NCBI GenBank assembly: GCA_010015805.1
Contig: ML978146.1
Span: 104,831 to 168,830, forward strand
Direction of reading: 5' to 3'
DNA length: 64,000 bases
From: Rhizodiscina lignyota
Taxonomy: Eukaryota; Ascomycota; Dothideomycetes; Aulographales; Rhizodiscinaceae
Both the position numbers and the translations under genes were made by a program. Positions within the stretch are counted from its first letter, which is position 1. The number at the start of each line of letters is the position of its first letter. A model generated the notes under the pieces. That model searched no databases, was not told where the DNA came from, and worked only from the letters and a program-made list of their open reading frames with translations. Positions 1-64,000 of this stretch are shown piece after piece.

Positions 1-2468
1 TCGAATCGGCACGTTTGGATACAGCCCGAATGGCAATGGCGGCATGATTCCGTCTGTGAGTCCACCGTTTGGCATGACCAGGTGGACGCCACAGACGCGA
101 GAAAACTACATATCCCAATGTCCGTATCACGATGCGGACACGTACATGCATGGTTTTCAAGCAACTCATCAGCCTGCTATATGGATGGGCGAGTCCGGTC
201 AAGTTGTGTTAAGTCCAGGCTTCGGAGGCGTTCGGCCGCTCTTTGAACAAAGAGGAATGTCTTTTAGCAAGTCTTCTGAGACTAGTACGCCTTATGTCTA
301 TGAGGTTACTCTCAATGCGGATTCCGTGGGAAATCAGGGTTACAACTTGACAGAGCAGGATGCAGGAAGTGGTCCTGTGCCTGGTGGAGGACAACCAGTG
401 CCAGAAATCGTCAAAGAAGGCGCCAACGGAAGAACGAGGAGGTCCATTGCGGAGAAGCGAGATTTGCCCATGGGGATGAGTATCTCTGACGCTGGGATCT
501 ATGCCCCAGTCGAGCATATTGCGGAGCGCTCGTCGAGCAGCGGCAAAAGCATCCAAGTAGCTCAAACCGCAACTTCTCACGTCGGATACCTGCGCCTGGA
601 TTACAGCAAATCCTCCGAAGCACCTTATGTCTTCATCCAAGCGACAAGACAGAATTGGACTGGACAAGTGAACGTTGACCCTGAGAAGCGCGAGATTTCC
701 GGATACAACCCACAGCGGCAGGACTACAAACTCGGACCACTACATGCACCAAACTTTAAAGGATACTTTGTATCTCGATTCTCGGAGCCTTTCGAAGGCT
801 ATGGTATCGCAAAAGGCGGAGATCTCAGCCATGGAGTCAAGAGCGGAGAGGGAACTCACTTGGGAGCTTATGCTACCTTCAAGAGCGGCATGAAGAGAGT
901 TGAAGTGCGAACTGGAGTCTCATTCGTCTCGATCGATCAAGCGCGGAAGAATTTGGATCTCGAAATAGCGGACGGGACATCATTTGAAACTACTGTTGAT
1001 CAGCTGAAGAGCGACTGGTTAAGCATACTCGGTCGCATCACCATCGAAGGCGTCAATCAGACTTCAGCAGCTCACGATCAACGGACAATATTCTACACGG
1101 GCTTGTTCCATGCGTTACAGTATCCAAACGATTACTCCGAGCCAACGTCCAACGGAGGTGGAATCCGGACCTTTTACAGTGGCTATACAGATAGCGTCCA
1201 TACTGCCCAGGACACATATCATCAATCATGGTCTATCTGGGTAAGTTATGAATCTTTTCATCCCAATCTCCATCAAGACTTTACTCATTAGACAATAGGA
1301 TACTTACCGCGCAACCCATTCGCTACTCACAATATTCGCCCCGGCCCGCGTCAACGGCATGCTCCGATCGCTGATCCGCATCTACGAATGGTCCGGAAGG
1401 CTCCCGATGTGGGCCAACATCGTCGAAACCAACATCATGATCGGCACCCATGTCGACGCTGTCTTTGCGAATGCGCTTAAGCGAGGCTTCCGCGATTTTG
1501 ACATCGCTAAGGCCTGGGAAGGCGTGCATAAGAACGCATACATCCCACCGGAGCACGACACAGAGCTTCTGTACTATGACAGGGAGCCGTATACGCCTGA
1601 TGAAGTCCGCGCGGGCCTAACGACGTACATGTCGAAAGGTTGGGTTGCCAATGACCGATGGGCAGAGAGCGGTTCCAGAACGCTAGACTACGCATTCGAT
1701 GACTATGCAGCGGCTGTCGTTGCGCAACACGCAGGCCAGAATGATTTCGTGGATGAGCTCTTTGCGCGAAGCAAGAACTACAAGCATGTCTGGAACTCCA
1801 ATACGACATTCATGGAAGCCAGAAACGAAAATGGGACCTGGGCTGGCACCGCGCAAGGTTGGACAGAAGGCGACGACTGGGTCTACACCTTCGCCGTTAT
1901 GCACGATGTCAACGGCCTCGCCGAGCTCTTCGGCGGCAGGGATAAATTGAAAGCGAAACTAGACGAGCACTTCAATGGCGGGCATAATGATCAGACCAAC
2001 GAGCCGAGTCATCACGTTCCGTACCTGTACGCGGCGATTGGATATCCCGCGAATACACAGAATCTGACTAGATTGATCGCATGGGAGAATTACAACGCCA
2101 CGTCCGCCGGGCTGAGCGGCAACGAGGATCTCGGGCAGATGAGCGCTTGGTACGTCTTCTCGGCGCTTGGCTTTTACCCTGTGAATCCGGCGAGCGATGA
2201 GTATATTGTTGGATCTCCCTTCTTTGAAAAGGTCACTATCAGGCTTCCGGCAGGCGTGGCAAATGGTGGCAATGCGCAGAAAGATGGTGAGAGGACACTA
2301 GTTATCAGTGCTCCGGGAGCGCCAACGAAGCCGTTTGTCAAGTCCCTCAAGGTGAATGGGAAGGATATCACGTCGCCGATGCTCCGGCATGCGCAGATTG
2401 TAGGGGCGAGTAGTATTGAATTTGAAATGTCGGAGACGCCGCAGATTTGGGGATCGGATGGGGTGTGA
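1..2468 (+). CDS. Glycoside hydrolase family 92 (alpha-1,2-mannosidase-like), 5' partial
   Basis: The 5' end lies outside the window; the frame is open from base 2. Exons are <2..1240 and 1299..2468, with a 58-nt intron (GTAAGT...AATAG) joining WSIW to DTYRATHSL, about 802 residues visible. The first residues (IGTFGYSPNGNGGMIPS, then PPFGMTRWTP) match the N-terminal beta-sandwich of GH92. The second exon carries the family hallmark of the catalytic (alpha/alpha)6 domain, GNEDLGQMSAWYVFSALGFYPV in two parts with the acidic Glu-Asp pair, followed by the C-terminal beta domain. Family members are calcium-dependent exo-mannosidases acting on N-glycan or mannoprotein mannose; the secretion signal would lie upstream and cannot be seen. 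Gene order shows no obvious partner. Family call firm, linkage specificity inferred. Confidence 0.93.
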
Positions 2469-3023
2469 TTAATTGTGCCTTATACATTAAAGCTCTATCA
2501 AAATGATATTCTTTTGAACAAGAGCCGTAACACTAGCGATTTCTTTAAAAGATACAGACCCGCTTTCGCTCTCTTCGACATCGAGGGTATCAAGCTTGGC
2601 GGCTCATGTCACATTATATCGCTCCTCAATCGACAACGTACATTATCGACATTCACATACTCGGCGACGAGGCTTTCCAAGATGCGGATATTAATAGCAA
2701 CTCACTCAAGGGCATACTTGAAAGTGCGGATATCCGCAAAGCCTTCTTCGACATCCGCAACGATTCACGTGCCAAAAAGAAACCCTGCCATTCCATACTG
2801 GAATATGGCGCATTACTCGGTGAGACCATGGCGCTGTCCTAACTCCAGAAGACGTCCATGATTCTTTCGAATGAATATCCTTGCCGAGCTATCCTTGCTC
2901 CCGATGTAACGATGAAAGGGTATAACTTACGAGTCAATGCAATGAAAGAGACCCAAATAGTCCTACGTAAAACGAACGCCGATTATCTTGCTTTTCTCTC
3001 TTCCCAAGATAAGACAGCCTCGG
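2469..3023. other. Convergent intergenic stretch, no gene seen
   Basis: This is the space between the 3' ends of the GH92 gene and the rhodopsin-like gene on the opposite strand. Short open frames exist but none has recognisable protein character. It probably holds two 3' UTRs. Confidence 0.5.
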
Positions 3024-4512
3024 TCATACAACGCCTGTTCCGCGGTAAGGAGATCTTGTGTGCTCGGCAACAATTGTAAACTCGTGCATTTCGTAGACCA
3101 CATTACGCCGCAAACTCGCCTGGCTGCTTTCGCAGTCGTTCTGGCCGTCAGCTGTGCTTGTACGCCGGTCGTCGTGAGAATGGGTGTCTCCGGGGTAGGA
3201 GGCACTCTCCGGGCCATACACGTGGGTTGTGCGCGAGTAATTATGGACGACATGATCGGGGACCAGCTTGAGCGGCACCTCTATGTTCGCGTTGGTCGCT
3301 ATGCCTTGGCTTGTCGCTAAGCTCCTGCTGTTCGCTGTGCTCTTGCTGTTGGCGCTGGTGCCCGCATAGGGTTCAGCAGCACGCTGGAGTGAGTAATTCC
3401 GGCACTCCTCATCGGTGACGCCGATGCTCAACAGCCCGGCCTGCAGGCCCGCGAGATAGCTGTGGATGCGAGGCAGGGTAGTGGCGACGAAGGAGAGATT
3501 GACAACAGCGCATTCTAATATCATTGCTTCAACCCACTGCCCTTTAAAGGGTCAGCAGAGCGACATTTCCCCAGCAATACGAGCGAGAAACTCACAGCTC
3601 TGGTCGGTCTGGTGAATGGCTTTTGCGGTGACAATCATTTGAAAGATGCCGACGACACATACTCTGCATCACCATTAGCCACAGACGCAGTGCTGTTGAG
3701 AGCATTGCGTTGCAGGATCGGACTCACGAGAATGCGCGTGCAGCGAAGAGGCCAATGACGGTCAGCCGGTGCTTCTGGCTCATCTCCAGCGACCACACGC
3801 CAGGGACGATCCAAAATGCAAGTACCAGGTCGGTCGCGATGTTCAAGATGATGACGGGATAGAAGAGGTACCCGTGAGTGGGACAATTGGACGGGACGAA
3901 GCGCCATGGCGTAGGTAGCTGGCATTGGAAGGCGAGGGCGAAGATCGAGAAGAGCCCATAAGCCGCGACCATGCACAGTAGGGACACATGAGAAACCCGA
4001 CCTCCTCGTTCTGACAGGATGCGCTTGTAGAGCGCGACGAGTGAAGCTTTGCTAAGCGTTGTCGACACAGATAAGCCGAGCAGATGACTCGCGTACATAA
4101 ACTAGAGCGCCTAGTATTAGCATCGCTTCGGGCCGTCGCGGGCGGTGCGACATGGTGGAACAGTCCAACCTTGAAAAAGCCTGCAATATCGGTCGGAGAC
4201 AGCGTATTCATATGCCTTCCGAGGCCATAGTGCTCAGCTGCTTTGAGTGTGCCCGTATAGGCCAGTATCGCGATCTGTGGCGGAGCTGGTCAGCGAGGAG
4301 CAGAAGCAGCCGTCAGCAAACAGAGACAGACGTACGAAGGCCAGGAAGGCGAGGGCATCATCCAACCGAAATGCAATTCTGCAGTACACAGAGATCCACA
4401 GACGGACGAGTGCGGCGCTTGCGCTAAGGCAAGCCAGCGCGACAGCAAACACGGTGACGGCAGGTCCATGATCATCCGGCGTCAAGAAGCTGTGATGCGG
4501 CGCTGCAGACAT
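3024..4512 (-). CDS. Fungal rhodopsin-like seven-helix integral membrane protein
   Basis: Five exons on the minus strand: 4512..4336, 4274..4170, 4101..3728, 3663..3596, 3541..3024, joined by GT-AG introns in consistent phase to give 413 residues. Seven hydrophobic helices are seen in the order typical of the fungal rhodopsin-domain (SAT4/PTH11-neighbourhood) family. Examples are VFAVALACLSASAALVRLW, the R-x-DD start of helix 2, ILAYTGTLKAAEHYGLGRH, and helix 3 with ASHLLGLSVSTTLSKASLVALYKRI (given as two pieces). A Ser/Asn/Thr-rich cytoplasmic tail of about 130 residues follows helix 7. These proteins are plasma-membrane or endomembrane proteins without an established biochemical function; a few relatives act in surface sensing. 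The gene is divergent from the APC permease. Intron 2 has a clean TGCTAATAC branch site. Exon 4 to 5 uses the acceptor TTTAAAG, chosen because it alone preserves frame. Confidence 0.85.
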
Positions 4513-5007
4513 GGCTGTGCGCGGCGCACATTGAGATGGAGTCGAGGCGAGTCGAGGTGACTATGGAGCAGAGTATCGCACAGTTGAGCGGAGGGAGAAG
4601 GGCGACGCCGAAGCAGAAGTACTCGTCCTTTGGACACATGTTCCAGCAGAGTGGTTGCGATGTCGACGCCGCCGCGAGGTGGACGAGATGAACTATCAGA
4701 ATGAGCGCCCAGCATGGCCATGATAAGTAGCAACACATGCATCAGCGCAGGGCACTCTATCTTGCGGCCCGTCGTCCCCACGCCTTTGGCACGTTGCCGG
4801 AGCCATTACCACGCCCTCGGGACGGGGAAGTCGGAAATGGCGCTCTACCCGGCACTAGACCGCCTGTTGCTCCGACTCGAGCTCCAGCCATTCAACATTG
4901 AGGTTGGAGACACAGCGGTGGGCGGACATTACCTGCGATATGTATCACCATGCCCCTCCCCAGCGCCATGCCACGCCGCCTTCACTTCTGCTCGCTGATC
5001 TGCACTC
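4513..5007. promoter_or_regulatory. Bidirectional promoter region
   Basis: The 495-bp space between the start codons of the rhodopsin-like gene (minus) and the APC permease (plus) must hold both promoters. It is GC-rich, and I recognise no individual site in it. Confidence 0.45.
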
Positions 5008-6985
5008 ATGGCCGGGCCAAAATTCGACTCCAAAGAGTGGCAGCGCACCTCGCAACGCAGCGCCCCGGAGCAGGAGTCGTCGGACGTCGATGACAATGCC
5101 GCCCAACCGGTCCCTTCAGCTGGCCGCGCTTCAGATAGGCCGCTAGAGGTGGGTTGTACTATCCCCTGAACCAGCCCCTCGGAGCCCCCTCCCCCACATC
5201 GGTGCAACAATTGACACTCCATGCGCAGAGATACATCGCCCTCAAACCCATCGTCGCCTTTGGCCTCACTCTTCAGTCGTCCTGGGAAGCGATTGCCATC
5301 AGCTTCCAGTCGTCGCTGCTCAATGGCGGTCCAATTTCCCTCGTGTATGGCATGCTCATTGTCACTCTGGGCTCTACAGCCCTCGCCGCTTCGTTGGGCG
5401 AGATGGCCTCTGTGTACGTCGATGCTGCCCTCTCTTCTTGTCTCGCTTCGCGATGCTAATCGTCGACGTGCAGAGATCCCGCTGTGGGCGCGCAATATCG
5501 CTGGGCTGCCCGCTATGCACCCAGATCAATGAAGCCACAGTTTTGGGGCTTCATGCAAGGTACGAATGCCTCGTCCATCCCTCTTGCTGGACTCTGTAAC
5601 TGACGGCACATAAAGGCTGGCTGACAGTAAGCCAAACCTCGAACTTGCGCTGCTCAACTTGGGGAATGATGAATAACGGCAAGCACAGGTGCTGGCGTGG
5701 ATCGCTAGCTGCGCCCTTACGCCCTTCACTTTAGGGACAATGCTCCAGGGCCTGATTGAGTTCAACTACCCCGATTACGCGCCGAAACCGTGGCACGGCA
5801 CGCTGCTCATGTGGGTGTTCATCGTGCTTCCCGTCTTCTGGAACGTAGGTGGAAGATTGATGTGCCATTGATATGCGATTTACTGACATTACACGCAGTT
5901 CTTTGCTAGACGGCTCCTCGTTGCCCTCGAGATCACCGGAGGTATCTTCCACTTCATCTTCTTCCTCGCTACCGTCGTCACTTTAGGCGTCCTTGTTCCT
6001 CGCAACAGTAACGATTTCGTCTGGAACACTTCGGTTAGCGGTCTGAGCGGATGGAACAACTCTGGCGTCACCTTTTGTCTTGGTCTCCTCTCGCCAGCCT
6101 TTGCTGTTGCCGGCTTCGACGGCGTGCTGCACATGAGTACAACTTCCCCACCTCTTTCAAGAACTGGACTGACTCGCGTTCAAAGGCGACGAAACTAAAG
6201 ACGCTCCTCGACGAGCTCCTCGTGGCATGGTGCTAACGGTTGTTATCAATGGCATCCTTGCTTTCTGCTTCATCATCTGTCTTATGTATACCATGGGCGA
6301 CTTAGACACGGCTCTCACATCGACAAGCCTGCCGATTCTGACCGTCTTCTACAACGCAACAGGCTCAGTACCTGCGACGAACGCCTTAATGAGCTTCATC
6401 ATCATCGTTAGCTGCATCGGTGACTTTAGCATCTTCGCCTCAGTGTCTCGTCTGACCTGGGCTTTTGCCCGCGATCGGGGCCTGCCGTTCTCGGACTTCT
6501 TCGCATATGTGAGTGACCGATATCCTCACAACGGCCTCCGTTTCCCTTGCGCTAACAGTTGAGGCTTTCAGGTACATCCTACGCTCAAGATTCCAGTCAA
6601 CGCGCTCGGGCTAGTTGCCGTCCTCTGCGCACTCCTAGCCCTCATCAACCTCGGTTCAAGCGTAGCTTTCTACGCCGTCATTTCCCTGTCGACGCTGTCA
6701 CTCTTCATCTCATACATCCCGCCGATCACTTTCCTCTTGATCCGGAAGCTGCAGGGACAGCACACGCCGTCCGGGCCTTGGAACCTGGGCCGCTTTGGTA
6801 TTCCCATCAACGTCTTTGGTCTCTGCTACGCGATATTCATGATTGTGTGGCTACCGTTCCCAACACAGCTGCCTGTCACGGGGCGGACGATGAACTACGC
6901 CGCGCCAGTGTGGGGAGGGTGCATGCTGCTTGCGATGCTTGATTATGTAACGACGGGGCGCAAACGTTTTCAGATCGAAGGTTGA
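5008..6985 (+). CDS. APC-superfamily amine/amino-acid permease (GABA/choline permease type)
   Basis: Eight exons: 5008..5148, 5229..5413, 5474..5559, 5616..5626, 5689..5844, 5899..6136, 6186..6508, 6572..6985, giving 517 residues. The reading frame closes at every junction. The protein follows the fungal GABA/choline (Uga4/Hnm1-like) pattern: a hydrophilic N-tail, TM1 with FGLTLQSSWEAIAISFQSSL, SLVYGMLIVTLGSTALAASLGEMASVDP, the conserved VGAQYRW, and a loop FDGVLHMSDETKDAPRRAPR before TM8. It would import amino acids, GABA, choline or related amines across the plasma membrane using the proton gradient; substrate is inferred only from family resemblance. Exon 4 is an 11-nt microexon encoding part of GWLT. 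The gene is head-to-head with the rhodopsin-like gene and upstream of a P450 on the same strand. Confidence 0.9.
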
Positions 6986-7533
6986 GATGAAGAAAGCATG
7001 ACGAGAGAAATGACCGTACATTGGTTGATGTGTTTGGACAGTGTTCATGTCGTATTGGGCTTAGCGTTGACGGCGTTCAACATCCCTGTCGCTGTACATA
7101 GTTGTAGGCGTCGAAGTTTTGGAGGATGCTACAACATCATTCTTTGGAGATGATATCTGCATTCTGCAGCAATTGCCAAGGCATCCGACATAAGACCTTC
7201 GATTTACCTAAAATGAGCCATGTTTCAACTGCAATTTTATGCCGCGTGCTGGTATGGACCTCGCAGGCCAACTACACTCTACCTTTCTGCACTGAACTCT
7301 GCTAGATGATTACGAGAGCTTCGAGCGTCCGTACGAACTAGAGCGAAATACCGACATGGCTGGCGGCAGGCCATCCTTGCAATTGCATCCTTTGCGGGTC
7401 GTGGAACGCCGAGACTGTACAGCTGTAGTCGAGAGCACGCACGCCGGTTGCGCATATTTAGCTCGTACGTCCGCCAACGACGCGCTTCTTTGTCGTCTGT
7501 GTCTCCCTAAGGTCTTCGGAAAGTAGAGGAGAA
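6986..7533. other. Intergenic, permease 3' side and P450 promoter
   Basis: About 550 bp between two same-strand genes. It must contain the permease 3' UTR and the P450 promoter. I see no further gene and no recognisable motif. Confidence 0.4.
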
Positions 7534-9351
7534 ATGGCATTGTCCACGCTGTCGAGTGCGGGTCTCGCTGTCCTGCGGTCAGTGAGTGCCACGGAGATTC
7601 TTGTATTCTTTGCCGTAGTAACAATTATCCACGTGCGTAGAGTTTCAGATATGCTCTACACTCCAACATGCTCTTGAGATCTTTCTGAACTGATCTTTGC
7701 TTGAAAGTATGTATTGTTGGTCATTTACCGACTCACCTTCCACCCGCTCGCACGATACCCCGGAAACTTCACCGACAAAATTTCAAGCTGGCCATTGATA
7801 TACCAATGCTACCGTGGCAACAGGCACTTGCGCATTCTCGAGGCGCACAAGAAATATGGTATCTCGCGAATGTTTTCTTATTTCCTGCGGCACTAACATT
7901 ATCACTCAGGCTCAGTCATACGTATCGCGCCGGACACTCTGGACTTCGACACGACAACGGCCATGGCGGCGATCCACAGGGACCGCAACGCCAACGTCCG
8001 AAAAGGAGCGTGGTACAAGACAGTCGACGCGGAAACAGGAACCTTCAGTGTGCAGACCGTCATCGACAGAAAGGAGCACAACTTCCGCCGGCGCATCTTG
8101 GAGCCTGCGTTCTCGCACAGTGCACTGCGTATCCAGGAGCATTTCATTGACAACAACGTGCGCGTCTTTCTGCATGAGATGGGCAAGGATGTGCAGGAGG
8201 ACGGCTGGACAACTCCAAAGGATTTCTCGCAGTGGATTACCTACTTTGGCTTCGACTTTATCAGCGACCTTGCCTTTGGATCATGCTTCAGACTGCTCCA
8301 ATCGCCTGAGCACCGCTATCTTCCTGACCTGCTAAAATGGACTAGCCACTTTGTGTACTATGTAAGTTGGACGTCCTCGCCCTACGTTTTAGGTGTTGGT
8401 TTACCTCCCATCACCCTCTAATCACCTGATGTGTAGGCCGGCTATCTCCCCTTTGCTCCGCTTGTACGCGCTGTTATGGGCACGTCAATCATGAACCATG
8501 TTCCAAGCCAAGCAGCCCGCGACACGCACAAGTACTACCTTGAGGCTGAAAGCAAGTTGGGCGAGCGAAGTGCCGCCGAAGAAGAGGCATGGTCGAGCGG
8601 TAAAGAAGGCCGCCGCGACATCTTCCACTACCTCTTCCGTACCCGCGACCCCGAAACCAACATCGGCCTGAGCCACGAGCAGCTTCAAGCCGACTCGGGC
8701 CTCCTGATAGCTGCCGGCTCCGATGGGGTAGCAGTCACCGTGTCTGCTGCGCTGTTCTACCTCCTGCATAACTCGTCAAGCATGGCCAAACTCGTGCACG
8801 AGATCCGCTCTTCCTTCGCGACGCTCGATGACGTCCGCAACCCGCAAATGAACCGTCTCCCCTATTTACAAGCTGTGATCGACGAATCGCTGCGCTTGGC
8901 CCCAAGCGTGCTCTCCGCATTCCCGCGCGAGGTTCTGCGCGGCGGCCTCAACGTCGACGGCCTGCATGTCCCGGTCGGCATGACTGTCGGCGTGTCAGGC
9001 TACGCGATCCACCACAACGAGACTTACTTTCCAGACTCGTTCGCTTTTCGGCCGGAGCGCTGGCTCGGCGACGGCGAGAGTGTCTCACTGGCTCGGAGCG
9101 CGCTGATCACTTTCGGCGCGGGGACGTACAACTGCATTGGCAAGAACGTTGCCATTGCTGCTGCCAAACTCGTCCTCGCTAAGACAATCTACGCGTACGA
9201 CGTCAAAGCGGCAAGAGGGAAGGTGACTGGCGGTGGCGGGCCGGCGGCAGGCAGGGGGAGAGAAAGGGAGGACGAGTATCAGCTGCTGGACTATCTGGTT
9301 GCGTACAGATCTGGGCCGATGGTGCAATTCAGAACCAGGAATGAGAAATGA
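7534..9351 (+). CDS. Cytochrome P450 monooxygenase, membrane-anchored (fungal class II)
   Basis: Exons 7534..7632, 7708..7858, 7910..8361, 8437..9351 encode 538 residues. An N-terminal hydrophobic anchor (SATEILVFFAVVTIIHYVLL) precedes the basic/proline hinge IYRLTFHPLARYPGN. Conserved P450 elements follow: I-helix AAGSDGVAV near residue 327, ExxR in DESLRLAP near 384, the PERW segment, and the heme loop FGAGTYNCIGKNVA with the Cys ligand at about 467. In the I-helix the usual Thr after the acid is Gly, so the oxygen-activation pair is altered. Enzymes of this shape sit in the ER and take electrons from NADPH-P450 reductase. The first ATG at 7534 is chosen because it supplies the anchor. Substrate unknown. 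It lies upstream of the oxidative block but is separated from it by 1.5 kb and a 5S gene. Confidence 0.92.
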
Positions 9352-10168
9352 ATCCAATGTTTTCTTCTTTCCACAGCCTCTACGGAGCGCTGATGTTGAT
9401 CTGACATGATGTATGACCAGCTCTCATATGTAACGATCGTAATGCAGTGCTTTTGGTAGCTTCGATTGGACTGCATTCTCTTGACCTCTCGCTCCCAGGG
9501 CCCGGCCGAAGTTCGCAAAGCACTAATCAGGAAAGCAGTTCAATATTAATTGCGTCAATCAATTCAACGTTCCAAGGGGACGCATTCGTTTGGCTTACAC
9601 AGCCCGTACGATACCCGCGTCAATTGCAATAGAGGTCCAGCTTTGGGCCGGCAAACTGCATTGGAAAGTAAAACACCGCATCTGCCGGTACGAAAAGGGC
9701 GTGGGCACCGAACGAACGAATCCGTTGGCCGGTTCTACAATCTGCAGAGAGGCGGCCGCTACGAAGTATGCAACGAACGACCGTTGAAGTTGAAGATGGA
9801 AATTCTACAATACTCTAAGCAGGATGTGGAACGATGATGCAATGACGTTAGGGGTAAATGGGGTGACACACTTAATGGGAATGATTATTGAGTTAATCTC
9901 CGCGATGCGCAAACCCACAAAAGTTCTGTACTTTATCTGACTGCGAGTCTATATACCAAACATCATCTAGAATAGGCAGAACCGATAAATCTAGTCAAGC
10001 CGTCTTATGAAACAAGGTATAAGAAATAGATATGACAGGTGTCGAATAGCTTTTATCCTTTATCCTAGTTCCCTCCCCGTCACACCGTAGACCCGCCTTC
10101 GCACCTTTGTAGCTCAAAAATTAAACAAAACTGCCAAACATGTAAACAGCAAAAAAATAAGACAAAAA
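9352..10168. other. Non-coding stretch between P450 and 5S rRNA
   Basis: No credible coding frame. Two CGGCCG hexamers occur (9503-9508 and 9753-9758). The segment next to the 5S gene is A-rich on this strand, which is T-rich on the 5S transcript strand. Confidence 0.4.
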
Positions 10169-10169
10169 A
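10151..10169 (-). terminator. RNA polymerase III terminator of the 5S gene
   Basis: On the minus strand the 5S 3' end runs straight into T6, then GTC, then a further T-rich run including T7 at 10151-10157. Runs of four or more T are the normal Pol III stop signal. Confidence 0.7.
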
Positions 10170-10287
10170 CATACGACAGGAGGGATTCCCACGCGGTCAC
10201 CCATCGTAGTACTAACATCCCGCTTTGTGACTTGAGTACGGTCGATCGGACGAGAGGCCCTATTTTCCACAAGCTATGGCCGTATGT
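10169..10287 (-). rRNA. 5S ribosomal RNA
   Basis: The reverse complement of 10169-10287 is 119 nt and starts ACATACGGCCATAG and ends CTCCTGTCGTATGT, so the 5' and 3' ends pair to form helix I. Internal blocks typical of 5S are present: GGAAAATAGGGCCTC, CTCGTCCGATC, and GGGTGACCGCGTGGGAATCC. The internal A/C-box region is intact, and a T-rich Pol III stop lies immediately downstream. A lone copy away from the rDNA fits the dispersed 5S genes of Pezizomycotina such as Neurospora. Whether this copy is a full-strength gene or a minor variant cannot be judged from one copy. Confidence 0.9.
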
Positions 10288-10859
10288 GACAGCGGGTGAC
10301 TATGGTATTGTTTATAGAGGTTGATCTCATCCCCTGATATTTAATTTCCTCCTTTATTCTCCTCACTTACAGTATTCTACTGCCTGGAGATGGCTGCACA
10401 AATTGTGCTGGATGATGGATATCGACCCGCAGCAAAATTTTTATCCCTACAGGCGAAAAATATCTCGAGACGGTGATCCACACACTCAACGCAGATTTCA
10501 TTGCTTAATTCATTATTTTCTCATGTCTCATAAAGATCCCACAGATATAGCATTTTTCTAAACCCTCCAAAAATCATTTTCGATTACTTTCCCATGATCC
10601 GAAGAACAAGTTTTTCCTCGTGTCCATTCATCCAAGTCAAAATGCGACACGTATCGCCAGCTCAGACCTCGGATTTCCAAGCCCTTTCGCCTACTAAATG
10701 CATCTTTCCCTGAGGTGTCGCGGTTTCTTGTACTTCTCTCTGCTGAGATGACCCTTCACATTGTTTCATCGCGACAGGCTTGACAGGGCTTTACGAAGCA
10801 GAAGGACCGGTGGTTGGCAACGATTCAGCTTGCGGTGTTGCTATGTACACACGTCAGAT
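10288..10859. other. Intergenic, no gene seen
   Basis: AT-rich spacer between the 5S gene and the 3' end of the Zn2Cys6 regulator. It contains only short frames without protein character. Confidence 0.4.
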
Positions 10860-13800
10860 CTACATATCGCCAAAGTATTGCGTTCCAAACATGTAGCTGA
10901 GATCCCCACCTTCCTGTCCGCTGAACATATTCTCCCATTCAGCCCAGTCAATGTTCGGCGTCGGCCCGCCGCCGGGCACGATCAGGTCGGCCTGCGACGT
11001 CTGCCCGAGAGATGGCGCGGCGCCGATGGATGTCGCGACCGATTGTGCGCGAGCTTCTTCGGACGGACCGGGTATGCGTCCTTCCAAGATGGCAATGCCT
11101 CGCTCCCGTTGGGCTGCTAGTCGTGCCTGACGTTCCGACTCGTCCTCACCCTCGGCAAATCCAATCTGCCTTGAAGCTCGCTCTTTGGCGCGCTCCAACA
11201 CTTCCTCTCTTGTGAATAGAACGTCTGGATCAACATTGGCCTTCGTCCAAGCGCGTGCCCTTAGTCGCCAGATGAGCTCCCACGCTTCGTGGCCGCCTTC
11301 TGTCAACGGGCGCCCAAGCAGCTTGGATCCGTCGAAATATGTGATGCCGCTGCCGTCGGGGTCACAGAGCGCCATTGCTTCGTCGACTATTTCTCGTGCA
11401 TCTCTCGATCCTGGGCCGTATGGGTCCTTATCAACCTCTCGAATGAGGATCATGATCGCGTGGAGCGGCTGGTATTTACCCGGCCAGGCCCACTGGAAGG
11501 GGCGGAAATCAATGTCGACTGCCAGATATATGAATTTCATTATATATGATCTGCTATAGTCGATGATGCTACGAAGAGGTCAGCAAAATGTCACGCACAA
11601 AAGAATAAGATCGGAGCTCGACTTTACGAACCTTGGACGCAAGTCAGCCCACATGGAGCTGATAGTTGAATGCTCAAGTGGAATATACAAGAGACCCCAG
11701 CTCCTTGCGTACATCGCAGACAGCGATAAGCGAGTCCACTTGTTGAGGGCAGGGTTGGTAGCATGTGTTGCCATTGTTGGGCCTACATCTCCACCGTATC
11801 TGCCGGAAGATTGGGAAATGCGTCTGATGCGCGAGAATAGGTCTGATCGTAATTGTTCCATTGCGATTCTAATATCAGCGACATCACTACGGGTCATAGG
11901 CTTCTGCTGGAATAACTTGGAGAGAAAGTACTTGATGGCAACTATTCAAAGTTAGTAAAGCACAATGATCTGGACGGAAATAACGCTAGCCCACCCATTG
12001 TTCGATATTTTCCCCAAGCAAAGATTGCACACGTAGACACAAGCGAAGACTGATTCGGATCTTCAGGGGAGTCGACAGACATTGCCGGACGCGTCCCAGC
12101 TGCGACGTCTCTCTCGTACTCCACAGCCTCTGCAGTGCCGATGAAGTGATCTTTAACCTCGCTGATGGGTTTTACATCCCATGAGGCGTCGTCGATGAGC
12201 GGCGGCAGACCAGCAGACATTGCTATGCTGACATCGTGAAAGTACACGAGCCACCACAAGCGGCGACGTGACTCGATGGCGACAGGGCTAAGGAGTGGAA
12301 AGCAGGAAGGATCTTTGTTGAGCCCAAGCATCTGCGAGATTCGCACCGCCACTCCCATGAAGGAGCAGCAAACCAAGGGCTCCTCCTCTGCAGTATTGCA
12401 ATATGGATTAGCATGTGTGCAGAGGCCAATTAGTGAATCCTGACGAACCTCTGAACCATACAGTCTGAGCAATCATATATGCTGTCAGCGACTCGACCGA
12501 AGGTGTTCTTGCAAAGCTCGCCTGTCTCAGCGCTTTCGTGGTCTGCTTATACAGCTCACGAGATATCTCTGATCGAGGTCTGCCGCTGAAATATTCATCC
12601 ATTCCTGAAGTAGGACCGATCACGGAGCCAGCAAAGAGAACTGCATAGAGGAGCGATATATATGGAGGACTAGCCTGGACTCTCTCTCGCTCTGCCGCCC
12701 ACAGAGACTCATACTCCTCGAGGAACGTAGGGACGTGCAGAGCTGGGGCGACGGCTTGATAATTTTTCATAAACGTCTCCACGAGATAGTCACATTGTGG
12801 CTTCCTCGGAAGCAGAGACAAGTCGACAAGCAGTGGCTTCTGGCGCTTGGAAGTGCTCGGAACTTTGTAAAGTTCATCTACGGGCGGCTGAGGAAAGTAG
12901 TCACCCGCATATTCGCTCACTGTTGGCATCCGGAACGGAATCGTAGTCGTAGACCCAAGCCCTGGTGGCCCAGATCTAGAGCTAGTTGCTGAACCGGATC
13001 CAGGAGACTCTGCAGTGTCGCTGGCAGTGGGTGTTGGAATATCATATCTGTTCTGGCTGCGGAGCAGCTCATCCAGTTTTGAAGCCTGAGAGGCGTGTCA
13101 ATCTCGGCCGCTTGCACACGTGATTGAGGGGGGATTACCTCGTCGCAAATGGAAGCCCAGAAGTAGTTGCCCACATACTTGGTCCTGCCGCCGCTCTGGA
13201 TGTTCAAGTGCCCGTTCTCCGTGTCGGTTTCGACAGGAGCCTCGTCCCCAGTTTGCCTCGCGCGTTTCGGTATCGGAAGCGCCGCTGCAGCGGGAATGTC
13301 AACTATTTGAAAATCAGAGCCTGTGATAAGAGAGTGCGGCCGACGAACCTTCGGACGGCCGACTGGATGCCTCGCTTGAGGACTGGCCTGCTCATAGACA
13401 TGAATGACTAATCGTCAATGGAAAATGGCTCAATGGCATACGCATTGCCTGCACTAGCCCGGTAAGACTCTCAAGGCGAGCCTCAATCGCTCGGAGCCGC
13501 TCCGGAGATGCATGCTGCTCGATCGCAGACGATGCTGTGCTCCGCGACGAAGACCCTGCCGCGGTGGCTACGGCGCTGGACGAGGTCCCGCTACTAGGTG
13601 CATCGCCATACACGCACTACAGATGGTCAGAAGAGAGAGAATTGATTAAGGAATTCGAACATACCTGAATATTGAAGTTCCTGCAAGAGGAGCATGCTGG
13701 CCGAGCCTGGAGAAAGCCGGGAGATCAGCGAGAGACGCTCGGCTTACGTCGGGACATGTCAGAGGCTGCTGCTGAATCATACCATATCGCATTTAACCTT

Positions 13801-13866
13801 CCGCGCGCGACATTCTTGACACGTATTTACCTCGCGCGGACGGCGAATCCGAGGCCTTTCACTCAT
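10860..13866 (-). CDS. Zn2Cys6 transcription factor with fungal-specific middle homology region
   Basis: Nine exons: 13866..13783, 13706..13665, 13616..13442, 13387..13349, 13302..13139, 13085..12449, 12387..11995, 11941..11632, 11568..10860, giving 850 residues with every phase consistent. The binuclear zinc cluster is split over the first three exons: Cys16, 19, 26, 33, 36, 43 (C-x2-C-x6-C-x6-C-x2-C-x6-C). A short heptad-like linker (ERLRAIEARLESLTGLVQAM) suggests dimerisation. The middle homology domain spans roughly residues 290-560, with PLHVPTFLEEYESLW-type and RISQMLGL and ESRRRLWWLVYFHD motifs. It is nuclear and probably regulates the adjacent divergent dehydrogenase and the rest of the block; its own promoter holds three CGGCCG sites. 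Target genes are inferred from position and motif only. Confidence 0.9.
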
Positions 13867-14370
13867 TGTCGCGACGTCGAACGCGTCTTCACGTGACCAG
13901 GCGGCGGCCGAGAGCTGAAGGTAGACGAGAACACAAGAACACGGCCGTGAGAAGGCGCCGTGACACCAAGACGCTCGACTCGGCTGAAAAAGACAATCTC
14001 GTACGGTGCGGCCGCGACAAGTGCTGTTCTGGGTAAACTCACATCGAGGGTGGACTGTGGGGAGGACTCGGCCGATAAATACACCACAGCGACCAGGGCC
14101 ACAGGGGGCGTGATGACTAACCTTCGTGCTTCGTTTACAGCTGTGCATCGCAAACCTTGGCGATCTGTTGCTCATCCTTCAGTCTCTGCTCCACTTCAGT
14201 CCAGTCGCAAGCACCGTGGCGGGCATACATGGTGGGCAAGAGAAGAAGAGAAGTGTTGGCTGGGGAGGATATAACAGCCGAAAGGGGGCCCATGTTCCAT
14301 GAGATGGATCAACGGCCGCAGCCCTGCCCTCCGACATCACCAAAGATTACGCTTCGCAGAAACTTGCACA
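13867..14370. promoter_or_regulatory. Divergent regulator/dehydrogenase promoter with three CGGCCG sites
   Basis: The 504-bp space between the start codons of the Zn2Cys6 factor (minus) and the HAD-type dehydrogenase (plus). CGGCCG occurs at 13905-13910, 14009-14014 and 14069-14074, the last within TCGGCCGA. CGG followed directly by CCG is the kind of inverted triplet pair Zn2Cys6 dimers bind, so autoregulation together with the dehydrogenase is a reasonable inference. Confidence 0.55.
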
Positions 14371-15379
14371 ATGGCTTCAGCAATCAAGACTGTTGGTGTT
14401 TTGGGAACCGGAGTCATCGGCTCCAGCTGGACTACGCTGTTCCTCAGCAGAGGCCTGAAGGTCATTGTGTCAGACCCAGCCCCCGGCGCTCAGCAACATC
14501 TCGATGATTTCATAAAGCGAGCATGGCCCTCGATGCAACGCATTGGCCTCTCTGCTGACGCTTCTCCGTCCAACTACAAGTTTGTGGATGATCTTGCCAA
14601 CCATTTGGATGATGTAGACTTTGTCCAAGAGGTACATATCCTGAACAAGACCTTTGATGAGAAGCTAATCCAAGGCACAGAACGCACCAGAAAAGAAAGA
14701 GTTCAAGTCGAAACTGTTCGGAAATCTCGATGCCAAAGCCAAGCCGGGCTTGATTCTTGCATCTTCCTCCTCTGGGATTCCATCATCCCAATTCGTCGAT
14801 GGCTGCACAAAAGCGCCCGAGAGAGTCTTGATCGGACATCCTTTCAACCCGCCGCATCTCATTCCTTTGGTCGAAGTCGTTCCTCACCCTGGAACCGCAA
14901 AGGAGGTCACTGAAACAGCAATCGACTTTTATCGTTCGCTGGGCAAACATCCGATCTTGATCAAGCAAGAAGTCCCTGGTTTCGTCGCAAACCGCCTTCA
15001 AGCCGTACTCGGGAACGAAGGGAATGCTCTGGTGGAACGAGGGATCGTGTCTGCAGAGGACCTTGATACTGCCGTCACTTCATCTCTCGGTATGAGATGG
15101 GCTGTTACTGGGCCGGTCATGACCAACATTCTTGGAGGAGGTGGCGGGAAAGACGGGTTCATGAGGATCCAGAAGAGTATTGGCCGTTCCGCTCAAGTGT
15201 GGCTTAAAGATATGGCTGAGCACCCGTTCACGCCAACAGACGAGAGCCTCGAGAAGGTGAATGATAGCGTGCTTCAGTGGATCGAGCACCTTGAGCTGGC
15301 CACTGTCGAGGAGGAGAGAGACAATGTGGTTCTGACCATAATGGATCTCAAGAAGCAGTATGTCAGTATCCACCAATGA
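14371..15379 (+). CDS. 3-hydroxyacyl-CoA dehydrogenase family enzyme (carnitine-dehydrogenase/lambda-crystallin-like)
   Basis: Exons 14371..14631 and 14681..15379, 319 residues. The Rossmann fingerprint GVLGTGVIGSSW sits at the N-terminus. The catalytic-His segment is IGHPFNPPHLIPLVEVV. The C-terminal helical domain begins at PGFVANRLQAVLGNEG and includes the MRWAVTGP segment. The single-domain size and the HPxNPxxLxPLVE signature resemble L-carnitine dehydrogenase, lambda-crystallin/L-gulonate dehydrogenase and 3-hydroxybutyryl-CoA dehydrogenases, so it should oxidise a 3-hydroxy acid or its CoA ester with NAD+. It is divergent from the regulator and followed by a class III CoA-transferase on the same strand, which favours a role in processing an activated hydroxy acid. 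Start chosen at ATG 14371, directly before the Rossmann strand; an upstream in-frame ATG at 14299 adds only an unconserved leader. Confidence 0.88.
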
Positions 15380-16105
15380 GCTTTAGCAATAGAACATCAG
15401 ATAGAGTTTGGTGCAATTGCAACTATCGTATGAATTGTTCTCATATATTGTCCAATCCACAGTTATGCGGTCTTCGTCGTTCATTGGACTATGCTCTCGT
15501 CTGTTGAGACAGAGTACAACACACTAATTTCTCGGCATGGAATTCCCAGTAACTGCAACAGTCGCGTACATCTCGAGCTGCGTCTAATGCCATTTTGACG
15601 ATATCATCCCAACGCAATTCTGCGAGGTGTTTGGCGAGGTTCTCGTGTTCACGGCGAATCCGCAAGACTGATCGTGATCCCATTCAGCTGTTCAACGATC
15701 TCCACTGCATGAAGAAGCTTCCCCGCGTGATTTGCATCGTTCTCGGTGTTGTTATCGTCCGGGATATCTTGTGTTGGAAAATGCGACAATACAGGTCCAC
15801 TTTGGCGATGCTCGCCACTCGGCCGAGTGATGCCCTGGGATGTCGAAGTTCGAACCACCATCACGGTTTCACGCGTCGTGCCCAGGAGCATCATTTTCAA
15901 GGTGATGACAAAGCCAATGTCATGCAGCCAACAATGAAGGTCGCCGTGGATACCGAATTAAGGCGGCCGAGGTGTTGTCTTTGTTTTGATCAGAAATCAA
16001 GAAATAAATTGAATGAACTGCACATTTGTAGTTGGGTCATCAACATTTTGCGATATTTGGTTCTCTCTCCACGCTGAAAAGACTTGAAAGTTCAATTGAG
16101 AAATA
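15380..16105. promoter_or_regulatory. CoA-transferase upstream region with 12-bp palindrome ACTCGGCCGAGT
   Basis: 726 bp between the dehydrogenase stop and the CoA-transferase start. It contains the perfect 12-bp palindrome ACTCGGCCGAGT at 15817-15828 and a second core, GCGGCCGAGG, around 15963-15972, about 290 and 140 bp before the start codon. No gene is evident here. Confidence 0.55.
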
Positions 16106-17921
16106 ATGTCTTCGCCTTACGGTTCGGGAACTGTTGTTGATACTTCTTTCACACCAGTACCGCAAGAATGTCGTCGTATCTTGCACGAGCTTGCCACGAA
16201 GACGCCTGGATTCACGCAGGACGAGGCATTGCTCGATGGAGTTGACTTTGTCGGCCATGACCTTCCTTGCATTCCAGGTCCCATCAAGTCTGTTGCATTC
16301 ACCGCAGTGCTCCATGCTATGGCTGGGATCATTGGACACGAGATTCTGGAACTTCGAGGAATCAAGACGAACAAGAAGACGTCCATCAACACCGACCAGG
16401 CTGGCTTATATTTGGCGAGTCCTTGTACGGTCAGCATTGATGGCGCCGATGGCCCTGACGCGCTGAAGGCTCCAAACATTCTCGACCTGAGTGGTGGTGC
16501 GGTGAATAGTCCTCTTGTGCTTCGTTCTCAGGCAATCTATCCAACAAAGACGCCGAACGTCTGGTTTCAGGTACGCAGTACAGTCACTGTCTTTGCCAGA
16601 CGACGGTACAGAAATGTTTACATTTCCGCAGCTGCATGGATCGACGAATCCTTGGCCGGTATTGGCAACAATGGGTGTCGATCCCCACGCTCCAGTCAAG
16701 ACGGGAGATGAAGGATACGAAATAATCAAGAACCAAATGATCAAATACACGGCGAGGGACCTTGAAATGATTATGATGGAGCACGGCTTCGCTGGATCCA
16801 TCGTCTATTCGCCCGAGGATTGGCTGAAAATCCGCCCTGCGCAGATCCTGGCACTGCATCCACTGATCAACTACAACAAGGTGCCCTTGAGCAGTGGCAT
16901 GCCAGCACCAGCTTTCACCGGAACCTCTGCAGATGACAAGCGCCCACTCGCTGGGACCAAGGTCCTTGAGCTCGCCCGCATCATTGCCGCTCCAGCCTGT
17001 GGAATGACGCTTGCTGCAATGGGTGCCGAAGTCGTTCGTGTGCAGACGGACAAGCTGGTGGACTTTGTGGTGAGTAAATCTCGCAAATACTTGCCTCAGA
17101 ATTGGCCGCTGACAAACCTGTAGCCTGCTCAACTCAGCTTGATGGCCGGCAAAGCGGCTTACAAACTTGATATTAACGACGAAGAAGACAAGAAAATACT
17201 CATGGATCTCATGTCAGAAGCCGATGTCATCATCCAAGGATACCGCCTCAGGTCTCTGGAGCGCAGAGGCTTCGGCCTCGATGTATGCCTCGAGATGGCC
17301 GCCAAGCGTGGTAAGGGTATTGTTTACCTCGATGAGAACTGTTACGGCCCCGACGGATACTATGCCGAGAGACCAGGATGGCAGCAGGTCGCGGATGCTT
17401 GTGCCGGAAGCTCATATGTCATGGGAAAGGCCTTCGGTTACCCAGAAGGTCAAGGAATCTTGCCGTCGCTGCCAATCAGCGACATGTCCACGGGTATCAT
17501 GTCCGCGGTGACAATTTTGTCCATGGTAAGAGATCGCGCCAGGTATGGAGGCAGCTGGCATGGAACTGCAAGCTTGGCTGCGTACAATGCAATGACCCTC
17601 CAACCGTGGATCGGCTTGTACCAACCGGGAATCGTCTCAAAGATCCAGGACCGGTTCGACTTTAAGGTTTGGGGAAGCGATATCCACGTCATTGAGCTGT
17701 ACTACGCGATTTATTACGCCTGGAAGAATTCTGGAAAGAAGAGTGGTGACTTGATCAGAAACGAGGACCTGTTCGTTCATTTCAACAACAGTGCTTTCGG
17801 CAAGGATCTCCGCATTCTTGCACCCATCGTCAGGTATGACGATAAGGCCTCGTCGCCGCACTGGACAAATCCGCCTGTTCCCTTTTGCTGGCACAAAGGT
17901 CCAAAGTGGGGTGGTATTTAA
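16106..17921 (+). CDS. Class III (CaiB/BaiF-type) CoA-transferase
   Basis: Exons 16106..16570, 16632..17069, 17124..17921, 566 residues. The first intron (61 nt) joins VWFQ to LHGSTNPW, restoring the conserved lead-in of the family. The protein has the duplicated architecture of fungal CaiB/BaiF enzymes. The C-terminal part starts PLAGTKVLELARIIAAPACG with GAEVVRV and LSLMAGK, then DVIIQGYR. The motif PISDMSTGIM places Asp at about 421 where formyl-CoA transferase has its catalytic Asp in GDSNTG. It would move CoA between acids without ATP; in bacteria the family acts on carnitine, formate/oxalate and bile-acid esters. There is no PTS1 signal at the C-terminus (GGI). Context between a HAD-type dehydrogenase and oxidases suggests activation of a carboxylic acid made by the cluster. 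Confidence 0.9.
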
Positions 17922-18962
17922 TGAGTGAGGACAGCCATGGAGTTGCAACTTGGAAATAGATTGCTGACTATTCCACTCATTTGACGTGTCGCTTCTGCGT
18001 GCAATGAGGATTCTTCCGTCAATAGTAATGCAAATTGAAATGTGTCAAGTTACGCTCCAGGAATTATGTTGGGCTGTGAATCATGCATCGTTTGTCCCAG
18101 GTGAAGAACCGTTTGACCGCACAAACTGTGTTGAGATTCTTAGGGCTTCCAATATATCGCGTGTAGAGATTAGAGTCCCGTGTGGGACTTAAGCAGAAGC
18201 GTCGCATATTTACTATTCAGAAGATCCTGCGGTCCAACTGTCGGCGGGAATTGACGCTGCCACCCAACCATCTTAGGACTCGCCGCTTCATCTTGACATC
18301 GCAGCGTATTGTGGGATAGTGTTCCTTAGGTTCTGATTACTGATTGAACAGGTGCAAAGGGTTGGTTGAAGGCTCGAGTTCGTTGCATTGCAACGAGTCT
18401 GTCCTCACTAGAAAATCTCGCGGGTCCTCGCGGGCCTTGGCATTGGAAAGGGTTAGGGTTTAGGTTATAAGGATGGCCAAACATTATTTCAGGCCGAGCT
18501 GAATTCTGGTCAAACCATCACCGAACACGCTCTACGATCAAATTATAAAGATATTTGTGTTGAGAGGAGAAATATAGATGCCCTATTCCATATACTTTTT
18601 GGTCAGACAGACCAGGGATATGTATGCTTCCCATCTACAACAAACGCTACCTCGCCAGGTGGGTGACAAAATAGTTGAGTCCTATGAAGTTTGAACGAGT
18701 TCAGCAAAAGGGAAGCTTCCTCTTCAACGCTAGCGAGAGTATCTCTAAAAGGTCGATGAATTATATACTAGAGTCCGTTTATCTAAAATAAGTAGCTTCA
18801 GCGTGCACAACTTATATTAACTATCAAGGATATACAACCTCGTAGTTCTATGTATTGCAGCCACGAGTCAACCATTTTATCACCCTCGTGCTCACCAAGT
18901 CCATTAATAAGGACCCAACCGAGAGAGACCAAGAAGATGCCGACCGATATATATATATCGAA
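17922..18962. other. Convergent intergenic stretch, no gene seen
   Basis: About 1.0 kb of AT-rich sequence between the 3' ends of the CoA-transferase and the FAD oxidoreductase. It has a short telomere-like string (GGGTTAGGGTTTAGG near 18450) but no coding potential and no CGGCCG. Confidence 0.4.
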
Positions 18963-20337
18963 CTATTCCGAGGACGCCCCTTCGCTGAACTTGACGCCGA
19001 ACATGCCCCACACTCGTCGAATGTCCATGTCTTCGCTGACACGGTTAAAAGGCACCAAAATCTCCTTCCTGCCGCCATCTGTGATATAAATTACGCCCTC
19101 AGCCTTGAGACACCAATACGTCAGCCGCAGGAAAAGATCAAGTTAATTACGCGGGATGAAATTACCTTTCCTAAAGTCAACTTCGTCGCACCCTCAAGCT
19201 CCCGATTTGATACATATTTCTCTAGTTTGTTCGGCTTCCCCTGGATGAGCTTGACTATGTTACTAGCGACTACTGCAGCCTGCATATGACCAGCGCGGCC
19301 CATCTTGGGAGCCCCAGTCTCGGCAACATCCCCAACAGCGAAGACGTGAGGCGCTTCGTCTCCGAGATTTTCAAGTCGAAGGTTTGGGTCGACGAGGATG
19401 CGTTTGGTTTCCTTTGACACGGACTGCGGCGACCAATCCATGATGAGCCCGGAATTTGGAGTCTGGCCCGTGCACCGGATCTTGAACGACATTCAGTCAA
19501 CTATCCAACTTGCGGCACGGGAGAACTTACGATCAAATCGTAGCTGGAAGTCTGACCGTCTCCGAACCTCAGCTCTCCAGATCCTGGAGCGACAATTTGC
19601 GGCCGCTCGCCCAGAATGACTTTTATGTTTTGCTTCCTGATGGCGCCTAAAGCATATGATTGCAGTCGCGGGCCAAATTGGGGCAAGATGTGATCTCTTG
19701 AGTTGATCAAGGTAACATCCTTCTCCGGACGAAAGCTCTTTATATCGGTGGCCATCTCAATGCCAACAGCTCCACCGCCAACAACAGCAATCGAGTTAGC
19801 ATTCTGAATGTTTTCTTGAGCAGTCTGTAGTTCTTTACACGCCTCTTCTTTATGTGTCGCCGACAGTTTCGCGGGCGGGAGCTGCGATGTTCCCGTTGCG
19901 ATGGTCAGGTACTCGTACGGCAATTCTTCCCCAGATGCCAGGATCACTGAATCGTCTGAGATTCTAACCACCTCGTCTTGGACAAGTTGAAATATGCCCT
20001 TGGGCGCATTTCGAGCGATGCCACTGTAAGGAATGAAGGCGCCCTTTTCGTATCCGGAAACCACACTGAAACGAGGAAATGCGAAAACGTAGTGCAGGTG
20101 CGAATTCTTTTCCACCAGGACGACTCGGTAGCCTGTTGGAAGGCTCTCACATAGTCTCTTTGCGAGTTCGAAACCTGCAAACGATCCTCCTACAATGACC
20201 ACGTTCTTTGGTGATGGTATTGCCTTGTATGTCCAACGGTGGTACGACGCTTGGATCCGCTCGATGATGATTCGGCCGAGGAATGGGATCGCAACTCTGA
20301 AAATCTCGACGAAGAGCTTGATTTTATCTGGAAGCAT
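18963..20337 (-). CDS. AMID/AIF-like FAD- and NAD(P)H-dependent oxidoreductase
   Basis: Exons 20337..19531, 19480..19166, 19103..18963, about 420 residues. Two dinucleotide folds are evident: NVVIVGGSFAGFELAKRL for FAD and IAVVGGGAVGIEMATDI for NAD(P)H. The closing FAD motif VFAVGDVAETGAPKMGRAGH binds the flavin. This is the pattern of AIFM2/AMID-type, single-subunit, NDH2-like quinone or small-molecule reductases. A short hydrophobic N-terminal segment (VEIFRVAIPFLGRIIIERI) may attach it to a membrane. The start at 20337 is preferred; the frame is open to 20472, but the extra 45 residues look like 5' UTR. The last acceptor is ambiguous between 19103 and 19097, a two-residue difference. It sits inside the oxidative block, and a TTCGGCCGAG string lies in its first exon (20271-20280). 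Confidence 0.85.
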
Positions 20338-20952
20338 ATTGAAAAGAGTTCTAATCTCATAGAGAATCGAAATCAGCTTTACAAACTGAAAAAAATGAAA
20401 AGAGAGAGAATCAGAAAGTTTATGATCTGATAAGATTAACTCCGCGAAGCCGTGGAGCCGTGGAGCGTCCATGAACGAAATGTCTGTCTGTCTCTCCGAT
20501 GTCGGAGCAACACGAATCGCAAGGGACTTTCGGATCCCCGGAGACTTGAGTTACCGGACTACTAAGTAGGCTTTACGCAGTACAATAGGATTTCTCCTAT
20601 TTTATAACACTTCTTCGGCATCTTGGCTACAATTCTAATGACATATAAAAGGAAACAAACGAATGAATGAAGTAGGGAAAAGTATGCCACGGGGAGGGTT
20701 GGTGGTTTTATAGACGATCGATGGCGACAGGGGTATCCATCGAGGCGCTTTACCCGAAATGTGAGGCACCTTCATTATTCTTCGGAAAATACGATGGACG
20801 TACATTACAGTCACGCTTTATGAGTTTTCAAGAATCGTTTCTGACCTTGCAAATTTCTATATACGCTTCTTCTGCACATTAGAAACTGGACGAAGAACTT
20901 GCAGCGAGTTACGTACAGATGACGTGACAGCGACGCGTGAACTCAGCAGCCT
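20338..20952. other. Intergenic, FAD oxidoreductase upstream region
   Basis: 615 bp between two minus-strand genes. It holds the 3' end of the dehydrogenase-propeller gene and the promoter of the FAD oxidoreductase. No CGGCCG and no further gene seen. Confidence 0.4.
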
Positions 20953-22803
20953 TTAGACGTACGCGAGTGTGATGCCAGCATAAGCGCCTTCTCCATCATA
21001 GATTTTCTTCCTATTGCTACCATCCATGTCAAACCTATAGACTGTACCTCCCAGATCAGTCAGGTAAATGTGCTGGTTCTTCTCATCCAGCTTCAGTCCA
21101 ATCGCTTCGTGCAGGTTCCGTGCAATGATGTCGTAATCCTTGCTAGGCATGCTAACCGTCTTTCCTTCGACAGGCTTTAGCTTGCTAATTGCGACCTTGT
21201 TCAGGCTGTTGCCAAGCGGTAGCTCGCCTCTATCCGTCCAGAAAAGGGTGTTGGTGTGCTCGTCGATCTCCAAGTCGATTGGCTCTGGCAGGCCTTGGAA
21301 GAGACACTCGATGTCTGTGCGCGTTGACGCATCCTGGCCGCTCGGGATGTCGATGCCAGCGCGGAAAATACGGCCTTGAGATCCCTTTGATGGGCCCTTT
21401 TGAGTCCAGTAGAACTTGCCGCTCTCCGGAGAAACAGCGATACCGACGCACCACTTGGTCTGGTCGGTGGCATCCTTCTCATCCTGCCAATCGCCAGTGC
21501 AGATAATGGTTTCTAGGTTCGAGCCGTCCAGATCGCATCGCATAACGCGCAAGCCTTCACGGTCGGAGAAGTAGAGCTTCTGGTTGACCTGGTCAAGGTA
21601 GGTCTGCTTCGGCGTGTGGGTGGCACCCTTTGGAACAATCTCCTTCACGTCGCTGCCGTCCAGGTTGCAAGAACGGATGGAGCCGTCGTTCTTACTCGGT
21701 ATCCCCATGCTTGTCCACAAGAGCTTGCCAGCGGGCAGAGAAATTGCAATACCATCGGGGAAGTGCTCGTTCTCGACAAGTGTTTGCGGCTTGCGCCCGT
21801 CTGGTGCACCGACCAAAATGCGTCCCTTGCTGAACACTTCCTGGGGGACGTTGGCAAGACCAATGTCGAGGAAATAGAGTACCGGAGCGTGGAGGTCATC
21901 GTGATGACTTTTGGGCTCCCCAGCTGCCTTGGTAGTATAACCGGGTGGGTAAAGACCGCCTTTGCTTGACTTGGCTCCAAGCCTGCCCTCGTCCAGATAC
22001 TTCTTCAGGAAGTCGACAGTCTTCTCTCCGGACAAGCCGCGCTCCGTCATGTAATGCTGCTCAATGAAGGATACCGTGTCCAGACCGACTGCGTCCATCA
22101 TAGCACACGGCCCAGCACGCCCGTTGGAGAACATCTCGATCCAGACAGAGTCGAGTTCGGGCGGCACAGACACACCTTCCGACAAGATGGTCAACGTCTC
22201 TCGCTTGATTGCGGCCCAGAGTCGATTGATCACAAAACCGGTGGATTCCTTCCGGGCAACTACAGGGTGCATGCCAACTTCCGTCAGGCGATTAGACAGG
22301 AATTGGAATATCTCTGGTTCTGTTTGACCGTCTGTCATCAACTCGACGATGCGGTTTTCCGGCGGCATCATGTAGTGCATGTTGCAGATGCGCTCCGCCG
22401 TGGCCGGGCCGACTTTCTCCAGCATCTCTCGAGACTTGTAGCTTGACGAGTTTGTGCACAGAATGGCATCCTTCGGTGCGACTTTCTCGAGGTCTGCGAA
22501 TGTGCTGATCTTGAGTGGGAGCTTCTCCGGAACACACTCGATGATCAGCCAGGCATTCTCAACTGCAGTCTCCAAATCTTCAAACGCTTTGACGGCCCCG
22601 TACTTGGCGTCTTCGGACTTGAGGAACTTTGCGATGCTCGTCTCGAAGTAATGGACAGCCCCTGTGCGCTGCTCGGCGCTGGGATCTCGAACTCGAACAT
22701 CATAGCCACCTGCAGCCCACACGCAAGCAATGCGGCGGCCCAGCACGCCTCCTCCCAGGACAACGACAGGACGACCTTCGTACGAGGGTACTTTGAATGT
22801 CAT
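20953..22803 (-). CDS. 3-hydroxyacyl-CoA dehydrogenase fused to a YWTD-type beta-propeller
   Basis: A single exon of 616 residues. Residues 1-300 form a complete HAD-family dehydrogenase: Rossmann motif VVVLGGGVLGRRIACVW, NSSSY, catalytic-His region NMHYMMPPENRIVEL, and the C-terminal helical domain starting ESTGFVINRLWAAIKRE. From about 315 to the end the sequence changes to LDL-receptor class-B/SMP-30-like propeller repeats: NLDGSD, LYFSDREGLRVMRCDLDGSN, FYWTQKG, LFWTDRGEL, IYLTDLGGTVYRFDMDGSN. There is no signal peptide or membrane segment, so the propeller is intracellular. The propeller may hold a substrate-binding or lactonase-like role, which is inference. Neighbours are the FAD oxidoreductase downstream and a P450 upstream on the same strand, with a promoter rich in CGGCCG. 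Fusion is uninterrupted in one frame, so it is not an assembly artefact of splicing. Confidence 0.9.
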   Translation of the reverse strand: MTFKVPSYEGRPVVVLGGGVLGRRIACVWAAGGYDVRVRDPSAEQRTGAVHYFETSIAKFLKSEDAKYGAVKAFEDLETAVENAWLIIECVPEKLPLKISTFADLEKVAPKDAILCTNSSSYKSREMLEKVGPATAERICNMHYMMPPENRIVELMTDGQTEPEIFQFLSNRLTEVGMHPVVARKESTGFVINRLWAAIKRETLTILSEGVSVPPELDSVWIEMFSNGRAGPCAMMDAVGLDTVSFIEQHYMTERGLSGEKTVDFLKKYLDEGRLGAKSSKGGLYPPGYTTKAAGEPKSHHDDLHAPVLYFLDIGLANVPQEVFSKGRILVGAPDGRKPQTLVENEHFPDGIAISLPAGKLLWTSMGIPSKNDGSIRSCNLDGSDVKEIVPKGATHTPKQTYLDQVNQKLYFSDREGLRVMRCDLDGSNLETIICTGDWQDEKDATDQTKWCVGIAVSPESGKFYWTQKGPSKGSQGRIFRAGIDIPSGQDASTRTDIECLFQGLPEPIDLEIDEHTNTLFWTDRGELPLGNSLNKVAISKLKPVEGKTVSMPSKDYDIIARNLHEAIGLKLDEKNQHIYLTDLGGTVYRFDMDGSNRKKIYDGEGAYAGITLAYV

Positions 22804-23602
22804 GTTTGAAACGGTTAGTTGGACAAGAGGAATTGAGACGAGTTGCGAGGCGGATTGGAGGGAGAGAAGTAGCAGAACGGACGGATTCTTGTTACCCTAA
22901 ACCTCGTACCCATAATGCTTCACCGGCGCACTGCAGGAAAGCTATCAATGCCTGGAAATCGGCCGGTTCAGCCGATGTTGATGCCACACCCACCGCATCT
23001 CGAGGGGGAGTTGGATTGACGCTGTGTACGGGCTTAGTAACTGCTGACAAGTCGCGCAGCGGCCGCGAGAGTCGGCCGGCGACCAGGAAACCATTGCCCC
23101 GGAGATGCTCGCGACGGCATTCTGCATACGCGACGCGTGCCTTGGTGTTTCGCGTTAGATTTTGCGAGGCGGAGAGATGGGTGAAGCTGCTCCTGACGCG
23201 ATGTCTGCTCTCCTGCAAATCAGTGCATCTCGGCCGGGTGCGCTAGCCCCGATTCGGCCGAGCGGCCGCCGGGGAAACCTCCTTAACGTCGCAACATCTT
23301 TCAGCACCTCTATGTCTCTGCCTTCTCGGACGAGCGACGGCAGACGGTGGGCCTTGTTGATCGCGGCAGAAGACGGCGAAACCGGTGAGTGGCCTGTTGA
23401 CGGTGACATGCTCCAGCGCCATCCTTGCTGGTCCACCTTGTGCGGGAGTCGAAGAGAGGCTCTGTGCACTCCATCTTCACTGTTGGGCAATGTAGTGTCA
23501 CGTCGAAATGTTGGCACAGCCATGTTCGTATTCCATCATTGCATATTCGACATGTTCTAACAATTTACGCCTATAGAGGAGTACATAATCAATTTGTGGC
23601 CC
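22804..23602. promoter_or_regulatory. Upstream region of the dehydrogenase-propeller gene with six CGGCCG sites
   Basis: 799 bp between the P450 stop (23603) and the propeller-fusion start. CGGCCG occurs at 22960, 23060, 23073, 23231, 23255 and 23263; the 23255 copy is TTCGGCCGAG and the last two are 8 bp apart. This is the densest group in the window. The stretch also has some open frames, but they owe their length to GC content. Confidence 0.6.
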
Positions 23603-25440
23603 TTACTCAGCTGCCTTCGACTTCTCTGGCCACTCCGTCCTGCGCTTCGCTCGAACGTACAGGTTCATTGGCCGGATGAGCTGGAACATGGGATCGTACT
23701 CGACCGGATCCTCGCTGGCCTTCTCCCACTTGTAGCGGTAGATCAGCTTCGGCAGGAACGTCTTTACCTCAGTCAGCGCAAAGTTGAAGCCAATGCACAT
23801 GCGGCCTCCGTGTGCGAAAGGAATGTAGGCACATTTGTGTCGCTGCTTCGTCTCGTCGCGGTCCCAGCGGTCTGGGTCGAACTTGTGAGGATTATTCCAG
23901 ATCTCGGGGTTGTTGTGGATGTGGTGAAGGGCGATAATCATCACAGCCTCTGCCGGGATTTTGTAACCTCCAGGCAAGATGCAGTCAACCCTGGCAGTGC
24001 GTCCGGGCTGGTACGAAGGGTTGTGTAGCCTTTGCACTTCCTTGACGAAATTTTCCTGGAAATGAAGTTCAGCCACCTCGTCAATGCCCCACTCGGTGTT
24101 CTCATCGATCCCGTGGTCAATGTACTCCTGTAGCAAGCGCTCCTGCATCTCTGGATATGTAACGCAGCAGTAAAGAAGCCAGGAGAGAAGACTGGAGGTC
24201 GTGGCGAAACCAGCCCCAATGACCACGGCCAGGATAGGGACAACGTTCTCCTTAGGGACCTTGTTGCCTTGAGTGTCAACAGCACGCTGGACATAGTCGA
24301 CAATGCAGGATGCTTGGAGAGCAGCATCCTGGAGTGGAAGGTCTCCAGTGCTGGACGCCTTGACCTCGGAGGCAGAAGCCATGATAAGCTCTGCAAGTCG
24401 CTTCTGAGTCTCACGCAGCTTTGCAGGGTCGCCAAATGGCAGGTGAGAGTACCAGTCACCACGTGAAACAACTTTCTTGTTCAGCACGAGGCCATCCGCC
24501 ACAGTCTTTACAAGCGGATGAATTGCAGCATCGGTGCCGTCGAAATGGTGCAGGTTCAAATTCAGTGCAAATTTGCCAATGGCTTGCGAGCCGAGCTTCA
24601 ACATGTACGGGTAGACGTTGAAAGCCTCTCCGCGCTCATCGAATTCGTCAAACACCGTAAAGGCCTCTCTGATGGTATCGTAGAAGAGAGGGGTGTAGTG
24701 ACGAATGGCCTTGGGCGTAAAAGCCGGAGTAATAAATTTGTGGGTGATCTTCCACTCCGGCGCGTCCGAGTCCGCAATGAAGAGACCAGCTTCATTATGC
24801 TTGATGCCGTAAAGGGGATGGTCTTTGTTGATCTTCTTGGTGAAAAATGGCGACTCTTCAAAAGCAATTGCAGCAATCGCCGGGTCATTCGTCAGGTACG
24901 TGGTTCTGCCCATGTCCGTGGTCTTGATGACCGGACCGTATGTTTCGAACATTCGCTGATGGTTTCCCAAGTGCTGCCACCCATGAGACAACGCACTCCA
25001 AGCACATTCAAAGCAACTCACATCCGGAAAGACTTCGTAGAATGATCCCACGAAGGGTAAGCCTTCAGGCCCTGGCGGCACTCTGATCGTATGTTTGTCG
25101 ATTGTGACTCCTCTGTGATTGGGATTCTCAGCGGTTTCCATAACTTCTGCTGTTAAGGCGAAGCCTCACATTGCATCTTTGCTTTCCGCAATGTCGTCAA
25201 TGTCATCAAGTGTGTTGTGTCCCGCATCTTCAAATGCGATGCCTGAACTCGATTAGCTTCATTCCGGCATGTCAAGGACTGAGTCCAAGTAGCGTATTCA
25301 GATATACCTGATGGCGTTACAATGGCAAATGCAGCTCCGACTGCATCTTGAAGCGCGCTGAGATCTTGCAGAGAAGCAACGTCAAGCTCAATTGCTGCCG
25401 CTGTCTCATCCCCAATAAGGTGGAAGGTTTTGACTGCCAT
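23603..25440 (-). CDS. Cytochrome P450 with an N-terminal ubiquitin-like-sized domain instead of a membrane anchor
   Basis: Exons 25440..25308, 25242..25170, 25112..25022, 24973..23603, 555 residues. The frame from 25141 is open, but true coding starts at 25440. The first about 80 residues (FHLIGDETAAAIELDV, then AVGAAFAIVTPSGIAFEDAG in parts) form a small folded leader, followed by DKHTIRVPPGPEGLPFVGS. The in-frame 48-nt segment 25021..24974 (GTGAGT...GGCAG) is an intron, since removing it joins FPD to HLGNHQRMFETYG. P450 hallmarks are ExxR (EVQR, about 411-414), the DPDRW segment and heme loop FAHGGRMCIGFNFAL with Cys at about 492. The I-helix reads AGFATT, with Ala in place of the acid. 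No hydrophobic anchor is visible, so it may be soluble. It is head-to-head with a cytochrome b5/b5-reductase fusion, its likely electron donor. Confidence 0.88.
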
Positions 25441-25982
25441 TGCTCTCGAACAGTTTCTCGAGTTGAATGATTACAGAGGAAATAGCAGATTCCAATGATG
25501 GTGATTCAATTTCGAAGCAAGTCAAACGCAATATGTTGAACGCAGAGCAGGGTAGTTGTCAATGCTCCGAAATGCAAGACTGCTTATCTGCGAGCTTGTT
25601 CATTGAATTATGCACAACAGCATTTGCCTCGCTCTGCCAAGCTATCAAGTCATACCACTCACGAGTTATTTGTGGGGAAAGAAGTCGCTTATTCAGAAGA
25701 GGCGGATATCCGGCCGAGATGCAGGCAACACGACGAGCCTGTTCGCTTCTGATACCCTGCATTTCCACCAACTCTGCTGTGTAATGTTAGGGTTGGCGGC
25801 AGATGAGCATTGAAATCGTAGCATGTGCTCGGGTGCACAGTGATTTTCTGGAGCTCCTTGTTGGCGTGTCGACCGAATCATCAACAGTCGATCACAAATC
25901 TCTCTCCTCTCCGAAACTTTCTTCCATTCTCTTACAATCCATCTCTTGCACTGCCAATTGACTGTTGTACAGTTGCCAAACA
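25441..25982. promoter_or_regulatory. Bidirectional promoter of P450 and b5/b5-reductase fusion
   Basis: 542 bp between the two divergent start codons. One CGGCCG lies at 25711-25716 within ATATCCGGCCGAGAT, near the middle. A shared promoter would co-express the oxygenase and its reductase. Confidence 0.5.
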
Positions 25983-27566
25983 ATGGAGGACGCTAAAGCT
26001 TATAGCCTTTCTGAGGTTTCGACTCACAAGTCCAGGACGGACGTTTGGATTGCCATCCACGGTAAAGGTACGTGAGTCGAAAACATTTCCTCGTCCTGTA
26101 CGGAATGTCCATTGAGAGTCTACGCGTATTTTTATGACGAGTGCTGCACCATCTGGAAGCCGTGCGTGCCTTTGTGGCATCAACGTGCTGACGAATGTTC
26201 GCAGTGTACAATGTCTCCAAATACCTTGACGAGCACCCCGGCGGCATTGACGCGATTATGGAGGTCGCCGGCTCCGACGCAACAACCACTTTCGAAGACG
26301 TCGGTCACTCGGAAGACGCTAGAGAGGTTATGGAGCAGTATTTCGTTGGCACTGTAGAGGGGCATGTTCCCACTGCTCCAGCGGTCCGAGGGCCTGCTCC
26401 ACCTGCCGCTGCGACTGTTGCTCTCGCTGCCCCAGCTGCAAATGCTTCCTCGTCCACCCCAGCGTCCAAACCAACGCACAGCCCAATGACACTGCTCATC
26501 CTCGGGGTCCCGGCTGCGGCGATTCTGGGTTACCAGCTTCTCGTTCGGATGCCTGGTGGTCACTCTGTGTCTGGCCATGGCCACGGTCATTCAGGAGGAT
26601 TCTGGACGGGCTTCTTGATTTCCAGCACGCTTGGAACGTTCGTCCTCGCGACCGCCATCATCCGCCTGGAGAAGGCATTCAGCATCTCTCGCGACATTGG
26701 CTCTTTCCCAACTCACATCACCCCGACGAACCCGGTCACTGTCCAAGTGACGACGAACAAGGGCGTGTTGAATCCCAAGGAGTACCAGCGCTTCCCCTTG
26801 GCAAGAAAGGAGATGATGAGTCCTAACGTATGTCTGTTTGTGTTCCGCCTGCCGACTCCACGCTCTATTCTTGGTCTACCCATTGGTCAGCACATCGCCA
26901 TACGTGCCACTGTCAACGGGAAACAGATAAGTCGATCGTACACGCCAGTGAGCAACAACACGGATAAAGGAGAGCTGCGTAAGTTTACCACGATACTTAT
27001 GCACCACAGTGGCTGCTAACAGAAAATCAGGACTCGCAATCAAACTCTACTCCAATGGCCAGCTCACAGGCGGTTACCTTGCGAACCTCCAAATCGGCGA
27101 CGAAGTCGAGTTCCGCGGGCCTAAAGGCACAATGCGCTACCGCAAGGGACACTTCAAGCAGCTCGGCATGATTTGCGGCGGTACAGGCATCACGCCCATG
27201 TTCCAGCTCATCCGCGCCATCTGCGAAGATCCCGCCGATGATACAAACATCAGTCTCCTCTTCGCCAACGCGACCGAGAACGACATCATCATGCGCGACA
27301 TGTTGGAGGAGTGGCGGGCTAAAAACCCGAAGCAGTTCAAGGTGTGGTACAAGCTTGACCACCCGCCGGAAGGGTGGACTTATGGAAAAGGGTATATTGC
27401 GAAGGATGATATTTTGACGAGGTTGCCTCCGCCAGCGGCGGGTACGCAGATCCTACTATGTGGGCCGCCAGGCATGGTGAAGGGTGCCTCGAAGAGTTTG
27501 CTCGAGCTGGGTTATGAGAAGCCGAATGCTGTGTCAAAGGCGGCGGATCAGGTCTTCTTGTTCTAA
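25983..27566 (+). CDS. Cytochrome b5 - NADH-cytochrome b5 reductase fusion protein
   Basis: Exons 25983..26067, 26205..26978, 27031..27566, 464 residues. Residues 1-80 are a cytochrome b5 domain with both axial heme ligands, His39 in the HPGG motif and His63 in DVGHSEDA. A Pro/Ala-rich linker follows, then two hydrophobic segments (MTLLILGVPAAAILGYQLLV and a second near FWTGFLISSTLGTFVLATAII, shown in part) separated by a His/Gly-rich loop. The C-terminal half is a ferredoxin-reductase fold: FAD motif RSYTPVS, GQHIAIR, NADH site GGTGITPMFQLIRAI and CGPPGM. It would pass electrons from NADH through FAD to heme on a membrane such as the ER. The divergent P450 is the obvious acceptor; fatty-acid modifying enzymes are the alternative. 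The 137-nt first intron is longer than its neighbours. Confidence 0.92.
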
Positions 27567-28019
27567 AGTAGTTGCTGTGAGGGTTGCGTTGTCAGCGTGT
27601 CGCGCGAGAGAACCGCCTTTCGCCGAGGGTGGAGAAGACTCCGCTCTTCTCCGCTCCCAATCGAATAATGTATCATCTCTGTGGCGTAGCCTGAAAAATC
27701 TCTTCGTAAAATTAATTTGTTATCCCTCTTGGATTTGGAGTACACGATGGTCAGGTTTAAAATCCTTCCCGCAATTCTTTTTATATGGCCGAGAGAATGC
27801 ACGTCGGCGGCCGCAACTGCGTGAACCGTCAGCTTACGTTGCCTCGAACTTCGGGCAGTCGGCGACAGCATTGTACATACCCACTAGGGAAATAATCAAA
27901 TACATTGCTCTGGGATTTACTATGTTTCAATAAAGTCTGTCGTGTTTGAAACCAATGCTCGATCATGAGGTTTGGATCAGCATTTCTTTCTTTAATCCGC
28001 CCTCGCCGGTCCCTTGTAC
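27567..28019. promoter_or_regulatory. GMC oxidoreductase upstream region with one CGGCCG
   Basis: 453 bp between two same-strand genes, holding the 3' end of the reductase fusion and the promoter of the GMC gene. CGGCCG is at 27808-27813, with a nearby TGGCCGAGAG at about 27786. Confidence 0.45.
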
Positions 28020-29978
28020 ATGCCGATGGACGCCGAGCACTTTCTCAACCATTACTTTGATTTCCTCATCATCGGCGGCGGTACAGCTGGTTTGACTCTC
28101 GCAAGCCGCCTTTCAGAACTGGACGATGTCGTCGTTGGCGTTATCGAAGCGGGTTGTGATCGAAAGGACGACCTCTCCGTTGACGCACCGGGACTTTTCA
28201 TGACGCTCTTTGAACAAGATAAATATGACTGGCAGTTCCAGACGGTCCAGCAGGTACAAATCATGTTATTGCCTACATCCGAGCGCATGAATTGATCAAG
28301 CAGCGCAGAAATTAGCCGACGGCCGCGTCCATGGCTGGGCACGAGGTAAAGGACTCGGCGGCAGCTCTGCCCTTAACACCATGATGTGGAGCCATCCATC
28401 GCGCCGCGATCTCGACAATTGGGTAACACTTGGGAACGAAGGCTGGGGCTGGGATGACCTGACACCATATTTTCGAAAGACAGAGGCATTCCACCTTCCG
28501 GATCTCTCGGTGTATGAGAGTCACTATCTCCAGCCTGACCTGCACGGTACGAATGGCCCTGTTCAAGTGTGTCTTCCGCAACAGGGTGGTTCTTGGGTGG
28601 CAAAGATGTGGCCGGATACGGTGAAAGCTCTGGGGTATCCAAAGGCGACGGATCCTCGGTCTGGTTCGGCGCTGGGTGGATTCAATCAGTTGGTTAGCGT
28701 TGATCCGAAGACAAGCACGAGGAGCTACGCCGTGTCTGCATATTACGCTCCGGTTTCCGGGAGGCCGAATCTTCATGTTATCACAGATGCGATTGTGACG
28801 AGGATTCTTTTTGCTCAGCAGCTTGGTGAAGAAGATATCGTGGCAGACGGAGTGGAATTTATCGTTGGTAGGAACAAGTACACTGCGCGAAGCAAAAACG
28901 TTATAGTCTGTGCTGGTTCGGTACAATCTCCCCAGGTCCTCGAACTATCAGGCATTGGCAATCCAGAAATCCTCGCCAAAGCTAAAATAGAGACGAAGAT
29001 CCCGAACGTGAATGTGGGCGAAAACCTACAGGATCACCTCTTCATGGCAATAGGATGGGAAGTCGCCGACGGTGTAGAGACATTCGAGTCTCTTCGTGAT
29101 CCAGCAATGATCGAAGCCATGGTGAAAGAGTATGCAGAGAGTAGGACGGGAGTGCTAGCGACTTCCGTCACAAGCACTGCGTTCGTCTCGTATGCAGGGC
29201 TTGGTTCGTTCTCGACACATGAAGAGCTGGAGAAGAATGTCCATGAGACGGCGGCAGAGCCTGCTCAAGGAACCCAGCTACCCCAGGCGCAGCTCGATCT
29301 CATTTCAGCTCAGCTTGCTGATCCCACGCAGGCAGCGGTGCAGGTTGTTCTTTGGTCCTGCACACTGGCAGATTCAATTAACTGATTTCTACACAGGTCG
29401 TCCCAATGCCCGCAGGTGCGGATATGAGCAAGTCGAACACGTCTGGCGGTATCACAAAACATTCCTGGCCCGGTGCATACGTGACCATTGGTATTGCAAC
29501 GACCCGCCCGTTTTCTCGAGGGAGCGTGCATATCAGCTCGCCGTCTGCATCTGATAAGCCGCGAATTGATCCGGAATATCTCTCGCATCCAATGGACGTA
29601 GAGGTCTTGGCTCGAGCAGGCATGCATGTGCAGCAGTATGCCGACACAGAGCCGTTCGCCTCGTACTTGAAGGATGATGGTAAAGGTGGGAAGGCCCTGA
29701 TGCCGGGAACGCGAAAGTTTGACAGCTTGGATGACGCCAAGGAGCATGCAAGGACGAACAGTGCGACGGAGTATCATCCGATTGGTACTTGTTCAATGTT
29801 GCCGCGAAAGGATGGCGGTGTCGTTGGAACCGATTTGAGGGTTTATGGGACAGCAAATGTGCGGGTTTGTGACGCCAGTATCTTCCCATTGCATGTGCAG
29901 GGTAATATTCAGAGCCTGGTATACGCGGTTGTGGAGAAGGCGGCTGAGATGATCAAGAAAGAAATAACTCCTTCTTAG
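28020..29978 (+). CDS. GMC-family FAD oxidoreductase (alcohol oxidase/dehydrogenase type)
   Basis: Exons 28020..28253, 28309..29343, 29397..29978, 616 residues. The N-terminal ADP-binding motif DFLIIGGGTAGLTLASRL and the GMC signature 1 region GKGLGGSSALNTMMW are intact across the first splice site. Signature 2 reads GSVQSPQVLELSGIG. The C-terminal catalytic region has HPIGTCSM, with the His that removes the alcohol proton, and HVQGNIQSLVYAVVEKAAEM. It would oxidise an alcohol to an aldehyde with FAD, passing electrons to oxygen or another acceptor. There is no signal peptide, so it acts inside the cell, unlike secreted aryl-alcohol oxidases. Two ATGs (28020, 28026) are possible starts, a two-residue difference. 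It closes the oxidative block and would follow the P450 logically. Confidence 0.92.
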
Positions 29979-30176
29979 GCCGGCGTTTTGAGCTGCCCAT
30001 GAGAACTCTGATGGTGTTGTCCTCGTGAATGGATGATCGATTCGTCAAGCTGGATCTGTCGGTGCTGCATTTCATTGTACCTCTTGAGGCAGTCTGAAAT
30101 GAAATGACTGCATGTAGGCTACCGGCGTAGTTGGGTACATAACCACCGGTGGCTTTGTCTGTCGCGTCTTCAATCC
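29979..30176. other. Short convergent spacer
   Basis: 198 bp between the stop codons of the GMC gene and the Arl3-type GTPase. It marks the edge between the accessory block and the housekeeping genes. Nothing further seen. Confidence 0.4.
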
Positions 30177-30913
30177 TCATCGCATGACCGGAGGCCTGCT
30201 CTCCTTATTCCATCTAACTCTTGAACACAGCCAGTCCACAGCTTCTTGCACCCCGGTGCCTGTCAACGCACTGCAAGGCAGCACTCTGCTGTCTCTCACG
30301 CTGCCTCCCTTCCCACCCTCAAATACTCTCCTCACCAGTCCCTCTTTTATCCTGACTACCTCCACACAGTCCTCCCGATCCTGCTTGTTCGCAAGCACTA
30401 GAATTGGTACACCCTCTGCGTCTTCATTTTGCAGCACATCTTCCAGCACCAGTCTGCATTCTTCCAGCCTTCCCAGCTCTTCAGTCCTGTCCGGGATGCT
30501 CCTGTCGCCGTCATGTCTTGCGGCCAACTTCTCGATATCTGCATCGCCGACATCTGTGCTGTCAATGACGAAGACTATGGCGTGACATGAGGAATAGTAC
30601 GACTGCCAGAGACCTCTGAGGGAATGCTGGCCTCCGACATCCCAAATCTTCAGGTACATGTCCGGTAGAGCGATGGTGGAGACATTTTGACCGACGGTTG
30701 GAACGGTCTTGAGATTTGGGTGATGCTGGGAGTTTGCATTGGTGGGGAGTGCTTTTACTTGTTCGATAAGGGTTGTCTTGCCGGCGTTGTCGAGGCCGAG
30801 GAGGAGGATGGAGTATTCTTGGATATTATTAGGAACATTCTGGTGGAGGGCAAGGAGATACTACCTTCTTTGCTGGTTGCGTACAGGTAGAGGCCTTTCA
30901 TAAGGTGATACAT
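30177..30913 (-). CDS. ARL3: ARF-like small GTPase, ARFRP1/Arl3 type
   Basis: Exons 30913..30865 and 30817..30177, 229 residues. The N-terminus MYHLMKGLYLYATSKEEYS and P-loop GLDNAGKTT are followed by the switch region with PTVGQNV. Then come G3 WDVGGQHSLRGLWQSYY, G4 NKQD and G5 CSALTG. This matches the Golgi ARF-related GTPase ARFRP1, yeast Arl3, which recruits Arl1 and golgins to the trans-Golgi. The N-terminus lacks the Gly2 used for myristoylation in ARFs, as expected for Arl3, which is N-acetylated. An acidic insertion (DADIEKLAARHDGDRSIPD) lengthens the loop after the STD motif compared with the animal protein. The symbol is given by homology to yeast, not by synteny. Confidence 0.92.
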
Positions 30914-31225
30914 CTTGTTGTAGTATGCAGCGACCTCTGCGATGCTGTACTGTCTTTGAAGATTATATGTTGCTCATTGGCGGTGAATTCAACATTCATA
31001 TGTCCAAGATGCTGCAATAGTCTCCCGTATATTCAGCCTTACGACGTCACTACCGTAAACAACCTGGAGCTTGGAACGCGCCAGAGCTCGCATCTCTTCC
31101 TTCCATCTCTTCCTTCCCACATAAATATTACGCCTTCACTGCTACGCGTTCGTAGAAGCTGGAGATCACCGCCATGCTCGTACACCAAAGGTGACAGAAC
31201 GACCTTTACCACAGCCTCACACACC
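30914..31225. promoter_or_regulatory. Bidirectional housekeeping promoter
   Basis: 312 bp between the divergent start codons of the GTPase and the membrane protein. No accessory-cluster hexamer is present. Confidence 0.4.
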
Positions 31226-32974
31226 ATGGCGCCAGTCGAGCCTTCGTTCCTCAACTCCAATGCCGGCCCTCTCGCGCAGCTCTACACCCAAATCGCCGTC
31301 GCCGGCACGCTCCTCGCCTTCATATGCGGCAACATCTCTAATGCGCACCTCAATGTTCCTCCCGCACAGCATACGCGCAGCCAGCATACGCTCCACCGTC
31401 GCGGCATCATCATCTTTGCGACCCTGGCCCTGCTTGGCCTCGTGCTGAGCGCGTACTTTGCCGTCGCTCGGCGCGTGCTGTCGTACCGGCAATGGGCTGA
31501 ACAGGGCGGCGAGAATGTGCCCGGCACGCTGTGGACGGGATGGTACACGAAGACGGCGGATGGCAAGCTAATTCCAAATGAGGAGGTGGTGTGGCAGCTG
31601 GGGCGGTGGATGCAGGACACGAATATCTGGGTTGAAGGGGACTCACTTGCGCTCACGTCGGCGAAGGCGTGGTGGTGGACGCAGCAGCAGTTCGCCGCCA
31701 GCCTGGCGTGGAGCGCGTATGTGGGCATTGAGGCGCGCCGACGACATATGCCCACCTTCACCATCATGTCGTTCATTGTCCTCTCCTCGCTTGTTGGATT
31801 GAATGTCGCACAGAATCTCTTCTATATTGCGCTTCTGCTCACTCCAGACACTGCGCCCTCCGATAAGTCGACCTCTGACCCTCTTTGGGCTCCAATCGGG
31901 GGAGTTCAGGCAGTCTACAGCGTCCTTCCTTCGCTTTTACTGGCCTTTACGCCGCATCTTCCTTCGGCGCTCACATTGCTTACCTTTCAGCGTTGGATAC
32001 TACCTCTCCTACGTGCCAACATTAGCATTATAGTTCCAAAGGCCCTCAAACACAGATTCAACTCCACAGGCGCCGCGCGTCGCTCATACACCCCTCTCTT
32101 CTCCATCCTCGCAGTGTTCGCACTCGTCATGCACATACAGCAGACCTTCCTTGCCTTTGGCGAGAACACTCCTCGACATCGACGCTCGCACTTCAGATTT
32201 ATCTGGGGCCATCAAGAAGCAGACCAATCATATGGCAGCCTAGAAAGAGCTGGATTGGCAGCAGGAAAGGTTCTCGATGTCCTCCATACACATCCAGCAA
32301 TCAGTGCGGCTGCTTGGGACGTTCTACTCTCTGCGTTCAGCTTTTGCATTTATGCCGCGGTTCGCGGCATTGATCCGAGCGGAATGTTGAAGTATAGCCT
32401 TGCGCCCTGGCTTAAATTACACGACCATGCGGAGGAACATGAAACTTCGAGCGCGACGAAGATGGACGAACCAAGCAAGTCCAAACGAGGACGAAAGCCT
32501 TCCTCGTCCGCATCGAATGCGCTGACCTCCAGCGCAAAGGCTGTCGCAGATGCAGTCAAGGCCCCACAGAAGCGCAAGCCGAAGGGGAGACGTGGTATAC
32601 CAGCAGACGCCGACGATCCCATCACGAAAGTCACGACGGCGAATATTCTGGACGATGCAGAAACACCTGCTGCAAGTACAAGGAGGAGTATGCGCGTGAA
32701 AAATGCGGGCAGAACTCCACGCGCCCCACGGACTATTATCCACCGAGAAGAAGAGGAGGAGGATGATGAGGAGGACGAAGAAGAAGAAGAAGAAGTTGAT
32801 GAGGAATACAGGCCAACGCCTGCTACGCAAAGGGCTGTGGAGAAGGTCGTACACAATGTCGTCGAGTCAGAGGATGCGGCGACAGCAGGTGAGGCAGCTG
32901 CGCTGGGATGGGGCTTGTTTGTGCTGGGCGGGTTAGGAGTCCTGAGTGCGGCGGTTTGTGGGGCGGATGGATAA
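31226..32974 (+). CDS. Conserved fungal multi-pass membrane protein with acidic tail, function unknown
   Basis: A single exon from ATG 31226, 582 residues. The frame is open further upstream, but that part lies in the divergent promoter and lacks character. About seven to eight hydrophobic segments run through residues 15-400, for example IAVAGTLLAFICGNIS, GIIIFATLALLGLVLSAYF, IMSFIVLSSLVGLNVAQNLFY and FSILAVFALVMHIQ. These are followed by a long Lys/Ser-rich then Glu/Asp-rich cytoplasmic region with a run of acidic residues near 505-525. A last hydrophobic stretch (LGWGLFVLGGLGVLSAAV) ends the protein. I do not recognise a named domain. Context with GTPase and ribosome genes suggests a conserved rather than accessory gene. 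Confidence 0.8.
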   Translation: MAPVEPSFLNSNAGPLAQLYTQIAVAGTLLAFICGNISNAHLNVPPAQHTRSQHTLHRRGIIIFATLALLGLVLSAYFAVARRVLSYRQWAEQGGENVPGTLWTGWYTKTADGKLIPNEEVVWQLGRWMQDTNIWVEGDSLALTSAKAWWWTQQQFAASLAWSAYVGIEARRRHMPTFTIMSFIVLSSLVGLNVAQNLFYIALLLTPDTAPSDKSTSDPLWAPIGGVQAVYSVLPSLLLAFTPHLPSALTLLTFQRWILPLLRANISIIVPKALKHRFNSTGAARRSYTPLFSILAVFALVMHIQQTFLAFGENTPRHRRSHFRFIWGHQEADQSYGSLERAGLAAGKVLDVLHTHPAISAAAWDVLLSAFSFCIYAAVRGIDPSGMLKYSLAPWLKLHDHAEEHETSSATKMDEPSKSKRGRKPSSSASNALTSSAKAVADAVKAPQKRKPKGRRGIPADADDPITKVTTANILDDAETPAASTRRSMRVKNAGRTPRAPRTIIHREEEEEDDEEDEEEEEEVDEEYRPTPATQRAVEKVVHNVVESEDAATAGEAAALGWGLFVLGGLGVLSAAVCGADG

Positions 32975-33497
32975 GACCGATTGTGGTATATGATGGGTTT
33001 GGTATGGGCACTATGGTAGGGGAGGCTGGGCCCTGCATTTGCTGTGGAGTTTATGGTGTGGTGTTTTGATATCCGCAGGTTTGGCAGATAGTGGGTTATG
33101 GGACGAAAGGACGGTGGGACGACGGGACTAGATTATGATGGTTACGTTTCTGGAAGAGTTGCGCTGGCGTTGCTGGGTAACGGATGCAAGAAGGTCATGA
33201 TATTCGAACTCGTGGGAGTAAATGGATTGTGGTAGTTGGTATAATGAAGGGCAACAGGCCTCTTCACCTGCGCATCATCCCCTCCTAATGATCAGATCAT
33301 CAATGGTATTTTGTATGGAAACTATCGCAATTGAGTCAGTACTTCATTGCATGTACTCGACGCATGTCAGATACTCACTTTCAACGAACAAACTCCAGCG
33401 CTATGCTTCGGACTGGGATTATCATGTCTCAGTCCGATATACAAATATACAATACTCCGCATGCTCGAATCCAAGCCGCGCAGTCAACCAACTTCCC
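32975..33497. other. Convergent intergenic stretch, no gene seen
   Basis: 523 bp between the 3' ends of the membrane-protein gene and the mL41 gene. It probably holds 3' UTRs only; an open frame through 33222-33878 is antisense to mL41 and is not believed. Confidence 0.4.
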
Positions 33498-33912
33498 TCA
33501 AGCCCCATTCTCCTCCTTCCATCGCTGCAGATATCTCTCCCCAGTTATCGCAAACTGAGGATCCCACCACATCCCCCTCTTGATCGCATGCGGTCGGTCG
33601 ATCTTCTCGGTCACGAATGGCGTCAACTATCCACGCTTCCAGTTAGCGTCGTCTTCAACACTTCACATCTTCTCTCCTCTAACTTTTCAATTCAAACAGC
33701 AAGGGAAGGTAGCAGCATACCTCAAAGTCCGCCAACCCATCCGGCACAATGTACGTTCGCACCTTCGACGCGTCGAGCTTGTATTTTCCGAACTTGCCGA
33801 AGGTGCCCATTGATCCAGTCCGGTTGCCCTTGTAGTAGCCCTTGCGCGCTTGCTTGGTTGTTAATTGCAGGCGCTTGATGGCTTTGAGGAGGGGTTGGGT
33901 TGGATAAAACAT
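33498..33912 (-). CDS. MRPL27: Mitochondrial large-subunit ribosomal protein mL41 (yeast Mrpl27)
   Basis: Exons 33912..33721 and 33626..33498, 106 residues. The sequence MFYPTQPLLKAIKRLQLTTK, then KGYYKGNRTGSMG, KVRTYIVPDGLADFE and, after the 94-nt intron, LTPFVTEKIDR matches the L27/mL41 family across its whole length. Filamentous fungal orthologues start in the same way, which fixes the start at 33912 rather than the in-frame ATG at 33951. It is a structural protein of the mitochondrial 54S subunit. The basic N-terminus fits mitochondrial import. It is head-to-head with UTP14 over a 197-bp shared promoter, linking cytosolic and mitochondrial ribosome production. Confidence 0.93.
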
Positions 33913-34109
33913 GGTGTCGGCGCGTTTATAATTGTCAATGGGCGATATCAAAGTTGCGCTTTTAGTGGTGAGGAAAACTTGAAGCTGTTCGGCGCTGGCA
34001 GAATATCGGCCCGGAGTCGGGAGCTCTACAAAAAGTTCGAAATCTTGGCATTGCAGATATATTTTTTGTGCGATTCACTCTACAACCATTCAATTCCATA
34101 CCAACAAAT
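33913..34109. promoter_or_regulatory. Compact bidirectional promoter of mL41 and UTP14
   Basis: 197 bp separates the two start codons, so both ribosome-related genes share regulatory DNA. I identify no individual element with confidence. Confidence 0.45.
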
Positions 34110-36941
34110 ATGCCCGCGAGATTATCGAGGAGCTCTGTCTCCACCGAGGAACCGCACTCGAAGCGCAAGCGCGTCCAGAAGCGTGCGCTGAACGCCCTCT
34201 CCATCGCGGAAGAGGAAGAGCCTGACCGACCGCGAGTGCGACAACACCGCCTGGGCGAATCAGAAGGTGGCGAGTCGAGATGGAAGCGTCGAAGACTTGA
34301 ACATGATGAGGAAGAAGATGAAGAGGAGGATGGAGATTCGGCATCAAGGCGCAGACAAAAGCATGACTCGCGCCGCGAAAGAGGGGACGAGCTAGATGTG
34401 TCGGAGGGGAGCGACAGCGAGGGGAATACTTGGCAGATGGGGCATGTGGATGAGGATGACGATAGTGATATTGATAGCGATGATGCTTTTGGGGATAGCG
34501 ACGAAGAAAGATTTGAAGGGTTCACGTTTCGAGGCTCGTCGACGAACAAACCGAAACCAAAGCGAGACAGAGCCTCCGATGGTGATGATGAGGACCTTTT
34601 GGATGAGGATGGGAAGGGCGATGCAGACAACGACGATGATGATGAGAGTCTTGGAGAAGAGGCGGTGGATCTTGCTACAATGCTAGATAATTACGAAGAG
34701 GAGGAGGAGGAAGAGCAGGGCGGACGGCGTTCAGGAGCGCAGCAAAAAGGCTCTCAGGACGACAAGGAAGATATATGGTCTCCCTCTGAGGATGAAGCAG
34801 AACCCGACGAATCTGCTGGGCTTGCAAAAATGAGCGCAATTGTATCAGCTCTACCCGTGGAGGATGACGATGACACGACACAGCGCAAGTCCTTCACGAG
34901 TCAAGGATTACAACCTGGGAAGACCGCCACCAAACAGAAAGTGACATTTGACGATCTACTCGGGAAGAGTACCGGTACCGATATCGCGGTTTCGAAACGC
35001 GCTCGCAAACTGGCGACAATGAATGACAGACCTTCCAAGAATAGTGGAGCATCTGGAAGACTTGATGTGGCCCCAGCAAAGAGAGTGAAAGATCAGAACG
35101 AGCGCAAGGCAGCAGACAAGAAGGCGAGGGAAACACTGGACCGCTGGGTCGACACTGTCAAGCACAACAGGCGAGCAGAGCATGTATCGTTTCCACTTGC
35201 CGATCCAACGATGTCTACACCGGCTGGAGCGAAGCGACTGCTTCCCACTTCGGCATCTCTTCCGGCTACGGATTTGGAGAGCGCCATCTCGAACATCCTG
35301 CAGGAAAGTGGTTTGGGAGGGCCTGGCAAGAAGGATGAAGAAGAAGAGATTCAGGAATTCGAAGAGCTTCAGATGCGCAAGATGCCGATTGAGGAGGTCG
35401 AAGCTCGACGCGCACAACTGCGAATGGCACGAGATCTCATGTTCCGAGAGGAGATCCGGGCAAAGCGGATCAAGAAGATCAAGAGCAAGGCATACAGACG
35501 TGTCCATCGGAAGGAGAAGGAACGAGCTGCGCTCAGAGATGCAGATATCTTTGGCGAGGGGGAGATGTCTGACGACGAGCGCGAAAGACTAGATCGACGT
35601 CGAGCGGAAGAGCGAATGGGCGCTAAGCATCGAGACAGTAAATGGGCAAAGAGTATGAAGCAGGCTGGTAGAGCGGCTTGGGATGAAGACGCTCGTGCCG
35701 GTATTGTGGATATGGCGAGGCGGAATGAGGAGTTGCGGAGAAGGATCGAGGGGAAGGAAATGCGAGAGGAGAGTGATGAGATTTCAGAGTCGAGTGATAA
35801 TGAGGAGGGGGACGACGATGAGGGAGCGACGAGGAAGATGCAGCAGAAGTTGAACAATTTGCAGCGTACGGACGACTCCAAGCTGTCCGGCATAGCTGGC
35901 ATGAAGTTTATGCAGGTTGCTGAAGCAGCGCGCAAGGCTCAGAACGACGAAGACATCGATCGACTGCGGCGAGAGCTGGCTGGTGAAGATTCTTTTGAGG
36001 ACAAGTCCAACGACGAAGAAACAAACGTTCAAGGACGACGGAAGTATGGGCCGAAAGAAAGACAAGCTTCAAAATCTGCGATTACGGCAGCCCCTCAAAA
36101 TCGCAGCGAATTCGAAGAGCGCAATGAGTCTGACGGCGACGATCAGGGCGAAAATGATGAGGTTGGAATCGCCATGGAACGCAATGACCAAGCTACACAG
36201 TCAAACAAGTTCAAGCAGAAATTCAGGCTGCCAAACAAGCTAAGCAACAATGTTGATCAGCAGGTCATCGAACATGACGAAGAAACCGAGAACCCTTTCC
36301 TGAACCCGAAGAAGCGCAACAGAAAGAAGAAGGCAGAAACACAGGCTTCAGTCGATGTCTCCAAGAAGGGAGCCTCTCCTGATGCTGCTACCGATACCGA
36401 CGGCTGGATCACGGTATCTCACAAGCAAAATGGTGCTGAAACCGGGGTCAGCGACAATGAGGAGGAACCACCTACTCTCTCTCGCAACGAGCTGCTCGTC
36501 CAACAAGCCTTCGCCGGCGACTACACCGCAGAGGATTTCGAGAAGCAAAAGAATGCCGTCATCGAAGAAGAAGACGAGAAGGTCATCGACAACGCTCTGC
36601 CTGGCTGGGGTTCCTGGGCCGGCGCTGGCGTCTCCAGGCGCGAACAGAATCGCAACAAGGGCCGCTTCCTCACGAAGCAAGACGGTGTGAAACTCCAGGA
36701 CAGGAAAGACGTGAAACTCAAGAACGTTATTATTAACGAGAAGAGAGTCAAGAAGAATGGCGCATATCTTGCGTCTCAGCTACCGTTCCCGTATGGGACG
36801 AGGGAGGAGTATGAGAGGAGTATGAGGATGCCGGTGGGTGGGGAGTGGAATACAAAGGTCACGTTGCAGGAGAATGTTAAGCCGAGGGTGCTGGTTAAGC
36901 AGGGAATGGTGATTAAGCCTATTGAGAAGCCGTTGGTGTAG
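34110..36941 (+). CDS. UTP14: UTP14, U3 snoRNA-associated small-subunit processome protein
   Basis: A single exon of 943 residues from ATG 34110. The N-terminal 230 residues are strongly acidic with Lys/Arg blocks (a nucleolar signature). Then come the Utp14 family motifs: VDLATMLDNYEE, KVTFDDLLGKS, LDRWVDTVKHNRRAEHVSFPL, IEEVEARRAQLRMARDLMFR with IKSKAYRRVHRKEK, and FMQVAEAARKAQNDEDI. The C-terminal WGSWAGAGVSRREQNR and SQLPFPYGTREEYERSMRMP-type ending are hallmark parts of the family. Utp14 works in 18S rRNA maturation and activates the helicase Dhr1. Its last 140 bases recur in decayed form at 40826-40966. Confidence 0.95.
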   Translation: MPARLSRSSVSTEEPHSKRKRVQKRALNALSIAEEEEPDRPRVRQHRLGESEGGESRWKRRRLEHDEEEDEEEDGDSASRRRQKHDSRRERGDELDVSEGSDSEGNTWQMGHVDEDDDSDIDSDDAFGDSDEERFEGFTFRGSSTNKPKPKRDRASDGDDEDLLDEDGKGDADNDDDDESLGEEAVDLATMLDNYEEEEEEEQGGRRSGAQQKGSQDDKEDIWSPSEDEAEPDESAGLAKMSAIVSALPVEDDDDTTQRKSFTSQGLQPGKTATKQKVTFDDLLGKSTGTDIAVSKRARKLATMNDRPSKNSGASGRLDVAPAKRVKDQNERKAADKKARETLDRWVDTVKHNRRAEHVSFPLADPTMSTPAGAKRLLPTSASLPATDLESAISNILQESGLGGPGKKDEEEEIQEFEELQMRKMPIEEVEARRAQLRMARDLMFREEIRAKRIKKIKSKAYRRVHRKEKERAALRDADIFGEGEMSDDERERLDRRRAEERMGAKHRDSKWAKSMKQAGRAAWDEDARAGIVDMARRNEELRRRIEGKEMREESDEISESSDNEEGDDDEGATRKMQQKLNNLQRTDDSKLSGIAGMKFMQVAEAARKAQNDEDIDRLRRELAGEDSFEDKSNDEETNVQGRRKYGPKERQASKSAITAAPQNRSEFEERNESDGDDQGENDEVGIAMERNDQATQSNKFKQKFRLPNKLSNNVDQQVIEHDEETENPFLNPKKRNRKKKAETQASVDVSKKGASPDAATDTDGWITVSHKQNGAETGVSDNEEEPPTLSRNELLVQQAFAGDYTAEDFEKQKNAVIEEEDEKVIDNALPGWGSWAGAGVSRREQNRNKGRFLTKQDGVKLQDRKDVKLKNVIINEKRVKKNGAYLASQLPFPYGTREEYERSMRMPVGGEWNTKVTLQENVKPRVLVKQGMVIKPIEKPLV

Positions 36942-37186
36942 GTGCAGTGTGAGACAGGATGATGGCCGCATGGACTCACGGAGTTTGGTACTACGAAATC
37001 TAGTCATCTGAATGATGCTCACGCATTTACCTAAAAGGAAGATAAACCTTGATTGGCTGCACATCTTCGAGCCGAGCATCAAATTATTACCACCAGAGCA
37101 TTGGCACACAAATTGCCCCGGACCGCTTCACTGTGCCTAGGACGCTTCTCAATTGGCGCCGAGACCTCTTTCCCATTTCATATTCC
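36942..37186. other. Short convergent spacer
   Basis: 245 bp between UTP14 and the membrane-protein gene on the other strand. No gene seen. Confidence 0.35.
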
Positions 37187-38641
37187 TCAAATATTGATGT
37201 GTGGTATATACATGGACCAGTCAACAGACACGAATGCGCTTACTGGAAGCCGCCGTAAGGAGATAATGTCTTCGATCAGGATATATATCCGGAAGATCGT
37301 GTACAGGGCACACAGCGGTGTGGTGAAAAGCAGAGCATGAAGTGGAATTTCGAGGGCTGGATCCTGGTCTGGACTGTTGTTCCGCGTCTTGGAAAGTAGT
37401 CGTTTAAGCGTGCTCAGCTTCTTTTCCTTTGAAGGTCTGGCCGGCGCTCCTGGTTGCTTGGTCTGTTCAATATCGCGCGGCACATCGACTTCCTCTGAGA
37501 TCTGATTGGGTCTCAGAAACATGTATGAGGCTTCGAAGATCGCCCCAATGACTACAACTACCAAAGTGCCCAGAGTGGAGATTCGCCACAATAGCCTTTC
37601 TACGTTCGAAGGATAATATAGATTCCACCCTGCTACAAAAATCCCAGTGTACGAGAATGACAATAGCAGCATCAAGAAGACCATCGGCCGGGTAAGCCTG
37701 GGAAATTAGAACGAAGTAAACCTTTACACTGGCTTAACTCGTGGCCGGATTATCACAACTCTCATTCGTCGAAGGATGTTAACATAGTAGACCCAAAGTT
37801 GACTGCCAATCCATTCCTTTCGGCTGATACACTCCAGTGGCGTGAGATGGTACTCCTCGAGGCTTGCTCCAGGAAACTCGCTGACGATCTTCTTCAATTC
37901 CGATTCGCATTGCAGTGTTACAGGGTATAGAATATCCATTGGTTTGTTTCTCCAGAAGCAGAGTGTGCCCAAGGCGCAGAAGATGTACCCCAATGTCGTC
38001 AGTTCCAGTGTGGTAACCGCTAGCCGCTGGGTTGGACGAGCTATCGTGTTAAGTGTGAACCAGAACATTTGAACGGAAGAGATGATCCTGTAAAGCTGTT
38101 AGCATGTGTTCTTTGCTTGCTCCAATTGTACTAGCCGTGAAAGTCCGTCACGCTTGTTTTTGTCCTTGATCACATCCAAGGTTAAATGCGAAGGATACTG
38201 AAGATACTCTTTGGCAACGAGATAGTGCAATTGTTCAGCGTTAACCGGAAATGCGTTGCAGCCATCGAACTTCACATGAACGCCTCCCATATCAGCAAAA
38301 TATGAGTGCCTCATGGTCCAATCGTCTGTAGGCTGTGATTTCTTAACTGTCCTGAATTTCTGAGTGGCAGTCTTTGCGCAACAATACTGTCCAATTGCTG
38401 ACATGAGGACGAACTCAGGACCGAGAATTCCAAGGCAGAACATATGCCATCGGTCTTGGATGATGTCCCTGGATCCTTTACCAGGAGCTGGTACATTAAC
38501 GCAAGCACAGGTCCAGATGCAAAGGAAGGTGGTAATCGCGCAAGAAGTCAGAATGTCTAGCGTCCCTCGATCATTGGATTGTGGTACCCAACCTCGAGTG
38601 CCTCCATGTTGTACAGTTGTATTGAGCGTAGTTGAGTTCAT
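37187..38641 (-). CDS. Fungal integral membrane protein of unknown function (splicing uncertain)
   Basis: The coding parts are about 38641..38150, 38087..37833 and 37697..37187. Part 1 has GTLDILTSCAITTFLCIWTC, the NVPAPGKGS segment and a HSYFADMGG motif, then IKDKNKRDGLSR. Part 2 has SVQMFWFTLNTIARPTQRLA and LELTTLGYIFCALG. Part 3 has RPMVFLMLLLSFSYTGIFVAGWN. These match in order a large fungal family (WSIVWSC.TTIFLCTW ... DKSK.D ... W..QC.AR) whose function is not established. Neither junction closes with a standard GT donor in the right phase next to the conserved blocks. A GC-AG intron (donor after SR, GCTAGT) fits junction 1, and a donor at about 37832 fits junction 2. One-base lesions are the alternative, so a recent pseudogene is possible. 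Confidence 0.6.
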
Positions 38642-39647
38642 CGGCAGCTCGAACAGCAATCTAGCGGTAGTTGTCGTGGTATTACACTTGAAGACGTGAG
38701 TAAGGAGAGTCTAACCTCTCCACTGCAATAAACCTCTGGAGCATATAATTATACTCTGCCGCGAAGTTCAGACTCCACACGGCCAATGCGCATCAGCGCT
38801 GAAACATTGCGGCACAGCACCGCGCATGCGCACCCACACTTTGACAACTACACCAGCCTAGGACTCAGACAGATCGAAAACATAGACTGCTGTAGCTCGT
38901 GCGACTGGAGATGACAAAATATGTCGGATCTGAGCCCCCACGCTCCTCGTCAGTTGCCATGATTGGTGTATAGACGGTCAAGGAGACTGTTTCGAGCAGA
39001 TAGGCGCCGTAGATAGACGCCGAACCCTTGCCAACCGCGATGGCTCCCTGCAAGACGATGGCCGGCTCATTGGGCAAAGTTGTGTGGTTTAATTCCGGAT
39101 GAGACTTCGGTGGCGTGGACAAGCGCTGAGATTCGCTCTCAACTCCCTTCAAATGCAGGGGGCCTTGGTGGTGGTCATCCACACCTGCGGCTCCTAGCTA
39201 CGCTGATGGATTGATGAGTCGGCTTGGTGCATTCGAAGCGTGCAACAATTTCATGGTGCAATCTGAATGTTTGAAAGCAAAGCAACGAAAGAAAAGAATC
39301 TCCATTTGAGCAATGTATTCTTGGGAGCGATGCTTCCCTGTTTTCATCAGCAGAAATTGCAAAGCCTGTACGAATTACCGAGATGCAACATGTTGATCGG
39401 ACGGAGACGCTGCAAGAATGTAAGAACTTGGAAAGTCAGATCAAGTCTGGATATGCACAGGGTAAAATGTCATCTGCACAATACATCCAAGTGCCGTCCA
39501 GAGGGCCGCTTATATAATCATGGTCGGTGCCTGGCAGTCCTGTATGATTGTTGATTTCCGCAACCCCACAAAACAATCCATCACGCATCATCCAGCCCTC
39601 ACCCTTTCTCAAATCCGTACCTACGGGCTTCTGCATAGTCTGCGGCA
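38642..39647. other. Divergent intergenic stretch, no gene seen
   Basis: About 1.0 kb between the membrane-protein gene and the methyltransferase. It should hold both promoters. A 105-codon frame at 38865-39182 on the minus strand has no protein character and is not called. Confidence 0.4.
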
Positions 39648-40684
39648 ATGTCCGATAGCCGTCCGAGACGGTTCCGACTGCGCTATGTAGCGGCGGTGCT
39701 CGCACTGTTTGCCGCTGTAATAATGGGTAGGTGGAGTTTCTTCTCTCAATGCTGGACAGGAAGCATGATCAGGACTTTTCCAAAGCTGCTTCAACCTCAA
39801 CCTGTCCCACTCAACGCCGCTATTTGATCGTAGATGCTAAGTCTTCCGTCTTTACAGGCCTGGTCGCGAGTAATGGCGCAGAATCTCCATCCGTGGAAGA
39901 TTATTACAGCTCTTTCGAGTCCCGACTTGGGTATTGGTTGCTACTGGGCAACACCAGACACTGCGGACTATACAAAAAGGGACAGCTTTCTCCATTCCCT
40001 ATCTCGAGAGCGCAACGCGCAATGGAGGAGAAACTTTACACACGTCTTGGGCTAAAGGAAGGAGCCCGGATCCTGGATGCAGGCGCTGGCTCCGGCTATG
40101 TTGCTATATATATGGCGCGGAAGGGTCTTAATGTCCAAGCAATCGATGTTACACCCCACCACTTAGTAGATGCCCAAAAAAATGTTCGAGAGAATGGACT
40201 AACAGAGAAGATCGCCGTCGATTACGGCGACTATCACAATCTGACGACGTTCAACGACGAATCCTTCGACGGCATTTATACTATGGAGACGTTTGTCCAT
40301 GCAGACGATCCTGTCAAAGTGCTCAATAACTTCTATCGCCTTCTGAAACCTGGTGGTGTACTAGTCCTCCATGAAGCTGATTTCAACCGGAACTCGCAGA
40401 GGCTGCAAGAGGTCCTCCGTCTATCCCACTGTGGGAATACACTGGAAGAAGGCGAGTATCGTAAGCTCGCCGAAGAGGTCGGATTCAAAGATTTTACCTT
40501 GGAAGACCTAACGGATGAGGTCTTGCCAATGTGGCGGCTCTTTGGTGTTGTTGGCTATGTTCCGTACCAGCTCTTCAAATTGCTTGGGATTGCTCATAGA
40601 TTTACAAATGTTATGGCTGGAGTTGAAGCATGGTTGAATTGGGGAGACGGCAGGTACATTTCAGTGCGTGTTGTCAAACCTTGA
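39648..40684 (+). CDS. Membrane-anchored SAM-dependent methyltransferase (sterol/UbiE-like)
   Basis: Exons 39648..39726 and 39858..40684, 301 residues. The first exon supplies a basic start (MSDSRPRRFRLRY) and a hydrophobic anchor (VAAVLALFAAVIM). The long intron ends TTTACAG and joins IMG to LVASNGAESPSVEDYY. The core begins with the conserved lead-in ESRLGYWLLLGNTRHCGLY, then motif I ILDAGAGSGYVAIYMA, post-I IDVTPHHL, an acidic GDY segment, FDGIYTMETFVHADDP and the LKPGGVLVLHEADF strand. This is a class I fold similar to sterol C24- and small-molecule C- or O-methyltransferases. The product is unknown. Starting at 39731 in the open frame would lose the anchor and add sequence read from the intron. 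Confidence 0.85.
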
Positions 40685-42524
40685 CCGTTGAAACAGGAAG
40701 GTTTCCGTCAAAATCTTCGTCTATCCCCGTGTATATAGTATAGTACTAGAGGAAACTCAATGGCAGATAGATTGCCGGCCCTAACCTCGGATACCACGGG
40801 AGGTTCACGAGACTGCTACGAGATCGGAGGAGTATGAGAGGGAAAGTTGGCCCGTCCGTGCCACGGTAAGGAGTGGAATACGAAGGTCATGCTGCAAGAT
40901 GTTTAGTTGAGGGTGTCAATGAGGTAGGGGATGGTGATCAACCCCTATTGAGAAGCCGTTGGTGTAGAGCACATTAGATTGTGTGCAATAAATAGTATCG
41001 CAGTTGCAGCTTGCTTCATGTCCACGAGTGTTGAGTGTTCTGCCACTCTAGTCAAGTGCTATGCTATTAAGGTTAACGCGTAGGTTTTAGTTTCGGGCTA
41101 TTCTAAATCCAATTGCACTTCGAGATTTATGAATTTCGATGAATATCGGAAGCGCAATTAAGCACACTCAAACACCATTGCAAGCCTACATGTGGAACCG
41201 TTGAGCCGCAATCAGGTCCTCTACAATAATAACTCTTCACAATGGGGTTTCTACGCTTTGAGCGCAGCCAGATGGCAACAGCTGAAATTGAACAGTCCGA
41301 CCCGATATATATATGTACAGTTGTACACAAAAGAACGTGTGATGAGGCATTGTTTAGATGGATCGGCTCTCCGCCACCTTATCAGGCTTCTATACTAATG
41401 TTTTATCTGTAAGTTAAGACCCTCCACTTGTTCTCTGCTCTTATTCTTTATTTCATTTCGTTTCTGCTCACCAGTACTACAGGAACCTGTGATACTACCT
41501 TCTGCCAGGTCATCAGATGTAGGCATTCGTACGAGACGGCCAACCTGAAACATTTCTTACGAGTGTTTGAACTTTGAGACGGCCTTTAGTTAAGCTTAAT
41601 TTTCAAAAGACCAATAAGAGGGCCTCGTCTTGATTGAATTAGTCGTCGTTATCTTGCCATAACTTAGGCCCGGCGAGTGGCGCGTAGTGTTGCACATTTT
41701 GCATGTGCAATTTGGTGTAACCACCAATCAAGTATCGCGGCCTCTGTTCATTCACCATCTTCTCAAATGGACCCTTGAATCAAATCATCCGCCTCGCCTA
41801 TCTCATCCATCTCACCGTAGTAATTGCCACTTTACGTCTTGCGTCAAAAGTCTGATCTAATTTGTGGCTGCGGTATTTGCGTGCTGACAAGCTCTTTAAA
41901 CTGCATACCACAACCTTGTTGTTCCTTGATTCGGGGCGTCAACCGCGCAAGATACAAGATTTTCGTTTCAACTCCGAGCGACTGAGATCCGAAGGCTTCT
42001 TCCAAGAGGCTAGTATGGCTACCAGCCGCGACGATTCGGAGGTTACTGTCGATCTTTCCTACATTCCAGAGCGCATACCAGGCCGCGTCGCCTCAAGACC
42101 ATGCTCTTGAGCAATTCGTCTCCACCTTGGAGTCTCCACCTACCTCTTGTCCTTGGCGTTCAGTGCGCCCTATTCGATGTTGTCCAAAATGAATCGCTTT
42201 GTAGTGGAGCTGAGGGAGAATGGTCACGGGTGAGGCGCTGAAGGCGCTACCATTGAGACAGAATTTCTCTACTGTTCTTATACACGAGGTGCAGTTGCTG
42301 ATCCCACGGCTCTTTTCTCACCACTCATTCCAACAGTTCTTCTTACCAGTCATTCTTTTGTCTGTCCTTACCAAAGTCACTCTTTGACGACTTTTGTGCG
42401 TCGTTCTTTAACAAGTCACTCCTTAAACAGCATCTTTTCAGCCTCTCCTTTGCAGGAGGTTTACCGGGGAGACCCCAAATTCCACAGAATCCATTCCTTC
42501 CGACCTTTGAAAAACATCACAACC
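40685..42524. other. Large intergenic stretch containing a decayed UTP14 fragment
   Basis: 1.84 kb without an intact gene. The first part has the UTP14-derived fragment described separately. The last part (about 42300-42430) is pyrimidine-rich with repeated AGTCATTC/AGTCACTC strings and is probably the GH64 5' leader. Confidence 0.45.
40826..40966 (+). pseudogene. Decayed duplicate of the UTP14 3' end
   Basis: The stretch aligns by eye to 36802-36941, the last about 140 bases of UTP14. Shared runs are GGAGGAGTATGAGAG at the start, GGAGTGGAATAC in the middle and CTATTGAGAAGCCGTTGGTG through the TAG stop at the end. Between them the copy has many substitutions, small insertions and deletions, and stops in frame. 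Several changes are C-to-T (GCAG to GTAG, AAGCCGAGG to TAGTTGAGG), which would fit RIP-type decay. It is 4 kb from the parent on the same strand and just past the methyltransferase gene. Confidence 0.8.
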
Positions 42525-43970
42525 ATGCGTGGTCTCACAACACTAGCATTAGGGGCTGTAGGCTGCTTGATCGGAAGATCGCTGGCTGTTCCTACGCCTG
42601 TGGTAATTGTGACTCCAGGGGATGCTAGTGATGTTGTGATTTCATCGAACAATACGGTGAATGCCACGGCTCCTGCGCCCTCGACCCCTCCTTCGACCAA
42701 GAGCCATACTATTGTTACGCCTAGAGATACAGCAGACACTGTCATTACGGCAAGAAACGTTTTGAATGCGACAACGAGTGGTTCAGCGGCGGATGCCAAC
42801 TTGGTCGGCAGGTCAACTGGCCAGCTACCCCTTTCTCTGGTCAACAACTTTGCTGGATCAATCAACGCCTATGTTACTGGTTTGGATGTTAACGGCCGGC
42901 TCGTTATGCTCCAACCAGACGGTACATTTCTCTATCCGTCCTGCGACAGTGCTCAAAGCACGCCTCAGCTCATTACGGACAATATCGCTATCCCACTTGG
43001 TGCGAAGGGCAGCACATTAAACATTACAATCCCAGGATACATATCTGCGGCTCGAGTGTGGTTTGCAGCGGGTGACCTGAAGTTCTTCGCCGTCTGGAAC
43101 CCTGCGACCAATGCACCGTCACTTGTCGAGCCTTCCTCGGTGAACCCTTCAGACCCATCTGCTGCCGTCAACTGGGGCTTCGTTGAACTCACGTACGTTG
43201 AGAACGGTGGCTTGTATGCGAATATTAGCTACGTCGACTTTGTGGGCCTCATCTTGGGGATGTCACTCGCTGTTACCGATGGCTCTGGCACCCAGTCAGC
43301 TCTTGGCCTTGCGGCGGATGCGATCTCAAATATATGCAGTGCCCTTGAGTCACAGGGCAAGAGCGATGGCCAAGAATGGGGCAACCTCTGCATGGCCGAC
43401 AGTGAAGGAAATTTATTGCGTGTCATTGCTCCAAGCGACTATGTCTCTTCCAATCCAGACGCTTTTAGCACTTTCTGGAATGAATACATCGACGACGTCT
43501 GGGAGCAGTTCACCACGGATGTGCTCAGCATTGATACCCAAATGAGTGCCGGCATTGTGAACTGCACAGTGCAGACTGACGATCTCTTGCATTGCGACGG
43601 CGACAGTCGTGGCTACGCTAAACCTGTGGCTGCTGATATATTTGGATGCAACACCGGGCCTTTCGGAATTGAAGCTGGTGACAACGACGTCCATAGCGCT
43701 GTTGTTCCTCGCCTCTGTGCGGCCTTTGATCGCACCACTCTTTCGATGGAAGGTGGAAATATCCAGCCTAGCCTTGCAGCACAGAGCTACTACCAAAGCG
43801 CACCCACGAACTGGTACAGCAAGTTTGTGCACCAGCATGAGGTCGATGGCAAGGGGTATGCATTCTCATACGATGATGTTAACCCTGACGGAGATGTCAA
43901 CCAGAGTGGTGTGGTCGCAAGCGCAAATCCCGAGACATTGACGGTTATTGTTGGAGGTCCTCTTTCGTAG
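42525..43970 (+). CDS. Secreted GH64 (beta-1,3-glucanase, thaumatin-like fold) protein
   Basis: A single exon from ATG 42525, 481 residues. The frame is open from 42384, but the ATG chosen directly precedes a signal peptide (MRGLTTLALGAVGCLIGRSL with AVP as the cleavage end). A Ser/Thr-rich stretch with two related units (TPGDASDVVI.., TPRDTADTVI..) follows. Then comes the GH64 domain: LPLSLVNNFAGSINAYVTGLD, LITDNIAIPLG, NITIPGYISAARVWFA, and YVDFVGLILGMSLAV. GH64 enzymes release oligosaccharides from beta-1,3-glucan; in fungi they are secreted wall-active proteins. Several N-glycosylation sequons (NNT, NAT, NIT, NIS, NCT) are present. Promoter and leader are pyrimidine-rich. Function by family; activity not proven. 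Confidence 0.88.
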   Translation: MRGLTTLALGAVGCLIGRSLAVPTPVVIVTPGDASDVVISSNNTVNATAPAPSTPPSTKSHTIVTPRDTADTVITARNVLNATTSGSAADANLVGRSTGQLPLSLVNNFAGSINAYVTGLDVNGRLVMLQPDGTFLYPSCDSAQSTPQLITDNIAIPLGAKGSTLNITIPGYISAARVWFAAGDLKFFAVWNPATNAPSLVEPSSVNPSDPSAAVNWGFVELTYVENGGLYANISYVDFVGLILGMSLAVTDGSGTQSALGLAADAISNICSALESQGKSDGQEWGNLCMADSEGNLLRVIAPSDYVSSNPDAFSTFWNEYIDDVWEQFTTDVLSIDTQMSAGIVNCTVQTDDLLHCDGDSRGYAKPVAADIFGCNTGPFGIEAGDNDVHSAVVPRLCAAFDRTTLSMEGGNIQPSLAAQSYYQSAPTNWYSKFVHQHEVDGKGYAFSYDDVNPDGDVNQSGVVASANPETLTVIVGGPLS

Positions 43971-45859
43971 GGATATCGTACAGGGTCAACTCGGTTTGTT
44001 TGCGCTTCTGTGTTTCGGTCAACCTGCATGTGCAACAAGCGGCCTTGATGGCGGCATGCAGTTTTGTTCGTGTCAATATTTGCTCATGTAATATAAAAAC
44101 ACATGTTGGATTAAAAGGGCTTGGGAAAAATAGGGATTGGCCCAAATAAGGAACTGGCTTCGTAACCTGTCGTTTTGTCAGAAGCGATCTGGTTGATACA
44201 ACAGAGAATCCTTGAAGGACTCACTTGCGCCAATCGCGTAAACTTGATTAAAAAAAAAAGTATGACAGATATATTCACCGATGCATACCTTCTGTCAATA
44301 TCCCTCTATTTAGCATCAAATTGCAGACACAGACGAAGGATCCGGCCTCTACATCGCGACGCTAGCAGCTCCGAAGTGTAATAGCCAGCCCGCAAACCAT
44401 ACCGCAGAGTTCGATCTCAATAATCCAAGGAAGCTTCTAACAATTAGTCCGAGACGTAGCACGAAGCCAGTGCGCAATGAAAAGAATGTAATAACCTCTT
44501 AGACTATGCCGACTATGTCATTCATCCGTTATGCGACGACGCCAGTTGCAATGTTTCTCGCGCCTCGAATAACAAGGATACCGAGCATACATATTCTACG
44601 ATGGAGCAGCTCTTCGTTGCCGTGAATTTTGAGAGAGAGGGATTCAAACGTCATGCCCGAAAACCACGAGTTTTGAATTCCGGAGCCTACGCCCTTCTGA
44701 GGGCTTGATGGTTCCGTTGACGACTGTTGGCGCCATTTTTGAATTCGTGTCCTGTGGGATCGACGACGACGGGTCATGCTCGATTGCTCACAGATGAGGC
44801 TGGAGGAAGAGGAAGGACTGAGATGTACATACCGTCAAGAGGAGACGATATTTATCTATTGCGCGACAGCCTACATTCTCGATCCATGCGATATTGTGGC
44901 GCAGCAACATCGAAGGGTTCTGGCTGGCGTTTGCAGGATCGAAGCATGAGAAGACTGAAACAGACGAACAACGCAGAATATAGGCTGGTAGACACTTGGG
45001 TGCGAGGTAATGTCAACATCCTTTTCATGAATGCCATAGTGAATTGATGATAGATTCGGCACTGCGGATATTTCACTGCCCTACACCTGCACGGATGAGA
45101 GAGGAGATATAGCAATGGAAGCCTATGACGCCATTAAAAAGTTCTATTAGCGTAGGCACATGAAGGAAGAGAGATGCAGACAAATATCGGACAAAATGAT
45201 TTCAAGTCGAAGCAAACGACGTCGATGTCTGAGGTTGCGGAGTATCGTGAACGAATTCGCCCGACTCAGGCGGTGCTTTGATCATTTTTCTGGTGGACAC
45301 TGAAACTGAGTATGGCTATACAGCTCCAATAGCGTATCATAACTCGGGAACGTCCGAGAAGAGTGGGGCCCCTCGGCCTAACGAGGCTACGTGCATCAAA
45401 CGCGAGAGAAGGATTCAGACTTGCCCTGATCTAGTTGTTCGGCCAGAGGCTGGACAATTTGATCTGCTGCCAATAAAGCAAAAAATTAGAGGCGCATATA
45501 TCGTGATTCTGCTGGGTATCTTATCGTTTGATACATATAGCCGAAGCTCTTAGACTTGTGCGATCTGGATGGTTCACAAGGCGCAGGCTACAAGTCAGGG
45601 TGCTTCTACCCTATCTCACCGGAAAGATGAAACAAGCCGAGGCGCAATAATACGATAACTTCGCTTGTTGCGTATGATGACATCGTATCAAGCGGCGTTG
45701 AACGGAACTATCGAAATAGGAGATAGAAGAACGTTCACGATTAGTATGCAATGCAATCGTGATGGTTGTCACTAAATAAGCCTCTCAAATCCTGCACAAG
45801 TAAATACCCATTGCAAGGGAACAAGCGCCCTCTACATATACATGAAGCTATGATTCTTC
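43971..45859. other. Large convergent intergenic stretch, no gene seen
   Basis: 1.9 kb, AT-rich, with an A-run near 44251 and only short frames. An 82-codon basic frame at 44529-44777 (minus) is the only one of any character, and I do not consider it supported. Confidence 0.4.
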
Positions 45860-47608
45860 TCATCTCCCTCCATATCCCGGTGTTGGATCATGCGGCATCA
45901 CAGAACCGGGCATCTCCATCGCATGCTCCGGCCCTGCCAGCTCCGCTGGATCTTGCACCAGCTCTGCTGGTTGAGTTTGATGGTTTCCACCCTTGTACAC
46001 GTATTTCTCGTCACCGCGTGAAGTATTCGCGAGTTCCGACCTTGCTGTGCGTTGCTTTCGTCGATGTCGAAGCCAGAGAAAGGCGGCGATACCGATGACG
46101 GCTAATGCGCCGAGAGCAACCCCAACACCGATGCCAGCTTTCGCGTCTGTGGACAGTCCGGAGGTGCTTGTGCCGTTGTTGTTGGAGTTGCCGCCTGATT
46201 GCACTTTATTCGGGAGAGGAAGAGGCGTCCAGTGGGTGGCCCATGTATCGTTGAACCTTTGGTCAGGGTGGCCTGAAGTGGTCGTGGTAGGGTATTGGAC
46301 ATTGTCATCTATGTCGGTCCAGGCAGGACCTGATTGTTGGATATTTGGACCGGGTGCTTGAGCAATCCACGCTGTATTTTCTCCGAGATTTGCCCCAGTA
46401 TAAGCTGCTTGCAAAAAGGCTCGGCCGAGAGAGTACGCAGCAGGGCCAGCAGGATTGTTCGTGTCGAGGCAGGGGAAATATTGTGTCGGCGTGTCCACAA
46501 TTCCCACGTCCAATGTCAAGTTCAGCAGGATGAAAGGCACTTTGATGACGACGGGGTTGGTCTCCGTAGTCAGGTAGTTTGGTGGAAGTGTGAAGCTTAA
46601 GTATGATGCTGATGTGACAATCTTCTTGTAGGCGGGATCCGACGTCCGCCATAGCCAGAACTTGAGCTTCGTGTCGAACTCGATGGGAAGATAGTTGCTC
46701 AGCTCATGGCAGGTTGCGTTTGGTAACAGGAGATACGGTGTGGTGGGATCAATTGCAACTGTCACTGGGCCAGGCTCGCTCTGATTCGTCATCAAAATGC
46801 CGCTCTTGTTGGTGAATGAGAACGGTGAGCCACCAGTTTCCACACCGATTCCGATATCTCTCAGTTGTACTACACCAGCATCGTGTTCGTAGGTCGATAT
46901 GGGTCCGATCATTCGAGCGGCATCATAGCCACCAAGAACGAGGGATCCTCCATATCCAAGAGAAGCGGAACCGTAGTGAAGGCCGTAAGAGTACGATGGA
47001 ATATAGCTGTTGTTGTACAGACCAGCGATTGGCATCTCTATCTTGAGACTTGGCTCGTCGATAGAAGTTCGATCAAACTCCTGCGCGGGATTGTTGCCGC
47101 CGAGAGAAAAGCCTCCAAGTTCGGGTACTCTTCTCGAGCCATCAGGATTTGTTACCGTGATGTTCGAGTAGGATATGAGATTGGCGTTGTAGACGGTGAA
47201 ATTGTCTGGAGCATTTTTGGCATATACAGAGAGTGCCTGCTCGGTAAACCAATTACCATCTGCGCCATTTGATGGCCCTCCCGTTGGAGAGATGAAGACA
47301 TTCAGACTGTCTGAATAGAGGACGGGATCCCAGGTAGTACCAGGACGGCCGCATTGTGGATTCGGTGTGGATTCGGCGTTGCATGCCTGTGAAGTCGGGA
47401 TGTAACTCGACCACATTCCTCCGGGAAGCACATCGACAGAGGTCTGGTTGACAGGATTGTATGACGAGTTGCCACCAACTGAGATTGTAATTGCATTCCA
47501 TGGGCCATCAGGGCCGTAGCCGTTGGGGCTCCAGTTCAATGCGAGGTTTTGTGGTGCGCTCCGGACTGAGAGTGCAAAGCATGAGAACAAATAACTTCGA
47601 GCCCTCAT
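45860..47608 (-). CDS. Pepsin-like (A1 family) surface protein with degenerate catalytic motifs
   Basis: A single exon of 582 residues from ATG 47608, which precedes a signal peptide (MRARSYLFSCFALSVRSAPQ). The body follows the bilobal pepsin fold of fungal A1 proteins: NAITISVGGNSSYNPVNQTS, LGGFSLGG, SLGYGGSLVLGGYDAAR, IDPTTPYLLLPNATC, YSLGRAFLQAAY. A Gly/Asn/Ser linker, one transmembrane helix (AGIGVGVALGALAVIGIAAF), a basic stop-transfer HRRKQR and a short cytoplasmic tail follow. The active-site triplets are changed: VDVLPGG stands where D-T-G-S is expected and IDPTTPY where the second D-S/T-G is expected. Each keeps only the Asp, so peptidase activity is doubtful. Such proteins are common at the ascomycete surface. 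Confidence 0.85.
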   Translation of the reverse strand: MRARSYLFSCFALSVRSAPQNLALNWSPNGYGPDGPWNAITISVGGNSSYNPVNQTSVDVLPGGMWSSYIPTSQACNAESTPNPQCGRPGTTWDPVLYSDSLNVFISPTGGPSNGADGNWFTEQALSVYAKNAPDNFTVYNANLISYSNITVTNPDGSRRVPELGGFSLGGNNPAQEFDRTSIDEPSLKIEMPIAGLYNNSYIPSYSYGLHYGSASLGYGGSLVLGGYDAARMIGPISTYEHDAGVVQLRDIGIGVETGGSPFSFTNKSGILMTNQSEPGPVTVAIDPTTPYLLLPNATCHELSNYLPIEFDTKLKFWLWRTSDPAYKKIVTSASYLSFTLPPNYLTTETNPVVIKVPFILLNLTLDVGIVDTPTQYFPCLDTNNPAGPAAYSLGRAFLQAAYTGANLGENTAWIAQAPGPNIQQSGPAWTDIDDNVQYPTTTTSGHPDQRFNDTWATHWTPLPLPNKVQSGGNSNNNGTSTSGLSTDAKAGIGVGVALGALAVIGIAAFLWLRHRRKQRTARSELANTSRGDEKYVYKGGNHQTQPAELVQDPAELAGPEHAMEMPGSVMPHDPTPGYGGR

Positions 47609-48674
47609 GTCGGAAAGATTGACCAGCAAGAGGGTCTTGAAACAAAGTATTGGAAAGTGTGAGGCATCAAGAGAGAACGCGTTCACTCAACAGGATGTGA
47701 CAACAAGGTTGGCAGTGCACCTCCAACAAGGAAGGAACGTCTCAAAGCAGAGTTGGCATGAGGAAGTCGCGACGGAAGGCATCGTGGGGTTTTGTTTCAA
47801 CACACACAAGGCTGCTTGGAAATGCTTGCCCTTGTTCATGGCGCTGCTTAAGGGCAGATGGCGTCCAAATTCACTTCGGGAGCTCCGGGCTTCCATGCAG
47901 CCAACGTGCTCCGGTGGAGAGACGGGAATCCTCAATTCGCTGATCAGCAATGATCCCGGATGTCCAGCACTACGGGAGGCTGGGTGTGCTTCCTTCATGC
48001 CAAGGAAACGGTTGAAGACTCGGAGAGTTGTTTGCCCACTCTCTCGTCGCCGATTGCTTAATGAAACCATTAAAGGCTCCGAAGCTTCTTCCTGTACTCC
48101 GTAAACTGACAACCAGAAGTGCCATTTGACACGGATGAAATTGAAGTGAGAGATCAGACCAAGCGTGAGGACAAACCTACTGGTTCATTGCGACTGGCTG
48201 AGCTCGTAGGATCATTATCCACGCTGGATGGCAATAAGGCAGGGCTCTGCTGGGCTGCAGAGGTGCGATGCACGTAGGTTCGTGCTCAGCCTCAAGAGGT
48301 ACTGGTGATGAGATTTCAGTGTCTCGATTGGAGCAAAATTACAGCGTTTTGTATCAAATCCCTGCTACCTCGGCAAACTCTGGAGCCATCCCTTAAGAGG
48401 CTTAGTCCAGGGGCACGCGACACTTCGGCGTCTCGCCACGATGAATACGAACTTGTCAGATGGGCATTGCCCTTTTTTCACGATCGGTAGCCTATTCGTA
48501 GCGTATAAGTTGTGGCGATTTCCTCCTTCTTTTCTTTGTCTCTTCATCCAGTCACTCGTTTCTTTGTGCTGTCGCTCGTTCGCATCCACTCGTTCGAATT
48601 TACCGTCGTTTACCTACCTAATCGTCGACACTAATCCCACAAACATCCCATTCTCCGCTGCCAATCTCTTCAGA
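47609..48674. other. Divergent promoter region of two surface-protein genes
   Basis: 1.07 kb between the start codons of the pepsin-like gene and the GPI-type gene. The last 150 bp before 48675 is pyrimidine-rich, as expected of a fungal leader. No gene seen. Confidence 0.4.
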
Positions 48675-49322
48675 ATGCTGTCCCAACTCATCGTCGTCGC
48701 TCTTGGCGCTTCGCTCGCCCTCGCGAAAACGGATATCGCTGGTTGCACCTCGTCGCAAACGACCGATCAATGGGGAGAAGCGTCCATGATCTACTGGCTG
48801 CCTGGCAGCGGCGAAATCTGCGCGTTCCTCGACTGCGGCGGTGGCATGGCCCCTCCAAAGACGGACGTTCCCGGCTGCGCTGCCTACTCTGGCACTGCTA
48901 CATACTCTCCCAGCTACATGCCAGGTTGGGGATCGGCGTCGGCGACCTCTGCCGCAGCGGCATCTACCTCTGCATATGCGTCGATGACTGAGTCCTCCCT
49001 CTCCTGGAGCGACGCCCTCACAATCACGGCCACTGCCTCTGCATACTCGACATCCTCGCCCTCGTACTCCTCGTCCATAAGCGAAGCACCGAGCGTAATC
49101 ACGTCCGTCATTGGTGGTACTTCCGCTGCCGCAATCACACCCGCTCCATCTGTTGGCGGCACAACTGCTGCTGCTGGGAATGGTACAACTGGATCTGTCA
49201 CAAAGGGCTCCCCGTCAGCATCACCAAGCCAGTTTGAGGGTTCTGCGAGTGGAATGGGCATTGGCATGGTGCAGGCCTTTGGAGTTGCGGTGGGAGTCCT
49301 GATCGCAGCAATTGCACTGTAA
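48675..49322 (+). CDS. Small secreted GPI-anchored protein, function unknown
   Basis: A single exon of 215 residues from ATG 48675; the longer open frame from 48441 only adds leader. A signal peptide (MLSQLIVVALGASLALA) is followed by a short Cys-rich head with four Cys (DIAGCTSSQ, GEICAFLDCGGG, VPGCAAYSG). Then comes a Ser/Thr/Ala-rich stalk of about 120 residues suited to O-mannosylation. A C-terminal hydrophobic tail (GIGMVQAFGVAVGVLIAAIAL) after a small-residue stretch (EGSASGMG) fits a GPI-attachment signal. It would be a cell-wall or plasma-membrane surface protein of the kind found across Pezizomycotina. No domain name is assigned. Confidence 0.82.
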   Translation: MLSQLIVVALGASLALAKTDIAGCTSSQTTDQWGEASMIYWLPGSGEICAFLDCGGGMAPPKTDVPGCAAYSGTATYSPSYMPGWGSASATSAAAASTSAYASMTESSLSWSDALTITATASAYSTSSPSYSSSISEAPSVITSVIGGTSAAAITPAPSVGGTTAAAGNGTTGSVTKGSPSASPSQFEGSASGMGIGMVQAFGVAVGVLIAAIAL

Positions 49323-49643
49323 TCCGGCGAGGTGTATTAGATAATGACTAGCATTTGGAATGGCTTGCATCAGGATTGGCGTTCTTTGTATTAGTCTCCA
49401 TCAGTATCCATGTCGACTGTCTGTATGCATTGCATTGGCGCTCTGTTAGGATTCGTCTGGAATTTTAGTCCCGTAGACATAATCGTAGTTCAGCATTAAT
49501 TCAGAAAGCCTGTTTGCATAGCGACTCATTATTCATTCAGGAGTACGTTGCGTTGTATAACTTGTTCTACCACTGTCATTCCTCGAGCGAAACGGAGCGG
49601 CTCTGGAATTTCTCCGCAGTCACCGAACCATCACCGAACAAAT
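49323..49643. other. Convergent spacer
   Basis: 321 bp between two 3' ends. No gene or structure recognised. Confidence 0.35.
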
Positions 49644-51626
49644 TTAAAGAGTAGTTTGGATGAGCTTGCGGTTGACAAACTCTCCAATACCCAACTCCGA
49701 CAGCTCCCGACCAAAGCCAGAGTTCTTGATACCGCCAAAGGGCACCTCAGGACCCGTGTTGGCACAGGAGTTGACGAAAACCATACCGGAGTCGACCTTT
49801 GATGCAACTTCTTGCGCATGCTTCACATTGCCGCCGAAGACTGAGCCCCCCAGTCCAAATTTCGTCGCATTGGCTAGCTTAATAGCCTCTTCTTCGGTAT
49901 CAACGGCATAGAATGATGCGATTGGGCCAAATGTCTCCTCCTGGTAGAGCGGGTTGTCTGGCTTGATGTCCGTAATAATGGTCGGCTCCATGTACCAGCC
50001 AGGACGGTTAATCCGCTTTCCACCGAGCACTACTTTGGCTCCATGTGCCTCTGCTCGTTCTACTTGTTCAAGCAGACCCACGAGAGCACGCTTGGCGAAC
50101 AGTGGACCCAGAGTCGTTTTGCTGTCGGATGGGTCTCCTGCCTCGAGTGCGGCCATGCGCTTGATCATGCCGTCGAGGAAGATCTTCGCACGATCCTTTC
50201 CAACGACAATAAAACGCTTTGAAGAGACACACGCTTGGCCCATACAAATCATTCGGCCCATCACGCCTTGATTGATTGTGCTTTCAAGATCAGCATCAGG
50301 GAGAACAATGAGTGGATCGCTACCGCCAAGCTCAAGGACGACCTTCTTCAGATTCCGACCCGCTCGCTCAGCAACGGATGCGCCAGCCCTCTCACTGCCA
50401 GTCAATGTTACTCCGCGGATACGGAAATCATCGATCAGCATGTTAATCTGAGGGATTGTGCTGAACAAGTTCGTGTAGACGCCCTTTGGCGCGCCAGCCT
50501 CATCGAAGAGCTTCTCAAACGCCAGCGCACACTGCGGTGTGCTTGGGGCATGCTTACACATGAGAACATTTCCAGCAACGATTTGTGGAGCTGCGACGCG
50601 AACTAATTGGTAGTATGGGAAGTTCCACGGCTCGACAGCGAGGATAGCACCAATTGGTTCTGTTGCGAGAATTGCACCTGGTGCTTCTGGGACCTCCTTC
50701 GTTTCCAAGAACTTCTCGCCGTGTGTGGCGTAGTAGTCGAGTATATCTACTGTCAGGTTAACTTCGTACCGCGACTGGTCAATGAGCTTGCCCATTTCGT
50801 GCGTCATCAGCTGCGAGTACTCTTCGGCCTTTTGACGCAGGATGGCACCAGCTCTGCCGACAATTGCCGCTCTCTCCTTGACTGGACGTAGCTTCCAGTC
50901 GTTTTCGTAGACGTGGTGCGCCCTTTCCAATAACGACATGACCTCTTCGTCTGTCGTCTCGGGGAAGACCTGCTCAAGCTTTTCCGTTACGGGGTTGAGC
51001 GTCTGGTACTCGCTGACATGTGCTGGCTTTGAGGGTGCAGGTGCAGACTTCTCCACGGGTGCTTTCACATCGAATCCGTTCAGTGTCACAGAGACGAGGA
51101 GGTACGAACCAACCAGATAGACGAGTTCGCGGTACCCATCTTCGCCGAGCAGCTTCACTGCGTTGTTGTAGATGGCATCTGGCACCACACCGCCACGAGT
51201 AAGAGAATCGGTGACATCGTACGCAGCGGCCTCTTTTCCTTGGACACTGGCAGGCCGTGCGCCCTTTGCGAGCGTATCGATCTGGGCCTTGTTGATCCCG
51301 AGTTCCTTGGAGAGACCGGTATGGGCGTATAGCTCGTATGCCGCCTTGAAGTGCGAGCCGACTTTGAGAATGGCGACTTGTCGCACGCTTTGAGGCAGCT
51401 TGGCTTGAGTCGTGATGACTTTGACGAAGTTCCAAATCGCACCGCATGTGGAAGGATCTTGAAGCCAAACACTCCATGGTCCCGTCAAGGCGCCTTGGTC
51501 TGTCTCCGTCTGGAAGCCATGCAGATCAGAGGCGATGACGGATTTCATGTCATTATGAAGGGCGAGTTGCTGTGCCGACAGCTGGTTGGGTGGAATGGGT
51601 GGCGCACGCATGCTGGAAGTTGGCAT
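49644..51626 (-). CDS. AhpD/carboxymuconolactone-decarboxylase-like domain fused to aldehyde dehydrogenase
   Basis: A single exon of 660 residues. Residues 6-188 form a full AhpD-like (CMD fold) unit: MRAPPIPPNQLS, QGALTGPWSVWLQDP, VRQVAILKVGSHFKAAYELY with H102, and ELVYLVGSYLLVSVTLNGFD. Residues 205-660 are a complete NAD(P)+-dependent aldehyde dehydrogenase close to succinate-semialdehyde dehydrogenases: VEPWNFPYYQL, VTLTGSERAG, catalytic Glu432 in LELGGSDP and nucleophile Cys466 in GQACVSSKR. PFGGIKNSGFGRE is near the end. The N-domain lacks the CxxC of true AhpD and may be a lactone- or substrate-handling unit. There is no targeting signal, so it is probably cytosolic. A short frame, ATG 51762 to 51553, overlaps the start and may be an upstream ORF. 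Two CGGCCG sites lie upstream (51891, 52053). Confidence 0.9.
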   Translation of the reverse strand: MPTSSMRAPPIPPNQLSAQQLALHNDMKSVIASDLHGFQTETDQGALTGPWSVWLQDPSTCGAIWNFVKVITTQAKLPQSVRQVAILKVGSHFKAAYELYAHTGLSKELGINKAQIDTLAKGARPASVQGKEAAAYDVTDSLTRGGVVPDAIYNNAVKLLGEDGYRELVYLVGSYLLVSVTLNGFDVKAPVEKSAPAPSKPAHVSEYQTLNPVTEKLEQVFPETTDEEVMSLLERAHHVYENDWKLRPVKERAAIVGRAGAILRQKAEEYSQLMTHEMGKLIDQSRYEVNLTVDILDYYATHGEKFLETKEVPEAPGAILATEPIGAILAVEPWNFPYYQLVRVAAPQIVAGNVLMCKHAPSTPQCALAFEKLFDEAGAPKGVYTNLFSTIPQINMLIDDFRIRGVTLTGSERAGASVAERAGRNLKKVVLELGGSDPLIVLPDADLESTINQGVMGRMICMGQACVSSKRFIVVGKDRAKIFLDGMIKRMAALEAGDPSDSKTTLGPLFAKRALVGLLEQVERAEAHGAKVVLGGKRINRPGWYMEPTIITDIKPDNPLYQEETFGPIASFYAVDTEEEAIKLANATKFGLGGSVFGGNVKHAQEVASKVDSGMVFVNSCANTGPEVPFGGIKNSGFGRELSELGIGEFVNRKLIQTTL

Positions 51627-53330
51627 TCAAGTGGTCGACTGTTGTCTCTGCTGGAGGTGCTGGAGGCTGTGGGGCCGACGACAATCGCGCTGGACGAAGA
51701 AAGGCCTGCGGGTTGAACTTGAAGGATTGTTGTGAAGAGGTGGATTGTTGCTGGTCGCTCATGAACTCCTCCGAGAGTGCTGGGCTTAAGTACCTGCAGA
51801 GCCATGAGTACGAGTCTTCAGAGCCTCATCCAGACCCTCAAATGCTTGTTTAGCATCGAAAGAGCCACCACTCACGAGCTGCAATTCACTCGGCCGGCTA
51901 CTTACTAATGATCAGTTCACTTGTGTCCGGGATCTCCGGAGACGACTCTCGCACACACGGGACTTCTCAAACGGGTTGTAGATTCATTTAAAACGTCGCG
52001 CCCTCGGGTGCTCGAAGGGAGAGCAAGAAGCTAAATAGTGGCGAGTCAGCAGCGGCCGCCGCAGGGGTGATGGAGCGCAAACCAGAAGGGGTAAGGGTCT
52101 GATCAGTCCACAATTCCATAATACACTGAGCAGTGCTAACAATCGCATAGGCTATTAGTAATTGCTGAGTTTGATATATTCTCGGTCCTCCGATTACATT
52201 AAGCAGTTCGACGGAGAGCGAAAACCGTTGAAAGCGCGCCGGCGGCAGACCACTACCACGACTATACACCATTATCAAACAATTTGCTGCACGAGAATTA
52301 TCTCTAGCTCGATTCGGATTTCAAAGCAATGTAGACGAACCATCCATTGGACAGGCGAAGGGATGATGAACCGTGTGGTACACGTAACGCCATACTTAGT
52401 GGCGGAGTTTTAACCTCGAACATGGCCTGACGAGACGATACGGAGTTATCAACCGTTGCAACCCTGGCTCTGGATAAAGCTGCCTCTCGTGCTGTCAGCT
52501 CCACTAAGATGCTGCATGATCTGGACGTTGAATTGATTATGGATGACAATTCAGAAGAGCATGCCAGGTTGGAGTTGAACCGACCCGAGCAGAGTTACGG
52601 CCGCAGAAATTCGGAGCGGAGAATAAAGGGAGCACGATGCTCCTCCTCGAACAAACGAAGCGGACATCGAACACACGCAATTGCTATGAAGCAGGCCGCA
52701 GGAACTTCTCGCGCAATACAGTACAGAACCTCATTGTCTCAGTGGAGTCTCGCGCGATAACCCCTAGCGCCGCGGACTTAACCAGAATGGAGATGTGCCT
52801 AGCGGCATCCTGCTGGCCCGCTAATTGAATCAGCTAAGGATCTCTCTGTTTGATTGGGCTGCAAAAGCCTGACCGAGCCCAGATGTGCGATTAAACAAGC
52901 TTCTTCTGGACCCCTTTTCGGAGGCATGGGCGCAGGCGCATGATACATTAGGCAGATGAGACTCGGACGGATTAATGCCGTAATCAATCGATAGTCTCAA
53001 CATGTACAAGCCCAGTCACAAGCCATGCTCCTTATGCACGATGGCCTCTGAGAGCTGCTTTCTCCACAACTCCACGACGGTCTTCCTGCAGTGACTAAGA
53101 ATTAACCAATCTTTGTCTTTGCAACATCTAGAATGACCTTCCAATCGCGATCACATCGATCATACGACTTCACGTCGGCAGCCTGAGCCCGTTTTCTTGG
53201 CTCGCCTCCTTACCTCCGACACATTCCAACGGACTGTCTCCCGAGAGAAAAGTACAAAGGAATACCACGGCCTCCATGTCTAAATTCGAACAATTCAGAT
53301 TTACATCAGCAGGATAAACAATCTGTCAGG
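51627..53330. promoter_or_regulatory. Divergent region between the aldehyde- and alcohol-dehydrogenase genes
   Basis: 1.7 kb containing both promoters. CGGCCG is found at 51891-51896 and 52053-52058, on the aldehyde dehydrogenase side. An upstream open frame starts at 51762. No intact gene was recognised in 51980-52990. Confidence 0.4.
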
Positions 53331-54693
53331 ATGGCGGAAGAAATTCCCGAGTTTTGCAAGGCTGGAGTGGTCACCAAATATGGTCCTGACTTTGAGGTCA
53401 AGGTTGAGATGGTTCCAGTTCCAGAGCCTGGTGAGTATCGACGCCAAGATAACAGTGCCTGAACTTTGATCAACCGTATCCAGGGCCTGAAGAACTTCTC
53501 ATAAGGCTCAATGCGACCGGAATCTGCTTCACCGATCTTCACTATGCAATGGGAGATATGGCGTTTCCCAAGATGGAGGAGTTTGGCGTTCGCTCTCCTG
53601 GCCAGTGAGTCATCCCTTTAGGACGTCAGAATGTCTTTTGGGAGAGAGAAATAACAGTCTTTTTCACAGCGAAGGAGCAGGTGTCGTCGTCAAACTGGGA
53701 TCAAATGTGACGGGTTGGACAATCGGTGAGCGGGCTGGAATCAAGCCGGTTTGGAATACCTGTGGAAGCTGTGAATTGTGTTTTGGAAACAAGGAAACGT
53801 ACTGTCCATTTGCACAGTGGACAGGTCTCTCAAAGGCAAGTTCCAAGAGCCCTGAGAGCTTATGGCTGTTGAAGCTGACCGCGATTCCAGCCGGGTACAT
53901 ATCAGCAATATATTGTCTCTCCTGCACGATACACAACACGGATTCCAGAAGGTGTCAGCGATTATGTAGCTGGACCAGTGATGTGTTCTGCATCCACTGT
54001 TTACCGATCGCTTGTGGAAGCGGAACTCAGGGCTGGCGATTGGGCTTGCTTTCCTGGAGGAGGTGGTGGCGTTGGCATCCAAGGAGTTCAGTTGGCGAAG
54101 GCGATGGGTTATCGCCCCGTTGTTGTCGACTCTGGAGACGACAAACGGAAACTGTCTATGGATATGGGCGCCGAAGCCTTTGTGGACTACAAACAAGCAG
54201 AGGATGTGGCGAAAGAAGTCGTCAGGGTCTGCGATGGCGTGGGAGCGCATGCTGTCTTTGTAACTGCGGTACAGGCATATCGGACCTCGATTAGTCTCGT
54301 TGGTACAAGAGTCGGAGCCAAAGTTATGTGCATTGGGCTGCGTGAGTATTTCCATCGTTATTTTCAAAGAATCCTTGGTTTGGCTGACAGGTTGAATCAG
54401 CCGCCGCCAATTCAGTCACGATCAGTACCGATCCTTTCTTTGTCGTGCTCAAGAACTTTGAGCTGAAAGGCACGCTCGTCGGTTCAATGGAAGATACGTC
54501 TCGAGCATTGGATTTTGCTCGAAGGGTAAGTTGCTTTATGCTGTGGATTATGCAACAATGGAAGCTCACTCAACATCAGGGCCTCCTTCATCCGATCTAC
54601 GAGCTTTTCCCAATAGACCGTCTACCTGAAGCGGTTGAGAAGCTGAGACATGGTCATGTGGCCGGTCGCTGTGTCGTGGACTTTAATGCTTAG
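53331..54693 (+). CDS. Zinc-dependent alcohol dehydrogenase (MDR family)
   Basis: Exons 53331..53430, 53484..53604, 53670..53835, 53891..54341, 54401..54525, 54580..54693, 358 residues. The catalytic zinc ligands are visible in TGICFTDLHYAMG (Cys) and SPGHEGAGVVVKLG (His, Glu). The four structural-zinc Cys lie in CGSCELCFGNKETYC. The coenzyme fold reads GGGGGVGIQGVQLAKAMGY with an acidic VVVDSGDD end, pointing to NAD+. Fungal homologues are ethanol or other primary-alcohol dehydrogenases of the cytosol. Intron 3 begins GCAAGT after AAG, a canonical-looking GC-AG intron that is the only junction keeping TGLSK-PGTYQQYIV in frame. It is divergent from the aldehyde dehydrogenase fusion, which suggests a paired alcohol-aldehyde-acid route. 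Confidence 0.9.
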
Positions 54694-55441
54694 GGAAATG
54701 GGTGGGCCGCTGAGCGGAGTCGACTGAGCAGACCGCACAATAAGTGAGCACTTTTAAACGCCAACAACACCTGAATCCTCCTCAAGATGACTCGAACGCA
54801 ACCGAACCAAGAACGACATGTAGCATCTATGCATAGAGTAGTTGTTAATCAATGACACGACTTGACTGACTCATTTCGAATTTGATGACATTCAAATCGA
54901 AAATGCGGGGACGAGAGTTGGCCCAACGATCGGTTCGAGTTTGAGATAATGTTCTATCAATATCTCCCAACGGCAATTAAGTGTCTGAAGAAGAAAGTAA
55001 GTGCGCGAGCGCCTCAGCTTTCGGGTGAGGTGGAAATAGACGTAAATTACATAAGCCAGAGGACATAGCAGTTCGCGCTAGGAGCTAACGCTAGGAGATA
55101 ACTGGATACGCTGCATCGCTGAATGGTCGGCGGAGATTGAAATGGTCGTCCACCTTTGCCTATCATATCTCAAGCTCGGATCCTTGTAATCAGTAGTAAG
55201 CGTCTCTTCTCTTCAACCTTTTCTAAACAATTTCAACAAACTGCGCTCAACGATTCTCTGCGATGGGACATTCAGCGGCGTCTCCAAAACAGCTTAGTGT
55301 CCTTTTCGCCGACCAGGATGGCCGCCAAGGCTCGGCGACGTTGGCGCAATCTTCGCGTGGGCGTATCTGCATCATCATCCCTCGTTTCTGCGCGTGAGGA
55401 CATGTGCATTCCGCTGCTTGGTAATGTGATACCAATTCGAA
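54694..55441. other. Intergenic, no gene seen
   Basis: 748 bp between same-strand genes. It should hold the promoter of the Zn2Cys6 factor; frames running into it from 55156 are read-through of the leader. Confidence 0.35.
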
Positions 55442-57859
55442 ATGCCGACGACCGTATCTTCGCAAGAAGGAGACTCTGCTACTGCGGAACCCAGGCGGAA
55501 GCGATGCAGGATTACTTTCAGCTGTACCAACTGCCGCCGGAGCAAGCAGCGAGTTCGTGCGACCAGCGGCCAGCTTGTCTTTCCGTGACATCTGTAGAGC
55601 TGACCCATCTCAGTGTGATCGAGAGAACCCGTGCCGAACCTGCGTGATCCGCGGAAAGCAGGACACCTGCCAGTATGAGGAGGGCATTTTCGAGTAAGCG
55701 CCTGTCAAACCCTGCGGAATTGCATTTTGGACCCAAGTTGAACGACATAGTGCTAGGGACAATCGTGTATCACCTGTGCTCCTGCCTTCTCAGGAGAAGC
55801 GCCAACGTGACAGCCCACATTCCTCGTCTCATCATAAGGACCTGTCCTCTTTCGGATATTCCAATCTATATGACCACAATGCTCTCGGAATACTAAAGAA
55901 GCTGCAGCGATTTGACGTAGGCACGAATGTCTCTTCGCTCGGATCTGAGGAGTCGGGAGTATTCTTGCCGGAACGGTATCGAGATGAATACAAGGCCGTT
56001 CTCCAACGGCTCCCTTGCCAGCAGTGCACCCAAGCGTTGGTGGCTATTTTCTTTAAGGAATTCAACTGGAATTACAGGTATACTCCACTGATGCAATCGA
56101 ATTTTGAAGAAGTGCTGATGTTCTTCAACAATGGCAGCCTGTTAGATGACGCTTTCTTTGATGACGAGCTTCGACGCTTTTACGACCGCACCGTTGGCAG
56201 TGCTCTGCAACGTCTCGACGTTGGGAATCTAGTATTTCCTACTCTGCTGTTTCAAGTTATTGCCCTCGCATTGCAGTTTATGCCCTCGGAGCATGAACGG
56301 TGCCTTGACGAGCATGGCTGCATTGACGCCTCGCGCTCAGATGGCGGCAAATTCTTCAGTGGACTTGGTGCACGACTCTGGACTCTATTTGAGAAGAATG
56401 CCACTTGTTTTTTGTCCGTACAAGCGTCATTTCTGAGAGTCTGCTGGCTGAAGAACAGTGGTCGTGTCGTTGAGTCCTGGCATGGCCTTGCCCAGGTTGC
56501 CATGGATGCGCAGGATATTGGACTGCACCGAGAAGATGGAAGGATTGAAGCCACAGATGCGGAGACTGCTGTTGCTCGGTCATGGGAAGTCGTTTTGCGA
56601 CGACGGCTGATAGTCAATCTGTTTCTGTGGGAAACGTACGACCACCTCTCTCTCAGAACATGTCCGAGAGTTTACTGACATTTCACAGTCAGATGGCGAT
56701 GATCCTTGGCAAGTCCATAAACCTTTCACTTGGTGACTTCCATATCATCCCTCCTGTAGACACTGCGATTCCCAAAAATCGGACGACGTCACTTCCATTT
56801 GCTCGGAGGGACTTGGAGAAGCCGAATTCGTTCACCGCGCGACTTTTGGAATACCGCCTTCAGGTTCACCTGCCGCGGATTATCGCACTCGAAGCTGACG
56901 GGCCGTTTCCGAAGGACTACACGAAGGTTGAGAAGCTTCATCAGGAGGCGTTGGACTATATCGATTCACTTCCACCGATATACCGGTTCGAGAATCCAGA
57001 TACGTCATTTGATGCTGAATGTCAGTGGCTTCCTGCGCAACGAGAGTTTCTCTGCACAGTCACTTGGCTTTTCGTCCTTCTTCTCCACCGGCCATATATT
57101 TTCTCCATTGCCAGAAGCCGCACGGAAATAGTCAAAGCCAGCATCGAAATGCTCTCTGCTCAGCAGCGAATCCTCTATCGCTTGCGCCCGAACCAATACA
57201 GGTTCTTCATTCTCTCCTTCATCAGCGTGGAAGCCTCTATCTCCCTGTTGGCAGTGTTCATTGCATATCCTAGTGAGAATAAGGCACTCCTGTCGGAGGC
57301 TTTCCGCTGTGTGAAGGAGACTTATTTCCGACTGAACGTCGTCATGCGAGATTTGAACGGCTTCGCTCGTCCCGGCGCCGATGTCATTCGGACTCTTTTC
57401 GCGCGGGCTGAGAAGATTCATGGCGTCGTGTCAGGGAATGACAGTCAAGCGGCTGGCACTCTGCATGCCAAGCCGACATCTTTCTCCGACACTGTGCCTG
57501 CTTCTGTGGTGCTTGATAATGACCGAAGCGGACCTCGGGTGAATCCAAACGATCATTCAGCTGCCAGCGTACCTTCGAATTTGCAGTCCACGCCATATGA
57601 CGCTCCATCGGCGCCAATTGATACTTTCGAGGACGTGGATTACGGCTTTTTGGCGATGCCTCTACATCCGTCAGCGGACCTTATGTACAATAATCTTGCG
57701 CCGGTTCAAAGTGGTGAACCTAGCACAGCACACAGCACTTTTCACCAGCCGTCAGTGGAGGACGACATTGATGCAACGGATCATACTGAAATTCCTCAAC
57801 AGTTTACTGGGTCATTTGGGGAGCACTCGTTCTGGAACTTTGTCAACGAAGGCTTGTAA
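55442..57859 (+). CDS. Zn2Cys6 transcription factor with fungal-specific domain
   Basis: Exons 55442..55552, 55614..55693, 55757..56635, 56689..57859, 746 residues. The zinc cluster uses Cys28, 31, 38, 44, 47 and 56 (C-x2-C-x6-C-x5-C-x2-C-x8-C), formed only when intron 1 ends at CTCAG 55613. The middle homology domain includes PCQQCTQALVAIFFKEFNWN, ESWHGLAQVAMDAQDIGLHRED and MILGKSINLSLGDFHI. It has a long acidic/Ser-rich C-terminal tail typical of activation regions (EHSFWNFVNEGL end). It is a nuclear regulator. Its nearest neighbours are the alcohol dehydrogenase and, further left, the aldehyde dehydrogenase fusion; regulation of that pair is a guess from position. No CGGCCG lies in its own promoter. 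Confidence 0.9.
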
Positions 57860-58340
57860 GGCTCGTTATGTGAAAGGCTACACTTTTAAAACGAAGTTTG
57901 CTATCAGGGCGCCTACCGTTTCAGTGTTTCACTTTGTGGTGTTGTGGAAATGTATACACAATGGTAGAGGCGGTACCTCAAGCCAACACTCCCCAACACA
58001 GATTTACGGCCTTTGCTCGCTGGCTTTATCTTTCTTTCTGCAAGACTCTGGATATATCCTCACCACTAACGAGTGAATCGCTAGCCGTACACTTTACGCA
58101 TATCGGCTTCATTGCTCTCTCCAAGCTACTCCTCGTAACAGTATCCGCTGTTAGCCAGAGCGAATCGCGTATACAAGCATTTCCTCTTTCCAAATACACC
58201 AACGGAATCCGTCGCAAGACACACTCTACTCTTACAACAACGTCTGATCGAACATTTCCTTCTTACCTTCCTTGGCAACTCAGACATCCATCCTCTGATA
58301 TACAACATTCGGCATTCGTGTCGCTCTTCGAATAAGCAAG
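57860..58340. other. Intergenic, no gene seen
   Basis: 481 bp, moderately pyrimidine-rich towards 58340, consistent with a 3' UTR followed by a fungal promoter and leader. Confidence 0.35.
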
Positions 58341-59312
58341 ATGGAACGATCAGGAAATCCGTCAACCCAGCCAGGACGTGGCCAGGCATCGGCTCAGCGG
58401 AATAGTCTTCATGGTTCTGTGTATTCTCGCTCCTCGCCTCCTCTCGAGCAGGCCCAGTTCCATAGCCATACTCAGCCTCGCGCATCTCTCTCACAGCTGC
58501 CTCAGTTCCATAGCCATACTTTGCCTCGCGCAATTCTCTCACAACAGCACGATCATCCTGGTCATGCTCCGGCCTCCGAGCCTCCTTTTAAGCAGAACAA
58601 CCTCTTTCATGGTCATACTCTGCCCCCCTCGGCCACCACCGGAGAGACTGCTGCGTATCACTCCACGACTCCACCATCTTCTCCATCTACAAATAGAATG
58701 AAGGACACTTTCGGTGATGCTGTGTCCATCAACCGCACTCCTTACCACGCACCTGGGCCTCGTCCGCAGCCGAATGTCTTTCGTCATCCTTCTGCTGCTT
58801 CTGCTCCCATCAGGCCTCAGCCATCAATTCAGGCTCCCTCGTATCCGGTCGCTCCATCTCACACTACCATCAGTCACGCATTATATCAGCGTCCGGCCCA
58901 GAATTCCGCTCAGTATCCGTCCAAGTATCCGGCCCAGCATCGGGCTGAGCATGCTCGAACTCCATCTACTTTTCGTCCACGCCAACATTATAGCAACCCT
59001 CAGCCCGCACCTCTCGCTGTGGCCAACCCTCCATTCTCCGCATACCAAATCCCCCCGACTTCCGGTAGTCGTCTTCCGTTTGAAATGACCCACCCATACG
59101 AGCCAGGTTTTACACTCATTCCGGTACCAGAAGGACCACCAGAGTGCATCCTTCAGGTTGAGGGTGAGGGAGAAGAGAATTTTGTCTGGCATTGTTGGAC
59201 GATTGGCGACTATACCTTCCGTGAGAAGCGGTTCAAGCGTGGCAAGCATTCTGGATCCCCTGGTTCCAACGGCAAGAAGGCTGGCGAAGTCAAGATCGAG
59301 TATCATCGTTAG
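58341..59312 (+). CDS. Pro/Ser/His-rich low-complexity protein with conserved-looking C-terminus, function unknown
   Basis: A single exon of 323 residues from ATG 58341. Most of the protein is disordered in character, rich in Pro, Ser, Gln and His. It has a perfect-length 16-residue tandem repeat (QFHSHTQPRASLSQLP then QFHSHTLPRAILSQQH) and a degenerate third unit LFHGHTLPPSA. Near residues 195-210 there are short YPSKYPAQHRAEHA repeats. The last 85 residues change character: PFEMTHPYEPGFTLIPVPEG, FVWHCWTIGDYTFREKRFKR, and a Lys/Gly-rich end. That part looks folded. No signal peptide or membrane segment. I do not recognise the family; it may be lineage-specific. Codon use and a single open frame of 972 bases support it as real. 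Confidence 0.65.
   Translation: MERSGNPSTQPGRGQASAQRNSLHGSVYSRSSPPLEQAQFHSHTQPRASLSQLPQFHSHTLPRAILSQQHDHPGHAPASEPPFKQNNLFHGHTLPPSATTGETAAYHSTTPPSSPSTNRMKDTFGDAVSINRTPYHAPGPRPQPNVFRHPSAASAPIRPQPSIQAPSYPVAPSHTTISHALYQRPAQNSAQYPSKYPAQHRAEHARTPSTFRPRQHYSNPQPAPLAVANPPFSAYQIPPTSGSRLPFEMTHPYEPGFTLIPVPEGPPECILQVEGEGEENFVWHCWTIGDYTFREKRFKRGKHSGSPGSNGKKAGEVKIEYHR
58455..58550 (+). repeat. 48-bp tandem duplication inside the low-complexity gene
   Basis: Two adjacent 48-bp units (58455-58502, 58503-58550) share CAGTTCCATAGCCATACT and GCCTCGCGCA and differ at about eight positions. The unit length is a multiple of three, so the reading frame is kept. Confidence 0.85.
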
Positions 59313-60010
59313 CCGATCGAATATTTATCGGACTTCTTTTCACGGCAGGCTCTGAAATCACCTTTTCCATGATCACACTCTTTTATCATGCTTCTGACGA
59401 TTTTGAATTTCTCATTACTATCGTGACCCTGCGACTGTGAGCTGACAACCTTCTCACTTCTCTCACAACGGTGAAAGAAGTTCAAGGAATTTGACTACTC
59501 ATCATTGCAAAGGCCTTCAATTTCTCATGACAGTTGTGACTGATTTCTGGGAGTCTCATCTGCTTCGGCGACTTTATTACTTTCGCGTCCACATGGACAC
59601 AGCGGAGTTGCACAAATCGCAGGTTGTATTTGAATTTTGAAAGTATGTATCAAAAGAAGGTGAATACTTCGTGAGAGCTATTCTCACATCTCCTCATTAC
59701 GCTTGGCGTTGAGGAGATTCCATGATTCAGAGGCAGCCAAGCATCGTAAAGAAGCCATATTACTCGCAAGACATCGACGACGCGGTATCGCCACGACTTG
59801 TAAGATCCATGAACACTTAAAAAGTAACAGCCATTCCTAATATGCCCATGACGTGTTCTCCGCCACACTATTACCGCCTTTTGGTCCCATACCCATGACG
59901 CTTTCCTAGCCACATCACAACGATCTCCTTGTCCAGTCTCAAGTCCCATGAAGCCCTTCGTGCCATGCCATGAAATTCTTGTTGGTCTCATGGTTATGCG
60001 GTCTCGTGAA
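59313..60010. other. Convergent intergenic stretch, no gene seen
   Basis: 698 bp between two 3' ends. It contains only short frames without protein character. Confidence 0.35.
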
Positions 60011-60883
60011 TCATTTGCTGCCCCCGTGAAGCTTTTCGAGAGAGCTTTCCTCCTGGCGGAAGTATATCCACATGGTCTGCAGAGTGAACATTGCCAACGA
60101 CCATGCTTCGTCTCGCTTATCAATGTTCTTTAGTGACGCATCAGGATACATTTGCTTTCCGACTCTACAGCTTCTCTTTGGAAATAGAAATCCTCTCGCG
60201 ACAGCTGCCAATCCTTGAATATCCTTATCCAACGCCATACCTGCCTTTTCAACAAGTTGCTCAGTCATACCCAAGCTTGCTGTCACCCCAGGAGCAGGGA
60301 TAGGGCTGGTAAGGTCCTGCAACAAGCGAGAAATGTTGTGTCCGACATATAGTAGGGGATCTCTGTCTGGTAGGATCGACGCTAACAGCGGTTTCTTGAT
60401 AATGCACGGAGTGAATAGAAAGGTCTTTGTTGTAATGTAATCGACCGCTTTAGGTGCATCTAGTACTTCAATGTCAAAGATTGAGAGGAAAGCTGTGTCT
60501 ACACGATTGAACCGCGGGTCTTGGGCGAGTAGTTTGATGTGTTCGGCCCCGTGACTCAACCTGTAAAGTAATTCGACGACATCAAGGAAGAAGATTAATT
60601 GAAGCATAGAACTGGTCCATTTGTAATCATTTTCAACATGGAATGATCCGAGCGCCATGCAAATAGCTGAGTCGACGTGGTGGTGATCGTCTTCGTTGCA
60701 TGTTGTGAACAATGGCCCGAGGTCTTTTTCGAGAACCGAGAGAATGATTTCGCGGAAAGGGGATTTCTGCCACTTGATTCGCGCATTAGTGAAGAGGCAG
60801 CAGAGCTCATCCACTTCTTTTTGGATTGTGGCTTCGTCTTTATTGTCGCAAGAGTATCTGCGGGATAGATTTGGAGTGGACAT
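60011..60883 (-). CDS. SRR1-like domain protein
   Basis: A single exon of 290 residues from ATG 60883; the frame continues to 61015 but without an ATG. The central part resembles the SRR1 (sensitivity-to-red-light 1) domain: a strand and glycine turn in SAICMALGSFHVEN, followed by SMLQLIFFLDVVELLYRL, then AQDPRFNRVDTAFLSIFDIEV with the DPxF pattern. LFTPCIIKKPLLASILPDRDP and LLYVGHNISRLL follow as the last strands. SRR1 proteins are linked to circadian input in plants and to heme or transcription control in others; in filamentous fungi they are numerous and uncharacterised. The family call rests on pattern recognition only. The C-terminal 60 residues are not part of the domain. Confidence 0.6.
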   Translation of the reverse strand: MSTPNLSRRYSCDNKDEATIQKEVDELCCLFTNARIKWQKSPFREIILSVLEKDLGPLFTTCNEDDHHHVDSAICMALGSFHVENDYKWTSSMLQLIFFLDVVELLYRLSHGAEHIKLLAQDPRFNRVDTAFLSIFDIEVLDAPKAVDYITTKTFLFTPCIIKKPLLASILPDRDPLLYVGHNISRLLQDLTSPIPAPGVTASLGMTEQLVEKAGMALDKDIQGLAAVARGFLFPKRSCRVGKQMYPDASLKNIDKRDEAWSLAMFTLQTMWIYFRQEESSLEKLHGGSK

Positions 60884-61815
60884 GCTGTCTGTGGTCTCGC
60901 ATTTTAGGGAAAACGGTGCATAAAAAACTTGGAGCGTTCCTTCCTCTTCGAGAGTAACGCTTGTTGAAGAAGTTTCTGTGACTATGAACTTGTGAAGAAT
61001 GTTCTGATGTAACACAGTGTTGCAAAGTTTTGATCACCTCGTGGATCACATCGTGCTCGTTACCGCTATCTCAGTTTCACCGAATATAGTGAATGTATCT
61101 ATGAATATGGAAACGCGCAAAGCGGAGGCGATGTGGACTTGTTCCCCATTGCACTTTAGTGTCTAGCACATCAGCTCAAAAAAATGTGTGAGTTGGAAGG
61201 GAATCACTTGTTGCGGTGCAAAATTGTATGCTGCTAGCGGGGCAGAAGAGTACGTGTCAACGTAACATACTTGTTCGGCTCATTGTTGCGATTTCTCGAG
61301 TCATGCCCAAAATATCAATATTAGGGGGAAAGGAGGAGGGGCAATTATAAATCGCGCGAGGCTGAAAGAAGAATACTAGAATGAAGGAAATGATCACAGC
61401 CTGCACAGTGAATAATACTGTCTTGTTGCAAAGCTGGGCTGGTCGCAATTCGAAGCCGGCCTTTTTGGAAGCCGGGCCAGCCACGGAGTTCTTCCCGAGT
61501 TCCGACCAGCTGTTGTAAAGATGTAATATGCCCTGCTTATGATTTCCATGTATGATCCACAACAGTGTGGATAATCGCATGAGAATGGCTTCTTTAGGCA
61601 CGACGTTTGAAGAAGGCGGGTCCCTGGCGGCCGCCGGAGCTTCGGAGGAGTCATCTCACGTAACTTGCCGACTGATATCCGTCCGAACCAATTACAGCGA
61701 ACGTAATATGGCCTTACAGTTTGACTGATTAACATATCTGTGCTTTGGTATCTGTACGTGATGTAGAAGATGATGACGCAAGCTCTTCTTCAACTTGTAC
61801 CTCTACCGAAGAATC
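60884..61815. promoter_or_regulatory. Divergent promoter region of the SRR1-like and MFS genes
   Basis: 932 bp between two start codons. One GGCGGCCGCC palindrome lies at 61626-61635, about 185 bp before the transporter start. No gene was recognised; frames at 61257-61735 on the minus strand lack protein character. Confidence 0.4.
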
Positions 61816-63702
61816 ATGAGTAGCAAAGACTCGCGCTCATGGTCCTTTCTCCGTCTTCCTCAACGGCTGCTGCGGACAGGCGACGATGCTGGGGAGTATG
61901 CAAGACTACCACAAGAACACAACGGCCAGAGAGCTGTACCTCTCTCTGATGTTGCGAAAGAAGGACCCTCAGCGGCTGATCACGAAGACTTGCATGCTGA
62001 GAATGCCACATCGTCGAGCAAGACGTTTGAAGCTGACCCCGTTGAATCTCGAGCCGTCCTCAAAAAGATTGATATTGTGTAAGTTTCCAGCTACGGAGAT
62101 TTGTCCTTGGTCTTATGAAACTCAGATTGATGCCATTGTTGACCTTTTGCTATTTGCTACAATTTCTGGACAAGCAATCACTGAGCTATGCGACGCTTCT
62201 GGGGCTCATCGAAGACACGGTACTTATCGTGCGAATCTCAACGGAGATGTTCAACTGACATTCTCTTCCAGAATCTGCAAGGAAACGAATACTCATGGGT
62301 TGCGTCGGTTTTCTACTTTGGCTATCTCCTCTGGGAGGGACCAACATCGTACTTGATGGTACGATTTCCGCTTGGGAAATATCTGTCATGGAGCGTGTAT
62401 GTGCCCTCTCCGTCTCGACCTTTTAATCCTGTTTTGCTCAGCTGACTGAGATATCTTGCAGGCTTATTTGGGGCACCGTACTAATGTTTCACGGAGCATG
62501 CAACTCGTTCACTGGACTGATGATAACCCGCTTCTTCCTCGGCGTCGCAGAAGCGTCAGTGGCTCCTGGCTTTTCGCTCATGATGGGCATCTTCTACAAG
62601 CGGTCGGAGCAACCTTTTCGACATGGTCTCTGGTTCTGTGGGAATTCGCTTGCGCATTTCGTCGGGAGCATCCTCGGCTTCATCATCGGCAATACCAATG
62701 CTGGAATTGCGCCATGGCGTCTGCTGTTCATTATATTCGGAGCGATCACTGTGTTCTGGGCTGTGATAATGCTGCTACTCCTCCCAGATAGCCCGTCGGA
62801 CGCGAAATTCCTTTCCGCGAGAGACAAACAGGTCGCAATTGCTCGAGTTGCGGAGAACAACACTGGCATCCGGAGCCATCAGTTCAAACCGGAGCAAGTG
62901 ATGGAAGCCTTGAGAGATCCCAACGTTTGGCTGCTGACTCTCTACAACTTTTGCATCAATCTTCCGAACGGGGGCCTGACTTCGGTTTGCGCTCTTGCAA
63001 CGATGCATAAGAACAGTGCTGACACTTGACGAACAGTTTGGATCACTCGTGATCAAAGGCTTTGGCTACGGCCGTCTTCGCTCTCTACTTCTCCAGATGC
63101 CCAGCGGGTTTATTCAACTTGGAATTGTCATTCTGGTCACCATTCTCCCTTCAAAAATACGCAATATTCGTACGCTCTTGATGTTTGTCGCTGTCATGAT
63201 CAGCAATCTCGGCATCGCCATAGTCTACTTTGTGGACCCGGCATACAAACACGTAAGACTGGCGGGTTACTACCTCTGTGTCTCATACGGAGCACAATTT
63301 CCGCTCGGATTGTCGTTGGTATCTTCGAATGTTGGTGGATTCACAAAGAAAGCTACTGTCACGGGTCTGATGTTCGTGTCATACTGCGTGGGGAACATTG
63401 TCGGGCCTCAATTCTACTTCCCATCTGAGGCACCGCGATACACGGTATGTCGGATGAACGAGAATTAGGCGTATTGAATACTGATCGAGCTCTCGCAGAC
63501 TGGAATCGCATCGGCTCTTACTGGATTCAGTGTTTCATGCTTGCTTCTGATCGTACTTCGAATACATCTAATTCGGGAGAATAAGCGAAGAGATCGAGCT
63601 ATAAACGCGGACACAGTAGATGTAGAGGTAGAAGAAGGATTAGATTCAAGGATTAGCGACCTGACTGACTGGCAACGGCCGAGTTTTCGATATGTCTATT
63701 AA
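61816..63702 (+). CDS. MFS transporter, Dal5-type anion/cation symporter (allantoate/nicotinate-like)
   Basis: Exons 61816..62078, 62126..62219, 62272..62396, 62462..62984, 63037..63444, 63499..63702, 538 residues with all phases closing. The N-terminal cytosolic part of about 85 residues leads to KKIDIVLMPLLTFCYLLQFLDKQSL (in two pieces), a hallmark of the Dal5/anion-cation symporter family. Then come GNEYSWVASVFYFGYLLWEGP, WGTVLMFHGACNSF, and RFFLGVAEASVAPGF, and the central loop RLRSLLLQMPSGFIQ. Twelve hydrophobic segments are expected and visible. Family members take up allantoate, nicotinate, pantothenate, biotin or small organic acids with protons across the plasma membrane; substrate not predictable. 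No neighbouring biosynthetic gene points to one. Confidence 0.9.
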
Positions 63703-63764
63703 GTAGTTTATTTAGTCTATAGTCCCTATGCCTACACGCGTTGCTTACTCAAGCATTCTACTCT
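63703..63764. other. Transporter 3' flank
   Basis: Short AT-rich 3' flank of the MFS gene before the C-rich repeat begins. Confidence 0.3.
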
Positions 63765-63940
63765 GGAACGCGTCGCCTTCCCGCAACTTGCCCCATTTCA
63801 CCCCCTTGTTGACACCTAGGAACGCGTCGCCTTCCCAATTTCACCCGCCTGCCCCCCATGTTACGCGCACGGATCGCGTCGCGATTCACTGCCCTCTGGG
63901 AACCCGTCGCGAATCCCTCTCCCCCTGAATCTGGGCTTGT
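63765..63940. repeat. Imperfect C-rich tandem repeat
   Basis: The string GGAACGCGTCGCCTTCCC occurs exactly at 63765 and 63819. Related strings follow at 63871 (GGATCGCGTCGCGATTCA) and 63899 (GGAACCCGTCGCGAATCCC). Spacing is 54, 52 and 28 bp. Units carry ATTTCACCC-like strings and long C runs. The base composition is very unlike the neighbouring gene. The array may continue past the AT-rich right edge of the window. Confidence 0.65.
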
Positions 63941-64000
63941 ATGGCCTGTGCGCTGCGCGCCCGTCCGCACTTGATAATAACTACTTTAACTACTATCATA

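What the first reader, a model, noticed from the sequence alone, without database searches (positions are those of the whole stretch)
10860..29978. Candidate undescribed oxidative-to-CoA catabolic gene cluster
Eight adjacent genes make functional sense together: a Zn2Cys6 regulator, a HAD-type dehydrogenase, a class III CoA-transferase, an AMID-type flavoprotein, a HAD/YWTD-propeller fusion, an anchorless P450, a cytochrome b5/b5-reductase fusion and a GMC oxidase. Seen directly: the domains, order and strands. From family knowledge: P450, alcohol oxidase, CoA-transferase and 3-hydroxyacyl-CoA dehydrogenase can be chained into hydroxylation, oxidation, activation and beta-type dehydrogenation. 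Inference: the block degrades one substrate class and is co-regulated. There is no polyketide synthase, peptide synthetase or terpene cyclase, so it looks catabolic rather than biosynthetic. I know of no published cluster with this set, but could not search.
Basis: partly seen in the sequence, partly recalled or inferred. Interest (0 to 1): 0.86.

Follow-up and report, generated by a model that had tools for sequence, protein, structure and literature searches.

The report
Co-regulated fungal catabolic gene cluster
In a wood-dwelling fungus, eight neighbouring genes for oxidising and CoA-tagging some unknown compound look like one degradation cluster, because most of their control regions share the same DNA word; parts of the cluster have been reported in other fungi, the whole set apparently not.

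Summary
The eight genes are there, in the stated order and strands, in Rhizodiscina lignyota. The P450 model needed correcting: four exons, 555 aa, a conserved soluble N-terminal extension, no anchor seen. New evidence supports co-regulation. The zero-spaced inverted repeat CGGCCG occurs 15 times in 3.5 kb of cluster promoters (0.86 expected; 0 of 3000 shuffles), in 5 of 6 promoter regions, and in 1 of 8 control promoters. The AMID promoter lacks it. 'Undescribed' is half right: a P450 / b5-b5-reductase / hydroxyacyl-CoA dehydrogenase trio with similar expression is published in Zymoseptoria tritici, and a dehydrogenase / CoA-transferase III pair lies in the Fusarium FDB2 cluster. The chemistry is open: HAD1 is lambda-crystallin-like, and no acyl-CoA dehydrogenase, enoyl-CoA hydratase or thiolase match lies on the contig. 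Conservation of the whole set was not shown. Best reading: a substrate-induced oxidative-to-CoA catabolic cluster built from two known modules; substrate unknown. New variant of a known kind.

The parts
10860..13866 (-). REG: Zn2Cys6 + Fungal_trans regulator, 8 exons, 849 aa (third intron uncertain)
   Evidence: model; Pfam PF00172, PF04082
14371..15379 (+). HAD1: lambda-crystallin-like 3HCDH-family dehydrogenase, exons 14371-14631 and 14681-15379, 319 aa
   Evidence: Pfam; nearest solved chain lambda-crystallin
16106..17922 (+). COAT: class III CoA-transferase, 3 exons, 566 aa
   Evidence: 100% to public R. lignyota protein P0121; Asp421 kept
18963..20472 (-). AMID: FSP1/AIFM2-like flavoprotein, 3 exons, 465 aa; doubtful member (no CGGCCG in its promoter; one copy at 20273 inside its coding region)
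20953..22803 (-). HADY: 3-hydroxyacyl-CoA dehydrogenase fused to a YWTD beta-propeller, 616 aa, single exon
23603..25440 (-). CYPb: P450, 4 exons (25440-25308, 25242-25170, 25112-25022, 24973-23603), 555 aa, soluble N-terminal extension, no acidic residue in the I-helix AGxxTT stretch
25983..27567 (+). B5R: cytochrome b5 / NADH-cytochrome b5 reductase fusion, 3 exons, 464 aa, two hydrophobic segments
28020..29979 (+). GMC oxidoreductase, 3 exons, 616 aa; FAD-domain match begins at residue 13 (no signal-peptide prediction was run)
13867..14370 (.). REG/HAD1 divergent promoter, CGGCCG at 13905, 13942, 14009, 14069, 14313
15380..16105 (.). COAT promoter, CGGCCG at 15820 (inside the palindrome CTCGGCCGAG) and 15964
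22804..23602 (.). HADY promoter, CGGCCG at 22960, 23060, 23073, 23231, 23255, 23263
25441..25982 (.). CYPb/B5R divergent promoter, CGGCCG at 25711, 271 and 272 bp from the two start codons
27568..28019 (.). GMC promoter, CGGCCG at 27808

Best explanation
A substrate-induced catabolic gene cluster that joins two modules under one regulator. Shown by sequence: the genes, their enzyme families, and a shared CGGCCG word in the promoters of REG/HAD1, COAT, HADY, CYPb/B5R and GMC. Inferred: REG, or another Zn2Cys6 factor, binds the CGG inverted repeat and switches the genes on together. B5R passes electrons from NADH to the divergently transcribed P450 CYPb, which hydroxylates a hydrophobic substrate. 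GMC oxidises an alcohol group. COAT moves CoA onto the resulting acid. HADY oxidises a 3-hydroxyacyl-CoA, and HAD1 oxidises a free or CoA-bound hydroxy acid. General beta-oxidation enzymes encoded elsewhere finish the job. AMID may be a bystander. The substrate is unknown; a plant- or wood-derived compound is my guess from the habitat (recalled) and from the two published precedents.
For: All eight gene models and domains. CGGCCG 15 times in 3,503 bp against 0.86 expected; first of the 240 hexamers seen at least 4 times, and still p = 2.6e-9 without the richest promoter; 0 of 3000 dinucleotide shuffles reach 15, and 0 of 3000 put it in 5 or more promoters. The longer word CGGCCGAG is found 618 + 647 times in the 33.4-Mb genome, so 0.13 would be expected in these promoters; 8 are there, 7 if one palindrome counts once. 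CoA-transferase nucleophile position kept in at least 118 of 120 listed relatives. In Z. tritici a CBR-b5 fusion gene has an expression profile similar to that of a neighbouring CYP and a neighbouring hydroxyacyl-CoA dehydrogenase (PMC4557397, passages). 3HCDH next to CoA-transferase III in the Fusarium FDB2 cluster, the latter strongly induced by benzoxazolinone (PMC10512309, passages). HAD1, COAT, HADY and B5R relatives elsewhere in the own genome do not lie side by side: the closest two of different kind are about 36 kb apart, a b5-domain match and a weak CoA-transferase match on C7.
Against: The motif was found by looking at these same promoters, and no expression data exist here. When any CGG/CCG pair at any spacing is allowed, some pair reached 5 of 6 simulated promoters in 12 of 500 simulations, so presence alone is less striking than the count. 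AMID has no site upstream. In three top-120 listings no contig length is shared between HADY, COAT and CYPb relatives; in X. bjoerkii the CYPb and COAT relatives are on contigs of different length. In Fusarium the 3HCDH gene FVEG_12628 was not induced while its neighbour was. No acyl-CoA dehydrogenase, enoyl-CoA hydratase or thiolase match on the contig. Deleting ZtCBR2 or ZtCYP-24 gave no clear phenotype. COAT has Gln where the solved CoA-transferases shown have a second conserved Asp.
Confidence: 0.55

Rival explanations
1. Two independent neighbours: a HAD1-COAT module with its own regulator, and a HADY-CYPb-B5R(-GMC) module, side by side by chance or merely in a region rich in specialised metabolism, without a common substrate.
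For: Each half has a separate published precedent. No shared contig length between relatives of the two halves in the listings, but the same test also shows none for HADY with CYPb, gene types published as neighbours in Z. tritici, so it has little power. AMID, without a site upstream, lies between the halves. Another P450 and an amino-acid permease lie just upstream.
Against: The CGGCCG word is enriched in both halves: 7 sites in the two promoters on the left, 8 in three promoters on the right; 1 of 8 control promoters has it.
Confidence: 0.25
2. A tailoring or detoxification cluster rather than one that feeds carbon: the enzymes modify a toxic plant or microbial compound, as FDB2 does, or finish a product made elsewhere.
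For: A COAT relative sits in the FDB2 detoxification cluster. Source names from biosynthetic clusters (that they are such is recalled) appear among relatives: nodX in 1 of 120 COAT rows, alnD in 5 of 120 CYPb rows. Beta-oxidation enzymes are lacking on the contig.
Against: No synthase, amidase, lactamase or N-acyltransferase domain among the eight genes; two dehydrogenases plus a CoA-transferase fit carbon use as well.
Confidence: 0.15
3. The promoter word reflects another factor or local composition, and the genes are not co-regulated.
For: CGGCCG was picked after the fact; HADY's region is fairly G+C-rich (0.56) and holds 6 of 15 sites. One of 34 other loci of the genome, L016, is also fairly rich (1.60 per kb).
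Against: The seven other G+C-only palindromic hexamers occur 0 or 1 time each in the same promoters and shuffles never exceed 5; the result survives dropping any promoter.
Confidence: 0.05

Closest known systems
Zymoseptoria tritici ZtCBR2 / ZtCYP-24 / hydroxyacyl-CoA dehydrogenase putative three-gene cluster (PMC4557397; passages seen)
   Same: Same three gene types as neighbours, including the b5-CBR fusion; [quoted passage not shown]
   Different: Three genes described; no CoA-transferase, GMC, regulator or promoter site in the passages seen; orthology to the genes here not tested (no Z. tritici among the names shown)
Fusarium verticillioides FDB2 benzoxazolinone cluster (PMC10512309, PMC4726666; passages seen)
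   Same: Adjacent 3-hydroxyacyl-CoA dehydrogenase (FVEG_12628) and CoA-transferase family III (FVEG_12629) with a fungal transcription factor in the cluster; the CoA-transferase relative P0141 (FVER53590_12629) is 57% identical to COAT
   Different: FDB2 has NAT1, a metallo-beta-lactamase, an amide hydrolase and an AMP-binding enzyme; no P450, b5R or GMC in the table rows seen for FVEG_12625-12642
Lambda-crystallin / L-gulonate 3-dehydrogenase family (function recalled)
   Same: Best solved match of HAD1, residues 6-313 of 319
   Different: Substrate not known; HAD1 is below the cut-off of all 19 NCBIfam models it matches
Class III CoA-transferases (formyl-CoA transferase, SUGCT, CaiB)
   Same: CoA_transf_3 domain and the Asp of the DxxxG stretch
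   Different: 566 aa with about 260 N-terminal residues that match no Pfam model; Gln388 where the solved chains shown have Asp

Membership tests
Co-regulated fungal metabolic gene cluster | Adjacent, functionally compatible genes with a pathway-type regulator | tested here: met
Co-regulated fungal metabolic gene cluster | Shared candidate regulatory site in member promoters, not in neighbours | tested here: met
   5 of 6 promoter regions; 7 of 8 control promoters have none; AMID not met; two copies in the gap left of the regulator
Co-regulated fungal metabolic gene cluster | Co-expression across conditions | not testable with these tools
   no expression data held
Co-regulated fungal metabolic gene cluster | Conserved linkage in other genomes | tested here: inconclusive
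   no shared contig length among 3 x 120 listed relatives, only a fraction of the 1184, 455 and 771 hits; two sub-modules linked in print
Z. tritici CBR2 three-gene cluster | b5-CBR fusion, CYP and hydroxyacyl-CoA dehydrogenase side by side | tested here: met
   20953-27567; arrangement in Z. tritici from the paper's text
Z. tritici CBR2 three-gene cluster | Orthologous proteins | not tested
   no Z. tritici sequence was compared
FDB2 benzoxazolinone cluster | Signature NAT1 N-malonyltransferase gene | tested here: not met
   no such domain among the eight genes
Class III CoA-transferase | Catalytic Asp (Asp169 of formyl-CoA transferase; residue and role recalled) | tested here: met
   Asp421 aligned with Asp in the five solved chains shown and kept in at least 118 of 120
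Alpha-methylacyl-CoA racemase | Active-site Asp in the RPG-x-D stretch (role recalled) | tested here: not met
   Gln388 in 120 of 120; the five solved transferases shown also have Asp there
3-hydroxyacyl-CoA dehydrogenase (HAD1) | Closer to acyl-CoA enzymes than to hydroxy-acid enzymes | tested here: inconclusive
   best solved match lambda-crystallin 145.6 bits against 90.8 for 3-hydroxybutyryl-CoA dehydrogenase; NCBIfam best PRK06129, named 3-hydroxyacyl-CoA dehydrogenase, then L-carnitine dehydrogenase, both under cut-off
Canonical monooxygenase P450 | Acid residue before the I-helix Thr (recalled) | tested here: not met
   Ala356 here; Thr 118, Val 1, Ile 1 in 120 relatives; heme Cys and ExxR are present

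The most novel reading that the evidence does not exclude
An undescribed fungal catabolic regulon in which a single Zn2Cys6 factor, acting through a zero-spaced CGG inverted repeat (CGGCCG), joins a P450 with its own NADH-driven b5/b5-reductase to a CoA-transferase and two dehydrogenases, forming a self-sufficient 'hydroxylate, oxidise, activate' unit. Its P450 belongs to a family that lacks the usual I-helix acid and carries a conserved soluble N-terminal extension instead of a membrane anchor.
Probability: 0.35. Interest if true: 0.6.

Novelty: new variant of a known kind. Interest (0 to 1): 0.42.

Why it matters
Fungal catabolic clusters are, to my knowledge, far less catalogued than biosynthetic ones. 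A cluster with its own regulator, a testable operator word and a P450 paired with its own b5/b5-reductase gives a direct way to find the substrate. It could also help give a function to the Z. tritici trio, whose CBR2 and CYP-24 knock-outs showed no clear phenotype, and tests whether such P450s work without the general P450 reductase.

Tried and rejected
A home-made gene finder failed twice, first with too many introns and then with missed genes; models were built by hand from splice sites, frames and, for the P450, homologues. Pfam on unspliced stretches failed. Calling COAT dead because the RPGYD Asp is Gln was considered and dropped: that position is, by recall, the racemase Asp, while the transferase Asp is kept; but the solved transferases shown have Asp there too, so the Gln remains unexplained. 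FarA/FarB (CCTCGG, recalled) and XlnR (GGCTAA, recalled) words were counted and are not enriched (2 against 1.45; 0 against 0.88). CGG/CCG pairs with other spacings reached at most 4 of 6 promoters, which 130 of 500 simulations also reached. A second place with two of these gene types was looked for with four of the eight proteins (HAD1, COAT, HADY, B5R) and none was found closer than about 36 kb; CYPb gave 79 further, distant P450 matches; REG, AMID and GMC were not searched. A carnitine pathway is not supported: the L-carnitine dehydrogenase and L-carnitine CoA-transferase models match under their cut-offs. A limonene cluster in Grosmannia, recalled, could not be checked: that paper was not among the 15 listed of 1,114. 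CYP540 was searched in papers (listings only); nothing ties CYPb to that family. The statement that the whole set is not in print rests on listings: 15 of 146 listed; 4 of 4; 10 of 75, which brought PMC4557397; 0 papers with 5 of its 6 terms. The held library lacks most subscription papers.
Full report
What is there. The window is bases 104,831-168,830 of contig C26 (168,830 bases) in a 33.4-Mb, 29-contig genome. My spliced CoA-transferase model is identical over its full length to a public protein of Rhizodiscina lignyota on a contig of that length, so the source is this Dothideomycete of the order Aulographales. Hand-built gene models and Pfam confirm the eight genes between 10860 and 29979. 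In the flanks, of ten reading frames scanned, eight matched: upstream a fungal rhodopsin domain, an amino-acid permease (two frames) and another P450 (two frames); downstream an Arf-family GTPase, Utp14 and, further off, an aldehyde dehydrogenase; the frames at 5139-5453 and 30833-32971 matched nothing.

Corrections to the models. The P450 is not a 512-aa single-exon gene. Its 120 listed relatives are mostly about 550 aa, and an upstream ATG at 25440 with three introns gives 555 aa that align with them. The first 75 or so residues are a soluble stretch conserved in the family: 110 of 120 relatives have residues at query columns 10 and 30, and 2 of 120 have a strongly hydrophobic segment in their first 95 residues. 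'Anchorless' therefore stands, for a better reason. The residue before the conserved I-helix threonine pair is Ala here and Thr, Val or Ile in the 120 relatives, Asp or Glu in none of them; the heme-binding Cys and ExxR are present. The HAD-propeller fusion is not special to this locus: at least 1184 proteins matched, and the 120 listed are 551-662 aa long with both 3HCDH domains, those with a name coming from many Pezizomycotina. A profile of 39 sequences of this family matches the YWTD propellers of LRP chains, and its dehydrogenase half matches 3-hydroxybutyryl-CoA dehydrogenases.

Enzyme identities. COAT keeps the Asp of the DxxxG stretch that aligns with Asp in the five solved class III chains shown, in at least 118 of 120 relatives. 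A second Asp position, recalled as the racemase Asp, is Gln in 120 of 120; the solved transferases shown have Asp there too, so this speaks against a racemase but is also a departure from known transferases. HAD1 matches lambda-crystallin best among solved structures (145.6 bits), then a pyridine-carboxylate dehydrogenase (137), and 3-hydroxybutyryl-CoA dehydrogenase at 90.8 bits. Its 19 NCBIfam matches are all below cut-off, the best being a model named 3-hydroxyacyl-CoA dehydrogenase, so whether it acts on free or CoA-bound acids is open. AMID is closest to ferroptosis suppressor protein 1. GMC's best solved matches are a chain named 'glucose oxidase, putative' and, further down, aryl-alcohol oxidases. 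B5R has two hydrophobic segments between its b5 and reductase parts. No enoyl-CoA hydratase (ECH_1), Thiolase_N or Acyl-CoA_dh_1 match lies on contig C26, so a full beta-oxidation turn does not seem to be encoded here.

Co-regulation. I compared six promoter regions (3,503 bp). A look for shared words led to CGGCCG: three 8-base words around it occur in 4 of 6 promoters, against 0.02 such words per simulation. This palindrome, a CGG inverted repeat with no spacer, occurs 15 times: 5 in REG/HAD1, 2 in COAT, 0 in AMID, 6 in HADY, 1 in CYPb/B5R and 1 in GMC. A first-order Markov model expects 0.86 (Poisson p = 3.5e-14). It ranks first of the 240 hexamers seen at least 4 times. None of 3000 dinucleotide shuffles reached 15 (maximum 5), and none had it in 5 or more promoters. 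Dropping any one promoter leaves p at or below 2.9e-9. The rest of the window has 14 (9.9 expected), the cluster's gene bodies 6 (3.9 expected), and 7 of 8 control promoters have none. In 34 other loci of the genome (128 kb) the density is 0.305 per kb, highest 1.60 in L016, against 4.28 per kb in the cluster promoters. The longer word CGGCCGAG occurs 618 + 647 times genome-wide, its reversed control 500 + 510 times, so 0.13 is expected in these promoters; 8 are there, 7 if the palindrome at 15818-15827 counts once. Against this: the word was chosen after seeing these promoters, the gene starts are my own models, and when every CGG/CCG pair and spacing is allowed, some pair reached 5 of 6 promoters in 12 of 500 simulations. 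The count, not the mere presence, carries the case. Five sites lie between the regulator and HAD1, as expected if REG controls itself and its neighbours. AMID has no site upstream of its start, only one inside its coding region (20273); two more sites (9503, 9753) lie in the gap left of the regulator.

Precedents. In Zymoseptoria tritici the b5-CBR fusion gene ZtCBR2, a neighbouring CYP (ZtCYP-24) and a neighbouring hydroxyacyl-CoA dehydrogenase have similar expression profiles (ZtCBR2 significantly up only in one medium) and were proposed as a putative three-gene cluster, perhaps degrading a plant compound. Deletion of ZtCBR2 or ZtCYP-24 gave no clear phenotype (PMC4557397, passages). HADY, CYPb and B5R here are the same three gene types side by side; orthology was not tested. 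In Fusarium verticillioides the FDB2 cluster lists FVEG_12628 (3-hydroxyacyl-CoA dehydrogenase, not induced) next to FVEG_12629 (CoA-transferase family III, log2 fold change 10.3 on benzoxazolinone) (PMC10512309, passages). The Fusarium protein FVER53590_12629 is 57% identical to COAT.

Conservation of the whole set. I could not read neighbourhoods in other fungal genomes. Among the 120 listed relatives each of HADY, COAT and CYPb no contig length is shared (longest contig per row; two P450 rows have none). In Xylographa bjoerkii the CYPb relative (MMC18_001159) and the COAT relative (MMC18_007152) are on contigs of different length. These lists are the best 120 of 1184, 455 and 771 hits, and they also miss any HADY-CYPb linkage, a pair of gene types published as neighbours in Z. 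tritici, so this is weak evidence against wide conservation. In the own genome, relatives of HAD1, COAT, HADY and B5R do not lie side by side elsewhere; REG, AMID and GMC were not searched.

Verdict. A real, probably co-regulated catabolic cluster assembled from two known kinds of module; substrate and reaction order unproved. New variant of a known kind, of moderate interest.

Noticed in passing
window 49644-51611 (-), promoter 51612-52211: An aldehyde dehydrogenase (Pfam match for residues 200-650 of 655) has CGGCCG at 51891 and 52053 upstream; it is the only one of 8 control promoters with the word and may belong to the same regulon.
   Followed up: partly
window 7462-9351 (+) and 5139-6982 (+), coordinates approximate: A second P450 and an AA_permease_2 transporter lie just upstream of the cluster; their promoters hold no CGGCCG.
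   Followed up: partly
window 25440-25090 (-): The CYPb family carries a conserved soluble N-terminal stretch of about 75 residues with no Pfam name, in place of the usual membrane anchor; fold unknown because structure prediction was off.
   Followed up: partly
L027 (G000:C6:1088472-1089440): A reading frame 52% identical to the propeller half of HADY alone; the two halves of the fusion may exist apart in this genome.
   Followed up: no
window 16106-16946: The first 260 residues of the 566-aa fungal CoA-transferase match no Pfam model though many columns are conserved in 120 relatives.
   Followed up: no
P0047: A Cladobotryum relative of HADY is named LAM1 by its source; the word LAM1 occurs 0 times in the ten papers listed, so the origin of the name was not found.
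   Followed up: partly
PMC4557397, section 3.2: The paper gives the same accession for ZtCBR2 and for its neighbouring hydroxyacyl-CoA dehydrogenase, so one of the two is a misprint and orthology checks need care.
   Followed up: no
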